Assembly (NCBI GenBank): GCA_016946835.1
Contig: JACVTC010000011.1
Span: forward strand, 1-64,000
Direction of reading: 5' to 3'
From: Neocallimastix lanati (nom. inval.)
Taxonomy: Eukaryota; Neocallimastigomycota; Neocallimastigomycetes; Neocallimastigales; Neocallimastigaceae
DNA: 64,000 nucleotides
Every line of letters begins with the position of its first letter. Positions within the stretch are counted from its first letter, which is position 1. Shown piece by piece: positions 1-64,000 of this stretch. The translations under genes and the position numbers were made by a program. The notes under the pieces are model-generated. The model was not told the DNA's origin. It worked only from the letters and a program-made list of their open reading frames with translations, and ran no database searches.

Positions 1-855
1 ATAGTACTAATTACTTTTAGTATTATTTTTCTAAATAAGGAATAATTCCTGTATATAAACAACTTAAATAACTTTATCAATATTTCTGTCTTTCGAATTA
101 AGAAATAATTGAAATGAAAGAAATAAATAAAATAAAATTTTCTGTATTTAAAATTGTAAAAGATTTTTCATATATTAATAAATGTATTTTATTTCTATTA
201 TGTCATTCAAATTAATATATAAGATTACATATTAAATTAGTATCAAAATTAAGTTAAAGTATTCAATTTTATTGTAATACTGCTTCTCTTTTTTTGTTTA
301 ATTCTTATCTATAATGCATCTTTTATATTATAGATTTATTTTGGTTAATTTGAATATTAGGAAATAATAAAATTTCTATTTATTACAATAAGGAAATAAT
401 CAATAAGATTTAAAAATCTATTGTTTTTCCATCTCTTCAACTACTTCCAGAGGCTTTGCTACTTTTATATCTTCAAAAAGATATAAATTGACTACCTTGG
501 AACCCCTTTTTAGGAGAGAGAGAAAAAAAAAAAAAAAGAAAAAAAAATAGAAATAATAAAAATAAATAAATAAAAAAAAAAATAAATAAATAAATAAAAA
601 TAATAATAAAAATAAAATAAAAATAAAATAAATAAATAAAAATAATAATAAAAATAAAATAAAAATAAATAAATAAAATAATAATAAAAATAAAATAAAA
701 ATAAAATAAATAAATAAAAAAATAATAATAAAAATAAAATAAAAATTAAAATAAAAATATAATAAATAAATAAAAATTATTGTGAAAGAATAAAATTTTT
801 TTTTGTGTTTTAATATTATATAATTTTTTTTTTTTGAATTCCTCGAACCATAACA
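1..855 (+). mobile_element. Probable LTR tail (J) of a B/G-type element
   Basis: No gene is seen here. The last bases (CGAACCATAACA) match the 3' end of the B-family LTRs. Around 450-495 there is a stretch (AGGCTTTGCT, then TCAAAAAGATATAAAT) resembling the promoter region of those LTRs (AGGCTTTACA, then CAAAAAGTATAAAT). I infer an old, divergent LTR whose left end is blurred or outside the window. It is followed directly by the CTTTT target site of element A1. Confidence 0.4.
505..777. repeat. A-rich AAAT/AATAA simple repeat
   Basis: Irregular tandem AAAT, AATA and AATAATAA units fill this stretch with almost no C or G. It is simple-sequence DNA inside the presumed old LTR J, with no coding potential. 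Confidence 0.85.
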
Positions 856-861
856 ACTTTT

Positions 862-1754
862 TGTAATAATTCTATTAAGAACTAACTCAAAATAGAATTA
901 TTAACTACAACTTAACGACTAATTCATTAAGTTGAGAAAATGAAATAAAATAAATTTTTTACCTTTAATGTAGAGTTTATTATAAAATTAATTATAATAA
1001 TAACACAACATGTAAGAGAAGAATTGTTTGTATAAATTGATCTTAAAAATATGTTTTTGAATAAAATATTTTTATTAATTTATTAAAGTTTAAAAATATA
1101 AAAAATGTTACTATTATAACTATGTTTTTTATAATAATAACTCTTGATTTCTCAAAGAGAACTCAAGAGCCTTATTTATATTTTTTTATGAAAATAAGGT
1201 TAAATAAGAAAGGGTTTTCTAATCTTAACAAATCTCTTATCTAGGAAAAGATTAGATAGAAAAACCTAGATAAGTTTTCGATCGATATTCTATCCATATC
1301 GATCATCGCATTAATTAAGTAAAACCGAATTACTTCTAAAAAGTAATTGGAAAAAATCTTAATTAACCGATTTTCCAATCTAATGATCGAAAATAAAAGA
1401 ATAAAATAATAAAAGATATTTCGATCATATAATTTATCCTTATATTAAAAATATAAAATTAAATAGTTAATAAAATACAGAATACATTATAAAATACAGA
1501 ATACATTATAAAATACAGAATACATTATAAAATACAGAATACAATACAAAATACATTAGTTACAATAGAGAATTTAGCATATTTTAAATATATTATTTAA
1601 AATTAATTAAATAAATTTTGTTAAATTAATGAATATTTAAAATTAAAATAAATAAATTTAATAAATATTATATGTAATTAAATAAAGTTATAGTTATAAT
1701 AACTTAACTAAGAAAATATAATTATTTGCTAACAAATAATTATAGATTCTTACA
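862..1754 (-). repeat. A1 3' LTR
   Basis: This copy matches 7120-8009 almost base for base. Read on the plus strand it begins TGTAATAATTC and ends GATTCTTACA. It contains about four tandem 19-bp units (ATAAAATACAGAATACATT) at 1470-1545. Confidence 0.93.
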
Positions 1755-1767
1755 TTGCTCTGTTTAA

Positions 1768-4700
1768 TTATGATGTTTCCATTAAGTCTTCATTTCTTTT
1801 AGTATATGGTTCCAATTGTGAGATATGAAATACCGGATGGAGATGTAAATTCTCTGGAAGTTCCAAACGGTAATTCATTCTTTCCCTTTTCTCGATGATT
1901 TTAAAAGGTCCAAGATATTGAGTGGATAATTTTCTAGAGGGTTCATTCGTAAAGTAGTATCTTCTAAGCATAACCAAATCATTTACCTTAAAGTCAGGTC
2001 CTACAGATTTTTTATTGTCAGCATATTTCTTAAAATCTTCTTTGGCTTTAACTAAATGTTGACGAAGGGCATTGAAATGTGAAGACCAATCCCTTGTAAG
2101 AACAGAAGCACTATCTTTTAGCAGAATCGGTGGTGAATCAATAACACAATTTGGGTCAAATCCATAGTTAGCATGAAAAGGAGTTTGAGATATTGATTTG
2201 TGAATGGAGTTGTTGTAGGACATTTCACATAAAGGGAGGTAGAAACACCATTCGTTTTGAGCAGAAGAACAATAGCAGCGAAGATATTGCTCTATTACAG
2301 CATTAGCCCGTTCAACCTGACCATTTGATTGTTGGTGGTGAGCAGTAGCAAGTCTTGGTTTGGCACGAATAGCATCGCACAACGAAGTCCAAAATTGAGA
2401 AGAGAATTGGGAGCCATGATCAGACACAATCACTTTAGGAAAACCATGATACTTAAAGACTTGGAAAAGTAAGAGCTTGGCAGTTAAGTCGGCAGAGGGA
2501 ACATCGGAGCAGGGTACTAAATGAATCATTTTAGTTAAATGATCAGAAACAACCATGATACAAGTGCAATCTTGTGAAGAAGGCAATGAAACAATAAAAT
2601 CGACGCCAATAACTTCCCAGGGTTTTGTAGGAGTAGGAAGTGGTATTAGTTTACCATAAGGTTTATGACGACGGATTTTATTTCTACAACAAACATCACA
2701 AGAAGCCACATAATTTGAAATATCTTTTTTCATATTAGGCCACCAGTAGTTCCTTCTGAGTTTTTCAAAGGTCCTATCTACCCCCTGATGGCCACTAGTG
2801 GGTGCATCATGGAAAGACTTTAAAAGTCTAGCCCTGAGACTGGAAGGGATAATAATACGCTTCTGAAAGTGAAGTACGCCATCGACGAAGGAAAATAAAG
2901 AACTTTTGATGTTGTTTGACTTATCCCTTATTTTTAAGAGGATATTTTTACAATAATTATCAGCTTTCTGTGCTTCAATAAGACTACTAATATTGTCATT
3001 TATAGCACAACAGAAAGCATTATTGTTAATTACAGGTTGTGATTCAGATGAAGAGTCAGATTTAAAGTCTGGGCGTCTTGAAAGAGCATCTGGTTTGCCA
3101 CTTTTAGCGCCTGATCTGAATGCAATCCTATAGTCAAACTTTGATAAAAAGAGACTCCAACGAATTTGTCTTTGATTTAAATGTTGGGGTTTCTTAAAAT
3201 ACAATAAGTTCTTGTGGTCTGTTATTACTTGAACAGGAAATTTTGCGCCTTCTAAATGATGCCTCCAAGTTTCAAACGCAGTAATTATAGCAAGAAGTTC
3301 TTTATCATATATAGTATAATTGACTTCTGCTTTATTGAGGGATCTAGAATGGAAGGCTACGGGATGCAATAAGTTATCAGTGTCACTAACCTGAGAAAGT
3401 ATGCATCCGACAGCAAAGTCGCTAGCATCTGTTTCAATGATGAATTCTTTCTCTGGATTAGGAAAAATGAGCACTTCATCAGCTTTAAAAGATTCTTTCA
3501 ATTTATTAAAAGCTTCATTTGCTGATTCATCCCAATTAAATGTAGTATTTTTCCTTAAAAGTCGACGAAGAGGTTCCATATTTTTGGCAAAATTATTGAT
3601 AAACTTTCTATAGAAATTACATAAGCCTAGAAAACTTTGTAATTCCTTTTGATTCTTCGGAATAGGCCAATCCAGAACAGATTTTACCTTATCCTTATCC
3701 ATAGTGAGACCATCTACAGAAACAGTGAAGCCTAAGAAAGTGGTTTTAGTAACATGGAAGTCACATTTCTCTAATTTAGCATATAATCCATTGTTGATGA
3801 GAAGTTGAAGAACGATCCTAACATGTTTAATATGTTCTTCTTCGTTGTTAGAGTAAATAATGATGTCGTCCAGATAGACTTGCATGAAAGAACCAATGAT
3901 ATCACTGAAGATATCTTGTACAAAACGTTGAAAAACCGAAGGGGCATTTCGAAGACCAAAAGGCATAACGAGATATTCGAAATGTCCTAAAGGGGTTCTA
4001 AAAGCAGTAAGATATTCGTGACCTTCTTTAACTCTGATTAGGTTATAAGCAGATCTAAGGTCAAGACGCGTAAATATCTTAGCTCCTTGAAAGGATTCAA
4101 TCAAGTCATTTATTCGTGGAATTGGGTAGCTATTACGGATTGTGATAGCATTTAATCGGCGATAATCTACACAGAGTCTAAGGGTACCATCGCGTTTCAT
4201 TACAAATAATATAGGAGCACCTGCTGGTGATTTTGACTTCCTAATGAATTTCTTTTTTAAGTTTTCCTTAATATAATCCTTTAAAGCTTTCAATTCTTGT
4301 ACAGTAAGAGAGTATATTGGACCAAAATAAAGTTGTCCACCAGGAATAAGCTCAATAGCAATATCATAGTCACGATGGGGTGGTAAGTTCTCAGCTTGTT
4401 TCTTTTCAAATACTATTTTAAGATCCGAATAGTATTTATTAATAATCTCTTCTTTTCCCTGAACGTCAGTGTTTACTTCTTCTGAATCAATCATTGCGGC
4501 ACATAAATCAGAATCTGAGATATCTGTATCAAAAGCCGAATTTGGTAATACTGAATCTTCTTCTGAATTCTCCAACATTGAAGCAGTAATATTTTTATTT
4601 TGATTAAAAAACTTATTACTTTTGGAGGATGGGCAATGTGAGCCACAGTATCTACCAAGGAAGTAGATTCTATTATTTTTATAATCGATGAAAGGATTGT

Positions 4701-5811
4701 GAACGGATAACCAATCCCTTCCAAGAATACCATTAATGCCCTGAAGAGATAGATTAGCAATGCAGAATTCAAAAGTTTCCTTATGATCCATAAATTTTAA
4801 TTTAAGGGGCTTAGTAGTTTGCCTGATATTCATACTTTTCCCATTAGGAAGTTGGATGTTGATTTGGGAATTGAGTCCTAACACAGGTAATTTATTAGAA
4901 TTTGCGAAGTTTTTACAAATAAAACTTCTGGCAGAACCCGAATCAATTAATAGATTTGCCTTAATATTTCTTCCATTAATATCAAGGTAGAAGGTAGTTG
5001 TGATTGTTGTTTTAATATTCGGGGTGTAATTTGCTGAAAGTATGTCGTTTTTTGACTTATTTTTTCTGAAATGAGAATGTTTAGAATTCTTTTCTGATTT
5101 TAATAAATCGTTTCTCTTCCTATGAAACGACATTTTTCCATTAAATTTATTTTTTTGATTGTGGCGTAGACGACTTTCCAAAAAACACTTCTTATCAATT
5201 CCAATAATAATGTTGGTAGCTTCAAAAAGAGTAGATGGCTTTTCGAGTTTATCAAACTCTTCGCGGACTTTGTCAAGTAGACCCTTACCGATTATATCGA
5301 TTAAAACTTCGTCGGGCCATCCTAAACGTCCAGCCAATCTCCGAAATTCAATAGTATATTCAGCAACATTTCCTAGTTGAAGTTGTTTCAATTTCCATAA
5401 CTTTTCCATGATGACATATTTTTGCTTCCTTTCATTCCCAATATCAAAGTTATCCAGTAAGAGCTTCTTAAACTTACTAAATTCAAGGTTCTTTAGAGTA
5501 CCATCAGTTAAAAGAGAAAGACCCCATTTTCTGGCGGTACCAGTAAGTTTATTAATAACAAAAGAACTTTTTAGTTCATCCTTTTGAAAAGAATTTGGAT
5601 GCTCCTTAAAGAAATCTTCACTTTGAATTAAAATTTCTAAGATATTTAGTTTATTGCTTTCATTTTCCTTTTGGAGGACACCATTAGGAGAAAAGAAAGC
5701 AGGAATGAAGTCAGCAATTGCAGTAATAAGTTTGGATGCATTTTCATCATGGAGATAGGAATTATTAACTTCACTTGAGGAAATTGCTTGTTTATTACTA
5801 TTGAAATCCAT
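1768..5811 (-). CDS. Gag-Pol polyprotein of element A1
   Basis: A single 1347-residue frame encodes Gag and Pol fused without a stop between them. Seen in order: a retrotransposon Gag domain (about residues 50-200, no CCHC knuckle visible); an aspartic protease with LIDSGS near 289; a reverse transcriptase with YLDD near 646; RNase H starting near TDAS at 793; an integrase with an HHCC zinc region (GHQG near 1005) and a DDE core (GVDF, SDHGSQF near 1130, NGQVERAN); and a short tail ending soon after HISQLEPY, with no chromodomain. Domain order RT-RNaseH-IN is that of Ty3/gypsy. The ATG lies just downstream of the long leader. It looks whole. The copy at 18745-22788 is nearly identical in sequence. 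Confidence 0.93.
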   Translation of the reverse strand: MDFNSNKQAISSSEVNNSYLHDENASKLITAIADFIPAFFSPNGVLQKENESNKLNILEILIQSEDFFKEHPNSFQKDELKSSFVINKLTGTARKWGLSLLTDGTLKNLEFSKFKKLLLDNFDIGNERKQKYVIMEKLWKLKQLQLGNVAEYTIEFRRLAGRLGWPDEVLIDIIGKGLLDKVREEFDKLEKPSTLFEATNIIIGIDKKCFLESRLRHNQKNKFNGKMSFHRKRNDLLKSEKNSKHSHFRKNKSKNDILSANYTPNIKTTITTTFYLDINGRNIKANLLIDSGSARSFICKNFANSNKLPVLGLNSQINIQLPNGKSMNIRQTTKPLKLKFMDHKETFEFCIANLSLQGINGILGRDWLSVHNPFIDYKNNRIYFLGRYCGSHCPSSKSNKFFNQNKNITASMLENSEEDSVLPNSAFDTDISDSDLCAAMIDSEEVNTDVQGKEEIINKYYSDLKIVFEKKQAENLPPHRDYDIAIELIPGGQLYFGPIYSLTVQELKALKDYIKENLKKKFIRKSKSPAGAPILFVMKRDGTLRLCVDYRRLNAITIRNSYPIPRINDLIESFQGAKIFTRLDLRSAYNLIRVKEGHEYLTAFRTPLGHFEYLVMPFGLRNAPSVFQRFVQDIFSDIIGSFMQVYLDDIIIYSNNEEEHIKHVRIVLQLLINNGLYAKLEKCDFHVTKTTFLGFTVSVDGLTMDKDKVKSVLDWPIPKNQKELQSFLGLCNFYRKFINNFAKNMEPLRRLLRKNTTFNWDESANEAFNKLKESFKADEVLIFPNPEKEFIIETDASDFAVGCILSQVSDTDNLLHPVAFHSRSLNKAEVNYTIYDKELLAIITAFETWRHHLEGAKFPVQVITDHKNLLYFKKPQHLNQRQIRWSLFLSKFDYRIAFRSGAKSGKPDALSRRPDFKSDSSSESQPVINNNAFCCAINDNISSLIEAQKADNYCKNILLKIRDKSNNIKSSLFSFVDGVLHFQKRIIIPSSLRARLLKSFHDAPTSGHQGVDRTFEKLRRNYWWPNMKKDISNYVASCDVCCRNKIRRHKPYGKLIPLPTPTKPWEVIGVDFIVSLPSSQDCTCIMVVSDHLTKMIHLVPCSDVPSADLTAKLLLFQVFKYHGFPKVIVSDHGSQFSSQFWTSLCDAIRAKPRLATAHHQQSNGQVERANAVIEQYLRCYCSSAQNEWCFYLPLCEMSYNNSIHKSISQTPFHANYGFDPNCVIDSPPILLKDSASVLTRDWSSHFNALRQHLVKAKEDFKKYADNKKSVGPDFKVNDLVMLRRYYFTNEPSRKLSTQYLGPFKIIEKRERMNYRLELPENLHLHPVFHISQLEPYTKRNEDLMETS

Positions 5812-6630
5812 TTTTATGCCTTTAGTATAGATAAAAATAGGATAGAGTTAACAAAATGGACATTTTTATTACACAAAATTAAGAATTATAATAAGGATTT
5901 TGATTAATAAATATTTTATAGAATACACTTTAATTTCTTCCTTCCCGTGTTACCGTCATTTGGTTTATCAACCAAAGGGCTGAGGTGTAGGTCTAATGTT
6001 ACAGCCTACCAGTAACGGTCAACTACGTACTTGGAAATTAAATTAAAATGATTAACAAAATATTATTATAAACTTATCCTTTATTATAAACTTCTGCATA
6101 AATACAATATTTAGTATTATTTTAATTAAAATTCAATATCACTTTCTTATGCCTTACAACATTCAAAAACCGGCAAAAGTGATCCATTAAAACATAAAAA
6201 AAATTATTTTATGTTTTCCATAGCAGTTTTATATAATCAAGCATAAAAAAAAAACATAACTGCTATAACCAATTTTGTTTGGGATAAACAAACTGTTAAA
6301 ACCCATTATTAAAATTAAAACTATATAATTTTACTTCAATACATAGTATTGAAGAACCTCGAGGCCTTCGGTGACCAAGAGTTCCTTATTCGCTAGAGCT
6401 ACATTCGGATAACCTATACTTTCACGTGAAATACTGCATTTCCGTACAGTACAAACCGCTACGGTATAGGAAAAGGAGACCTTTCCTTTATTACTACCTA
6501 AAAATGTACTCACCATCCCCAATTAGATGGCTAACTCTATATATGAAGGTATTATTACCTTCTCAGTTTGTTATTTTTAATTTATTTTTTAATGTTTTTA
6601 TTTATTTCTTTATTTATTTATTATTATTAT

Positions 6631-6665
<35 letters not shown>

Positions 6666-6859
6666 ATTTTAAATTATTCTTTCTATTCTTAATTATATTA
6701 TCTAAAATTATTCTATATTATTAATTCTATATTATTAAAATAATTCTAATCTATTATATATTATTATATTCATTCTAAAATTATTTTAATTAAATTATTA
6801 TAATCTAAAACTATTCTAAAATATTAATTTATTATTCTATTATTAAAAAAAAAAAATTT

Positions 6860-6925
<66 letters not shown>

Positions 6926-7119
6926 ATTTCAATCAAAATTGCTAAAAAAAAAAAAAAAAAATTTTTTTTTTTTGTGTCACTCTAGCTATATATTATTATT
7001 GTATTCTAATATATATAATTTCAATAGGCTAATTCACTAATAAAATTTCCAATGTTACACTATTCTAAAAATTTTTCACATTTTATCTAACCCTAAGCTA
7101 ATCTAAGAAGAGTTATTAT
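5812..7119 (-). other. A1 transcribed leader, structured
   Basis: This non-coding stretch lies between the 5' LTR and the Gag start. Most is AT-rich with several long T tracts (6632-6661, 6857-6925). At 5949-6016 there is a less AT-rich island with nested pairing: an outer GTTAC/GTAAC stem enclosing a 7-bp hairpin (TTTGGTT/AACCAAA, 5959-5976) and a GTAGG/CCTAC hairpin (5987-6009). A similarly higher-GC patch follows at 6355-6550. Both islands are conserved in the A2 copy. I see no gene. Confidence 0.7.
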
Positions 7120-8009
7120 TGTAATAATTCTATTAAGAACTAACTCAAAATAGAATTATTAACTACAACTTAACGACTAATTCATTAAGTTGAGAAAATG
7201 AAATAAAATAAATTTTTTACCTTTAATGTAGAGTTTATTATAAAATTAATTATAATAATAACACAACATGTAAGAGAAGAATTGTTTGTATAAATTGATC
7301 TTAAAAATATGTTTTTGAATAAAATATTTTTATTAATTTATTAAAGTTAAAAATATAAAAATGTTACTATTATAACTATGTTTTTTATAATAATAACTCT
7401 TGATTTCTCAAAGAGAACTCAAGAGCCTTATTTATATTTTTTTATGAAAATAAGGTTAAATAAGAAAGGGTTTTCTAATCTTAACAAATCTCTTATCTAG
7501 GAAAAGATTAGATAGAAAAACCTAGATAAGTTTTCGATCGATATTCTATCCATATCGATCATCGCATTAATTAAGTAAAACCGATTACTTCTAAAAAGTA
7601 ATTGGAAAAAATCTTAATTAACCGATTTTCCAATCTAATGATCGAAAATAAAAGAATAAAATAATAAAAGATATTTCGATCATATAATTTATCCTTATAT
7701 TAAAAATATAAAATTAAATAGTTAATAAAATACAGAATACATTATAAAATACAGAATACATTATAAAATACAGAATACATTATAAAATACAGAATACAAT
7801 ACAAAATACATTAGTTACAATAGAGAATTTAGCATATTTTAAATATATTATTTAAAATTAATTAAATAAATTTTGTTAAATTAATGAATATTTAAAATTA
7901 AAATAAATAAATTTAATAAATATTATATGTAATTAAATAAAGTTATAGTTATAATAACTTAACTAAGAAAATATAATTATTTGCTAACAAATAATTATAG
8001 ATTCTTACA
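7120..8009 (-). repeat. A1 5' LTR
   Basis: 890 bp, with the same TG...CA ends as 862-1754. In minus orientation this is the promoter-bearing LTR. The next bases (8010-8014, CTTTT) are the target duplication and overlap the first T of LTR B1. Confidence 0.93.
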
Positions 8010-8013
8010 CTTT

Positions 8014-8851
8014 TGGTAAAGAACGAACATATAATGGATTATTAATTAGAATTTCAACTTACTTTAGAATCCATTATATTATTCTTTACTTAATATTACT
8101 TTACTATATTTTCTATACTAAAATATTTTTTAAATATATTTTTTTTATATTTTTATTAAAAGTTTCTAAAATATTATCAATAATTCTATATTTTTACTAT
8201 TAATATCAATATCTATAATTTACCTAAAATTTTATTATTTTATTAAAGTGTTTATTATCAATATTAATATTTTATTTTTATTTTCAAATATATTATTATA
8301 TTATTATTATATTGTATCAATATTAAACTTGTATTCTTTTTAGTATTTTATTTTATTTTTAAATTGATTATTTAATATTTTTTTATTCCCCACAAATAAA
8401 ATCAAATCTTAATTGATTAATAATAAATATTAAATATATTATAGTTTTTAAATTTATTTTATATAAAATATAAGAATATTATATTAACATTCTTGATTAA
8501 AATAACTTTATTTTTCTGTAAAATCTTTTTAAATTTTGTTTGTTACTTTTCGTATATATTAAATAATTTAGTTTTAGTATATGAAAAATAATATAAAATT
8601 ATATAAACAAAATTTATTAAAATAAAAATACTTATGAATTAGTTAATTTAAATTAATATAAAATTTTAAGTAATTAGTAATAGTAAATATTTTTTTTTAA
8701 ATATGATAATAAAATGTAGAAAGGCTTTACATATTTATTTTTTTTCAAAAAGTATAAATAAGTGAAGTTTTTCAATAATTAAAATGTAGACAAAAAGAAT
8801 ATTGAAAATAAATAATTAAATAAAAATTCTAATAAAACCCGAACCATAACA
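8014..8851 (+). repeat. B1 5' LTR
   Basis: Starts TGGTAAAGAACG and ends CCGAACCATAACA. A TATAAATA box at 8753-8760 is the likely promoter. It has the same length as 16249-17086. Confidence 0.93.
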
Positions 8852-8858
8852 TAATTTA

Positions 8859-8876
8859 TGGTGGAGATATCGGGGA
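8859..8876 (+). promoter_or_regulatory. B1 tRNA primer-binding site
   Basis: TGGTGGAGATATCGGGGA lies 7 bp past the LTR. It begins with TGG, the complement of a tRNA CCA end. The same 18 bases follow the 5' LTR of D (34183-34200) and of remnant B3 (50827-50844), which supports a functional site. The tRNA species was not identified. Confidence 0.8.
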
Positions 8877-9158
8877 ATATTAGAAAAATAAAATTTAATA
8901 TTATTTATTAATTAAATTATTTAACAAAGCCTTGGATATAGATTTCCGGGCTAAGTTTAACCTACATAGTAATTGGGCTAGTAGGCTCTGGACTGCTGTA
9001 TTTTATATTGAATACAGTAGCCGTGGTACCCGCGTGGCATGACGCCGTGAAGAGGCAAGCTGCACGTCAGACAGGGTATACTATCAGATTATCCATAAGT
9101 TTTGTTAAATAATAATAATTAATAATTTAATATTAATATTAATAATAATAAAAGTTAT

Positions 9159-9222
<64 letters not shown>

Positions 9223-9807
9223 TTGGAAAACTTTGGAAAACTTTAGTTTTTGTAGTAACTTTATTTAATTATAGATTATAGATAAAAAATAATAATAAAA
9301 AAAAAAATAATAAAAAGTTAACAAATTTACGAAGTTAATATTCGAGTAAGACAGTGTTAGCTTGCAGGATATTAATTTCATAAACTCTTATTTACAATTT
9401 TGCAAGGTTTTGTAGATTGTAAACGCGAGTATCTCAAGGAACAAATCCTTGACAATTAGGCAAATACGCCCTAGAACTATAAAACCTTCACGCTGAAGGC
9501 AACTACACACTTCAACAGGTGATAGTTTGTTCACTCGCGCAGAAAATAAGAGGTGGGTCAGGTTCGATCCCTGATAAAACCCTGGTCATTCTTGCGAAGT
9601 GACGTTAAAATATATAGTTTTTTTTATTTTTATTTTAGGCTTTTATAAATTTGTTCGCCTATTATTATTATTATTATTATTTTTTTTTTTTTTTGCAATA
9701 AAATAAAAATATATATATTTTTTTCCTTTTATTAAAATAATAAATATTTCATTAATAAATTTTTTTTTATAAATAATAAATTAAATTTTTCTTTAGTGTA
9801 GAACAAA

Positions 9808-9857
<50 letters not shown>

Positions 9858-9899
9858 TTTTTTTAACCAATAGTATTATCATAGATATAGATTTATATA

Positions 9900-9949
<50 letters not shown>

Positions 9950-11225
9950 TAATTAATGATAAATATTAAAATAATAAGCAAAAAAAAAAAATTTTTTTTT
10001 TTGTAGTACAAATTTTTAATTTTTTTAATAAGAATAAATTTTATAAATAAATTTTTTTTTTTATAATTCTAAATAATAAATTGTAATTTTTTTATGTTTA
10101 TCAGTTTATTTTATTTTTTTTTAATATATACATGTACAATATATATATATATAGAATATATAAAATTAGATTATTATTATTATTTATCAAATAAGTGTAT
10201 TATTTTTATAATTTTATATAATTAAATTTTTTTATTGAAATTTTTATAATTGAAATATTTTTTTTTGTGTGTGTTAAATTTTCTATTATTCGTTATATAA
10301 TTAATTAAATTTTAATTAAAAAGAAAAATATAAATAAGCTGTCTTACAACTCTCTACGCGGGATAGTTGAACACCCACACATAATACTTTATTGTTTTGA
10401 TCTTGTTGATACTGGGAAGGATACGTTATTATCTTCTTTATTACTAACAATAAGTTAGCCAAATTAAAAAGAATTTAATATTGCTACCTTCTTTTTATTA
10501 AGTTTCTTAATAATTAACAATCGACATTATCAACTTATCAATAAAGAGCTAAGGGGACTTATTGTAAGAAGGGTTAACAAGCTATATATTTGATGGTTCA
10601 ACACTATATAGTTTGGCTTGTATTTTAACTTTTTATTTAATATTTCATTAAATGTTATAACAAAGAATTAATAGAATAATAAATATATACAAAAAAGAAA
10701 TAAAAATAAAAATAAATATACATTATTATTATTATTTAAGTATTTATACAATTTGCTTTATGTTATATTAATTATTTTAATAAAGGAAATAAATATATTA
10801 AATAAAATTAAATAAAGAAGTTATTACTACAAATAAGTTTAAAAAAAAAAAAAAAAAGATTAAGATATACATATTTTGTGTATTAATGCTTAAGAGAATA
10901 TAATAAACATTAAAATTCATAATAAAAAGCTTCAGATTTTCAAATTGCGTTTTTGAGTCTGAATTTATTTTTTTTTTAGTTTCAGATTTTCGAAGGGTGT
11001 TTTCGAGTCTGAATTAATTTATCAGATTTTCAGAGAGAGATTCTGAGTCTGAATTATTATTGGAATAAAGAATTGGATTGTCAGAGGGTTTTCTGAGTCC
11101 ATAATTATATTATTATTAAACAAAGATAAATTTTTTTTTTTTTTTTTTGTTATTAAATATATTTTTAAAGTAAACATATTTTTAAATTGGATATCATAGC
11201 ATTAATACCATTTTTAAATTTTCAA
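8877..11225 (+). other. B1 leader (long, non-coding, structured)
   Basis: 2.3 kb without a credible gene. It holds: a higher-GC block at 8930-9095 with a CTGTATT/AATACAG hairpin (8996-9017) and a motif shared with E (9038-9083); poly-A tracts (9162-9220, 9813-9853, 9903-9945); a block at 9330-9600 that is also kept in B3; a two-part stem at 10577-10621 (ACAAG and CTATATA pairing with TATATAG and CTTGT); and the four-hairpin row at 10931-11101. Confidence 0.75.
10931..11101 (+). other. Row of four co-varying hairpins in the B1 leader
   Basis: Four successive hairpins lie at 10931-10963, 10981-11013, 11022-11052 and 11074-11101. Each has an outer stem, a small asymmetric internal loop (UUU or similar against a single G) and an inner stem. 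Outer pairs are TCAGA/TCTGA three times and TGGA/TCCA once. Inner pairs are TCAAA/TTTGA, TCGAA/TTCGA, TCAGA/TCTGA and TCAGA/TCTGA. The sequences change while pairing is kept, which suggests selection on RNA shape. The row lies about 125 bp before the Gag ATG, where a packaging or translation signal could sit. The function is unknown. Confidence 0.75.
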
Positions 11226-12119
11226 ATGGCTGAAAATAAAATCAATTTTAAAGAATTAAAAAAGGAATTAAAAGATATCGAGAAAATTTCAAAGGAAAAT
11301 CTCGATATCAAATCTTGGGAATCAGAAATCCGATTATGGATAAAACTTGAGGAAGTTACTGATCCCAAAAAGATTTTTACCGCCTGCTTACTCACGTCTA
11401 CTGGAGAGCCTCGCGAAGTTATCCAGGATTTAATTGAAAGTTACAGTACCGATTCTGAATCAGAAAGTGAGGACGAAGAAGAAGAAGAATCTGATTCAGA
11501 AGAAAAGAAAAAAGATGAATATCCTTCCTTAAAGGAAATTGTAGAAGCAATAGAAACTTTTTATGGTCTTAAAGAAGACCAGAATATGTTACTTCGTGAG
11601 CTCCGTGCTTTAAGAATTAAAAGAAATGAGCGAGTAAAAGACTTTAATACTCGTTTCCGATCCATATATTTGAAATTAGATAAGAAAAGAAAGAAGCGAG
11701 TCAGTGTTCTCGATTATATTGATGCTCTTAGGAACAATGAAGAAGCTTGGAAAAAGGTCTCCCTTAAGGATGACATTTCTTTAAATCGGGCGTTTGACAT
11801 TGCCGAAAAAGTTGATAGAGTAATGAATTTGAGACCCTCAAAAGAGTACTCAACTGAAATTGTCAACCCAAGAATAAATATCAGGAATAATTATCAAAAC
11901 AACAGAAAGGTAGTAAGAGAGAATTATGAAGTTAGAAGCCCAAAAAGAAATAAAGATTACGAATTGGAGGACTTAACAAAAAAAATGAAAAATCTTACCA
12001 TTAAAGCCTGTTTTTATTGTAGCGATCCAGGACATTTGCAGTATAATTGTCCTAAGTTAAATGCAATTATTCAAGAAAATAAGAAACGGTTATATAGTGG
12101 AAAATCTTTAAACCACTAA
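11226..12119 (+). CDS. Gag of element B1
   Basis: About 297 residues, starting at ATG 11226. An upstream in-frame ATG at 11187 exists, but the related D Gag starts at the equivalent of 11226. An N-terminal helical region (KELKKELKDIEK) is shared with D. A very acidic stretch (about residues 75-100) follows, then a Gag core, and near the end a zinc knuckle of C-X2-C-X4-H-X4-C form (CFYCSDPGHLQYNC). It should bind element RNA and build the particle. It ends in a stop at a slippery heptamer, with pol in the -1 frame. Confidence 0.9.
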   Translation: MAENKINFKELKKELKDIEKISKENLDIKSWESEIRLWIKLEEVTDPKKIFTACLLTSTGEPREVIQDLIESYSTDSESESEDEEEEESDSEEKKKDEYPSLKEIVEAIETFYGLKEDQNMLLRELRALRIKRNERVKDFNTRFRSIYLKLDKKRKKRVSVLDYIDALRNNEEAWKKVSLKDDISLNRAFDIAEKVDRVMNLRPSKEYSTEIVNPRINIRNNYQNNRKVVRENYEVRSPKRNKDYELEDLTKKMKNLTIKACFYCSDPGHLQYNCPKLNAIIQENKKRLYSGKSLNH

Positions 12120-12140
12120 AAGGGAGAGGAAGCACTCCCT
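12107..12140 (+). promoter_or_regulatory. -1 programmed frameshift signal, gag/pol of B1
   Basis: The heptamer TTTAAAC (12107-12113) is in the correct X-XXY-YYZ phase of the gag frame. It is followed by the gag stop and, after 7 nt, by the hairpin AGGGAG/CTCCCT (12121-12126 with 12135-12140, loop of 8). Pol is open in the -1 frame from this point. The same layout in D and E, with co-varying stem arms, supports function. Confidence 0.85.
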
Positions 12141-15100
12141 ATAAAAATAAAATAGCTTCATTACAATACAAATCCATTCCTAGTAGTACAAATGATTATA
12201 ATAAGGAAGAAAAAGAAGATGCTTCCTATACTAATGAAACTCACAAAGAATCCGATAATGAGAATGATGTAGAATTTATAGTTAGTGCGACAAAAAGGAA
12301 GTTGACGACTAACGATGAAACTAGTGAAAATAATGAAAAGAGACAACGTAAAAGTCTCAAAGATAATCCTACCCCTATAACAACTCCTGCAATAAGAAAG
12401 ATAAAAGAGAAGGAAATAGAAAATAGAATAATTGTTAAAAATAAAAATCAACTACATCCTTCGATAATGGCGCAGCCTAATATAAATATTGAGAAAGCCA
12501 AAGAAAAACAAATTCGGAATAAAGAAAGAGCTAACTTTGGAAATAACAAGGGAAAAAGGAAGGAAAGGGAGGATAATATTACTATAAGAGAAAAGCAAAG
12601 TCGGGATTCTTCAAAACAAAGAAATAGCATCAGTACTACTAGTGATAAAATGCATCAACGATTAAATAAATTAATCGATAATGAAAACGATAAAATTATT
12701 AAAACAAAACAAATCAATGAAATGGAAGTTATTGAAGTTCCTGAAAAGCTTAATGACGAAGGTCATGAGAATATTACATTACAGAAGCTCATAGATTTTC
12801 AAGAGCCTAAAGAAAAAGCAACAATTAGTAGAACGCTTAGGAACATCAAGATGTGTAAGGATCAGGAAGAATATAATGTTTTACAAGATTTGAATGAAAC
12901 CAAGTGTAATATTAGTTTCGGTCAGCTCCTCAATGTTTCTCCAAAAGTCAGAAGTCAAGTAAGTCAAGGATTAAAATTAGAAAAACCTGAAAAGAAAATA
13001 ATAGGTGCATTAAACAATACTATTGCTGCTGCTACTTTGGTAAATAATATTGATCACTCTTATATTAGCAAAAGTAAGGAAACCTCAGAAGAAGATATTG
13101 CCATGGTTGATGTAACAGTAGATGAAATTCCTGGTAAAGCACTAATTGATTCTTGTAGCAATCTCAATGTTATCACAAAAAAATTTTATGAGAAATTACC
13201 TGGAAATTATGAAGAAGTAGGTATTAGTCGTGGAAGGATACGTTTAGCGACTAAGAATGATGAGTATTCAGAAGGAATCATTGTACGAATACCTGTTAAG
13301 ATTAATGATTATAAAATGATAGTAGATTTTCGTATAATTGATGATGATGACCCATTTTATGATTTGTTGATTAATTTTCAAACTCAAGTAGAACACAATC
13401 TTTTTATCCATCCTATAAGATATAGTTTATGTCAATTTAATTCTCAAGGACTAATCGACGTTATAGCTCCTATTAATAATAATTTCCAAGAAGAAGAAAA
13501 ATTAGTATGTATAGTAAGGAAAATACTTGAAGATGAAGACACAACTAATGAATTAAAGAAACTTGAAGGTCTATCCCCGCAAGAGTATATCCATGATGAA
13601 AAATTTTTAGCAAGTCTTTGTAAAGATTATAAAGATGTAATAGTAAAATTACTTGAAGAAAACTTGGACATTATAGCGACATCTTCTGAAGAATTAACCC
13701 CGTCAGACTTAGCACCTCATAAGATTAACTTGAAAGCGAACGCAAAACCTGTTAAACAAAGATGTTACAGGGTAACCAAATTTAAATCGGATATTATTAA
13801 AGAAGAACTAATTAAACTTATTAAGAAAAAGCTAGTTGTACCATCTTATTCAGAATGGTCTTCACCTGTTGTTGTGGTCCCAAAGGCTAATGGAAAATGG
13901 AGATTGTGTGTGGACTACCGCAAGGTGAATGATCTAACCGAAAAAGACTCTTATGCCCTTCCATATATTGACGAGATATTTGACAGTTTAGATGGTGCCA
14001 AAATCTTTACTACTATGGATCTATACTCAGGTTACCATCAAATCCTAATGGACGAAGAAAGTGTTGAAATAACCAGTTTTACAACCAAATTTGGCAACTA
14101 CCAATTCAAAGTTATGCCTTTCGGATTAACTGGAGCTCCGGCTACCTTCCAACGGGAAATGAATAGAATTTTATTTCCTTTAATCGGAAAATGTGTTTTC
14201 AACTTTATTGATGATATACTTATATATTCAAAAACTGTCGAAGAACATATCCAACACATAAAACAGGTATTAGCAATCTTCAAGGAACATAAATTAAAAA
14301 TTAATATTGAAAAATGTCACTTTATGCAAACGGAAGTTGAAGTTCTTGGTCACAAGATTTCTACTAAGGGTCTTAGTCCTCAAAATAGTAAAATTGAAGC
14401 AATTAAAGCCTGGAAAGAACCCACGAATATACATGAGTTAAGATCATTCTTAGGTGCTGTAGGATATTATAGGAACTTTATAAATGAATATGCTCAAACC
14501 TCAGCTCCTCTTTGTAAGCTATTAAGAAAAGGCGTAAAATATAAATGGAATAATGAACAAAAACAAAGTTTTACCAAATTAAAAGAAAAATTAATTAATG
14601 CTCCTATTTTAAAATATCCTGATTTTTCCAAAGAATTCATTATTCGAACAGATGCATCATATGAAGGTATTGGTGGAGTTTTATTGCAGAAAGACGAATC
14701 GGAAATAGAACACCCGATTCATTTCATTAGCCGTAGCTTAACCAAAGCAGAAAAGAATTATGGAATAACCGATTTGGAAGGAACGGCTTTATATTATTGT
14801 ATTACTAAATTAAAACCTTATATTATGGGAAGCCCCTTTAGAACCATAGTTTTTACAGATCACAAACCTCTACTAGGTTTATTTAATAATAAGGAACCGA
14901 ATAATGCACGACAAACAAGATGGTGTTTGACTGCAAGTATGCTAAAAGTGGATATTCGCTATGAGCAAGGTAAAAAGAATGTAGTAGCCGACGCTTTATC
15001 TAGAATGAAGAACGATAAAGAACAAAAGGTATTAGCTATAAAAACGAATAAAGATGATGAAAATGATTCACTTTCTAAAGTAATTAAAGAATTTATTGAA

Positions 15101-16225
15101 GAAAAATTTACAAAGATTGATGGTATAGATTATTTTATAGATGGAAATAATTATAGAAAACTTGTTACCGAAACAAATGAAAAACTAAAATTAATTCTCG
15201 AAGCACATCATGTTGGCCATGAAGGTTATTATAAAACATATCAAAGACTTAGAAAAAGTTACTACTGGAATGATATGGTCAACGATATAAAACGGATAAT
15301 TTCAAAATGCGAAAAATGTCAGTTAAATCGCCCTCAGCCATATCCAGAACCAACCGAAAACATTCCAACAGAAGTTGAAGGCCCTTTTACTCATCTTGGA
15401 CTTGATATTATTGGTCCCTTAATAAAAACTGGTAATAAAAACCAATATATCATTGTTGCAGTGGATTATTTCACAAAGTGGGTGGAGGCTGAACCTACTG
15501 AAAATATTACATCTAAGGACATCATTAAGTTTTTAATAAATGTTTTCGCTAGACATGGAGTTCCTCAAGTCATTACAACGGATAATGGCGTTCAATTCAC
15601 ATCGGATATGACTAAAATATTCCTGGACTTATATGATGTTTACGTAAAATTTACCACTACCTATCACCCAGAAAGTAATGGATTGGTTGAAAATAGGAAT
15701 AAAGAAATTGGTAAATTATTGAGATTACTTGGTGAAGAAAATAAAGACTGGGATGAGGTATTACCTTCAGCCTTGTGGGCCCTTAGAACTACAAAGAATA
15801 CTGTAACCAAACATTCTAGCTTCGAATTAGTTTATGGTCGTGAGGATCAACAGCCTTTCGACATTGCTGCTAGACCTACACAAGGAGTGAATAAATCTTC
15901 AGATGAAATTCTTTTAGAAAAATTTATCTCACATTATAGGTGGACCATGGAAGCAGCTGAAAATGTAAAGAACGCAAGTAAATATTGGGCCAATCGAAGG
16001 GAAGAAAAAAATAGCATGAAAAATTCCAAAAACATAAGAATCGGTGATTTAGTTCTTGTTCGAAATTTTAGTCGTTCTAAATTAGAACCTTATTTTGTCG
16101 GTCCTTTAAAAGTAATAAAAAAACAATTTAATACCGTAACACTTGCGGACCCAAATACTATGATTCAAATGAATCGTAATGTTCATTTGAAAAATATAGT
16201 AAAGTATAACTCAGCTATAGATTAG
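12113..16225 (+). CDS. Pol polyprotein of element B1
   Basis: About 1370 residues, expressed through the frameshift at 12107. Numbered from the shift, it has: a basic, Asn/Lys/Glu-rich linker (to about 310); a retropepsin-like protease segment near 345; reverse transcriptase with FIDD near 697; RNase H from about TDAS near 845; and an integrase with a zinc region (GHEGYY near 1032) and a DDE core (GLDIIG near 1095, TTDNG near 1153, ENRNKEIG near 1190). It ends shortly after a GP(Y/F)-like segment (YFVGPLKVI) and RNVHLKNIVKY. No chromodomain is visible. The order is that of Ty3/gypsy and it looks whole. Pol of D is its closest relative in the window. Confidence 0.92.
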   Translation, partial: PLKGRGSTPYKNKIASLQYKSIPSSTNDYNKEEKEDASYTNETHKESDNENDVEFIVSATKRKLTTNDETSENNEKRQRKSLKDNPTPITTPAIRKIKEKEIENRIIVKNKNQLHPSIMAQPNINIEKAKEKQIRNKERANFGNNKGKRKEREDNITIREKQSRDSSKQRNSISTTSDKMHQRLNKLIDNENDKIIKTKQINEMEVIEVPEKLNDEGHENITLQKLIDFQEPKEKATISRTLRNIKMCKDQEEYNVLQDLNETKCNISFGQLLNVSPKVRSQVSQGLKLEKPEKKIIGALNNTIAAATLVNNIDHSYISKSKETSEEDIAMVDVTVDEIPGKALIDSCSNLNVITKKFYEKLPGNYEEVGISRGRIRLATKNDEYSEGIIVRIPVKINDYKMIVDFRIIDDDDPFYDLLINFQTQVEHNLFIHPIRYSLCQFNSQGLIDVIAPINNNFQEEEKLVCIVRKILEDEDTTNELKKLEGLSPQEYIHDEKFLASLCKDYKDVIVKLLEENLDIIATSSEELTPSDLAPHKINLKANAKPVKQRCYRVTKFKSDIIKEELIKLIKKKLVVPSYSEWSSPVVVVPKANGKWRLCVDYRKVNDLTEKDSYALPYIDEIFDSLDGAKIFTTMDLYSGYHQILMDEESVEITSFTTKFGNYQFKVMPFGLTGAPATFQREMNRILFPLIGKCVFNFIDDILIYSKTVEEHIQHIKQVLAIFKEHKLKINIEKCHFMQTEVEVLGHKISTKGLSPQNSKIEAIKAWKEPTNIHELRSFLGAVGYYRNFINEYAQTSAPLCKLLRKGVKYKWNNEQKQSFTKLKEKLINAPILKYPDFSKEFIIRTDASYEGIGGVLLQKDESEIEHPIHFISRSLTKAEKNYGITDLEGTALYYCITKLKPYIMGSPFRTIVFTDHKPLLGLFNNKEPNNARQTRWCLTASMLKVDIRYEQGKKNVVADALSRMKNDKEQKVLAIKTNKDDENDSLSKVIKEFIEEKFTKIDGIDYFIDGNNYRKLVTETNEKLKLILEAHHVGHEGYYKTYQRLRKSYYWNDMVNDIKRIISKCEKCQLNRPQPYPEPTENIPTEVEGPFTHLGLDIIGPLIKTGNKNQYIIVAVDYFTKWVEAEPTENITSKDIIKFLINVFARHGVPQVITTDNGVQFTSDMTKIFLDLYDVYVKFTTTYHPESNGLVENRNKEIGKLLRLLGEENKDWDEVLPSALWALRTTKNTVTKHSSFELVYGREDQQPFDIAARPTQGVNKSSDEILLEKFISHYRWTMEAAENVKNASKYWANRREEKNSMKNSKNIRIGDLVLVRNFSRSKLEPYFVGPLKVIKKQFNTVTLADPNTMIQMNRNVHLKNIVKYNSAID

Positions 16226-16235
16226 CTTGAGTCTT

Positions 16236-16248
16236 AGTGGGGGCATCT
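16236..16248 (+). promoter_or_regulatory. B1 polypurine tract
   Basis: AGTGGGGGCATCT lies directly before the 3' LTR. D has AGAGGGGGCATCA in the same place (40833-40845). The G run is conspicuous in such AT-rich DNA and is the expected plus-strand primer. Confidence 0.75.
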
Positions 16249-17086
16249 TGGTAAAGAACGAACATATAATGGATTATTAATTAGAATTTCAACTTACTTT
16301 AGAATCCATTATATTATTCTTTACTTAATATTACTTTACTATATTTTCTATACTAAAATATTTTTTAAATATATTTTTTTTATATTTTTATTAAAAGTTT
16401 CTAAAATATTATCAATAATTCTATATTTTTACTATTAATATCAATATCTATAATTTACCTAAAATTTTATTATTTTATTAAAGTGTTTATTATCAATATT
16501 AATATTTTATTTTTATTTTCAAATATATTATTATATTATTATTATATTGTATCAATATTAAACTTGTATTCTTTTTAGTATTTTATTTTATTTTTAAATT
16601 GATTATTTAATATTTTTTTATTCCCCACAAATAAAATCAAATCTTAATTGATTAATAATAAATATTAAATATATTATAGTTTTTAAATTTATTTTATATA
16701 AAATATAAGAATATTATATTAACATTCTTGATTAAAATAACTTTATTTTTCTGTAAAATCTTTTTAAATTTTGTTTGTTACTTTTCGTATATATTAAATA
16801 ATTTAGTTTTAGTATATGAAAAATAATATAAAATTATATAAACAAAATTTATTAAAATAAAAATACTTATGAATTAGTTAATTTAAATTAATATAAAATT
16901 TTAAGTAATTAGTAATAGTAAATATTTTTTTTTAAATATGATAATAAAATGTAGAAAGGCTTTACATATTTATTTTTTTTCAAAAAGTATAAATAAGTGA
17001 AGTTTTTCAATAATTAAAATGTAGACAAAAAGAATATTGAAAATAAATAATTAAATAAAAATTCTAATAAAACCCGAACCATAACA
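16249..17086 (+). repeat. B1 3' LTR
   Basis: 838 bp, the same as the 5' LTR as far as I can read. It is followed by CTTT and at once by the solo LTR C. Confidence 0.93.
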
Positions 17087-17089
17087 CTT

Positions 17090-17580
17090 TGATAAATAAC
17101 AAAATTAATAAATCTTGAAAATTTATTATACATAAAATCAAAACTAACCTTAGCCAAGTTTAATAATAATTTAATAAAATAAAAAAAAATTAATTAATTA
17201 ATTAATTAAAACAAATAAATTACACTTAAAAATTACATTAATACTCAGATATGAAAGAAATATTATATATTTTTTTCAAAATAAAAATATTAAGATTAAA
17301 TTTAAAATAAAATAATTAGTTTTAATAATTAGTTTTATAATAATTTTTATAATTAATTTTATAATTAAATAATAATTTTATAATAACAAAATTTATTAAT
17401 TTAAATAACAAAATATTTTTAATTATTTTTATAATAAACAAATTTATTTATTTTATTATTAAATATTTATTTTATTATTAATTTTATTACTTTTATTTTA
17501 TTTAATTATTCTTTTTATTTATAAATTATAAATAGTTTAATTTTAAAGAAAAATATAAATACTTGTAAATATTTCATGTA

Positions 17581-17612
<32 letters not shown>

Positions 17613-17844
17613 ATTTTATAATTTTAATAATCACTTTAAATTTTGTAATGTTTAATAAATTTTAATAAAAGATTTATAAAATAAAATATTAGAAAACAAG
17701 TGTTCTAATAAACCAAATTTTTAGTGTTATTTTTAATAAAACATTTTTAATTCATAAATAACTTATACAGTTATTATTAAAATAAATTGAAATTATCACT
17801 TTTTAATTCTATATTAAAATTAAGATAATTTCTAAAATTTATCA
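17090..17844 (+). repeat. Solo LTR C (related to E and H LTRs)
   Basis: A 755-bp segment with TGATAAAT...ATTTATCA ends, which are perfect 8-bp inverted repeats. An internal run (AAAGAAAAATATAAA, then TGTAAATATTTC) is shared with LTRs E and H. ACTTT flanks it on both sides, the left copy overlapping its first T. There is no internal gene, so it is a solo LTR left by recombination. Confidence 0.75.
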
Positions 17845-17849
17845 ACTTT

Positions 17850-18731
17850 TGTAATAATTCTATTAAGAACTAACTCAAAATAGAATTATTAACTACAACT
17901 TAACGACTAATTCATTAAGTTGAGAAAATAAAATAAAATAAATTTTTTTACCTTTAATGTAGAGTTTATTATAAAATTAATTATAATAATAACACAAAAT
18001 GTAAGAGAAGAATTGTTTGTATAAATTGATCTTAAAAATATGTTTTTGAATAAAATATTTTTATTAATTTATTAAAGTTAAAAATATAAAAATGTTACTA
18101 TTATAACTATGTTTTTTATAATAATAACTCTTGATTTCTCAAAGAGAACTCAAGAGCCTTATTTATATTTTTTTATGAAAATAAGGTTAAATAAGAAAGG
18201 GTTTTCTAATCTTAACAAATCTCTTATCTAGGAAAAGATTAGATAGAAAAACCTAGATAAGTTTTCGATCGATATTCTATCCATATCGATCATCGCATTA
18301 ATTAAGTAAAACCGATTACTTCTAAAAAGTAATTGGAAAAAATCTTAATTAACCGATTTTCCAATCTAATCTAATGATCGAAAATAAAAGAATAAAATAA
18401 TAAAAGATATTTCGATCATATAATTTATCCTTATATTAAAAATATAAAATTAAATAGTTAATAAAATACAGAATACATTATAAAATACAGAATACATTAT
18501 AAAATACAGAATAAAATACAATACAAAATACATTAGTTACAGTAGAGAATTTAGCATATTGTAAATATATTATTTAAAATTAATTAAATAAATTTTGTTA
18601 AATTAATGAATATTTAAAATTAAATTAAATAAATTTAATAAATATTATATGTAATTAAATAAAGTTATAGTTATAATAACTTAACTAAGAAAATATAATT
18701 ATTTGCTAACAAATAATTATAGATTCTTACA
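17850..18731 (-). repeat. A2 3' LTR
   Basis: 882 bp with TG...CA ends, matching 24093-24974. The 19-bp internal repeat is shorter than in A1. Confidence 0.92.
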
Positions 18732-18744
18732 TTGCTCTGTTTAA

Positions 18745-21700
18745 TTATGATGTTTCCATTAAGTCTTCATTTCTTTTAGTATATGGTTCCAATTGTGAGA
18801 TATGAAATACCGGATGGAGATGTAAGTTCTCTGGAAGTTCCAAACGGTAATTCATTCTTTCCCTTTTCTCGATGATTTTAAAAGGTCCAAGATATTGAGT
18901 GGATAATTTTCTAGAGGGTTCATTCGTAAAGTAGTATCTTCTAAGCATAACCAAATCATTTACCTTAAAGTCAGGTCCTACAGATTTTTTATTGTCAGCA
19001 TATTTCTTAAAATCTTCTTTGGCTTTAACTAAATGTTGACGAAGGGCATTGAAATGTGAAGACCAATCCCTAGTAAGAACAGAAGCACTATCTTTTAGCA
19101 GAATCGGTGGTGAGTCAATAACACAATTTGGGTCAAATCCATAGTTAGCATGAAAAGGAGTTTGAGCTATTGATTTGTGAATGGAGTTGTTGTAGGACAT
19201 TTCACATAAAGGGAGGTAGAAACACCATTCATTTTGAGCAGAAGAACAATAGCAGCGAAGATATTGTTCTATTACAGCATTAGCCCGTTCAACCTGACCA
19301 TTTGATTGTTGGTGGTGAGCAGTAGCAAGTCTTGGTTTAGCACGAATAGCATCGCACAACGAAGTCCAAAATTGAGAAGAGAATTGGGAACCATGATCAG
19401 ACACAATCACTTTAGGAAAACCATGATACTTAAAGACTTGGAAAAGTAAGAGCTTAGCAGTTAAGTCGGCAGAGGGAACATCGGAGCAGGGTACTAAATG
19501 AATCATTTTGGTTAAATGATCAGAAACAACCATGATACAAGTGCAATCTTGTGAAGAAGGCAATGAAACAATAAAATCGACGCCAATAACTTCCCAGGGT
19601 TTTGTAGGAGTAGGAAGTGGTATTAGTTTACCATAAGGTTTATGACGACGGATTTTATTTCTACAACAAACATCACAAGAAGCCACATAATTTGAAATAT
19701 CTTTTTTCATATTAGGCCACCAGTAGTTCCTTCTGAGTTTTTCAAAGGTCCTATCTACCCCCTGATGGCCACTAGTGGGTGCATCATGGAAAGACTTTAA
19801 AAGTCTAGCCCTGAGACTGGAAGGGATAATAATACGCTTCTGAAAGTGAAGTACGCCATCGACGAAGGAAAATAAAGAACTTTTGATGTTGTTTGACTTA
19901 TCCCTTATTTTTAAGAGGATATTTTTACAATAATTATCAGCTTTCTGTGCTTCAATAAGACTACTAATATTGTCATTTATAGCACAACAGAAAGCATTAT
20001 TGTTAATTACAGGTTGTGATTCAGATGAAGAGTCAGATTTAAAATCTGGGCGTCTTGAAAGAGCATCTGGTTTGCCACTTTTAGCGCCTGATCTGAATGC
20101 AATCCTATAGTCAAACTTTGATAAAAAGAGACTCCAACGAATTTGTCTTTGATTTAAATGTTGGGGTTTCTTAAAATACAATAAGTTCTTGTGGTCTGTT
20201 ATTACTTGAACAGGAAATTTTGCGCCTTCTAAATGATGCCTCCAAGTTTCAAACGCAGTAATTATAGCAAGAAGTTCTTTATCATATATAGTATAATTGA
20301 CTTCTGCTTTATTGAGGGATCTAGAATGGAAGGCTACGGGATGTAATAAGTTATCAGTGTCACTAACCTGAGAAAGTATGCAACCGACAGCAAAGTCGCT
20401 AGCATCTGTTTCAACGATGAATTCTTTCTCTGGATTAGGAAAAATGAGCACTTCATCAGCTTTAAAAGATTCTTTCAATTTATTAAAAGCTTCATTTGCT
20501 GATTCATCCTAATTAAATGTAGTATTTTTCCTTAAAAGTCGACGAAGAGGTTCCATATTTTTGGCAAAATTATTGATAAACTTTCTATAGAAATTACATA
20601 AGCCTAGAAAACTTTGTAATTCCTTTTGATTCTTCGGAATAGGCCAATCCAGAACAGATTTTACCTTATCCTTATCCATAGTGAGACCATCTACAGAAAC
20701 AGTGAAGCCTAAGAAAGTGGTTTTAGTAACATGGAAGTCACATTTCTCTAATTTAGCATATAATCCATTGTTGATGAGAAGTTGAAGAACGATCCTAACA
20801 TGTTTAATATGTTCTTCTTCGTTGTTAGAGTAAATAATGATGTCGTCCAGATAGACTTGCATGAAAGAACCAATGATATCACTGAAGATATCTTGTACAA
20901 AACGTTGAAAAACCGAAGGGGCATTTCGAAGACCAAAAGGCATAACGAGATATTCGAAATGTCCTAAAGGGGTTCTAAAAGCAGTAAGATATTCGTGACC
21001 TTCTTTAACTCTGATTAGGTTATAAGCAGATCTAAGGTCAAGACGAGTAAATGTCTTAGCTCCTTGAAAGGATTCAATCAAGTCATTTATTCGTGGAATT
21101 GGGTAGCTATTACGGATTGTGATAGCATTTAATCGGCGATAATCTACACAGAGTCTAAGGGTACCATCGCGTTTCATTACAAATAATATAGGAGCACCTG
21201 CTGGTGATTTTGACTTCCTAATGAATTTCTTTTTTAAGTTTTCCTTAATATAATCCTTTAAAGCTTTCAGTTCTTGTACAGTAAGAGAGTATATTGGACC
21301 AAAATAAAGTTGTCCACCAGGAATAAGCTCAATAGCAATATCATAGTCACGATGGGGTGGTAAGTTCTCAGCTTGTTTCTTTTCAAATACTATTTTAAGA
21401 TCCGAATAGTATTTATTAATAATCTCTTCTTTTCCCTGAACGTCAGTGTTTACTTCTTCTGAATCAATCATTGCGGCACATAAATCAGAATCTGAGATAT
21501 CTGTATCAAAAGCCGAATTTGGTAATACTGAATCTTCTTCTGAATTCTCCAACATTGAAGCAGTAATATTTTTATTTTGATTAAAAAACTTATTACTTTT
21601 GGAGGATGGGCAATGTGAGCCACAGTATCTACCAAGGAAGTAGATTCTATTATTTTTATAATCGATGAAAGGATTGTGAACGGATAACCAATCCCTTCCA

Positions 21701-22788
21701 AGAATACCATTAATGCCCTGAAGAGATAGATTAGCAATGCAGAATTCAAAAGTTTCCTTATGATCCATAAATTTTAATTTAAGGGGCTTAGTAGTTTGTC
21801 TGATATTCATACTTTTCCCATTAGGAAGTTGGATGTTGATTTGGGAATTGAGTCCTAACACAGGTAATCTATTAGAATTTGCGAAGTTTTTACAAATAAA
21901 ACTTCTGGCAGAACCCGAATCAATTAATAGATTTGCTTTAATATTTCTTCCATTAATATCAAGGTAGAAGGTAGTTGTGATTGTTGTTTTAATATTCGGG
22001 GTGTAATTTGCTGAAAGTATGTCGTTTTTAGACTTATTTTTTCTGAAATGAGAATGTTTAGAATTCTTTTCTGATTTTAGTAAATCGTTTCTCTTCCTAT
22101 GAAACGACATTTTTCCATTAAATTTATTTTTTTGATTGTGGCGTAGACGACTTTCCAAAAAACACTTCTTATCAATTCCAATAATAATGTTGGTAGCTTC
22201 AAAAAGAGTAGATGGCTTTTCGAGTTTATCAAACTCTTCGCGGACTTTGTCAAGTAGACCCTTACCGATTATATCGATTAAAACTTCGTCGGGCCATCCT
22301 AAACGTCCAGCCAATCTCCGAAATTCAATAGTATATTCAGCAACATTTCCTAGTTGAAGTTGTTTCAATTTCCATAACTTTTCCATGATGACATATTTTT
22401 GCTTCCTTTCATTCCCAATATCAAAGTTATCCAGTAAGAGCTTCTTAAACTTACTAAATTCAAGGTTCTTTAGAGTACCATCAGTTAAAAGAGAAAGACC
22501 CCATTTTCTGGCGGTACCAGTAAGTTTATTAATAACAAAAGAACTTTTTAGTTCATCCTTTTGAAAAGAATTTGGATGCTCCTTAAAGAAATCTTCACTT
22601 TGAATTAAAATTTCTAATATATTTAGTTTATTGCTTTCATTTTCCTTTTGGAGGACACCATTAGGAGAAAAGAAAGCAGGAATGAAGTCAGCAATTGCAG
22701 TAATAAGTTTGGATGCATTTTCATCATGGAGATAGGAATTATTAACTTCACTTGAGGAAATTGCTTGTTTATTACTATTGAAATCCAT
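18745..22788 (-). pseudogene. Gag-Pol region of A2, broken
   Basis: This region corresponds along its full length to the A1 Gag-Pol frame: Gag, protease, reverse transcriptase (YLDD), RNase H and integrase are all recognisable in the same order, with only scattered differences from A1. It is broken, with about one break, so it is treated as a fossil copy of A1. Confidence 0.9.
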
Positions 22789-23609
22789 TTTTGTGCCTTT
22801 AGTATAGATAAAAATAGGATAGAGTTAACAAAATGGACATTTTTATTACACAAAATTAAGAATTATAATAAGGATTTTGATTAATAAATATTTTATAGAA
22901 AACACTTTAATTTCTTCCTTCCCGTGTTACCGTTCATTTGGTTTATCAACCAAAGGGCTGAGGTGTAGGTCTAATGTTACAGCCTACCAGTAACGGTCAA
23001 CTACGTACTTGGAAATTAAATTAAAATGATTAACAAAATATTATTATAAACTTATCCTTTATTATAAACTTCTGCATAAATACAATATTTAGTATTATTT
23101 TAATTAAAATTCAATATCACTTTCTTATGCCTTACAACATTCAAAAACCGGCAAAAGTGATCCATTAAAACATAAAAAAAATATTTTATGTTTTCCATAG
23201 CAGTTTTATATAATCAAGCATAAAAAAACATAACTGCTATAACCAATTTTGTTTGGGATAAACAAACTGTTAAAACCCATTATTAAAATTAAAACTATAT
23301 AATTTTACTTCAATACATAATATTGAAGAACCTCGAGGCCTTCGGTGACCAAGAGTTCCTTATTCGCTAGAGCTACATTCGGATAACCTATACTTTCACG
23401 TGAAATACTGCATTTCCGTACAGTACAAACCGCTACGGTATAGGAAAAGGAGACCTTTCCTTTATTACTACCTAAAAATGTACTCACCATCCCCAATTAG
23501 ATGGCTAACTCTATATATGAAGGTATTATTACCTTCTCAGTTTGTTATTTTTTATTTATTTTTTAATGTTTTTTTTTTTTATTTCTTTATTTCTTTATTA
23601 TTATTATAG

Positions 23610-23640
<31 letters not shown>

Positions 23641-24092
23641 ATTTTAAATTATTATTTCTATTCTTAATTCTTAATTATATTATCTAAAATTATTCTATAT
23701 TATTAATTCTATATTATTAAAATAATTATAATCTATTCTATTATTATTCTAAATCTAATATATATTATTATATTTATTAATTATTTTAATTAACTTAAAT
23801 TATTATAATCTAAAACTATTCTAAAATATTAATTTATTATTCTATTATTTACTATTAAAAAAAAATTTTTTTTTTTTTTTTTTTTAATATAAATTTTTTT
23901 TTTTTTTTTTTTTTTCAATCAAAATTGCTAATAAAAATTTTTTTTTGCGCCACTCTAGCTATATATTATTATTGTATTCTAATATATATAATTTCAATAG
24001 ACTAATTCACTAATAAAATTTCCAATGTTACACTATTCTAAAAATTTTTCACATTTTATCTAACCCTAAGCTAATCTAAGAAGAGTTATTAT
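22789..24092 (-). other. A2 leader
   Basis: Equivalent to 5812-7119 of A1. It keeps the structured island at about 22925-22995 and the higher-GC patch at 23330-23520. The T tracts at 23610-23637 and around 23870-23915 vary in length from A1. No gene is present. Confidence 0.75.
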
Positions 24093-24974
24093 TGTAATAA
24101 TTCTATTAAGAACTAACTCAAAATAGAATTATTAACTACAACTTAACGACTAATTCATTAAGTTGAGAAAATAAAATAAAATAAATTTTTTTACCTTTAA
24201 TGTAGAGTTTATTATAAAATTAATTATAATAATAACACAAAATGTAAGAGAAGAATTGTTTGTATAAATTGATCTTAAAAATATGTTTTTGAATAAAATA
24301 TTTTTATTAATTTATTAAAGTTAAAAATATAAAAATGTTACTATTATAACTATGTTTTTTATAATAATAACTCTTGATTTCTCAAAGAGAACTCAAGAGC
24401 CTTATTTATATTTTTTTATGAAAATAAGGTTAAATAAGAAAGGGTTTTCTAATCTTAACAAATCTCTTATCTAGGAAAAGATTAGATAGAAAAACCTAGA
24501 TAAGTTTTCGATCGATATTCTATCCATATCGATCATCGCATTAATTAAGTAAAACCGATTACTTCTAAAAAGTAATTGGAAAAAATCTTAATTAACCGAT
24601 TTTCCAATCTAATCTAATGATCGAAAATAAAAGAATAAAATAATAAAAGATATTTCGATCATATAATTTATCCTTATATTAAAAATATAAAATTAAATAG
24701 TTAATAAAATACAGAATACATTATAAAATACAGAATACATTATAAAATACAGAATAAAATACAATACAAAATACATTAGTTACAGTAGAGAATTTAGCAT
24801 ATTGTAAATATATTATTTAAAATTAATTAAATAAATTTTGTTAAATTAATGAATATTTAAAATTAAATTAAATAAATTTAATAAATATTATATGTAATTA
24901 AATAAAGTTATAGTTATAATAACTTAACTAAGAAAATATAATTATTTGCTAACAAATAATTATAGATTCTTACA
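24093..24974 (-). repeat. A2 5' LTR
   Basis: 882 bp, ending ATTCTTACA, after which TTT and then LTR B2 follow. Confidence 0.92.
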
Positions 24975-24977
24975 TTT

Positions 24978-25818
24978 TGGTAAAGAACGAACATATAATG
25001 GATTATTAATTAGAATTTCAACTTACTTTAGAATCCATTATATTATTCTTTACTTAATATTACTTTACTATATTTTCTATACTAAAATATTTTCTAAATA
25101 TATTTATTTTTTTTATAATTTTATTAAAAGTTTCTAAAATATTATCAATAATTTTATATTTTTATTATTAATATCAATATCTATAATTTAACCTTAAATT
25201 TTATTATTTTATTAAAGTGTTTATTATCAATATTAATATTTTATTTTTATTTTCAAATATATTATTATATTATTATTATATTGTATCAATATTAAACTTG
25301 TATTCTTTTTAGTATTTTATTTTATTTTTAAATTGATTATTTTATATTTTTATTCCCCACAAATAAAATCAAATCTTAATTGATTAATAATAAATATTAA
25401 ATATATTATAGTTTTTAAATTTATTTTATATAAAATATAAGAATATTATATTAACATTCTTGATTAAAATAACTTTATTTTTCTGTAAAATCTTTTTAAA
25501 TTTTGTTTGTTACTTTTCGTATATATTAAATAATTTAGTTTTAGTATATGAAAAATAATATAAAATTATGTAAACAAAATTTATTAAAATAAAAATACTT
25601 ATGAATTAGTTAATTTAAATTAATATAAAATTTTAAGTAATTAGTAATAGTAAATATTTTTTTTTAAATATGATAATAAAATGTAGAAAGGCTTTACATA
25701 TTTATTTTTTTTTCAAAAAGTATAAATAAGTGAAGTTTTTCAATAATTAAAATGTAGACAGAAAAAATATTAAAAATAAATAATTAAATAAAATTCTAAT
25801 AAAACCCGAACCATAACA
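24978..25818 (+). repeat. Solo LTR B2 (B family)
   Basis: 841 bp closely matching the B1 LTRs from TGGTAAAGAACG to CCGAACCATAACA, with scattered differences. No internal region follows. It is bounded by ATTT on the left and CTTT on the right, directly between A2 and E. Confidence 0.9.
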
Positions 25819-25822
25819 CTTT

Positions 25823-27491
25823 TGATAAATAACAAAATTATTAAATTAAAATAAATAATAAAAAACAAATTGTTGTTGAAATTATAACTGAATTGAAATC
25901 TCAATTTCAGTTATTCACATTTCAATATACATTTAATTAATAATTAATATAAATTCTTATTTAGTATTTAAAGAATTATCTTAGGCCTAATAATTCTGAA
26001 AATATTAATAAATAAGATTTATATTAATAATTTCAATTATTTACATATGACGTCACATGTATTTATTTATATTATGTTTATATATATGTTTATATCATAT
26101 ATATTAATTACTATTTTTAATTATACAAATTAATTATACAAATTAAATTTATTTAATTATATTAAATATTTTAAACATATCGATATTGTTATTATTTTAA
26201 TATTTTATTAATATTCATTTTACTATATTATTATTATCTAATAATAAAATACTATTATTATGTAACTTACAAAGTATAAAAGAAAGATGTAAAAATCTAT
26301 CTTTTATGTTCTTTGTAAGGTTATTGTATTTACAATAATTATATACTAATAATTCAATAAATAAATATTTTCATAAATCCTTCAAAGAAATTATTATTTA
26401 AAATATTCTTAGATATTAAGTGTTTAAATAACTTAACTATTTATCTTATATTATTTTTATATTATTATTAATTAATTATTGTTGGATTATTAATATATAA
26501 TTCAACATATTAACCTAGTAACGTTATTAATCATAAAACTATTTTATATCTTAATTTTAACAATTCTTGTCTAACTTAACCCAAAAATTAATCCATTCTA
26601 AAAAAAATTAAATCCATATTTAAGAAAATTTAATTAAATAAAAATAATTAAAATAAAATAATAATAAATTAATTAATCATTAATAATTTTAATTAAAAAC
26701 TAAAATAAATTAATAAATAATATTTTTCTAAAACTCCAAATAAACAAAATAATAAACAAATTTAATAAATTATAAATAACAAATAAACAAACTTATAAAC
26801 AACGCAAAATTAAAATTAGATAGTTAATAATTTTTTAAGTTACTTTTATTTAAAATAATGATTATTTTATTTATTTTATAACTCAACTTTTATAAACAAA
26901 TTGTAATTAAAATAACATTTTAAAACTTATCTTTATTAACATTTTAATTGTAAATATTGTTTAATTTAATAATAAATTATTCTTTATTTCTCTTTTATTA
27001 ATTTTATTATTTTTAATGTAAATAGTTTAAAATCAAAGAAAAATATAAAAACATGTAAATATTTCTTATAAATTATTCTTTATTATTAATTAGTTAATAA
27101 ATTATTATAAATATTTTATTAGTTTTAATAATCAATTTTTTATGATTATTAATTAGTTAATAAATTATCATAAATATTTTATTAGTGATTAATGATCAAT
27201 TTTATTATTAAAATTTAAAATAAATTAGTATAAATAATAAATATTTCATTTTATTATTTTATTAGTTTTAACAATTATTTTATTAATTTAAACAAAATTA
27301 ATTATTAAATAAATAAAGATTAATATTAAAATAAAAATAAATTTTTTTAATAAAACATTTTTGTGTTTAATAATAAAACATATTTATTTTTTTTTTTAAA
27401 TTCCTTAAATCAATTTTTATTCAGTATTTATCCTTTTATTCACTTCTGCAAAATTTAATTTTTGTAGATTAAGAATATTAGGTATAAATCA
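25823..27491 (+). repeat. E 5' LTR (interrupted by a solo LTR)
   Basis: Begins TGATAAATAAC and ends GGTATAAATCA. The parts outside 25871-26562 match 31389-32363. Confidence 0.88.
25871..26562 (-). repeat. Solo LTR of an F-related family inside E's LTR
   Basis: 692 bp, present here but absent from the 3' LTR of E. It starts TGTTGTTGAAATTATAACTG and ends TTTTAACA, which is the reverse of the F LTR layout (TGTTAAAA...TTTCAACA). The middle shares patches with F, such as CTTAGGCCT and the ACAAAGTATAAAAGAAAG promoter-like stretch. A palindrome TGACGTCA is at 26048-26055. It must have landed after E inserted. Confidence 0.8.
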
Positions 27492-27492
27492 A

Positions 27493-27510
27493 TGGTGGAG
27501 AATCCTCTTG
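27493..27510 (+). promoter_or_regulatory. E tRNA primer-binding site
   Basis: TGGTGGAGAATCCTCTTG lies one base after the 5' LTR. It begins with TGG as expected. The first 9 bases match the B and D site and the rest differs, so a different tRNA may be used. Confidence 0.7.
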
Positions 27511-27792
27511 TTGCCCCGGTGGTAAGTAAAATTTTTTAGTTTAATATTAGAATAAGCCTAGTTATTCAATGGTAATATTAAACAATAATTAATACAATAA
27601 ATTAGTCTAGTTTTAGAATAACTCTAAATTATTCATAGTAATAGACTCAAATAAATTTATCTAAATAATATGCAAATAAAATATTATAGCAATAAATTAT
27701 TATAAATTAAAGTTATTAATATAAATTAATCAACAAATAATATACGTTAAATAAACTGCAAATTAAATTAAATTTATCTTTAATAATTAAAT

Positions 27793-27823
<31 letters not shown>

Positions 27824-27985
27824 TTTTAAAGATAATTAAATAGTATTCATATTATTCAATTTAATTAAATAATAAAGTATATATTATAAGTAATAAATAA
27901 TCATAATAATATAATTTATTAGTAAAATTTTAATAAAAAAAAAAAAAAATTTTATTAGAAAAATTTTAATATAAAAAAAAATTTT

Positions 27986-28041
<56 letters not shown>

Positions 28042-28489
28042 TAAAATAAAACAGAAGAACTTTAAGAAGTTCTATTATAAAATTATTATTTATTTTTCAA
28101 AAAAGAATATTGTTGCTTTAGAAGCAATAATATAAGTAAAATAATAAGTGGTTTCCGTGATTAGTTTATTCTTTCACAGTCGGCGCGCTGGGAAGCTCTG
28201 AACTATTCTACAAACGTATAAACGTGTAGGAGAATCACTGGTACGAGTAGTACATGACGCCTGAGCAAGTGGGCAAGCTGGCTACGAGTATACTACCTAC
28301 TTATTACTTATATTATTGGAAAATCGTAATTAATATTCTTTTGAGAATTATTAATAATAAACATTTATAATTTAACTTTTTATTTTTCTTTAAATATTCA
28401 AATAATAAAAATTTATAAATACCATTATACTACTTAACCTTTTTTTTTTTTTTTTAATATTTTCTAGGATATTATTGTATAAAATAATT

Positions 28490-28520
<31 letters not shown>

Positions 28521-28930
28521 TAAATAAATAAATATATAATAAAAAAAAAAATAAAATTAGAAAACCATAAAATTTAAATTAAGGAAAACAATTAAAGAAA
28601 AGTATTTTTTTTAGTTGGAGGAACTGCATCTGTTCTCTTGACTGATTGATACTTATAGTAGGAATCTCTTACCCTTAATACTAGTGTATTATTGCAGTAA
28701 GAGCTAACGGACTGTAGAATAAGAATCAATACGGGGGAGTAGGCGCTGATTATAAGTAGAGATCTACGTTAGGTGTAGACGTAGTGTAAAACTCCTATAA
28801 TCAGTGGGACCAAACGTCGTATTATTCTACAACCGTACTATAAGGACGGGAAATCATTCAAGATAAACTAAAGATAATAAGAATTAATAATTTTAGAAAT
28901 ATTACTACTACTAATAATAATAATAATTAA

Positions 28931-28962
<32 letters not shown>
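27511..28962 (+). other. E leader with strong nested stems
   Basis: A non-coding leader. The first part is AT-rich with A/T tracts (27793-27830, 27980-28042). 28150-28320 is a higher-GC block carrying the motif shared with B (28253-28295). 28666-28830 can fold extensively: CTCTTAC/GTAAGAG (28666-28672 with 28697-28703), then an outer 9-bp stem GTAGAATAA/TTATTCTAC (28714-28722 with 28822-28830) enclosing a second 9-bp stem CTGATTATA/TATAATCAG (28746-28754 with 28796-28804) and an inner CTACGT/ACGTAG hairpin. A poly-A tract precedes the Gag ATG. Confidence 0.75.
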
Positions 28963-28966
<4 letters not shown>

Positions 28967-29895
28967 AAACAACTACCAAAGCTATTACTTTTAGTAGATT
29001 ACCAATATTAGGTGAAGAAAAAGTCCAATATGAAGAATGGAAATTCGCTTTTGAAAATTGGTGTCGAAAATATAAAATTGAAAACGAAGAAAAGAATGAA
29101 TATTTAATTGCCGTAACTACAGATAAAGCAAGAACTATTGTTATAAATTCTTTAAATAAAGCACAAGCTGACTCTTATGAAATAATCTTAGAAAACTTAA
29201 AGAAAAGATTTAAACCTTGTACGCCAAAGAATGTAAAATTTTTGGAAATATCAACATTAACCATTAAGAAAGGTGAAAAAGTTTCAGACTTCGATACAAA
29301 ATTCTTACAACTCTTAAATCAATTACAATTAGATGGAAAGGATTATATTAGTACTCCATACTACATAAATGCATTTAGAAACTGGTCTAAAATGTATGAG
29401 TATTTGTTAGAATCAGAACCTACTAAATTAAGTGATGCAATGGAAATAACTTCAAAAAAGGAAAAAATGCTTAAACTTCTTGAAGACAATAAACCAAAAT
29501 CTAAAACTCAATTCTCAAATGTAAAGAAGAATCTAAATAACACTAATAATAACAATAATAAAAATACTAATTTTAGATCTTTTAACACTAATTATTACAA
29601 TAAAATTCCTTTTATCTCTAATACTAGGACTAATGAAAATTCCAGTTATAATAATAAATTTAGAAATAATAACTATAACAACAATTTTACTACAAATAGA
29701 AATTTTTACAACCCTGTAGAATTCAACAAAAGAGTCGAACAGAGAAGAGCAACTTTAAAAGGTTCTCAATTCACTGATAAAGAACTAGATGATATAACAA
29801 AAAAATTATCCGATTTAAAAATCAACCTATGCATAAATTGTCAGCGTATTGGTCACATTGTTGAAGAATGTCCAGAATTAAACCATTTAAATTAG
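28963..29895 (+). CDS. Gag of element E
   Basis: 310 residues from the ATG just after a poly-A tract. It has an N-terminal Gag core (about 15-165), an Asn-rich low-complexity stretch (about 185-255) and near the end a zinc knuckle C-X2-C-X4-H-X4-C (CINCQRIGHIVEEC). This is the best-preserved gene of E. It ends with a stop beside TTTAAAT. The Asn-rich insert distinguishes it from B and D Gag, which carry an acidic stretch instead. Its role would be particle assembly and RNA binding, possibly also serving copies that lack their own Pol. Confidence 0.85.
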
Positions 29896-29920
29896 TTATC
29901 GGGAGTACGCAATCTCCCGA
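29886..29920 (+). promoter_or_regulatory. -1 frameshift signal at the gag end of E
   Basis: The heptamer TTTAAAT (29886-29892) is in the gag X-XXY-YYZ phase. It is followed after 6 nt by a 7-bp hairpin TCGGGAG/CTCCCGA (29899-29905 with 29914-29920, loop of 8). It has the same layout as B1 and D with different but still complementary arms. Confidence 0.8.
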
Positions 29921-31320
29921 GATAAATAAAATTGCAACAAACAACTATGATCAAGAAAATACTATAGAATATGAAGGAAACAATAATTATATGATTAATG
30001 CAGCCCAAAAGAGAAAATCGCTAAGTAGGAATGCATTGGATAAAAATAAAATATCACCAAGTAATAAATCTATAGTAAAACCTTCCATTCTAAATCAACC
30101 AAATATAAAAGCTGTTAAACAACAGAAGAAAGCCATTAGAGATAAAAGAAGAAGAGAAATTACAAATGATATAGAAGACATGGATTTATCTAATAATAAT
30201 ATTACGCATGAAGAATCTAATAATAATAGTGAAAGTGTTCGTGCAACCAATTTTGACAAACCCCAACCCAATACTCCTAATGAAAATAATTATCAAGATA
30301 ATAATTCAAATACCATACCAGAAAAAGTTAAAACAAAAGGTAAGCGAAACATGACCGAAATACAAATGTTAAAACTGAAAATAAATTCAATATTCTAGAA
30401 GAAGCCAATAATTTATATCCTAAAATAAGCCTAACACAATTATTATCAGCTAGTCCATCTATAAGAAAAGATCTAGAGCAAGGTTGTAAACCACGAGTTG
30501 AGAAAATACTTTTTACTATTCAAAATTTAAATATTCCTATATTATGTGGAAAAATAGGAAACAAATCAGTCAAAATACTTTTCGACACAGGTGCAAATGT
30601 TAACATCATAACTAAAAATTCACTTGAAGAACTAGAAAATGTAATCATTAATAATTGTGACCTTTCTGAAACTATTACAATTGCCGATGGTACAATACTC
30701 CATACTAATTCTTATATAAATTTAAAATTAACTATAAATAATAACTTAACTGTGAATGAAAAATTTTATATAATAGATTACACAAATCCATTCTTTAATA
30801 TTATATTAGGAAGAGGTATACAAAAGAAGTACAGACTCTACATTGATCCAGATGATGATTGCTTATATCAAAAAACAAAAAAAGGAATTAAAAGAATAAC
30901 TGAAATATATAATAACCATACTTCTTTAAAGACGCCTATGTGTAATGCAATAATAATAGAAAAGAATAAAGGTATCGGAAGTACTCTTTTGCAAAAGGAG
31001 GAAGACAAATTAGAACACCCAATTTGTTGTTTAAGTAGGACATTGTCAATCAACAATAACAAACCAATAAAATTTATAACTGATTATAAGCCACTTTTAG
31101 GTTTACTCAAGAAAAATATTCCTAACAACAATAGACATGCTCGTTGGATAGAAGAATTCAATAAGTACAAAACCAACCTAGTTTATCAAAAAAGAAAAAG
31201 AAATCTTTTCGATGATGCACTTTCAAGACTATCATCAAAAGACTCTGAAACAACACTTTAGTTCTTGAAGATCCACAAACAGGAAAACTCCTTAAAAGAA
31301 ATGTTCATATAAAAATTTTT
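29893..31320 (+). pseudogene. Pol-derived remains of element E, broken
   Basis: Recognisable parts in order: a basic linker (30040-30170) like that of B and D Pol; a retropepsin-like segment (near 30570-30800, with DTGANVNIIT); an RNase H-like tail (30960-31250, with ITDYKPLLGLL and DDALSRL); and a short stretch resembling the C-terminal end of the B/D integrase (RNVH). I do not see a reverse transcriptase or an integrase core. It is broken, with several breaks, and related to the B/D lineage. Confidence 0.75.
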
Positions 31321-31388
31321 TCCCTTATGTACTACAAGAAAATGATACAACTTCAAGGGACGAAGTTGACTCTTAAGGGCCGAGAAAT

Positions 31389-32363
31389 TGATAAATAACA
31401 AAATTATTAAATTAAAATAAATAATAAAAAACAAATTCTTGTCTAACTTAACCCAAAAATTAATCCATTCTAAAAAAAATTAAATCCATATTTAAGAAAA
31501 TTTAATTAAATAAAAATAATTAAAATAAAATAATAATAAATTAATTAATCATTAATAATTTTAATTAAAAACTAAAATAAATTAATAAATAATATTTTTC
31601 TAAAACTCCAAATAAACAAAATAATAAACAAATTTAATAAATTATAAATAACAAATAAACAAACTTATAAACAACGCAAAATTAAAATTAGATAGTTAAT
31701 AATTTTTTAAGTTACTTTTATTTAAAATAATGATTATTTTATTTATTTTATAACTCAACTTTTATAAACAAATTGTAATTAAAATAACATTTTAAAACTT
31801 ATCTTTATTAACATTTTAATTGTAAATATTGTTTAATTTAATAATAAATTATTCTTTATTTCTCTTTTATTAATTTTATTATTTTTAATGTAAATAGTTT
31901 AAAATCAAAGAAAAATATAAAAACATGTAAATATTTCTTATAAATTATTCTTTATTATTAATTAGTTAATAAATTATTATAAATATTTTATTAGTTTTAA
32001 TAATCAATTTTTTATGATTATTAATTAGTTAATAAATTATTATAAATATTTTATTAGTGATTAATGATCAATTTTATTATTAAAATTTAAAATAAATTAG
32101 TATAAATAATAAATATTTCATTTTATTATTTTATTAGTTTTAACAATTATTTTATTAATTTAAACAAAATTAATTATTAAATAAATAAAGATTAATATTA
32201 AAATAAAAATAAATTTTTTTAATAAAACATTTTTGTGTTTAATAATAAAACATATTTATTTTTTTTTTTAAATTCCTTAAATCAATTTTTATTCAGTATT
32301 TATCCTTTTATTCACTTCTGCAAAATTTAATTTTTGTAGATTAAGAATATTAGGTATAAATCA
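31389..32363 (+). repeat. E 3' LTR
   Basis: 975 bp, without the foreign solo LTR carried by the 5' LTR and otherwise nearly the same. It ends ATAAATCA, then CTTT. Confidence 0.9.
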
Positions 32364-32367
32364 CTTT

Positions 32368-33156
32368 TAATACAGAATGAACAAATAATACTAATTGTGC
32401 TAGAATAATATAAATTATTCTAACCTTATAGATTATTCTATTCTATATAATTGGAACTTTTCAATATTCTTCAAATATTACTAAATAGAAATCTTAAGTT
32501 AATAAATCACTAATTAACTTATAATTCCTTTTTGAATTATCGATCCGATTCCATTATAATGTATTAAAAATCTTTAGCCAAGAATATTGTCCTTGCCCAC
32601 TTAATATATTAATATTATATTTCTTTTGTATTATGTTATATTGAAAATAATCAAATCTATTTAATTAGTTATTAAAATTTTCGTTATCAATTTAAATTTA
32701 TTTTTAATTACTAAATTTAACTAAACCACAATAAAATATTCTGTATAATCTCTTTATTTTTATTTTATATATATTAGTATTAAACTATTATTAAATAATT
32801 AATAATTCAATAATATATAACTACTATTTATAACAATAATATTATTAACTAAAATAATAATTCAATTTCAATTTAAATGTTTTATTTATAAAAATAATTA
32901 GTAATTAGTTTATTAAAAAAATAGTTAGGCTTTACAAATTTTAATTTGATAAAAAAATATAAATACATGTAATTTTAGTGAAATAAAATATAATGAATAA
33001 CTTTCTTTTTATTAAATAAATAATTATATTATTATTTTTCTTTTATAAATTTAAATAAATAAATATTGATTTTAAAACAAATTATTTTTTTTTTATTGTA
33101 ATTTTATTATTTGTGTTAATTATTATTATATTCCTAAAATTATATGAACCATACCA
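32368..33156 (+). repeat. Solo LTR G (diverged relative of B/D LTRs)
   Basis: 789 bp between two CTTT junctions. The left end (ACAGAATGAACAAATAATAC) aligns with the B LTR start. The middle has GGCTTTACAAATT followed by AAAAATATAAATACATG, like the B promoter region, and it ends GAACCATACCA. Its first bases have drifted from TGG. No internal region is present. Confidence 0.7.
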
Positions 33157-33160
33157 CTTT

Positions 33161-34178
33161 TGGTAAAGAATGAATTAATAACCTTTATTTTATTATTAAT
33201 AATTCTTTACTAAATTGTACTTTCCTATATTCTTCATAACCTAAACCTCATTGTAAATTTAATTTATTTTGATATAAATTAATTTTAATTTGTAAATAAT
33301 GTAAATAAATTTTAATTAATTACTTTATTGTTATATTATTAAATATATGTATATATTAAAATACAATTGTAAATATTAAAATTATACTTTTAAGATACTA
33401 AATTATTAAAAATATTAATTAAATATTATTATAAAAATTATTATAAAATTATTAAAATTATTAATTAAATATTATTCTAAAAATTATTATAAATTATTAA
33501 TATTATAAAATTATTAAAATTATTAAATATTATTATAAAAATTTATATATTATAACTATTAAATATTATTATAAAATTATTAAGATTATTAATTAAATTT
33601 ATTATTAAAAATTATTATTAAAAATTTTTACTTATTATAAAAATTATTATTTAAATATTATTAAATTTATTAATTAAATATTATAAAAATTTTATTTTAT
33701 TTTGAAAATAATTACAAGTATTATTTAAAATAATTAAAGATTATTAAATTTATTATATTAATCTTTAAAAACAATTTATTTAACTTAAAAATATCAAAGA
33801 AAATAGTAAAAACTATTTTCTATATATTTATTTTATAATTATTTTTAATTAAATTATATTTGAATATTATATTATTATATTTATAAAAATTAAAACAAAA
33901 ATGAATTATTGATATAAAATTAATTCAATAATTCTATAAAATTACTTAAATTATAAACAATTAATTATACTTTAAATTTATAAAAAAAATATAAATATTG
34001 TAACAATTTCTTAAAAATTAAATATGTGTACTTTAAATAATAAAATTTTATATTAATAAAAAAAAATAAATAACTTTTAATAAAGAATTATTTTTTTTTT
34101 TATTTAAAATCAAAGCAGGGTAATACCCGTCCCCCCTGCTTGATTTTAAATATCTAAGTGTCAACCCCGAGTCTACCA
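33161..34178 (+). repeat. D 5' LTR
   Basis: Starts TGGTAAAGAATG and ends CGAGTCTACCA. Only the first dozen bases resemble the B LTR strongly. It contains a TATAAATATTG box near 33988 and a small GC-rich hairpin (AGCAGGG with CCCTGCT) near 34115-34140 close to the 3' end, possibly a transcript-end signal. Confidence 0.92.
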
Positions 34179-34182
34179 AAAT

Positions 34183-34200
34183 TGGTGGAGATATCGGGGA
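34183..34200 (+). promoter_or_regulatory. D tRNA primer-binding site
   Basis: TGGTGGAGATATCGGGGA lies 4 bp after the LTR and is identical to that of B1 and B3. Confidence 0.8.
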
Positions 34201-34214
34201 AGAAGAAGAAGAAG

Positions 34215-34246
<32 letters not shown>

Positions 34247-34632
34247 GACCAAGTGGAAGAAGACCAAGAAAAAGAAGACCAAGAAGTAGACCAAGTGGAA
34301 GAAGACCAAGAAAAAGAAGACCAAGAAGTAGACCAAGTGGAAGAAGACCAAGAAAAAGAAGACCAAGAAGTAGACCAAGTGGAAGAAGACCAAGAAAAAG
34401 AAGACCAAGAAGAAAACCAAGAAGAAGACCAGGAAGAAGACCAAGAAGAAAACCAAGAAGAAAACCAAGAAGAAAACCAAGAAGAAGACCAAGAAGAAAA
34501 CCAAGAAGAAGACCAAGAAGAAGACCAAGAAGAAAACCAAGAAGAAGACCAAGAAGAAGACCAAGAAGAAGACCAAGAAGAAGACCAAGAAGAAAACCAA
34601 GAAGAAGACCAAGAAGGAAATTGGAACTACTA
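34201..34632 (+). repeat. Purine-rich minisatellite in the D leader
   Basis: A (GAA)n run is followed by three to four 42-bp units, then shorter GAAGACCAAGAA-like units. One strand is almost pure purine. Read as protein it would give Glu/Asp/Gln repeats for 126 codons from 34253. I see no relative in B, E or A, so I treat it as a repeat rather than a gene. Confidence 0.8.
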
Positions 34633-34725
34633 GGACTTATTTTTTTTTTTTTTGGAATTATGAGAATAATTTTTTTAAATTAAATAATTAAATTTAATAG
34701 AATTAAATTAAATTAAATTAAATTA

Positions 34726-34786
<61 letters not shown>

Positions 34787-34925
34787 CACACTTTTACAAT
34801 CATCATCATCAAAATTTTTTTTTATTGTTATCGGTTTTTGTGTTGTTGTTGTGGTTGGTGTTGTTGTTGTGGTTGGTGTTGTTGTTGTGATTGTTGTTGT
34901 TGTGGTAGTAATAAAAATTAACATC

Positions 34926-35255
34926 AGTTTTATTTGGTCTTCGCGTGCTCCAAATAAAACTATATACTGAGTTTACTGCGTACTAAGCAGTTATAGATAA
35001 TTCTATAATTGCGAGTGGTTTAATCAGGTGTTTGGAGAGGGGCCGGTTACGAACTAATCGAACCCCGATTAGATATAGCGGTAAATACTGTTGGGAAGCA
35101 GAAATTACCCTATAGATCACCCATTATACGTTCAACACGGTTTGGGTGCTCCTCCACTTGACTCAGGCAAATTCACTTAGTATACCGAAATACTAAGGTC
35201 CCTCTGTGTGGTCGGCAGTTGTAATAGATAGCGGTTTTTCAAGTTGTATTAGGTT
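34926..35255 (+). other. Structured higher-GC block in the D leader
   Basis: Several perfect hairpins lie close together: a 12-bp stem AGTTTTATTTGG/CCAAATAAAACT (34926-34937 with 34950-34961); ACTGC/GCAGT near 34975-34991; CTAATCG/CGATTAG (35054-35060 with 35066-35072); and CTTAGTAT/ATACTAAG (35176-35183 with 35190-35197). The base composition is far from the surrounding AT-rich DNA. It may be a packaging or internal ribosome entry region. The function is unknown. Confidence 0.65.
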
Positions 35256-35392
35256 TGTTAATTTACCTTGTTTTTAATTAAGTTTATTTGTTTTTTTTAA
35301 GTTGTAATTATATAAACTTAATAATAATTGTAATTGTAATTGTAATTGTAAATATTGTAATAATAACCGATAACAAATAAATAAATAAATAA

Positions 35393-35441
<49 letters not shown>

Positions 35442-35519
35442 TAATTTTTGTGTTTTTTAAATATTTTTAATTGCTATATTAACAAATTTTTTTTTTGTAA
35501 ATAATTGTATATATTTTTT

Positions 35520-35813
35520 TTATTTAAGTAAAGATAAACGAAAGGGGTTATTAGCTTGAAAGAATAGTGAACACTCCAACTAGTTTATTAATTTATATTT
35601 ATTCTAGTGTCCAGGAGGGGGAGTACGGGTGTATATAGCAAAATTAAATATACACTAGCCGGAAACGTCTCACTAGAGATATAAATTACTTAAATATATA
35701 ATTTTAATTGTAAATAAATAAATAAATAAATAAAAATATAGCAATTAAATAATTAATAAAACAATTTTTTTTTTATTTTATTTTTTTTTTAAAAGTGTGT
35801 TTTTTTTTTTAAA
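35520..35813 (+). other. D pre-gag leader
   Basis: Has GGGGGAGTA (35617-35625) followed by a perfect 8-bp hairpin GTGTATAT/ATATACAC (35629-35636 with 35648-35655). E has the same GGGGGAGTA (28733-28741) just before its own hairpin. The rest, up to the Gag ATG at 35814, is AT-rich with T tracts. Confidence 0.6.
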
Positions 35814-36776
35814 ATGAGTTCAATTAATTTTAAAGATTTAAAAAAAGAACTTAAGGATATTGAAAAAATATCCAAAGAAAATTTAGATGTTAAAACTTGG
35901 AAGTCTGATTTAGAGCTTTGGATAAAGCTTGAACATGTTGAAGACTCCAAGATTATATTTTATGCCTGTGTTTTAACCTCAATTGGTGAAACCAGGAAAG
36001 TCATCCAAGAATTAATGGATGATAATGATAAAGATGATGATAGTGATAGTGATGATGATGATGATGATGATAATGATGATGATGATGATGATAATTATAA
36101 GGATATTGATGATGAAAATGAGGATGATGATAATGAAGAAGATAAAGAAATTGATAAAAAGAATAAGGCTTATCCTTCCCTTAATAGAATTGTAAAAGCT
36201 ATAGAAGAATTTTATGGCATTAGGGAGGATCAAAATAATTTATTAAGAGAGTTACGTGCTCTCAGAATTAAGAGTAATGAAAGAATCAAAGATTTTAATA
36301 TTAAGTATAAAACTTTATATTTAAAATTAAATAAAAAGAAAAGAAGTCAGATAAGTGTTTTAGATTACACAGACTCCATTGAAAACAATGTTGAAGCCTG
36401 GAAACGTCTAACCTTATTTGATAACATTTCTCTGTCAAAAGCCTTTAAAATTGCTGAAAAAGCAGATAGGTTAAATTATATGGGTAGTAATCAAAGAAGA
36501 CATCCTTCTACCCCTTCACCTTCTGCAAATATATCTTCTTTTAATAATAGAGTTAATTTTCATCCTCCTATTAAAAATAAATTAGAACAAAAAGTTAATA
36601 TTAAACCTAAAGAAGATAATGACATAGAGGAATTAACAAGAAAAATGAGAAGTTTAACAATAAAGGCTTGTTATTTCTGTAAAGAACCAGGTCATTATCA
36701 AAACAATTGCCCAAAGTTGAGAGCAATTGTTGAGAAAAATAGGAAGGAAATTAGAAACAATAAACGTTTAAATTGA
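35814..36776 (+). CDS. Gag of element D
   Basis: 320 residues. The N terminus (FKDLKKELKDIEKISKENLD) matches B1 Gag closely. A run of Asp/Asn/Glu (about residues 68-110) takes the place of the B acidic stretch. Then come the Gag core and a zinc knuckle CYFCKEPGHYQNNC near 285. It ends at a stop beside TTTAAAT, with pol in the -1 frame. Expected roles are the particle shell and RNA binding. Confidence 0.9.
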   Translation: MSSINFKDLKKELKDIEKISKENLDVKTWKSDLELWIKLEHVEDSKIIFYACVLTSIGETRKVIQELMDDNDKDDDSDSDDDDDDDNDDDDDDNYKDIDDENEDDDNEEDKEIDKKNKAYPSLNRIVKAIEEFYGIREDQNNLLRELRALRIKSNERIKDFNIKYKTLYLKLNKKKRSQISVLDYTDSIENNVEAWKRLTLFDNISLSKAFKIAEKADRLNYMGSNQRRHPSTPSPSANISSFNNRVNFHPPIKNKLEQKVNIKPKEDNDIEELTRKMRSLTIKACYFCKEPGHYQNNCPKLRAIVEKNRKEIRNNKRLN

Positions 36777-36801
36777 ATAATGGGATAAGAAGCTCTCCCA
36801 T
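36767..36801 (+). promoter_or_regulatory. -1 programmed frameshift signal, gag/pol of D
   Basis: The heptamer TTTAAAT (36767-36773) is in gag phase, followed by a 6-nt spacer and the hairpin ATGGGA/TCCCAT (36780-36785 with 36796-36801, loop of 10). Compared with B1 (AGGGAG/CTCCCT) and E (CGGGAG/CTCCCG), both arms change together. Confidence 0.85.
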
Positions 36802-39800
36802 ACTTAATAAAGCAGCTTCACTTAAATATCAAAAAGAAATTAAAAATTCTCGTCTTTCTAATATTGAAGAAACTCCTGCTAATAAAAGGGTGGTTAATAA
36901 AAAGAAAGTTGATTATTTAGTAGGAGCATCTAAACGTAAAATTTATGATGTTAATAATGATGAAGGTAGTGCAGAGAAAAGGATTCATAAGTCGTTGAAG
37001 GAGAATCCTAAACCTATAATAACTCCTGCATTACGAAAACAGAAAGAACGAGAAGTAAAAGAAAATAATATAAGTAATAAAATTGTTAAACAAATTAAAC
37101 CATCTATTCTAGCTCAACCACGAATTGAAAAAGAAAAAGAGATTGAAAGACAAATTCGTGATAATGAAAGAGCTAGTAATAGTAATACTAATTATAGTAA
37201 TAATCATAGTAATGATAATAGTAATGATAATATTAATAATAATTCATTAGTGAATGATGAAGATATTATAAATAATGTAAATAATGATAAAAGAAAGAAT
37301 AAAAATTTAATGAAAGAAAATAATGATAATAATAAAAGTATTGTGAAGGAGAATAATAAAGTAATTGATTTAACAAAGGTGTTAATTAGTAAAGATAAAG
37401 ATACTCAAAAAGAAAATAAAAGTTCTAGAGTATCTAGGAAAATTAAGATGCAATCGGGGGAAGAAGAATATGATATTCTTAAAGATTTAAATTCTGCCCA
37501 TTGCAATATTACTTTTGGACAGTTATTGGATGCTGCTCCAAAATTAAGATATAAGGTGTCACAGGGTATTAAATTGGATAGGGACCAATCTAATATCTCT
37601 GGGGTGTTGGATAATGTGTCAGCCACGACTGTGGTCGTTAATAACATAGACCACACTTATAAAAGTAAAGGTAACGAACCATGTGAAGAGGATATTGCCA
37701 TGGTTGATGTTACAGTTGAAGGTGTTTCGGGGAAGGCTTTAATTGATTCATGTAGTAATTTAAGTATAATTACTCAACAATTTTTAGATAAGCTTCCGTC
37801 CGAATATGAACCTATTGATATTAGTCGTGGCAGAATTAGGTTGGCAACTAAGAATGATGATTACTCGGAAGGTTATATCATTCGGGTGCCAGTAAAGATT
37901 AATAATCTTGTATTAATGGTTAATTGTAGAATAGTAGAAAAGGAGGATCCTTTTTACGATATTCTAATTAACTTAAAAACCCAAATTGATTATAATTTGT
38001 TTATCCACCCCATTTTATATAGTTTGTGTCAAATTACTCCTGAGGGAGTAATTGACGTTATTGCACCTATTAATAATGATTATGAAGATGAAGAAAAGTT
38101 GTTGTGTATGATTAAGGCTTTGGATGAGGATTCCAAAAAGAATGATTTAAAGAAAATTGAAGGATTATCCCTAAAGCAATATATTCATCATGAAATTTTC
38201 CTAAATACTTTAAACGAAAAATATAAAGATGAAATAATTAAAATTCTGGAGGAGAACTTAGAAATAGTTGCTACTTCTTCAGAAGAATTAACACCTTCTG
38301 ATCTTCCTCCACATAAGATTAATTTAATTCCTGGTGCGAAACCAGTTAAGCAAAGGTGCTATAGATTAGTTAAATTTAAGTCGGATATACTTAAGGAGGA
38401 ATTAATTAAATTAATTAATAAGAAATTAATTGAACCTTCTTGTTCCGAATGGTCATCGCCAATAGTGTTAGTACCGAAGAAGAACGGTAAATGGCGATTA
38501 TGTATTGATTACCGTAAGGTTAATGATTTAACAGTTAAAGATTCTTATTCATTACCTTACATTGATGAGATATTTGATAGTTTAGATGGGGCACAGATTT
38601 TTACAACAATGGATCTTTACTCTGGTTATCATCAAATTTTGATGGATGAGGAAAGCGTAGAAATTACCACCTTCACCACAAAATTTGGTAACTACCAATT
38701 CAAGGTTATGCCTTTTGGTTTAACCGGAGCCCCAGCTACATTTCAAAGGGAAATGAATAGGATTCTTTTCCCATTTATAGGAAAGTTTGTTTTTAACTTT
38801 ATAGATGATATTTTAATATACTCTAAGAGTATAGAAGAACATATAAGCCACATTAGGCAAGTGTTGGAAGTATTTCGCCAACACAAATTAAAAATTAACA
38901 TTGAAAAATGTGCCTTTATGCAGACTGAAGTAGAAGTCTTAGGTCATAAGGCATCAGTGAAAGGTTTAAGTCCCCAGGATAGCAAAATTAAGGCTATCAA
39001 GGAGTGGGTAGCACCTGTTGATGTTCATGAATTACGATCTTTTCTTGGAGCAGTAGGATATTATAGAAACTTTATTGATAAATATGCTCAAATCTCTGCT
39101 CCTTTATGTAAATTATTAAGAAAGAATGTTAAATATAAATGGAATACTGAACATCAACAAAGTTTTGATCTGTTAAAAGAAAAGTTAATAAATGCTCCAA
39201 TTTTAAAATATCCAAGTTTTAATCAAAGGTTTATAATTAGAACTGATGCTTCTTATGAAGGTATTGGAGGAGTATTACTCCAAGAAGATTTAGAAACCAA
39301 AAAGGAACATCCAGTTCATTATATAAGTAGAAGTTTAAGTAAAGCCGAGAAAAATTATGGCATTACTGACTTGGAAGGAGCTGCATTAATTTATTGTATT
39401 ACTAAGTTGAAATCTTATATATTAGGAAATCCTAATAAAACAGTAGTAATAACAGATCATAAACCTTTAATCAGTTTCTTTAAAAATAAGGAACCTAATA
39501 ATGCTAGGCAAGCAAGGTGGTGCTTAACTGTTAGTACCCTTGGTGTTGAAATTCAATATCAAATGGGTAAGAAAAATGTGTTAGCCGATGCATTATCTAG
39601 GATGAAGAAAGGAGCTGATTCTGTGGTATTGGCAACTAAGTTAACTTCAAAGGAAGAAGAAGAGTTGCTTTCAAAAACTATTAAAGACTTTATAAATGAA
39701 AAATTTGTTACGATAGATGGTGAAGATTACTTTGTTGATGGTAATGACTATCGTAAATTAATTACTGATCAAACGGAAAGAGTAAAACTTATTTTAGAAG

Positions 39801-40822
39801 CCCATAAGATAGGTCATGAGGGATATTATAAGACTTATCAAAGGCTTCGTAAAAGTTTTTATTGGAATAATATGGTGATGGATATTAAAAGAGTGGTGCA
39901 AAGTTGTGACAAGTGTCAGTTGAATAGGTCACAACCATATCCAGAACCTACAGAAAATATTCCAACTAAAGTAGAAGGTCCTTTTATACATTTGGGTTTA
40001 GATATTATTGGACCTTTGATTAAAACGAAGAATAATAATCAATATATTATGGTTGTGGTGGATTACTTCACCAAATGGGTTGAAGCAGAACCCACGGAAA
40101 ATATAACATCACAGGATGTGATTAAGTTCTTAATTAATGTGTTTGCTCGTCATGGTGTTCCACAGGTAATAACAACTGACAATGGTGTTCAGTTCACCTC
40201 GGACATGACGAAAATATTTTTAGATCTCTATGATGTATATGTGAAGTTTATTTCCACATATCATCCTGAAAGTAATGGACTTACGGAAAACCGTAATAAA
40301 GAGATCGGCAAGTTATTGAGGTTGTTGGGTTCTAAGAATAAAGATTGGGATGAAGTTTTACCATCCGCCTTATGGGCTCTTAGAACTACCAAAAATAAGG
40401 TAACAAAACATTCAAGTTTTGAGTTGGTTTATGGTAGGGAGGATCAGCAGCCTTTTGATATTGCTGCTAGACCTACCAAGGATATTAATAAGTCATGGGA
40501 TGAAGTGTTGTTAGAAAAATTTATAAATCATTACCGATGGACTTTAGAAGCAGCCGAAAATGTTAAAAATGCAAATAAGTATTGGGCTGCTAGAAGAGAG
40601 GAAAAGAATAGTTTGAATGAAGGAAAAAGAATTAGGGAAGGTGATTTAGTTCTAGTTAGAAATTTTTCAAGAACTAAACTAGAACCTTATTTTGTTGGTC
40701 CTCTTAAAGTTATAAAAAAACAATTTAATACGGTTACCTTGGCTGATCCAAATTCTGGAATTCAAATGAATAGGAATGTTCATTTGAAGAATATAGTCAA
40801 GTATAACTCAGCTTCGATGTAG
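36773..40822 (+). CDS. Pol polyprotein of element D
   Basis: About 1349 residues in the -1 frame relative to gag. It has a basic Asn/Lys-rich linker (to about 260), a retropepsin-like protease segment near 325, reverse transcriptase with FIDD near 676, RNase H from about TDAS near 823, and an integrase with a zinc region (GHEGYY near 1012) and a DDE core (GLDIIG near 1075, TTDNG near 1132, ENRNKEIG near 1170). It ends after YFVGPLKVI and RNVHLKNIVKY without a chromodomain. It looks whole. It aligns with B1 Pol over its whole length, but the DNA differs throughout, so the two families split long ago. Confidence 0.92.
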   Translation: MNNGIRSSPILNKAASLKYQKEIKNSRLSNIEETPANKRVVNKKKVDYLVGASKRKIYDVNNDEGSAEKRIHKSLKENPKPIITPALRKQKEREVKENNISNKIVKQIKPSILAQPRIEKEKEIERQIRDNERASNSNTNYSNNHSNDNSNDNINNNSLVNDEDIINNVNNDKRKNKNLMKENNDNNKSIVKENNKVIDLTKVLISKDKDTQKENKSSRVSRKIKMQSGEEEYDILKDLNSAHCNITFGQLLDAAPKLRYKVSQGIKLDRDQSNISGVLDNVSATTVVVNNIDHTYKSKGNEPCEEDIAMVDVTVEGVSGKALIDSCSNLSIITQQFLDKLPSEYEPIDISRGRIRLATKNDDYSEGYIIRVPVKINNLVLMVNCRIVEKEDPFYDILINLKTQIDYNLFIHPILYSLCQITPEGVIDVIAPINNDYEDEEKLLCMIKALDEDSKKNDLKKIEGLSLKQYIHHEIFLNTLNEKYKDEIIKILEENLEIVATSSEELTPSDLPPHKINLIPGAKPVKQRCYRLVKFKSDILKEELIKLINKKLIEPSCSEWSSPIVLVPKKNGKWRLCIDYRKVNDLTVKDSYSLPYIDEIFDSLDGAQIFTTMDLYSGYHQILMDEESVEITTFTTKFGNYQFKVMPFGLTGAPATFQREMNRILFPFIGKFVFNFIDDILIYSKSIEEHISHIRQVLEVFRQHKLKINIEKCAFMQTEVEVLGHKASVKGLSPQDSKIKAIKEWVAPVDVHELRSFLGAVGYYRNFIDKYAQISAPLCKLLRKNVKYKWNTEHQQSFDLLKEKLINAPILKYPSFNQRFIIRTDASYEGIGGVLLQEDLETKKEHPVHYISRSLSKAEKNYGITDLEGAALIYCITKLKSYILGNPNKTVVITDHKPLISFFKNKEPNNARQARWCLTVSTLGVEIQYQMGKKNVLADALSRMKKGADSVVLATKLTSKEEEELLSKTIKDFINEKFVTIDGEDYFVDGNDYRKLITDQTERVKLILEAHKIGHEGYYKTYQRLRKSFYWNNMVMDIKRVVQSCDKCQLNRSQPYPEPTENIPTKVEGPFIHLGLDIIGPLIKTKNNNQYIMVVVDYFTKWVEAEPTENITSQDVIKFLINVFARHGVPQVITTDNGVQFTSDMTKIFLDLYDVYVKFISTYHPESNGLTENRNKEIGKLLRLLGSKNKDWDEVLPSALWALRTTKNKVTKHSSFELVYGREDQQPFDIAARPTKDINKSWDEVLLEKFINHYRWTLEAAENVKNANKYWAARREEKNSLNEGKRIREGDLVLVRNFSRTKLEPYFVGPLKVIKKQFNTVTLADPNSGIQMNRNVHLKNIVKYNSASM

Positions 40823-40832
40823 CTTGAGTTTT

Positions 40833-40845
40833 AGAGGGGGCATCA
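40833..40845 (+). promoter_or_regulatory. D polypurine tract
   Basis: AGAGGGGGCATCA lies directly before the 3' LTR and matches that of B1 in position and form. Confidence 0.75.
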
Positions 40846-41864
40846 TGGTAAAGAATGAATTAATAACCTTTATTTTATTATTAATAATTCTTTACTAAAT
40901 TGTACTTTCCTATATTCTTCATAACCTAAACCTCATTGTAAATTTAATTTATTTTGATATAAATTAATTTTAATTTGTAAATAATGTAAATAAATTTTAA
41001 TTAATTACTTTATTGTTATATTATTAAATATATGTATATATTAAAATACAATTGTAAATATTAAAATTATACTTTTAAGATACTAAATTATTAAAAATAT
41101 TAATTAAATATTATTATAAAAATTATTATAAAATTATTAAAATTATTAATTAAATATTATTCTAAAAATTATTATAAATTATTAATATTATAAAATTATT
41201 AAAATTATTAAATATTATTATAAAAATTTATATATTATAACTATTAAATATTATTATAAAATTATTAAGATTATTAATTAAATTTATTATTAAAAATTAT
41301 TATTAAAAATTTTTACTTATTATAAAAATTATTATTTAAATATTATTAAATTTATTAATTAAATATTATAAAAATTTTATTTTATTTTGAAAATAATTAC
41401 AAGTATTATTTAAAATAATTAAAGATTATTAAATTTATTATATTAATCTTTAAAAACAATTTATTTAACTTAAAAATATCAAAGAAAATAGTAAAAACTA
41501 TTTTCTATATATTTATTTTATAATTATTTTTAATTAAATTATATTTGAATATTATATTATTATATTTATAAAAATTAAAACAAAAATGAATTATTGATAT
41601 AAAATTAATTCAATAATTCTATAAAATTACTTAAATTATAAACAATTAATTATACTTTAAATTTATAAAAAAAATATAAATATTGTAACAATTTCTTAAA
41701 AATTAAATATGTGTACTTTAAATAATAAAATTTTATATTAATAAAAAAAAATAAATAACTTTTAATAAAGAATTATTTTTTTTTTTATTTAAAATCAAAG
41801 CAGGGTAATACCCGTCCCCCCCTGCTTGATTTTAAATATCTAAGTGTCAACCCCGAGTCTACCA
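40846..41864 (+). repeat. D 3' LTR
   Basis: 1019 bp, matching the 5' LTR except for about one base in a C run. Confidence 0.92.
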
Positions 41865-41868
41865 CTTT

Positions 41869-42542
41869 TGATAAATAACCAAATTATAAATTAAGAAAAA
41901 TCAATAAAATGGAATAATAACCCTCTTCATTAGTTATTGATAATTATAAAATAATATTTTAATAAAAATAAATTAAAAGATTTAAAATTATTAAATAAAT
42001 ATTATTTTAATTTAAAGAACAATGTATTTTATATTAAATTATTCTTTTATTTTACTTTAACGATTTTAAATTAAATCTCAGTTTAAATTGATATTAATAT
42101 TAATTAAAAAGAAACTTATTAATAATAACAAAATTGTTTATTTTATCTTAAAAGTGTTTACTTAAAATAATTATATAGTTTTATTTTAAATAATTTAAAC
42201 TTAAAAGAAAAATATAAAAACATGTAAATATTTCTTTAAAAATAAAAAATCAGAATTCAAGAATTAAAAATTTAAAATTTAAGTTTTAATAAATTATTTT
42301 CTTTTATTCTCATTTATTTTAAATACTTTTTATTAAGAATATAAATATTCAAAATAATAAAAAGTACAATTTTATATTGATAAATAAAGTTTTATTATAA
42401 AAAAAAAACAAATATTCTTTTCTTATTTTAAACTGTAGTGTTTTAATTAACATTTTTGTGTTAATAACTACCCTTTTAATTGACAAATTATTATCACTTT
42501 TAGAAGTAAATTCTAAATTAAGATAATAATCAACATTTGTCA
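41869..42542 (+). repeat. Solo LTR H (C/E-type)
   Basis: 674 bp with TGATAAAT...ATTTGTCA ends. It shares the AAAAGAAAAATATAAAAACATGT stretch (first 20 bases of the match near 42205) with LTR E and has CTTT on both sides (41865-41868, 42543-42546). No internal region is present. Confidence 0.7.
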
Positions 42543-42547
42543 CTTTA

Positions 42548-43239
42548 TGATACGGAACAATCTAATATTGCTTATATTATTGAATTTATTATTTTATATT
42601 TGTTTTTATTTTTTTTTATATTATTTTTATTTTATATCTTTATTTTTATTTTAAATTTTTATTTGTATTTTTACTTTTACTTTATTTTTATTTTAATTTT
42701 TATTATATTATTTTTATCTTATATTTTATTTTTATTTTATATTTTTATTTTTATTTTTACTTTTACTTTTATTTTTACTTTAATTTTTATTATTTTTATA
42801 TATTATTTTATTATTTTTTATACATTATTTTATTTTAATTAATTAAAAATTTATTTGAACCAATTAAAAAACTTTATTAAATTCTATAAATAACTTGTAA
42901 AATCAAAAAATATTAAAAACTCTCTCTCAAATTTTATAAATTAAATTTTAGAATAAAATAAGGTAAAATAAATTAAGGGTGTTTTAATTTAGTGTTAAGC
43001 TGTGTTGTTAATATAATAGTTTTAAGTTTAAATAATAATTAAGTTAGTTAAGGGGTTTAAAATAAAATAAAAGAGAGCTTAGTTAATAATTAAAAACATT
43101 AGTTAGAATATTAATGTTGAGTTTAATTAATTTAGATAAATTCGGGAATAAATAAATAAGTTTAATTAGAATTAATTAGAATATATTATTATTGAAAATA
43201 AATAAATGAAAAGTCCTGTACCATTTAGGATTCGTTACA
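42548..43239 (+). repeat. Possible solo LTR I
   Basis: Starts TGATACGGAACAATCTAATA, which resembles the B LTR start, directly after CTTTA, and ends GGATTCGTTACA. Its first 300 bp is almost pure T/A (ATTTTTAT-type repeats). A TATAAATAACTTGTAAA promoter-like stretch is near 42890. The right-hand neighbour is the B3 LTR without a CTTT, so the right boundary is less certain. Confidence 0.45.
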
Positions 43240-43276
43240 ATTATATTATTATTATATTGTATCAATATTAAAATTG

Positions 43277-44010
43277 TGTTAAAAAGTAAACAGGTTGAAT
43301 TTAACGAGGAATCAGGTTGATATATCTATATAATATAACTATATAGATATAAGTAAATTACTAAAATAAAAGAGTTATAAAGTTAAATTTGTTAATTTAA
43401 CACTTAATTAAAACTAATAATTGGTTTGATATGATAAAAAATTTTATTTATTAATAAAAATATATAGTTATATTATAATAGGTTAACTATAACCTTACAA
43501 AGGACAAAAAGATAAATTTGAATTTTCTTTTTATACTTTGTAGGTTTGAGAATATTGATAATAATAATATAAAGTTGATAATAATAATATTTAGTATAAG
43601 AATATGTTTAATATAAATAAATTATATTTTTTAATCTAATATATTAGCTAATATATTTAATATAATATTAAATTTAAATATTTAATATAGTAATTAATAA
43701 TTAATAATTAATTAAATCAATATAACATAAATTAATACATAAACATTAATTTATGAATCAAGGATGACATGACCAAATGATTCATGTTAATAAATATTTT
43801 ATTTATTAATAATATTTAAGTTTAATATGATATCATTAGAATCAGCAGGCCTAAGCTGGTCCTAAGATGATCAAATAACTTATAATATTATAAAATAAAT
43901 AAAATTTAAAGAATAATTAATGAATTATAAATTTTTATTAATTATTTTGTTTTAATAATTTTAATTGAAATTAATTGAAATTGAAATTTAATTCAGTTGT
44001 AATTTCAACA
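43277..44010 (-). repeat. F 3' LTR
   Basis: 734 bp, nearly the same as 49564-50298. On the coding strand the purine-rich GTGGAAGGGCGT (44011-44022) precedes it and is the likely polypurine tract. Confidence 0.9.
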
Positions 44011-44522
44011 ACGCCCTTCCACAAAAATCGGATTCCAGACGATTTTGTGTAACGTTACATAAAGAAATTATTATATTTATAAAATTGTATATTTTAAAAA
44101 TTTTTTTTTTTTTTTTTGAAGTAAAAAGGTCACATGAGTCCTTTAAAGAACACATTACAAGTGGCCATTTCATGGAAATTTCGAAATTGTCAAACTTTAC
44201 TGAAATTAAAATTTTGTTATAAAATTAAATATCGAGAAATATAATGGTGTGAATTTTATTAAAAATTTCGTTGAAAAAATGTGAAATTGAAATTTTGAAA
44301 TTTAAATTGAAATTTCATCTTAATTTTATGCATTAAATTGAAAATTTTTAAATATAGTGAAAATTTATAATTTAATGAATATAATAATGTAAAAATAAAT
44401 AAAGTATTATTAAATTTCGATTTTTTAAAAATTTTTGAAATTTTGAAATGTAAAATTTTAAATTAACTGATTTAATTTTGAAATATTATTATTTAATATA
44501 CTATTTATAGCTTAAGTATAAT

Positions 44523-44556
<34 letters not shown>
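44011..44556 (-). other. F 3' untranslated region
   Basis: 546 bp between the pol stop and the 3' LTR. It is AT-rich, with many short GAAATTTT-like repeats and a T tract at 44526-44558 on the plus strand. I see no gene in it. Confidence 0.6.
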
Positions 44557-44562
<6 letters not shown>

Positions 44563-47500
44563 ATAAGAAAGAGAAGTGAATTTTCTATAATTCTTTAAAT
44601 ATTCTTGATATATTCTTTGATTCCTTGGATTATTTTCAACTTCATAAGAAGGCACCCAATTACTTGAACTTTTATATTTGTATCTAACTCTATATTCGTA
44701 GCAGTTTTTCTTGTAGTTTGTCCTAAATCCAGAAATTTCAATAATATCATTAATGGATTCATTGTGCGAACTTCTATTTAAAAACTTTTGCGGAGTTGGG
44801 ACATAAGGTTCCAATTCAGAGATATGAAAGATTGGATGATGTTTTGGAAAAGGTGACCTTTTAAGATCAATTTTATAATTATTATTCTCTAAAACATCGA
44901 TTACCTTGTAAGGTCCATATTTGCAAGGAGCGAGTTTAGAACAATCTTCAATATTTAAGGAAGGAGGTGCTTGAATCCAAACTAAGTCACCTTCTTTTAT
45001 TACAGGAGGTGGCATCCTTTTCTTATCCGCATAATTTTTATATAATTCTTTAGATCTTAATAAGACATCTTTAATATGATTAAAACTTGTACTTACATTT
45101 TTAATAAATTTACTATTAGTATCAACTTGGGGTAGTAAGAAATATTCGTCCATAGATGGATGAAATCCATAGTTAATAAAGAAAGGTGTTTCTTTTGTAG
45201 ATTCATTGACTGAATTATTATAAGCGAACTCTGCAAGATAGATCCAATTAATCCAATCGTCGTGATAATAAGATCTTGAATAAGCTCTTAAATACTGTTC
45301 AATAAAGGAGTTGCATCTCTCAACTTGACCAACAGTCTCACGATGATCTGTTGTAGCTAATTTGGATTTAATATTAAGTAATTTCATGAATTCCTTCCAA
45401 AGTGCACTTGTAAACTGAGGACCTCTATCTGTATACATATCATAAGGAAGGCCATGTAATTTATAAACATTATTCATAAATGCTTTGGCAGTTTGTTTTG
45501 CATCAGGAATTTGTTTGAAAGGTATTAAGTGAATCATTTTAGAGAAACGATCCACTACAACCATTATTACCGTATATCCCTTTGAATCCGGGAGGCCACA
45601 TAAAAAGTCAACTTCTATAGATTTCCAAGGTCTATCAGGTGTTTCCAACGGTTGTAGAAAGCCATATTTCCTATGTCTATTAATTTTGTTTCTTGCACAA
45701 CATTCACAGGAATTGACAAATTTTGTAACATCATCTTGCATTTTGGGCCACCAAAAGTTTCTTGTAATTAATTCAAGAGTTCTTTTAATTCCAAAATGAC
45801 CAGCGGAAGGCTTTTCATGATATTTAGTTAAGATTTCTAATCTTAAAATTTCAGGAATATAAATTAAATTATTATATAATATAATATTATCCTTTATTTT
45901 GAACTTATTCATTTTCCTAAAGGGTTTATAGGACATATCATTTTTAATATTCTGTGGGCTAAAATAGAGTCTAATATCATCAGCTGTGGCATCTGTTTTT
46001 GTAGCTTCTATAATTCTTTCTAAAAGATCGCTAACAACACCAATAAAACATGGAACTTCCTTTACATTTTTTATGTCAAGAATATTTTCGGTTTTAGTTT
46101 CTTCATTATTTTTTATATAATCTGGTCTTCTTGAAAGAGAATCAGGTTTTCCATTATTGGGACCTTGTCTATAAATTAATTCAAAATTATATTCTTGGAA
46201 GAACATATGCCATCTATGTTGCCTTTGATTACCAATTTTACCACCAAGAGTATATAATAAGTTCCTATGATCAGTATAAACAGTTACTTTGTATTTCGCA
46301 CCAAGTAATAAATGTCTCCATGCCAAAAAGGCTTCTCTAATAGCTAACAACTCCTTGTCTGTAATAGTATAATTAATTTCTGCACCTTGTAAGCTTCTTG
46401 AGAAATATGCAACTGGATGTAATTTATTATTATCATCCTTTTGTGATAAAATAGCACCAAGGGCAAAGTTACTTGCATCACATTCAACAATAAATGGTTT
46501 ATTATTATCCGGATGGAATAAAACTGGAGAACTGGTTAATCTTTTCTTTAATTCTGAGAATGATTCTTCACATTTGTTATTCCAATTAAATTTAATATTT
46601 TTTCTGGTTAAATTATGTAAAGGTTTTGCAATTTTTGCAAAATCTTTAACAAATCTTCTATAATAATTGCAAAGACCTAAAAACCTCTGTACGTCCTTTA
46701 AGTTATTTGGTTGAGGCCAGTCTTTAATTGATTCTATTTTCTTCGGATCGGTAGTGACACCTTGACCTGATAATACATATCCAAGGAATTCAACTTTCTC
46801 TTTATCAAATTCGCATTTTTCTAATTTTGCATATAAGTTATTATTAATTAATGCTTGCAAAACCTCCCTAACTTGTTTATGATGTTCTTTTAAATCTTTG
46901 GAGTAGATTAAAATATCGTCTAAATAAAGAATAACACTTTTTTCTAAATATGGTCTTAGTACCGAATTAATAAACGATTGAAAAGTAGCTGGTGCGTTTT
47001 TTAAACCAAATGGCATAACTAAGTATTCATAGTGACCATATTTAGTTCTGAAAGCTGTCTTGTATTCATTCCCTTCCTTAATACGGATTAAATTATAGGC
47101 TGAACGTAAATCTAATTTTGTAAAATACTTTGCTCCTTTAACCTTTTCAATAATTTCATTAATAAGAGGTATGGGGTACGAGTTTCTTATAGTAACAGCG
47201 TTTAACTTCCTATAGTCTACGCATAACCGAAGTGTACCATCTTTTTTCTTTTGGAATAGAACTGGATAACCTGCAGGTGATTCAGATGGTCTAATAAATC
47301 CTTTTTTTAGGTTTTCTTTTATATATTCTTTCAAAACTTTATTTTCCTCTTCGGTTAAGGGATAGATTGGACCATAGTGAAGGGAAGCGTCCTTCTCCAG
47401 CACTATTTTGCAGTCGGTTAAACGATGTGGGGGAAGTTTATCGGCTTCGGCTTTACTAAAAACAATAAATAGATCGCGATATTGAGGCGGAATATCTTCA

Positions 47501-48453
47501 ATATTTGGATCTTCATTGTCATTTTTATTAATTTCTTTATTTGATAAGAAGGAATATATTAAAAAATTGTAATTATAGTCATTGTTTAAATTAAAATTAT
47601 TTTTTAAATATTTATTTTGTTTTTTGAAATAATATTTATATTTATTAATAAAATAATGATTTTTATTAAAAAAATTTTTATAATTAAATTTATCACAAAA
47701 TTTTGAAAATTTATTAAGGTTAAGGTTATTAAGTTTTTTATTAAAAAATTTTTTATTATAATTAAACTTCTGATCAAATTTTTTTAAATTTTTTGAAAAA
47801 TTTTTATAATTAAATTTTTTTATTGATTTATTAAAAAGTAAATAATTTTTTAAAATTTTATTTTTCATCGACTGTAGATATAAATTGTTTTTGCAATATT
47901 TATTAGGATTTTTGTTATTTTTATTTGAAAAATAATAATTTAAGTAAGAATATAATATATTCTTATCATAATTATAGTGAATTTTGAATTTTCGCATGAA
48001 TTGATTACCAAAAAGTAGATCAGTTGGTATGCAATTTGTTATTAGAAATTTTTCATTGTAATTTTTAAAATAAAATTTTTTATTCTTTTGTATTTTTATT
48101 TGAAATTTTAGCCAAACGTACTGATCTATCTTAGTAGTAGAACCAGATATACCTTTGACTGAAATTTTATTTTTTAAATTATAAATTTTTAAATTTAATT
48201 TTTGAACTAAATTTTTTGTAATAAAATTACAAAATGATCCAGAATCTAGCATAGATTCAGATGTAATTTTTTGGTTATTTTTAATTTTTAATTTATTATT
48301 ATTAATTGGTAGTCTTGTTGGAATGTAGCAATGGAATAAAAGAAAAGTTGAAGGTGGTTTTTGGGTTGTGATGTTATCAAATGAAGGAAAGTTATAATAA
48401 ATTGTTTTTACATTTTTTGATGAATTGGACTCCGAGTGAAGTCCTTCATTTAG
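44557..48453 (-). CDS. Pol polyprotein of element F, with chromodomain
   Basis: About 1298 residues from the frameshift. Soon after comes an aspartic protease motif (MLDSGSF at 48252). Numbered from there: an unusual linker rich in Asn, Lys, Phe and Tyr (about 60-240); reverse transcriptase with YLDD near 442; RNase H from VECDAS near 590; an integrase with a zinc region (GHFGIKRT near 815) and a DDE core (EVDF near 880, TDRGPQF near 942, VGQVERCN); HISELEPY; and a C-terminal chromodomain (about 1150-1215, with YRVRYKYKSSSNWVPSYEVE). Chromodomains bind methylated histone tails and steer integration to heterochromatin. It looks whole. The Phe/Tyr/Asn/Lys linker may be little more than AT-rich filler. 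Confidence 0.9.
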
Positions 48454-48459
48454 TTTTTT
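48420..48459 (-). promoter_or_regulatory. -1 programmed frameshift signal, gag/pol of F
   Basis: The heptamer AAAAAAC (48453-48459 on the minus strand) ends directly before the gag stop TAA, in X-XXY-YYZ phase. Immediately downstream is a two-part hairpin: ATGAA/TTCAT outside and GGACT/AGTCC inside, with an 8-nt loop (48420-48449). Pol is open in the -1 frame from here. Confidence 0.85.
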
Positions 48460-49529
48460 GAATTATTATTATTTGTACTATTATTACTGTTATTATTAAT
48501 TTTATTAAAGTTATTATTATTATGGACTTTATTATAATTATTATTATAATATTTGTTATAATTGTTATTATTATTATATTTATTATTATTGTTGTTGTTG
48601 TTATTGTGGACATTAGAAGGCTTTTTCTTTAAATTTTTATTACCATTAGATTTTAATTGACCTTTAGATTTCAAGGAATTTTCGTAAAGAATACATCTAG
48701 TATAAATAGTACTAAGATCAGAAGGAAATTCATCCATTTTTTCTACTTCTTCCTGGAACCTTGGGTGCAATCCATTATAAAAGAATAAAACTAAAGCTTC
48801 TTCATTCCAATTCAAACATGTTGTAAGGGTTCGAAATTCATCAATATAATCATTAATTTTCCCAAATGTGTGAGAAATTTTTGCGAGTTGGATCATGGCT
48901 AATTTCTTACTGGCAACATTATTAAAAGCTTTCCTTAATTCTTTAATCAATTCTTCTAATGTTGCTGGAATTCTATCTTTATATTTGGCATAATACCAAT
49001 TACGAGCACCATCTCTTAAGCGTGACTTAACATAATTAATTTTTACATCCATAGTAGATTCACAGTTAGGATAAGTCTTAAAAGTATCTTCACAGAGCTG
49101 ACAAAAGAGATCGGTTTCCTTAGTATCTCCAGTGAAAAATCCAGGTTCTGGGACTTCTTGAAGTGTATTGGGAATAGTATTCCTCATTATTACATCATTG
49201 TCTGCCTCTCTTCTTGTTGATATAGAAGCGTTATCATCTTGATTTTGAGAAGCATTAACATTAGGAATAAAATCGAATTTCTGATTTAAAATGCTGGTAA
49301 TAGAAGAAAGTTGTTTTATGATATTCTTGTTATCCCTATTTAAAGTAAAAAGTTTCTTTTGAAGATCTTCATTATATTTATTAAAATCTTCTCTTGATAA
49401 GAATGTAACTTCTGCATCTTTTGCCAGTTCAGAGACAGTAATCTGAGTGTCTGTTCTTAGCTTATTTACTTCCGACATAGGAGCAAAGTCAGGATAGGAG
49501 TTTGCCCACACGTTATTATAAAGGGACAT
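48450..49529 (-). CDS. Gag of element F
   Basis: 359 residues. It has an N-terminal region with a coiled-coil look (about 10-90), a Ty3/gypsy-type Gag core (about 125-275, with PEPGFFTGDTKETDLF, then ARNWY, then the FRTL region), and an Asn-rich tail (about 300-359) in place of a zinc knuckle. It starts only about 34 nt after the 5' LTR. It should form the particle shell. The tail of Asn/Tyr/Lys repeats is encoded by AAT-rich simple sequence. Confidence 0.88.
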   Translation of the reverse strand: MSLYNNVWANSYPDFAPMSEVNKLRTDTQITVSELAKDAEVTFLSREDFNKYNEDLQKKLFTLNRDNKNIIKQLSSITSILNQKFDFIPNVNASQNQDDNASISTRREADNDVIMRNTIPNTLQEVPEPGFFTGDTKETDLFCQLCEDTFKTYPNCESTMDVKINYVKSRLRDGARNWYYAKYKDRIPATLEELIKELRKAFNNVASKKLAMIQLAKISHTFGKINDYIDEFRTLTTCLNWNEEALVLFFYNGLHPRFQEEVEKMDEFPSDLSTIYTRCILYENSLKSKGQLKSNGNKNLKKKPSNVHNNNNNNNNKYNNNNNYNKYYNNNYNKVHNNNNFNKINNNSNNSTNNNNSKN

Positions 49530-49563
49530 ATCAAGGTGATTCTCTTTTCTAAGGTAAGGTTAT

Positions 49564-50298
49564 TGTTAAAAAGTAAACAGGTTGAATTTAACGAGGAATC
49601 AGGTTGATATATCTATATAATATAACTATATAGATATAAGTAAATTACTAAAATAAAAGAGTTATAAAGTTAAATTTGTTAATTTAATACTTAATTAAAA
49701 CTAATAATTGGTTTGATATGATAAAAAATTTTATTTATTAATAAAAATATATAGTTATATTATAATAGGTTAACTATAACCTTACAAAGGACAAAAAGAT
49801 AAATTTGAATTTTCTTTTTATACTTTGTAGGTTTGAGAATATTGATAATAATAATATAAAGTTGATAATAATAATATTTAGTATAAGAATATGTTTAATA
49901 TAAATAAATTATATTTTTTAATCTAATATATTAGCTAATATATATAATATAATATTAAATTTAAATATTTAATATAGTAATTAATAATTAATAATTAATT
50001 AAATCAATATAACATAAATTAATACATAAACATTAATTTATGAATCAAGGATGACATGACCAAATGATTCATGTTAATAAATATTTTATTTATTAATAAT
50101 ATTTAAGTTTAATATGATATCATTAGAATCAGTAGGCCTAAGCTGGTCCTAAGATGATCAAATAACTTATAATATTATAAAATAAATAAAATTTAAAGAA
50201 TAATTAATGAATTATAAATTTTTATTAATTATTTTGTTTTTAATAATTTTAATTGAAATTAATTGAAATTGAAATTTAATTCAGTTGTAATTTCAACA
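49564..50298 (-). repeat. F 5' LTR
   Basis: 735 bp, followed on the plus strand by AATTG and then the continuation of a B-family LTR. Confidence 0.9.
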
Positions 50299-51739
50299 AA
50301 TTGTATTCTTTTTAGTATTTTATTTTATTTTTAAATTGATTATTTAATATTTTTATTCCTCACAAATAAAATCAAATCTTAATTGATTAATAATAAATAT
50401 TAAATATATTATAGTTTTTAAATTTATTTTATATACAATATAAGAATATTATATTAACATTCTTGATTAAAATAACTTTATTTTTCTGTAAAATCTTTAT
50501 AAATTTTGTTTGTTACTTTTCGTATATATTAAATAATTTAGTTTTAGTATATGAAAAATAATATAAAATTATATAAATAAAATTTATTAAAATAAAAATA
50601 CTTATGAATTAGTTAATTTAAATTAATATAAAATTTTAAGTAATTAGTAATAGTAAATTATTTTTTTTTAAATATGATAATAAAATGTAGAAAGGCTTTA
50701 CTTATTTATTTTTTTTTTTTCAAAAAGTATAAATAAGTGAAGTTTTTCAATAATTAAAATGTAGACAGAAAAAAAATAAATAATTAAATAAAAATTCTAA
50801 TAAAACCCGAACCATAGCATAAATTATGGTGGAGATATCGGGGAATATTAGAAAAATAAAATTTAATATTATCTATTAATTAAATTATTTAATAAAGCCT
50901 TGGATATAGATTTCCGGGCTAAGTTTAACCTACATAGTAATTGGGCTAGTCGGCTCTGGACTGCTGTATTTTATATTGAATACAGTAGCCGTGGTACCTG
51001 AGTGGCATGACGCCGTGAAGAGGCAAGCTGCACGTCAGACAGGGTATACTATCAGATTATCCATAAGTTTTGTTAAATAATAATAATTAATAATTTAATA
51101 TTAATAATAATAATAATAAACGTTATAATAATAATAAAAAAAAAAAAAAACTTTGGAAAACTTTAGTTTTTGTAGTAACTTTATTTAATTATAGATTATA
51201 GATAAAGAAAAATAATAATAAAAAAAATAATAAAAAGTTAACAAATTTACGAAGTTAATATTTGAGTAAGACAGTGTTAGCTTGCTGGATATTAATTTCA
51301 TAAACTCTTATTTACAATTTTGCAAGGTTTTGTAGATTGTAAATGCGAGTATCTCAAGGAACAAATCCTTGACAATTAGGCAAATACGCTCTAGAACTAT
51401 AAAACCTTCACGCTTAAGGCAACTACACACTTCAACAGGTGATAGTTTGTTCACTCGCGCAGAAAATAAGAGGTGGGTCAGGTTCGATCCCTAATAAAAC
51501 CCGAACCATAGCATTATATTTATGATATTTTATAATAATTAATAAAGAAAAAAAAAAGTGATTATTTTATAATAGATTAAGAGTCTCATGTGCTCTTAAT
51601 TATTTGATAGTAATATAAAGAAATTATTAATTAATGAAGACTAAAATAAAAAAAATTTTTTTATATTAATTAAATAAATTGAAGTGAAGTAATATTCTAT
51701 AACTAGAATAAAAGTTAAGTCAAATTAACTAAAAGCAAA

Positions 51740-52490
51740 ATGAATTATGAAAGAAACGTTACCAAGGATATTTTAGACAATTCCAATTTCAAACTGTAGA
51801 AATAGGAGTTTTACCTTCTACTTAAAAGAAAAAAACTGAAAGTTATATATTAGAGGAAAAGATTAAAAAAATATCCGAAGCCAAGCCGAGCAAAGAGAAA
51901 ATTAAAAAAATTAACATTGGTTGAGTTGATGGTACTACCGACACTTATTATAAAATAGTGTCACCGAAGATATGTTACAAGAAGACCCTCTTGTAATGAA
52001 ATATTTAACTAATAGTATTTCTAAGGAATTAGTAGAAAAATATGACTTCATCATGTTAACAGGTTATGAAATTTATAATTTAATTTCGAGTATGAAGATA
52101 AGTAATGACAAGGATTTAATATAAGAAATAAAAAATTTTTTGGAAAGAGAAAAATATCAACCAGAAAAAGACATTTCTTTATCTATTTTCATTACAAATA
52201 TGAAATTAAGATTCAAGGAACTTGGTGTGTTAAAAGCTCTATCAAGTGAACAAGAAAAGATCGATTATGTATATAATAGTATACTAGATGACCTGGCTTT
52301 AAGATCAAATGCAATAATTTTCAAGGGACTTTTGATAAATTCTCTGAACTGCTATTTAGAACCAATCAAAGACTCATAAAATTCACTGAAAGGAGGTCAA
52401 AAAATAAATATGTTAATCAATCTAGTAACCTTGGTAATTCATCTATTGAAAACAAAGGTACAATTTCGTTAATATAATTAAAGATATAGA
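51740..52490 (+). pseudogene. Decayed Gag-like remnant
   Basis: Scattered coding-like stretches. The longest (52140-52379) reads as a helical Gag-like segment (SIFITNMKLRFKELG, then EKIDYVYNSILDDL), reminiscent of Ty1/copia-type Gag. It is broken, with several breaks, and no LTR or pol could be paired with it. 51514-51739 is AT-rich and featureless. The family assignment is tentative. Confidence 0.35.
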
Positions 52491-53809
<1,319 letters not shown>

Positions 53810-55946
53810 TTACTGTTGTAAAACGATATAATCACTATTTAGAATTGTTTTATGGGTTTTTATTTTCGAAAAATAATCTTCATCATCAATATTTTCAGTA
53901 TAATCTGTATTTAAGGTACTAATACAATCATTTGGATCTAATGGATTGCATCTCGAAACAATTGCATAATTCGGTATATATACAATTTTATTTGGTGAAT
54001 TTGAATCTAGATTTTTAATGTAATCTGAGCTCGCTTCACTAATTAATGTGTTATACAATTCCTTTGGACTCATATCCTTAGCGCTTAATATTAAAGCCAT
54101 TACCTTTAATAAAAACAATTTAGTAATTACAAAAAATTGAATAATTACAAAAAATCAAAGGAAATGATTAATTACAATGATAATAATTAATTATTTTATA
54201 AAATAATGTTAGTATTTTCAATTTTATTATCTTACACCAGCAACATGTGGAGCTGCCATACTTGTACCACTCATTTCTTTACTTCCTGTGTTAGAAACAT
54301 TAGAAGTACTTGTAATCTTATATCCTGGAGCGAAAATTGAAACACACTTTCCGTAATTGGAGAATTTTGAATATGAATCATCATTTCCTATAGATCCAAC
54401 TACAACTGCTCCATAAGCAGATGCTGATGCTGGTGAAAAAGCACAAGCTTCCTTTCCATTATTTCCTGCTGCTACTGAAACGTGAATACCTTGAGAAATT
54501 GCTGCTCTAATTGCAGAGTTAGCTGACTCCTTAACGGAACCAGACAATGAAATACTATAAATATATAATAATAATAATTATTATTTTAGATCAGTAAAAA
54601 TTATATAAAATTAATTATTTTTAATAATTAGTAATTTTATAAAAGCATATTATTACATATATACATATTTAAAAAATACTATTTTTAAAAGATTACTTTA
54701 AAACTCCTTTCTTAGAAGTAGTTTGACTAAAAAGATGATTTCTACTCCTATAAAAGAAATAATTTTATTAATTATAACTATAAATTACTTTGATGATTTT
54801 AATTTCATATTAATTATTAAATTTAAATATTTCAATACCATTCAATTGAAGCAATAATATCAGACCATTTACCACTACCGTTTTTATTCATTACTTTAAC
54901 TGATACTATATTAACTCTTTTAGCAACACCCCATGTTGTTGATCCAATAATACCAGCAACATGAGTACCATGTCCATTTAAATCTGAAGTTGTTTCATCT
55001 GTTACGAAGTTTTTTCCAATAATTACTCTATTTTTATTTACAGTATCATATCCAAGTTTATCAATAAAATCAGTATGATCAACATTAACACCAGTATCTA
55101 TAACATATACAAACACATCATAAGCTGATTCATAACTAAATTTATAATATGCATTATTTGTACTTGTTACTGGTTTTCTATTAATAAGTCTACTTAAATT
55201 CAAACTGCTCTTTATTTTATATACATAGGAAGATCCACTTATTCCATTATGGTCATTAGCATTATTATTATTATTATCTTCAAAGCTTTCCTTTATTTTT
55301 AAAGATATTTTATCATCAGTACCTTCATTTTCAACAATATCATCAAGTTTTACATACTCATCACTTTCTACTAGTCTTACAGATGGATGACGTACAAAAT
55401 ATTCATACATATCAGGTGAGAGTTTAGCAGCAAACCCTTTGAATGATTCAATATTTTCATAATTTTTTTTTTTTAGAATTCTCATACTTTCTGATGGTGT
55501 ATTCCACCCAACATCTTTTGGAAATGAGTAATAATGAATTATCTTTGAATAACTTCCATTATTTTCATCCACAGCTCTTTTAATCCAATTAGTTCTTGTA
55601 AACTCTAAATTTTATTTCATAAATTTTATTATAATATATAATAAATCATATTTTATATAATTAGATTAAATAAAATACTTCATATTTTTTATTATTTATA
55701 AATAATTATTAATATATTACCATCAATAAAAGTTGCATTATCACGTAACACAACTATATATTGATTTTTAATAACACCTATATTGTTTTCTTTTTTATTT
55801 TCATCAAAATTAAATTTATTATCTTCTAAACTTTCAATCAATTTCCCCTCTTCAATTGCTTCAATTTTTAACAATAATACATATAATGTAACTAAAAAAA
55901 AAGAAATAATTATTGCTTGAATAAGCAAGAGATTTCTTAAATCCAT
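53810..55946 (-). CDS. Subtilisin-like serine protease (S8), membrane-anchored
   Basis: A five-exon host gene. Exons by splice signals and frame: 55946-55721, 55604-54839, 54747-54697, 54554-54236 and 54103-53810, all joined by GT-AG introns of 91-142 nt, giving 551 residues. Residues about 5-27 form a hydrophobic signal or anchor. QYIVVLRD near 62 starts an I9-type propeptide. The catalytic domain has Asp in VIDTGVNVDH (about 244), His in GHGTHVAG (about 285), the oxyanion Asn in VAAGNN (about 378) and Ser in SGTSMAAPHVAG (about 445), so the whole triad is present, in proteinase K order. Inside the catalytic part the loop after exon 2 is supplied by the 51-nt exon 3. A secreted or membrane-bound peptidase is expected. 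A decayed paralogue lies upstream at about 56830-57560. Confidence 0.88.
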
Positions 55947-56829
55947 AATGAATATTTATTTATGTGTTAATGTTATTAATGATATATTGTTTCTCTATTA
56001 TATTTACTAATAATAAAATTAAATAAAGCAATTTATATATTAGATTTATTTATTCTTTTATTTATTATATGAAATAATAATATGGAAAAAAACAATAATA
56101 ATAATAATAATTATTAAATAAATAAACATAAAAAAAATTTTTTTTTTTACTTTTTATAACTTTTATTATATTATATGTATTATAATATATTTTATTATAT
56201 TAATAACACATAATTTTAAATAATATAAATTTCACATATTATAAAATTTTATTTAATTCAAATTAATAAACCAAAAAAACTATAAATTATTTTAATATCT
56301 TTAAAATATTAAATTTAATTATTTAAATATAGACTTGATTTGAAATTATTATTAATATTTTTAAATAAAAATATTTATTAAAGTATTTTTTCTTCTTTAT
56401 ATATGCATCAATTATAATTTTAACATATAGTTTTGACTTATAATTGGAGTAATTTTTTTATGTATTTATGTATATAACAGAAAATAATAGAACAATATAT
56501 TATATTATTAAATAATTAAAATATGATTTTAATTTCTTTTTTCATACTTATAGTATTTGGAGGGATTAGTAATATCTCGTTAAAATATATCAACTAATTT
56601 TTGGAAAAAATACAATTATATTTGGAAAATAACTATTAAAGATAATCAGTAGAAACTAAATTTCTGATTTCATTGTATAATATATATGGTGTCATAAATT
56701 CAATACAAAGAAAAAAAAGAAGTTATAATATTATTAAAAATTTAATATAATTATATATTAATTGTAAATACATTCTTGAATAAATAGTAATATTAGTTTA
56801 AAGTAATGTTAATAATTAATTTTTCATAC
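55947..56829. other. Upstream region of the subtilase gene
   Basis: 883 bp of A/T-rich DNA holding the presumed promoter of the minus-strand protease gene. I see no ORF, RNA gene or clear motif. The far end merges into the decayed paralogue. Confidence 0.6.
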
Positions 56830-57560
56830 ATCACCAACATGTAGTAAAACTATGCCAATTTAATTCATAACTTTCTTTTCATAATTTACTATTTAAATAC
56901 TAATAATTTCGGTTTCATGTACATAAATATAAATACATTTTTCATAATTTCATGTAGTAGCAATATTCATATTTCCAATAATTATAGTATTATCACTTGA
57001 TGAAGACCTGAAGTATGATTGCATTCATCATTTCCATTTTAATCAACTACCGCTATTATATAAAAAAAATTACTTGACCTATTGTTAACCTAATAGTACA
57101 AAAATTATTAATACTCATATTAATATTTAATTATGTCAATTTTAAAGAATTTTATCATTTAATAGAGTTTATATATATATATATATAATATTGTTTTTAT
57201 GCATTATAATTACTAATTATTATTTACTATTATTATCACTATTATTATTATTTACCATTCAAAGAGAGAAATAATATTTGATTATTTACCAATGCCAGTA
57301 GAATTCAAAACTTTAATTGAATCTGTACTTTCTTAATAGCATCAAATCAGTTAAACCAACAAAATTAGCAACTTATGTTTCATGTAAATCAGTCTTTTAT
57401 TTAACATCAAATAAAAATTTTTCAATAGTGTTTCTTTTATTATTTAAGTCAAGATCATCATATAAACAGTTTCTAACATTAATGTAACCAATACAAAAGA
57501 TTTCATCATTTTCAATCAATATTCTTATTTTTTTTCCAATAATTTTACTTAATTATAGCA
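56830..57560 (-). pseudogene. Heavily decayed subtilase paralogue
   Basis: Plus-strand stretches align in the right order with exons of the protease at 53810-55946. 56830-56870 (CACCAACATGTAGTAAAACT) resembles the active-Ser region at 54235-54275. 56950-57060 resembles exon 4 sequence at 54330-54475. 57256-57400 (TACCATTCAAAGAGAGAAAT, and ending near TTATGTTTCATGTAAATCAG) resembles 54837-54985, including the His region. 57410-57530 resembles 55000-55120. Many stops and indels remove any frame, and catalytic motifs are lost. I infer an old tandem duplicate of the protease gene in the same orientation, now dead. Confidence 0.65.
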
Positions 57561-58863
57561 TGATTAAATATAAAGATGAAGGGCTTAATGCTTTTTGAAT
57601 AGCATATTCATTTTTTCTACTTGTTAATACTTTTTTTTTTTTTTACTTTAAAAATCCTATGAATTATGATATATATTTTATTCATTTATATAAAATTATA
57701 GTTTTTTAGTTTTTTAAAAAAAAAATATTAATGATATAATTTAATGACATTTTTTTTCTTTATATTCATTCATATTCAAATATTAATAATAAATTATATT
57801 TATATATATTTCATTAAATATTTCATATGTATAACAAATGTTCAATCTATAAAATATATTTAAAACTGTATAGTTATATTAATGTTATAATTAATGAAAA
57901 AAAAAAATATCACAATAGCAATATATATATTTCACAATACGATAAAGCAATTATTTGGTAATTAAAAAAAATATAATGTATTTAATTTGTTCTTTTTATG
58001 TTTGTTCGTTTTTATCTTATTTTTGGTATTAGGTAGAATTAAATATATTAATTGATATTATATAATCTATCTTTATTTATAAAAATATATATTAAATTGT
58101 ACAAACTTTGGTATTTAAAACATAAAATAACAAATGTATTTTTACATTTAAATATTTATGACACTAATTAAAGTTATTTCCATTTTTAATAATAAAATTA
58201 TATTAATACGAATTACACCATATATTTAGTACAAAAAAAATTAATTATAGATAATATATTGTAAATATTTATTTAATATATAAATGTATTGATAATTGAA
58301 AATAAGTGTGTTAAATAAACATTTGACAAAATATTATTTTTATTGGAGTCAAATTTTTAAAGTTTATTTATATTTTTTAGTTTTTAATAATTATATGTAA
58401 AATAAGAATATTTTTATTTCTTCTATCACATGTCTTTATATATATGATAGAATATTAATAAAATATTTCTTTATATTTGAATTAAAATATCAATTTTTTT
58501 TATTCCCATTACAAATAATATTTAACAAAAAAAGAAGTAACATTTTATATTTAATAAAATTTGTTGTTATTTGTTAGTTCCATAAAATAGAAATTAAAAA
58601 ATATATATAAAGCTCTGTTTTCTTCTATTAATAATTTAAATTATCATTTTTCATGAATATAAAAAAAAAGAAAAGAAAAAAAATTGAAATTTCATATTAA
58701 AGTAAATATTTATTATTTTTTAAAATAAATGAAATATAATTATTGAAACTATTTTTTATAAAGGTTATTATATTAACTAATAAAAAAATTAGATAAATAA
58801 TAAAATAAAAATCTAAATCATATTTAATACCAGTAACAAAAATAAAAGAAAAGATTAAATAAA
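57561..58863. other. Intergenic, upstream of the sorting nexin
   Basis: 1.3 kb of A/T-rich DNA with A and T tracts. No coding or RNA feature is recognised. It contains the promoters of the plus-strand gene at 58864 and perhaps of the dead protease copy. Confidence 0.6.
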
Positions 58864-61372
58864 ATGTCTGGAATTAATAGCAAATATGACGATTCTTATA
58901 ATAATCTTTTTTCAAATCCTTTTTCATCTATTTCAAATGAATCAACTGGTTAGTTTCCTATAAATATATATATATATTTATTTATTTTTTCAAAACTTCT
59001 TTTATAAATAAATATAAATTTATATTAAAAAATATTAATTAATAATACTATAAATGATTCTAATATAAATAAAATCATTAAAATATGTAATATTTGATAA
59101 TAAAAGATAATGTGAAATATAATGATAAAATATTAGCTAGTAGAAAAACGAACAATTCAAGTACTCTTGAAAATAATAATAATGAAGTAATGACCACTAT
59201 AAGTAAAGATGTTATCGGAAAAGGTTTAGATAATAATATTTATTTAAAAAAAAAATATAGTCTCGATAATTATTGTTGTGCAACTCATTGTGCGTTCACA
59301 TCAAATAAAAATAAAATACCATTAATTACTGTTACTGATGCATTAAAGATTAGAAACAAGTCGGGAAGTTCATTTATTGTTTATGTTATTCGTACTTCAG
59401 AACCAGAAAAAAATTCAACACTTCTTGAAGTACGTAGAAGATATTCTGAATTTGCATCATTAAGAAATATATTACATCAATACTATCCTTCATTGATAAT
59501 ACCACCAATACCAGAAAAACATTCATTTACAGAATATGCTTTAAGACAAGGAAAAGCAAAGGATAATCCAAAAATTATAGAAAAAAGAAAAAGAATGTTT
59601 CAAGTTTTTCTTAATAAACTTGGAAAACATCCAATATTTGCGTCACTTCATATTTTCCATGTTTTTTTGGAACCAGGAAATTGGTTAGAATTTGAACACA
59701 AAATGTCAAAAATTTCTATACCAATTACAATTACTTCATATGATGTATCAGAAGGTAAAGAATTTTGTTATAATAATAAATGCTAATAATATAAATATTA
59801 TAAAGTTTATTTTTAAAATAATAAAAATAATAAATAAATAAAAAAATATATATATAAAATAAAAAAAATAAAAAATAGAAATAAAAAATAAAAATAAAAA
59901 ATAAAAATAAGAATAAAAAATAGAAATAAAAAAAAAATAAAAATAAATTATAATAATTTAAAATAAAAATAAAAATAGAAATAGAAATAGAAATAGAAAT
60001 AGAAATAGAAATAGAAATAGAAATAGAAATAGAAATAGAAACAAAAATAGAAACAAAAATAGAAATAAAAATAAAAATAAAAAAAAATCTTTTATAGAAT
60101 TAAAAATTATTAATTTTAATCTTAATTTTTTGTTATTTATAATTTACACATACTATGTATATAAATATATATTTAATCTATTTATAACTAACTATACTTA
60201 TATTAACATTTCAAATATAAATATATATATATTAAGAATTACAATATAAACAAATAAAGAAAGAAATTAAAGATTTCATGAAATACATTTCATTATTATT
60301 AAAAATACATCAAAGTCTCAATAACATCTATAAAAATCTTTCAAATAATTATTCATTGTTAGGAGCAAGTTACAATGGTTGGTCATTAAATGAAAAAGCT
60401 TTATCATCTGTACTTGAATCTTTTGGTCAGTCTTCTGATTCTAATCATTTAGCTATATCCCGTATGGCATCATTATTAGATATATTAATAACTGATACCT
60501 TACAAGAATATAACGCTTTTTCAAATATAATATTAAATATTATTACGTGGTATCAAAATAATTATAAACAATATTATAACATTTGTAAAGATTTAGATAA
60601 AAAACAAAAAAGATTGGAATATTTAGAAGAGGCTGAAAAAAGATATCAAGAAAAAATTGAAGTCTTAAAAGCACAAGAAAACAAAAAAATTACGGATAAA
60701 TTAAAAATGGAAAATGAACAAAAGAAAGAATATGATAATAATGTAATTAGTGATGATGATATAGATACACAAAAATATAATAGTTCAAGTTCTTATTCAA
60801 AACTTTATCCCGAAAATATACCAACAGGTGACTTTGGAATAGATAGTAAAGATATTAATTGTAGTTTTGATAATAATGACAATAATTTTAATGAAAGTAA
60901 CTCGAAAAATAAATCTATAACTGAAAATCAAAATCAAAATGGAATTTATCCAAAAATTAATGATAATAGTATGAATTTCGATGACAAGAGTAAATTATTA
61001 AAAATACCAAGTATAATTCAAGATGATATTGTATATAATGATCCAACTAAAATCGATTCTCCATTAGTTATAACAACAGATAGTCAACAAAAAAAGTCAA
61101 AAGTCCAATCTACTAATACAAATCGTCAAAATGAAATAAAAAACATTAAGGAAAATATAATTCAGCTTCAACAATTGAAAAAAACACAATATAAAAACAT
61201 AATAAAGTATGGTAAAGAAATACAATATGATTTTAACTATTTCCAAAAAGAAAAGTTTTCCGATTTTAAACAAATTTTACTAAATTATGCAAAAATTAAT
61301 CATGAATACAATGAACAAATGATTAAAGTATGGAATAATATGTTGAATTCTTGGAGTGAAATTCGAGTTTAA
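58864..61372 (+). CDS. PX-BAR sorting nexin (Snx41/Atg20-like)
   Basis: Three exons fixed by frame and GT-AG sites: 58864-58948, 59107-59754 and 60273-61372, giving 610 residues. Residues 1-28 (MSGINSKYDD start) are followed by an Asn/Ser-rich stretch and a PX domain at about 115-217, with RRRYSEF near 138 and IPPIPEKHSFTEYA near 160, the phosphoinositide-binding features, then RKRM and VFLEP. Exon 3 begins a BAR-type helical region (about 245-390; LGASYNGWSLNE, then a coiled coil KDLDKKQKRLEYLEEAEKRY). A low-complexity Ser/Asn/Asp linker (about 400-530) and a last helical part follow. Snx41/Atg20 proteins recycle cargo from endosomes and serve selective autophagy. SNX-BAR assignment is firm; the exact orthologue is not. 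Confidence 0.85.
59810..60090. repeat. AAAAATA/GAAATA simple repeats in an intron
   Basis: Inside the second intron (59755-60272) of the sorting nexin there are AAAAATAA-type units, then about 16 GAAATA units with a few C variants (59965-60075). This makes the intron 518 nt, several times longer than the others in the window. Confidence 0.85.
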
Positions 61373-61674
61373 TTAAACTTAATAATATTTTATTTTATTT
61401 TTATAAAAAAAAATCTATTATTATTTTTGTAATTTATCGTAATTGCAAATAATTGTAATGCTAATTAATACTTTTTATTATTTATAATAGAAAAAAAAAT
61501 ATACATATATATATTAATTTATAATACATAATTATGAAATACATAGTTTATATTAAATATTAAATATATAAATATATATCAAAATTATTTTTTATGATTA
61601 TTATTAATATTAAATAAAATATTTTTCATACTTTTATTATAAATATTGAATGGTATACAATTTTATTTATTCAT

Positions 61675-61705
<31 letters not shown>

Positions 61706-61931
61706 CTTTTTATTTGATAAATTTTTAATAAATATTATATACTGTTATAGAATGAAATAATTATAATTATGTATTATTAACAAATATTTTATTCTATCAA
61801 TAAAAAAAAATTTTGGTAGAAAAAATCTAAAACTGAAAGACGTTAATCAATTAGAAAACAAAATAAATAGATAAATAAACTAATTATAATTTATTACGCT
61901 ATTGTTATTTAATTTAATTTTTTATAAAAGA
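61373..61931. other. Intergenic, downstream of the sorting nexin
   Basis: A/T-rich, with a TTTA repeat at 61672-61705. No gene is seen on either strand. In particular I looked for the C-terminal domain of VTA1 on the minus strand and did not find it. Confidence 0.6.
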
Positions 61932-62198
<267 letters not shown>

Positions 62199-62630
62199 GT
62201 TATTATTATTATTACTAAAGTTCTGATAAACATTATTTTGTTGTTGTCGAAGCATTGGGGCATTATTATTAAAGTTTTGATAATCATTATTTTGTTGTTG
62301 TCGTGATGGAAGCATTGGGATATTATAATAATTTTGATTATAATTATTTAAATTGTTTGGATAATTATTTTCATAATTATTTATATTATTTGGATAACTA
62401 TTACTATTATAATTATTATTCATTGATGGTCTTGTTGGACTCATTTCATTCATTAAATTGTTAAGTTCATCATTATTGTCACGTCATCATTATTAAATTG
62501 TGGTTTTGGTATTTGTGGTAAATTATGTTCTGCTTGGTTATTATTTTGTATACTGCCTATACTATACTTTTTTGAATTATTATTAAAATTTATACTTCCA
62601 AAATTATTATTTATCCTAATTTGGTTTAAT
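62199..62630 (-). CDS. Asn/Gln-rich coding-like segments, possibly VTA1 linker
   Basis: On the minus strand two adjacent stretches look coding: 62630-62455 (INNNFGSINFNNN, then NLPQIPKPQFNNDD) and 62453-62199 (MNEMSPTRPSMNNN, then IPMLPSRQQQ twice). They lie in different frames around 62455-62490, where I see no convincing intron. Pro, Gln and Asn enrichment and the position downstream of the VTA1 exons make them candidates for the flexible linker of that gene. The phases do not join directly, so there may be a missed exon, a sequence error or a separate gene. A short element with CAGAACTTT/AACATTATTTTGTTG is repeated at 62220-62245 and 62272-62300. Confidence 0.35.
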
Positions 62631-62738
<108 letters not shown>

Positions 62739-62739
62739 A

Positions 62740-62785
62740 TTATTAACCGACTATCGGTAGAAAAAGACACAAAGATAAAATAATA
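62740..62785. repeat. 46-bp repeat, copy 1
   Basis: Identical to 62941-62986. It contains the hairpin CCGA/TCGG around CTA (CCGACTATCGG) and GTAGAAAAAGACACAAAG. Both copies follow directly on an AAT tract. Confidence 0.9.
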
Positions 62786-62888
62786 GATACATGTTAATTT
62801 ATTTAATTAATGTATTACATAATATGATTCGTATATTCATATTAATTTAATCTAACATTTATTTATATATCATAAATTTCTACTTCTA

Positions 62889-62890
62889 AC

Positions 62891-62940
<50 letters not shown>
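62889..62940. repeat. (AAT)n microsatellite, short
   Basis: About 17 AAT units directly before copy 2 of the 46-bp repeat. Confidence 0.95.
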
Positions 62941-62941
<1 letters not shown>

Positions 62942-62986
62942 TATTAACCGACTATCGGTAGAAAAAGACACAAAGATAAAATAATA
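62941..62986. repeat. 46-bp repeat, copy 2
   Basis: An exact copy of 62740-62785, in the same orientation and 201 bp away. Confidence 0.9.
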
Positions 62987-63219
62987 CCTTTAATATTGTT
63001 TTGTATTAATAATTATTATTAACACTTTATTTAAGTTTTTTATAAAAGAGAGTACAGTTTTTAAAGTATAACAATTGTTTACATAAATATATGAATAAAA
63101 TTAAATTATGAATAAATACATGTGACGTCATATGTTAGAATAAATTTATATGTATATACATTTTTATTAAATTAAATTTATGTTATTATATAATTATTAT
63201 ATAATAATCTTGATTGTTA

Positions 63220-63542
<323 letters not shown>

Positions 63543-63629
63543 TTTTTAATTAAAACATTAATAATTAAAAATAAAAATAAAAAAATTATATAAAAAAAAA
63601 TAAAATAAAATAAAAAAATTTATAAATAC

Positions 63630-63958
63630 CATTCATATCTTCTTCACTTAAATTAATTCCCTCATTACTACTAGTTGATAATTCATCATCTAAATCTTTC
63701 TTTCCACTAACTGGTGAGCCAGGTGTCGGATTTCTGCCTTCACGAATAGCTTTCATTATATCAGCAGCCTTCCATTTGGCATATTTAATTCTCTTTTCAA
63801 TCTATAAATATAATTTTCTTATTAACTATTCTTATCTTCTTATTAATTATAATCTATATTTTTCAAAATAATTTATATTTATATCTTCATCAAGATCCCA
63901 AAAACAATGTAAAACTTCAAAAAATGTTGATGACATATGAAAAGTTCTAGCAGTTTTT
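63630..63958 (-). CDS. VTA1: VTA1/LIP5 homologue, two exons, partial
   Basis: Two exons on the minus strand; the gene starts outside the window. The first exon in the window begins at 63958 after an AG and encodes KTARTFHMSSTFFEVLHCFW then DLDED. The second, 63801-63630, follows a clear acceptor and encodes IEKRIKYAKWKAADIMKAIR, EGRNPTPGSP and an acidic stretch, and ends at a GTATTT donor. This matches the end of the N-terminal MIT-like domain of VTA1/LIP5, where F-x2-A/S-x2-F-x3-L and IKYAKWKA are typical. VTA1 activates the Vps4 ATPase that disassembles ESCRT-III on endosomes. Oddly, no GT donor follows the first exon: the expected position reads ATAAATAT. The C-terminal Vps4-binding domain was not found in the window. 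Confidence 0.75.
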
Positions 63959-64000
63959 CTATTAGATAAAATTTATATATAATGAAAATATTTTATATAA

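Follow-up and report, generated by a model that had tools for sequence, protein, structure and literature searches.

An ordered stack of Ty3-type LTR elements in Neocallimastix lanati, very probably assembled at one landing point on the upstream side of a Pol III-type gene

The 64,000-nucleotide stretch of Neocallimastix lanati DNA analysed here (contig JACVTC010000011.1, positions 1 to 64,000; the window) very probably carries one ordered stack of Ty3-type LTR elements that grew from an unchanging landing point on the upstream side of a small gene of Pol III type, belonging to a dispersed, tRNA-like repeat that we call tl (estimated probability roughly 0.88). What the insertions have in common is a landing point ~10–20 bp upstream of Pol III-type genes, which several element families target in the manner of Ty3 and Tj1. 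The first-pass annotation had proposed that several families use a common site, which is borne out, and that this site is CTTT beside the TG start of an LTR, which is not.

The stack comprises 11 LTR units and 10 junctions with spacers of 3–6 bp (Table 1). The window start is the contig start and lies within the stack, which is at least 43 kb long. The left end of unit J falls ~215 bp beyond the contig start, judged from locus L031, where the same LTR begins TGATAAAGAATG. Reading the sequence confirmed all ten junctions that had been annotated, with LTR ends 3–6 bp apart, but changed some details. CTTT, reported nine times, is strictly present in 8 of the 10 spacers and reaches 9 only by including the T that opens C's TG. 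The reported ten elements become 11 units: element I, taken as the last member, was rejected as a separate insertion, K' adjoins H instead, and the last junction is H/K'. The statement that every LTR is complete to its TG or CA fails for G, whose left end reads TAATACAG in the window and TGTAATACAG in L079, where it is intact.

Table 1 Features of the window (positions as in the 64,000-nucleotide stretch)
Feature	Position	Strand	Description and basis
J	1..855	+	LTR, right end CATAACA; 94% match to L032, 93% to L031
J/A1 spacer	856..861	.	ACTTTT; sequence read
A1	862..8009	-	Full Ty3/gypsy element, LTRs 862-1754 and 7120-8009; Pfam
A1 pol	1768-5811	-	Pfam
A1/B1 spacer	8010..8013	.	CTTT; A1 duplication CTTTT includes B1's first T (by eye)
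B1	8014..17086	+	Full Ty3/gypsy element, LTRs 8014-8851 and 16249-17086; Pfam, LTR comparison
B1 gag-like ORF	11187-12119	+	
B1 pol	12302-16225	+	Pfam
B1/C spacer	17087..17089	.	CTT; fourth T is C's first base; B1 duplication CTTT (by eye)
C	17090..17844	+	Solo LTR, duplication ACTT; sequence read
C/A2 spacer	17845..17849	.	ACTTT; sequence read
A2	17850..24974	-	Family A element, two LTRs; pol split into ORFs 20509-22788 and 18745-20478
A2/B2 spacer	24975..24977	.	TTT; sequence read
B2	24978..25818	+	Family B solo LTR, 10 substitutions from B1
B2/E spacer	25819..25822	.	CTTT; sequence read
E	25823..32363	+	Two LTRs, gag-like ORF 28963-29895
E/G spacer	32364..32367	.	CTTT; sequence read
G	32368..33156	+	Solo LTR without first TG; intact family end in L079
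G/D spacer	33157..33160	.	CTTT; sequence read
D	33161..41864	+	Full Ty3/gypsy element, gag-like ORF 35814-36776, pol 36773-40822
D/H spacer	41865..41868	.	CTTT; sequence read
H	41869..42542	+	Solo LTR, left end resembling C and E
H/K' spacer	42543..42547	.	CTTTA; sequence read
K'	42548..43223	+	Solo LTR TGATACGG...GTCCTGTACCA, duplication TTTA
tl upstream flank	43224..43239	-	16 bp, minus strand TGTAACGAATCCTAAA; far boundary of the stack
I	43277-50298		Element outside the stack, duplication AATTG (by eye)

Pfam found Ty3/gypsy pol with reverse transcriptase, RNase H and integrase domains in the pol ORFs of A1, B1, D and I; C/H, G, J and K' are solo-LTR families. For E, the gag-like ORF gave no Pfam match and there is no pol ORF of ≥200 aa. 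The two LTRs of B1 are identical, as are the compared LTR parts of A2, while the pairs of A1 and D show 0 substitutions with three and one 1-bp indels, respectively. Dating by LTR pairs yielded no insertion order, since pairs with 0–1 substitution cannot rank insertions by age. Duplications were read by eye, with T runs leaving doubt about their lengths, as 5 bp for family A and element Q (TTTTG, CTTTT, TGAAA) and 4 bp for B, C, D, H and J; the two copies flanking A2 mismatch at 1–2 bases. In the window, Rfam reported nothing at its gathering thresholds and ARAGORN no tRNA.

Exact left ends number 756 for the B/D type and 353 for the family A pattern in the whole genome, internal LTR ends included. 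The junction census proposed by the first-pass annotation was run on samples of these ends: most outer A and B/D-type ends sit against an LTR end or a tRNA-like gene, and their duplications vary from locus to locus but tend to match inside one locus. The earlier claim that insertion is not random holds: a CA lies 0–6 bp upstream of 42 of the 52 sampled outer B/D-type left ends outside the window, against a mean of 10.5 and a maximum of 18 when CA is sought in the same way at offsets 10–59 of these flanks. Seven of the 10 ends that fail the test adjoin tRNA or tRNA-like flanks (L068 called by Rfam, L055 and L071 by alignment to tl, four by eye); at the other three (L015, L025, L048) no tRNA-like neighbour was seen. 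With outer ends picked by the author from the listed places, a CA at 0–7 bp was found for 17 of 20 family A ends and 6 of 20 ends of control family I. The three failing A ends (L120, L132, L137) showed no tRNA-like neighbour, and two of them, L132 and L137, resemble by eye LTR ends without their final CA. Junction bases are shared at 2.67 of 4 positions in 12 pairs within 20 kb versus 1.84 of 4 in the 978 other pairs (permutation p = 0.0027), although 4 of the 12 close pairs share just 1 base. Close pairs on contigs C5 and C6 have AATT, and one on C25 has TGTG.

Genuine tRNA genes, sampled on their upstream side, also have members of these families next to them. The initiator tRNA-Met gene has 51 exact 5' ends in the genome, and at 13 of the 20 that we fetched a repeat also known from another sampled context ends 0–20 bp upstream, including named LTR ends of G (L079), J (L082), B (L087), y (L092) and z (L097). 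At the remaining 7 (L080, L081, L083, L088, L090, L091, L095), no repeat end was confirmed in another context. LTR ends also lie ~15 bp from one tRNA-Leu, one tRNA-Ala, one tRNA-Ser and a second kind of tRNA-Met (L106, L112, L135 and L008, respectively). Insertion within a narrow interval upstream of Pol III genes was observed at tRNA-Met, -Leu, -Ala and -Ser genes as well as at tl flanks.

tl is a small repeat gene that Rfam does not match and that seems to be targeted alongside true tRNA genes. tRNA models recognised no canonical cloverleaf in it: Rfam returned nothing for L139, L055, L071 and L078, and neither did ARAGORN for L139 or for the flanks of the other three, though ARAGORN also missed L068, which Rfam had called. 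A- and B-box-like motifs seen by eye, together with the parallel with true tRNA genes, suggest that Pol III transcribes it. At its far edge, the window stack ends in an exact match to a 16-mer of the tl upstream flank that has 74 matches in the genome, on many contigs; a placement of this flank from a multiple alignment proved wrong, and the 16-mer search decided it. Among 40 tl copies scored from 214 candidates, the flank is joined directly to the gene in 8 and lies upstream on the same strand, at a distance of 1.2–32.1 kb, in 11, while no exact copy occurs within 60 kb upstream in 21. For 3 copies it was found downstream within 60 kb, each time as the flank of another copy, and 55 of the 74 flanks are unpaired with a scored tl gene. 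At all 8 displaced flanks read out of the 11 (L165–L172; the pairs at 7.4, 22.6 and 32.1 kb were outside this reading), an LTR-like TG starts 1–6 bp past the flank. One of them, L166, has the flank variant TAAAGTTTCA, whose reverse complement contains the ACTTTA of the window, and a variant flank of the tl gene family explains the CTTT seen there.

Tracing a stack to its end was achieved for a few small ones and for C1:3867783-3899364, which lies in a 4.0 Mb contig and consists of a tl gene, element Q and at least 10 further LTR units, with the tl flank at 3899364, 31.6 kb from the gene. Ten junctions read in this stack are made up of pieces of the gene's own upstream TGAAATTTTA plus neighbouring bases; the duplications of the stack are pieces of the landing-point sequence next to that gene. 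On this contig, the sequence to the left of C was considered as an anchor and rejected, being the end of Q, with the anchor past Q's other end.

We propose that components that initiate Pol III transcription, namely TFIIIB as in the case of Ty3, would bring the integrases to these sites. Each insertion would duplicate 4–5 bp and leave a fresh copy of the landing point beside the gene, so that the next element would land between the gene and the older element and every newcomer would push earlier arrivals outward. The first-pass annotation's idea that each insertion renews its landing site through its own duplication is retained. Stacks would differ in duplication because the 4–5 bp are whatever occupies the landing point of that locus. 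In the three gene-anchored cases in which a duplication overlapping a neighbour's LTR could be read, that neighbour is the older unit and lies farther from the gene than the newer one. By this polarity, the window stack probably grew leftward in the order K' -> H -> D -> G -> E -> B2 -> A2 -> C -> B1 -> A1 -> J, of which the duplications support only the steps C -> B1 -> A1 and K' as first; K' is read as the oldest unit, and the anchor gene is predicted to lie beyond the contig start.

Two alternative readings concern the target. That LTR ends are the targets, for example via a protein on the terminal LTR sequence and with no gene needed, is unlikely, even if most sampled outer B/D-type and A ends adjoin an LTR end and those of control family I rarely do. 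Eleven tl genes have their flank displaced upstream, with an LTR-like end directly after it in the eight cases read, and some copies adjoin tRNA genes with no LTR between. In addition, among 70 B/D-type ends sampled, 18 are internal to an element and intact, a weak point because an internal end once struck would be scored as outer. Under a Pol III-type landing point, LTR ends would look like targets because each new insertion adjoins the previous one, between it and the gene. We regard it as extremely unlikely that the integrases recognise CTTT beside a TG LTR start, with the CTTT duplication renewing the target. The prevalence of CTTT in the window and two CTTT junctions 6.5 kb apart on C24 speak for it, but of 42 B/D-type junctions sampled elsewhere in the genome just 2 end in CTTT, none of the ten C1 junctions read does so, other stacks share duplications other than CTTT, the same kinds of ends adjoin tRNA genes with different flanks, and the tl flank variant accounts for the motif.

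Two further readings concern how the junctions multiplied or whether they are real. Block duplication or unequal recombination between LTRs, making the junctions copies of a few events, would be suggested by the 97.5% match over 8 kb between 851-8851 and 17840-25818 (A1 plus a B LTR versus A2 plus B2) and by evenly spaced C-family LTRs on C379. Barring gene conversion between LTRs, it is nevertheless made very unlikely by 0 substitutions within the LTRs of A1, A2 and B1 as against 5 between A1 and A2 and 10 between B1 and B2; moreover, the remaining junctions join ends of different families, and the duplications shift by 1–2 bp from unit to unit. An assembly artefact could be suspected from the window beginning at the contig start inside the stack, but the same anatomy inside long contigs, such as the C1 stack, renders it hardly credible. 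A fixed landing point at a Pol III-type gene is the reading that we prefer to all four.

Comparable targeting is known from other systems. Ty3 of Saccharomyces cerevisiae inserts within a few bp of where Pol III begins transcription and makes a 5-bp duplication (PMC8632968). The elements described here resemble it in carrying a Ty3/gypsy pol, with the pol of D and of A matching the solved Ty3 Gag-Pol (chain 7q5b, the best solved-structure match for D and A1), and differ in that one point is common to several families, the duplications as read are mostly 4 bp long, and stacks extend over 31.6 kb on C1 and at least 43 kb in the window. In Schizosaccharomyces japonicus, the LTR element Tj1 lands 1–10 bp upstream of predicted Pol III starts, and its clustering at centromeres is attributed to the tRNA genes clustered there (PMC4600332). 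Unlike Tj1, for which the available portion of that paper describes no ordered multi-family stack with a common duplication, the elements studied here form such stacks and count a dispersed tRNA-like repeat among their anchors. On the upstream side of its tRNA genes, Dictyostelium has DGLT-A, both as LTR elements and as solo LTRs, with twenty copies in D. discoideum according to the portion consulted (PMC5006619), far fewer than the B/D-type and A left ends counted here. The piling of elements into existing copies recalls DIRS-1 of Dictyostelium, which uses a tyrosine recombinase and for which homologous recombination is the probable route of integration (PMC5006619), unlike the present elements with their short duplications, integrase and gene anchor. 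For anaerobic fungi, a search by title and abstract start found no paper on this subject.

While targeting of Pol III genes by LTR elements is already known in yeasts and Dictyostelium, it appears here as the prevailing pattern in samples of two family types from a lineage outside both, and in stacks of ten or more units whose original flank is still readable. A single protein match, at 58%, places that lineage probably among the anaerobic gut fungi. From such stacks the order of insertion can be read with no need for molecular dating, and one and the same target can be compared in its empty and filled copies. It is conceivable, at somewhat less than even odds, that tl is an undescribed Pol III-transcribed mobile repeat acting as a moving landing pad, behind which families stack in order of arrival, each with nearly the same 4–5 bp. 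If so, the stacks would be a time-ordered record of active families, independent of sequence clocks, and tl would provide a site of open-ended growth that spares host genes.

The left part of the window (start of contig C13; A+T 78%, from an assembly of 199 Mb in 762 contigs) is very probably an ordered stack of LTR elements built upstream of a Pol III-type gene, the dispersed tRNA-like repeat tl. We assign this reading a probability of about 0.88 rather than a higher one because reading covered only 8 of 11 displaced gene–flank pairs and the gene-end tests were partly by eye. The first-pass annotation had described ten elements ending in element I; its end-to-end arrangement with 3–6 bp spacers between adjacent units stands, but the stack comprises 11 LTR units, from the contig start to 43223, and ends in K', with element I lying apart. 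By eye, the C-terminus of the family I pol resembles a chromodomain; Pfam returned none there. For the D pol protein there is one match at 99% and another at 58%, the latter covering 27% of its length and labelled Orpsp1, which we take to denote Orpinomyces; from this second match, an anaerobic gut fungus is the most likely host. Orientation is constant within each family in the window, with family A pol (A1/A2) pointing toward the presumed anchor side and that of B and D (B1/D) away from it; at one sampled locus (L057) an A end is reversed (by eye).

Make-up of the window stack (in order J, A1, B1, C, A2, B2, E, G, D, H, K') and features to its right.
Feature	Position	Description
J		continues past contig start
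A1, B1, D		two LTRs each; long pol reading frame
A2		two LTRs; long pol frame split in two pieces
E	25823-32363	two LTRs; gag-like frame, no pol frame of at least 200 aa; perhaps non-autonomous
C, B2, G, H, K'		solo LTRs
tl upstream flank (16-mer)	43224-43239	minus strand; opens with duplication TTTA directly after K'
Element I	43277-50298	Ty3/gypsy pol; insertion apart from stack
B-family fragment	50299-51502	truncated; right of element I
Inverted arms	61881-62198 and 63256-63573	long, low-complexity; complementarity 92%

A comparable stack with its anchor in view was read over 30 kb of another contig, C1, in the order tl gene, Q, C, A, x, y, B, J, H, D, z and C again (Q, x, y and z being further LTR units); the named families have their left ends on a single strand. 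The ten junctions beyond Q read TGAAATT, AATTTTG, TTTTG, TTT, ATTT, ATTT, ATTT, ATTTT, TTTTG and TTT, several including the TG of the following LTR. The tRNA-like gene lies left of Q and is read from the minus strand; it has a 9–11 bp hairpin (z −3.55) and, by eye, motifs resembling A and B boxes. A DNA search with locus L147 as query gave 214 candidate tl copies, 40 of which were scored, at 84–100% identity over up to 168 bp. Where tried, neither Rfam nor ARAGORN matched tl; it may be SINE-like, or else a Pol III RNA of unknown type. Sampled tl loci include L139 and L146-L161; by eye, the hairpin carries A-U in L055 and L167 versus G-C in others.

Copies of tl lacking an adjoining LTR run upstream into TGTAACGAATCCTAAA (L148, L150, L153, L155, L157 and L158; L146 with one change), a 16-mer with 74 genome matches, including that at the far edge of the window stack. 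When the 40 scored genes were paired with the 74 flanks on the same strand up to 60 kb away, the flank was joined to the gene in 8, displaced upstream in 11 (by 1.2, 1.5, 1.5, 1.6, 2.7, 3.0, 4.3, 7.4, 22.6, 31.6 and 32.1 kb) and without an exact match within 60 kb in 21; it lay downstream of 3 of the 40, each time being another copy's own flank. An LTR-like TG follows 1–6 bp past all eight displaced flanks read (the seven at 1.2–4.3 kb and the one at 31.6 kb), and six of these ends match ends elsewhere in the sampled loci by eye (L166, L167, L168, L169, L170 and L172). On the gene side, most read pairs show an LTR-like end, L166 being ambiguous and the gene of L168 damaged.

True tRNA genes were sampled through the 5' end of initiator tRNA-Met (20 of 51 exact matches), and ARAGORN found a tRNA in 19 of the 20, one named Ile. 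At 13 loci an upstream repeat also known from another sampled context stops 0–20 bp from the gene, and at least five of these are named LTR ends (L079 G, L082 J, L087 B, L092 y, L097 z). The other seven gave no confirmed repeat end against a small set of other loci, and some may be LTR ends: L081 matches only the same gene's flanks elsewhere and L080 only low-complexity DNA; L083, L088 and L091 match repeats cut short or stopping further off; L090 and L095 have no match. Contig C24 carries twelve initiator tRNA-Met genes in the same orientation inside 90 kb (896236-984705), and several of the genes read have LTR sequence upstream.

The left-end pattern of families B and D has 756 genome matches; among the 100 matches listed, 70 places were read and five of the other 30 lie in the window. 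The 70 comprised 18 internal LTR ends and 52 outer ones, 42 of the latter with CA 0–6 bp upstream (most commonly 4 bp; 26 of 52), against a background at offsets 10–59 of mean 10.5 and maximum 18. One of the 42, L078, has a tl-like flank and its CA by chance. Seven of the remaining ten adjoin tRNA or tRNA-like genes, as judged from Rfam (L068), alignment to tl (L055, L071) or by eye (L010, L019, L020, L039); no such neighbour was seen at L015, L025 or L048. For family A (353 matches), 17 of 20 outer ends picked by the analyst among the matches listed had CA within 0–7 bp, one by chance (L135, 15 bp off tRNA-Ser). The control family I (104 matches, 20 picked in the same way) had it in six, of which only L109 and L118 are at LTR ends by eye. 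Among L099-L118, visual inspection often places family I about 45–80 bp inside an LTR that in turn abuts another LTR or a tRNA (for example L106, L112, L113, L114 and L116), which would fit a less strict preference for these sites.

These samples bear on the earlier proposal that CTTT is a common target of the families. Sampled outer ends do lie mostly at LTR ends, as it anticipated (CA close upstream in 42 of 52 for the B/D type), but outside the window CTTT forms the final four bases in only 2 of 42 junctions of that type. What is duplicated depends on the locus. In a comparison of those 42 junctions (the CA-positive set minus L078 plus L048) and three from the window, same-strand pairs at most 20 kb apart had 2.67 of 4 bases in common (12 pairs, two from the window) versus 1.84 for other pairs (978 pairs; permutation p = 0.0027). 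Among the 12 near pairs, four had only one base in common, as would be expected of neighbouring stacks, assuming that these are separate. Because the flank variant TAAAGTTTCA at L166 gives ACTTTA in window orientation, the simplest account of CTTT in the window is that it comes from upstream of the stack's own tl copy, predicted beyond the contig start. A later block duplication within the stack was also considered, as A1 plus the B1 5' LTR matches A2 plus B2 at 97.5% over 8 kb. It would require the A1 LTRs to differ from each other at least as much as A1 from A2; the A1 pair has no substitutions and three 1-bp indels versus five substitutions between A1 and A2, and the B1 pair none versus ten between B1 and B2. 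Since LTRs differ less within than between elements, A1/B1 and A2/B2 are separate insertions, barring LTR gene conversion. On contig C379 (595855-615768), four C-family LTRs spaced ~6.38 kb apart are probably elements with LTRs in common via recombination.

LTR ages are too young for ranking the insertions. Taking a duplication that overlaps a neighbour's LTR to mark that neighbour as older, we found six cases by eye, without a systematic count. On C1 the x duplication includes the TG of y and the z duplication that of the next C; at L003 the duplication of x, the unit closest to the tRNA, includes TCA of C. In these three cases, where the anchor is visible, the older neighbour is the one farther from the gene. 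With the anchor out of view, the B1 duplication in the window includes the first T of C and the A1 duplication the first T of B1 (less sure, in T runs), and at L031 the J duplication includes the TG of D; the direction is consistent with the window flank.

Pol III-gene targeting is already known. Ty3 is described as integrating at −6/−2 from the Pol III start via TFIIIB with a 5-bp duplication (PMC8632968), and Tj1 1–10 bp upstream of predicted Pol III starts, its centromere clustering being explained by tRNA gene clustering (PMC4600332). If several families target the same point upstream of a Pol III-type gene as Ty3 and Tj1 do, possibly with TFIIIB recruiting their integrases, stacks would follow: each insertion would copy the landing point, one copy would remain beside the gene, and the stack could grow. 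Searches of open-licence literature gave no description of such targeting in anaerobic fungi. In our reading, what is new is the ordered multi-family stacks in which the original flank can still be read, and the tl repeat as their anchor.
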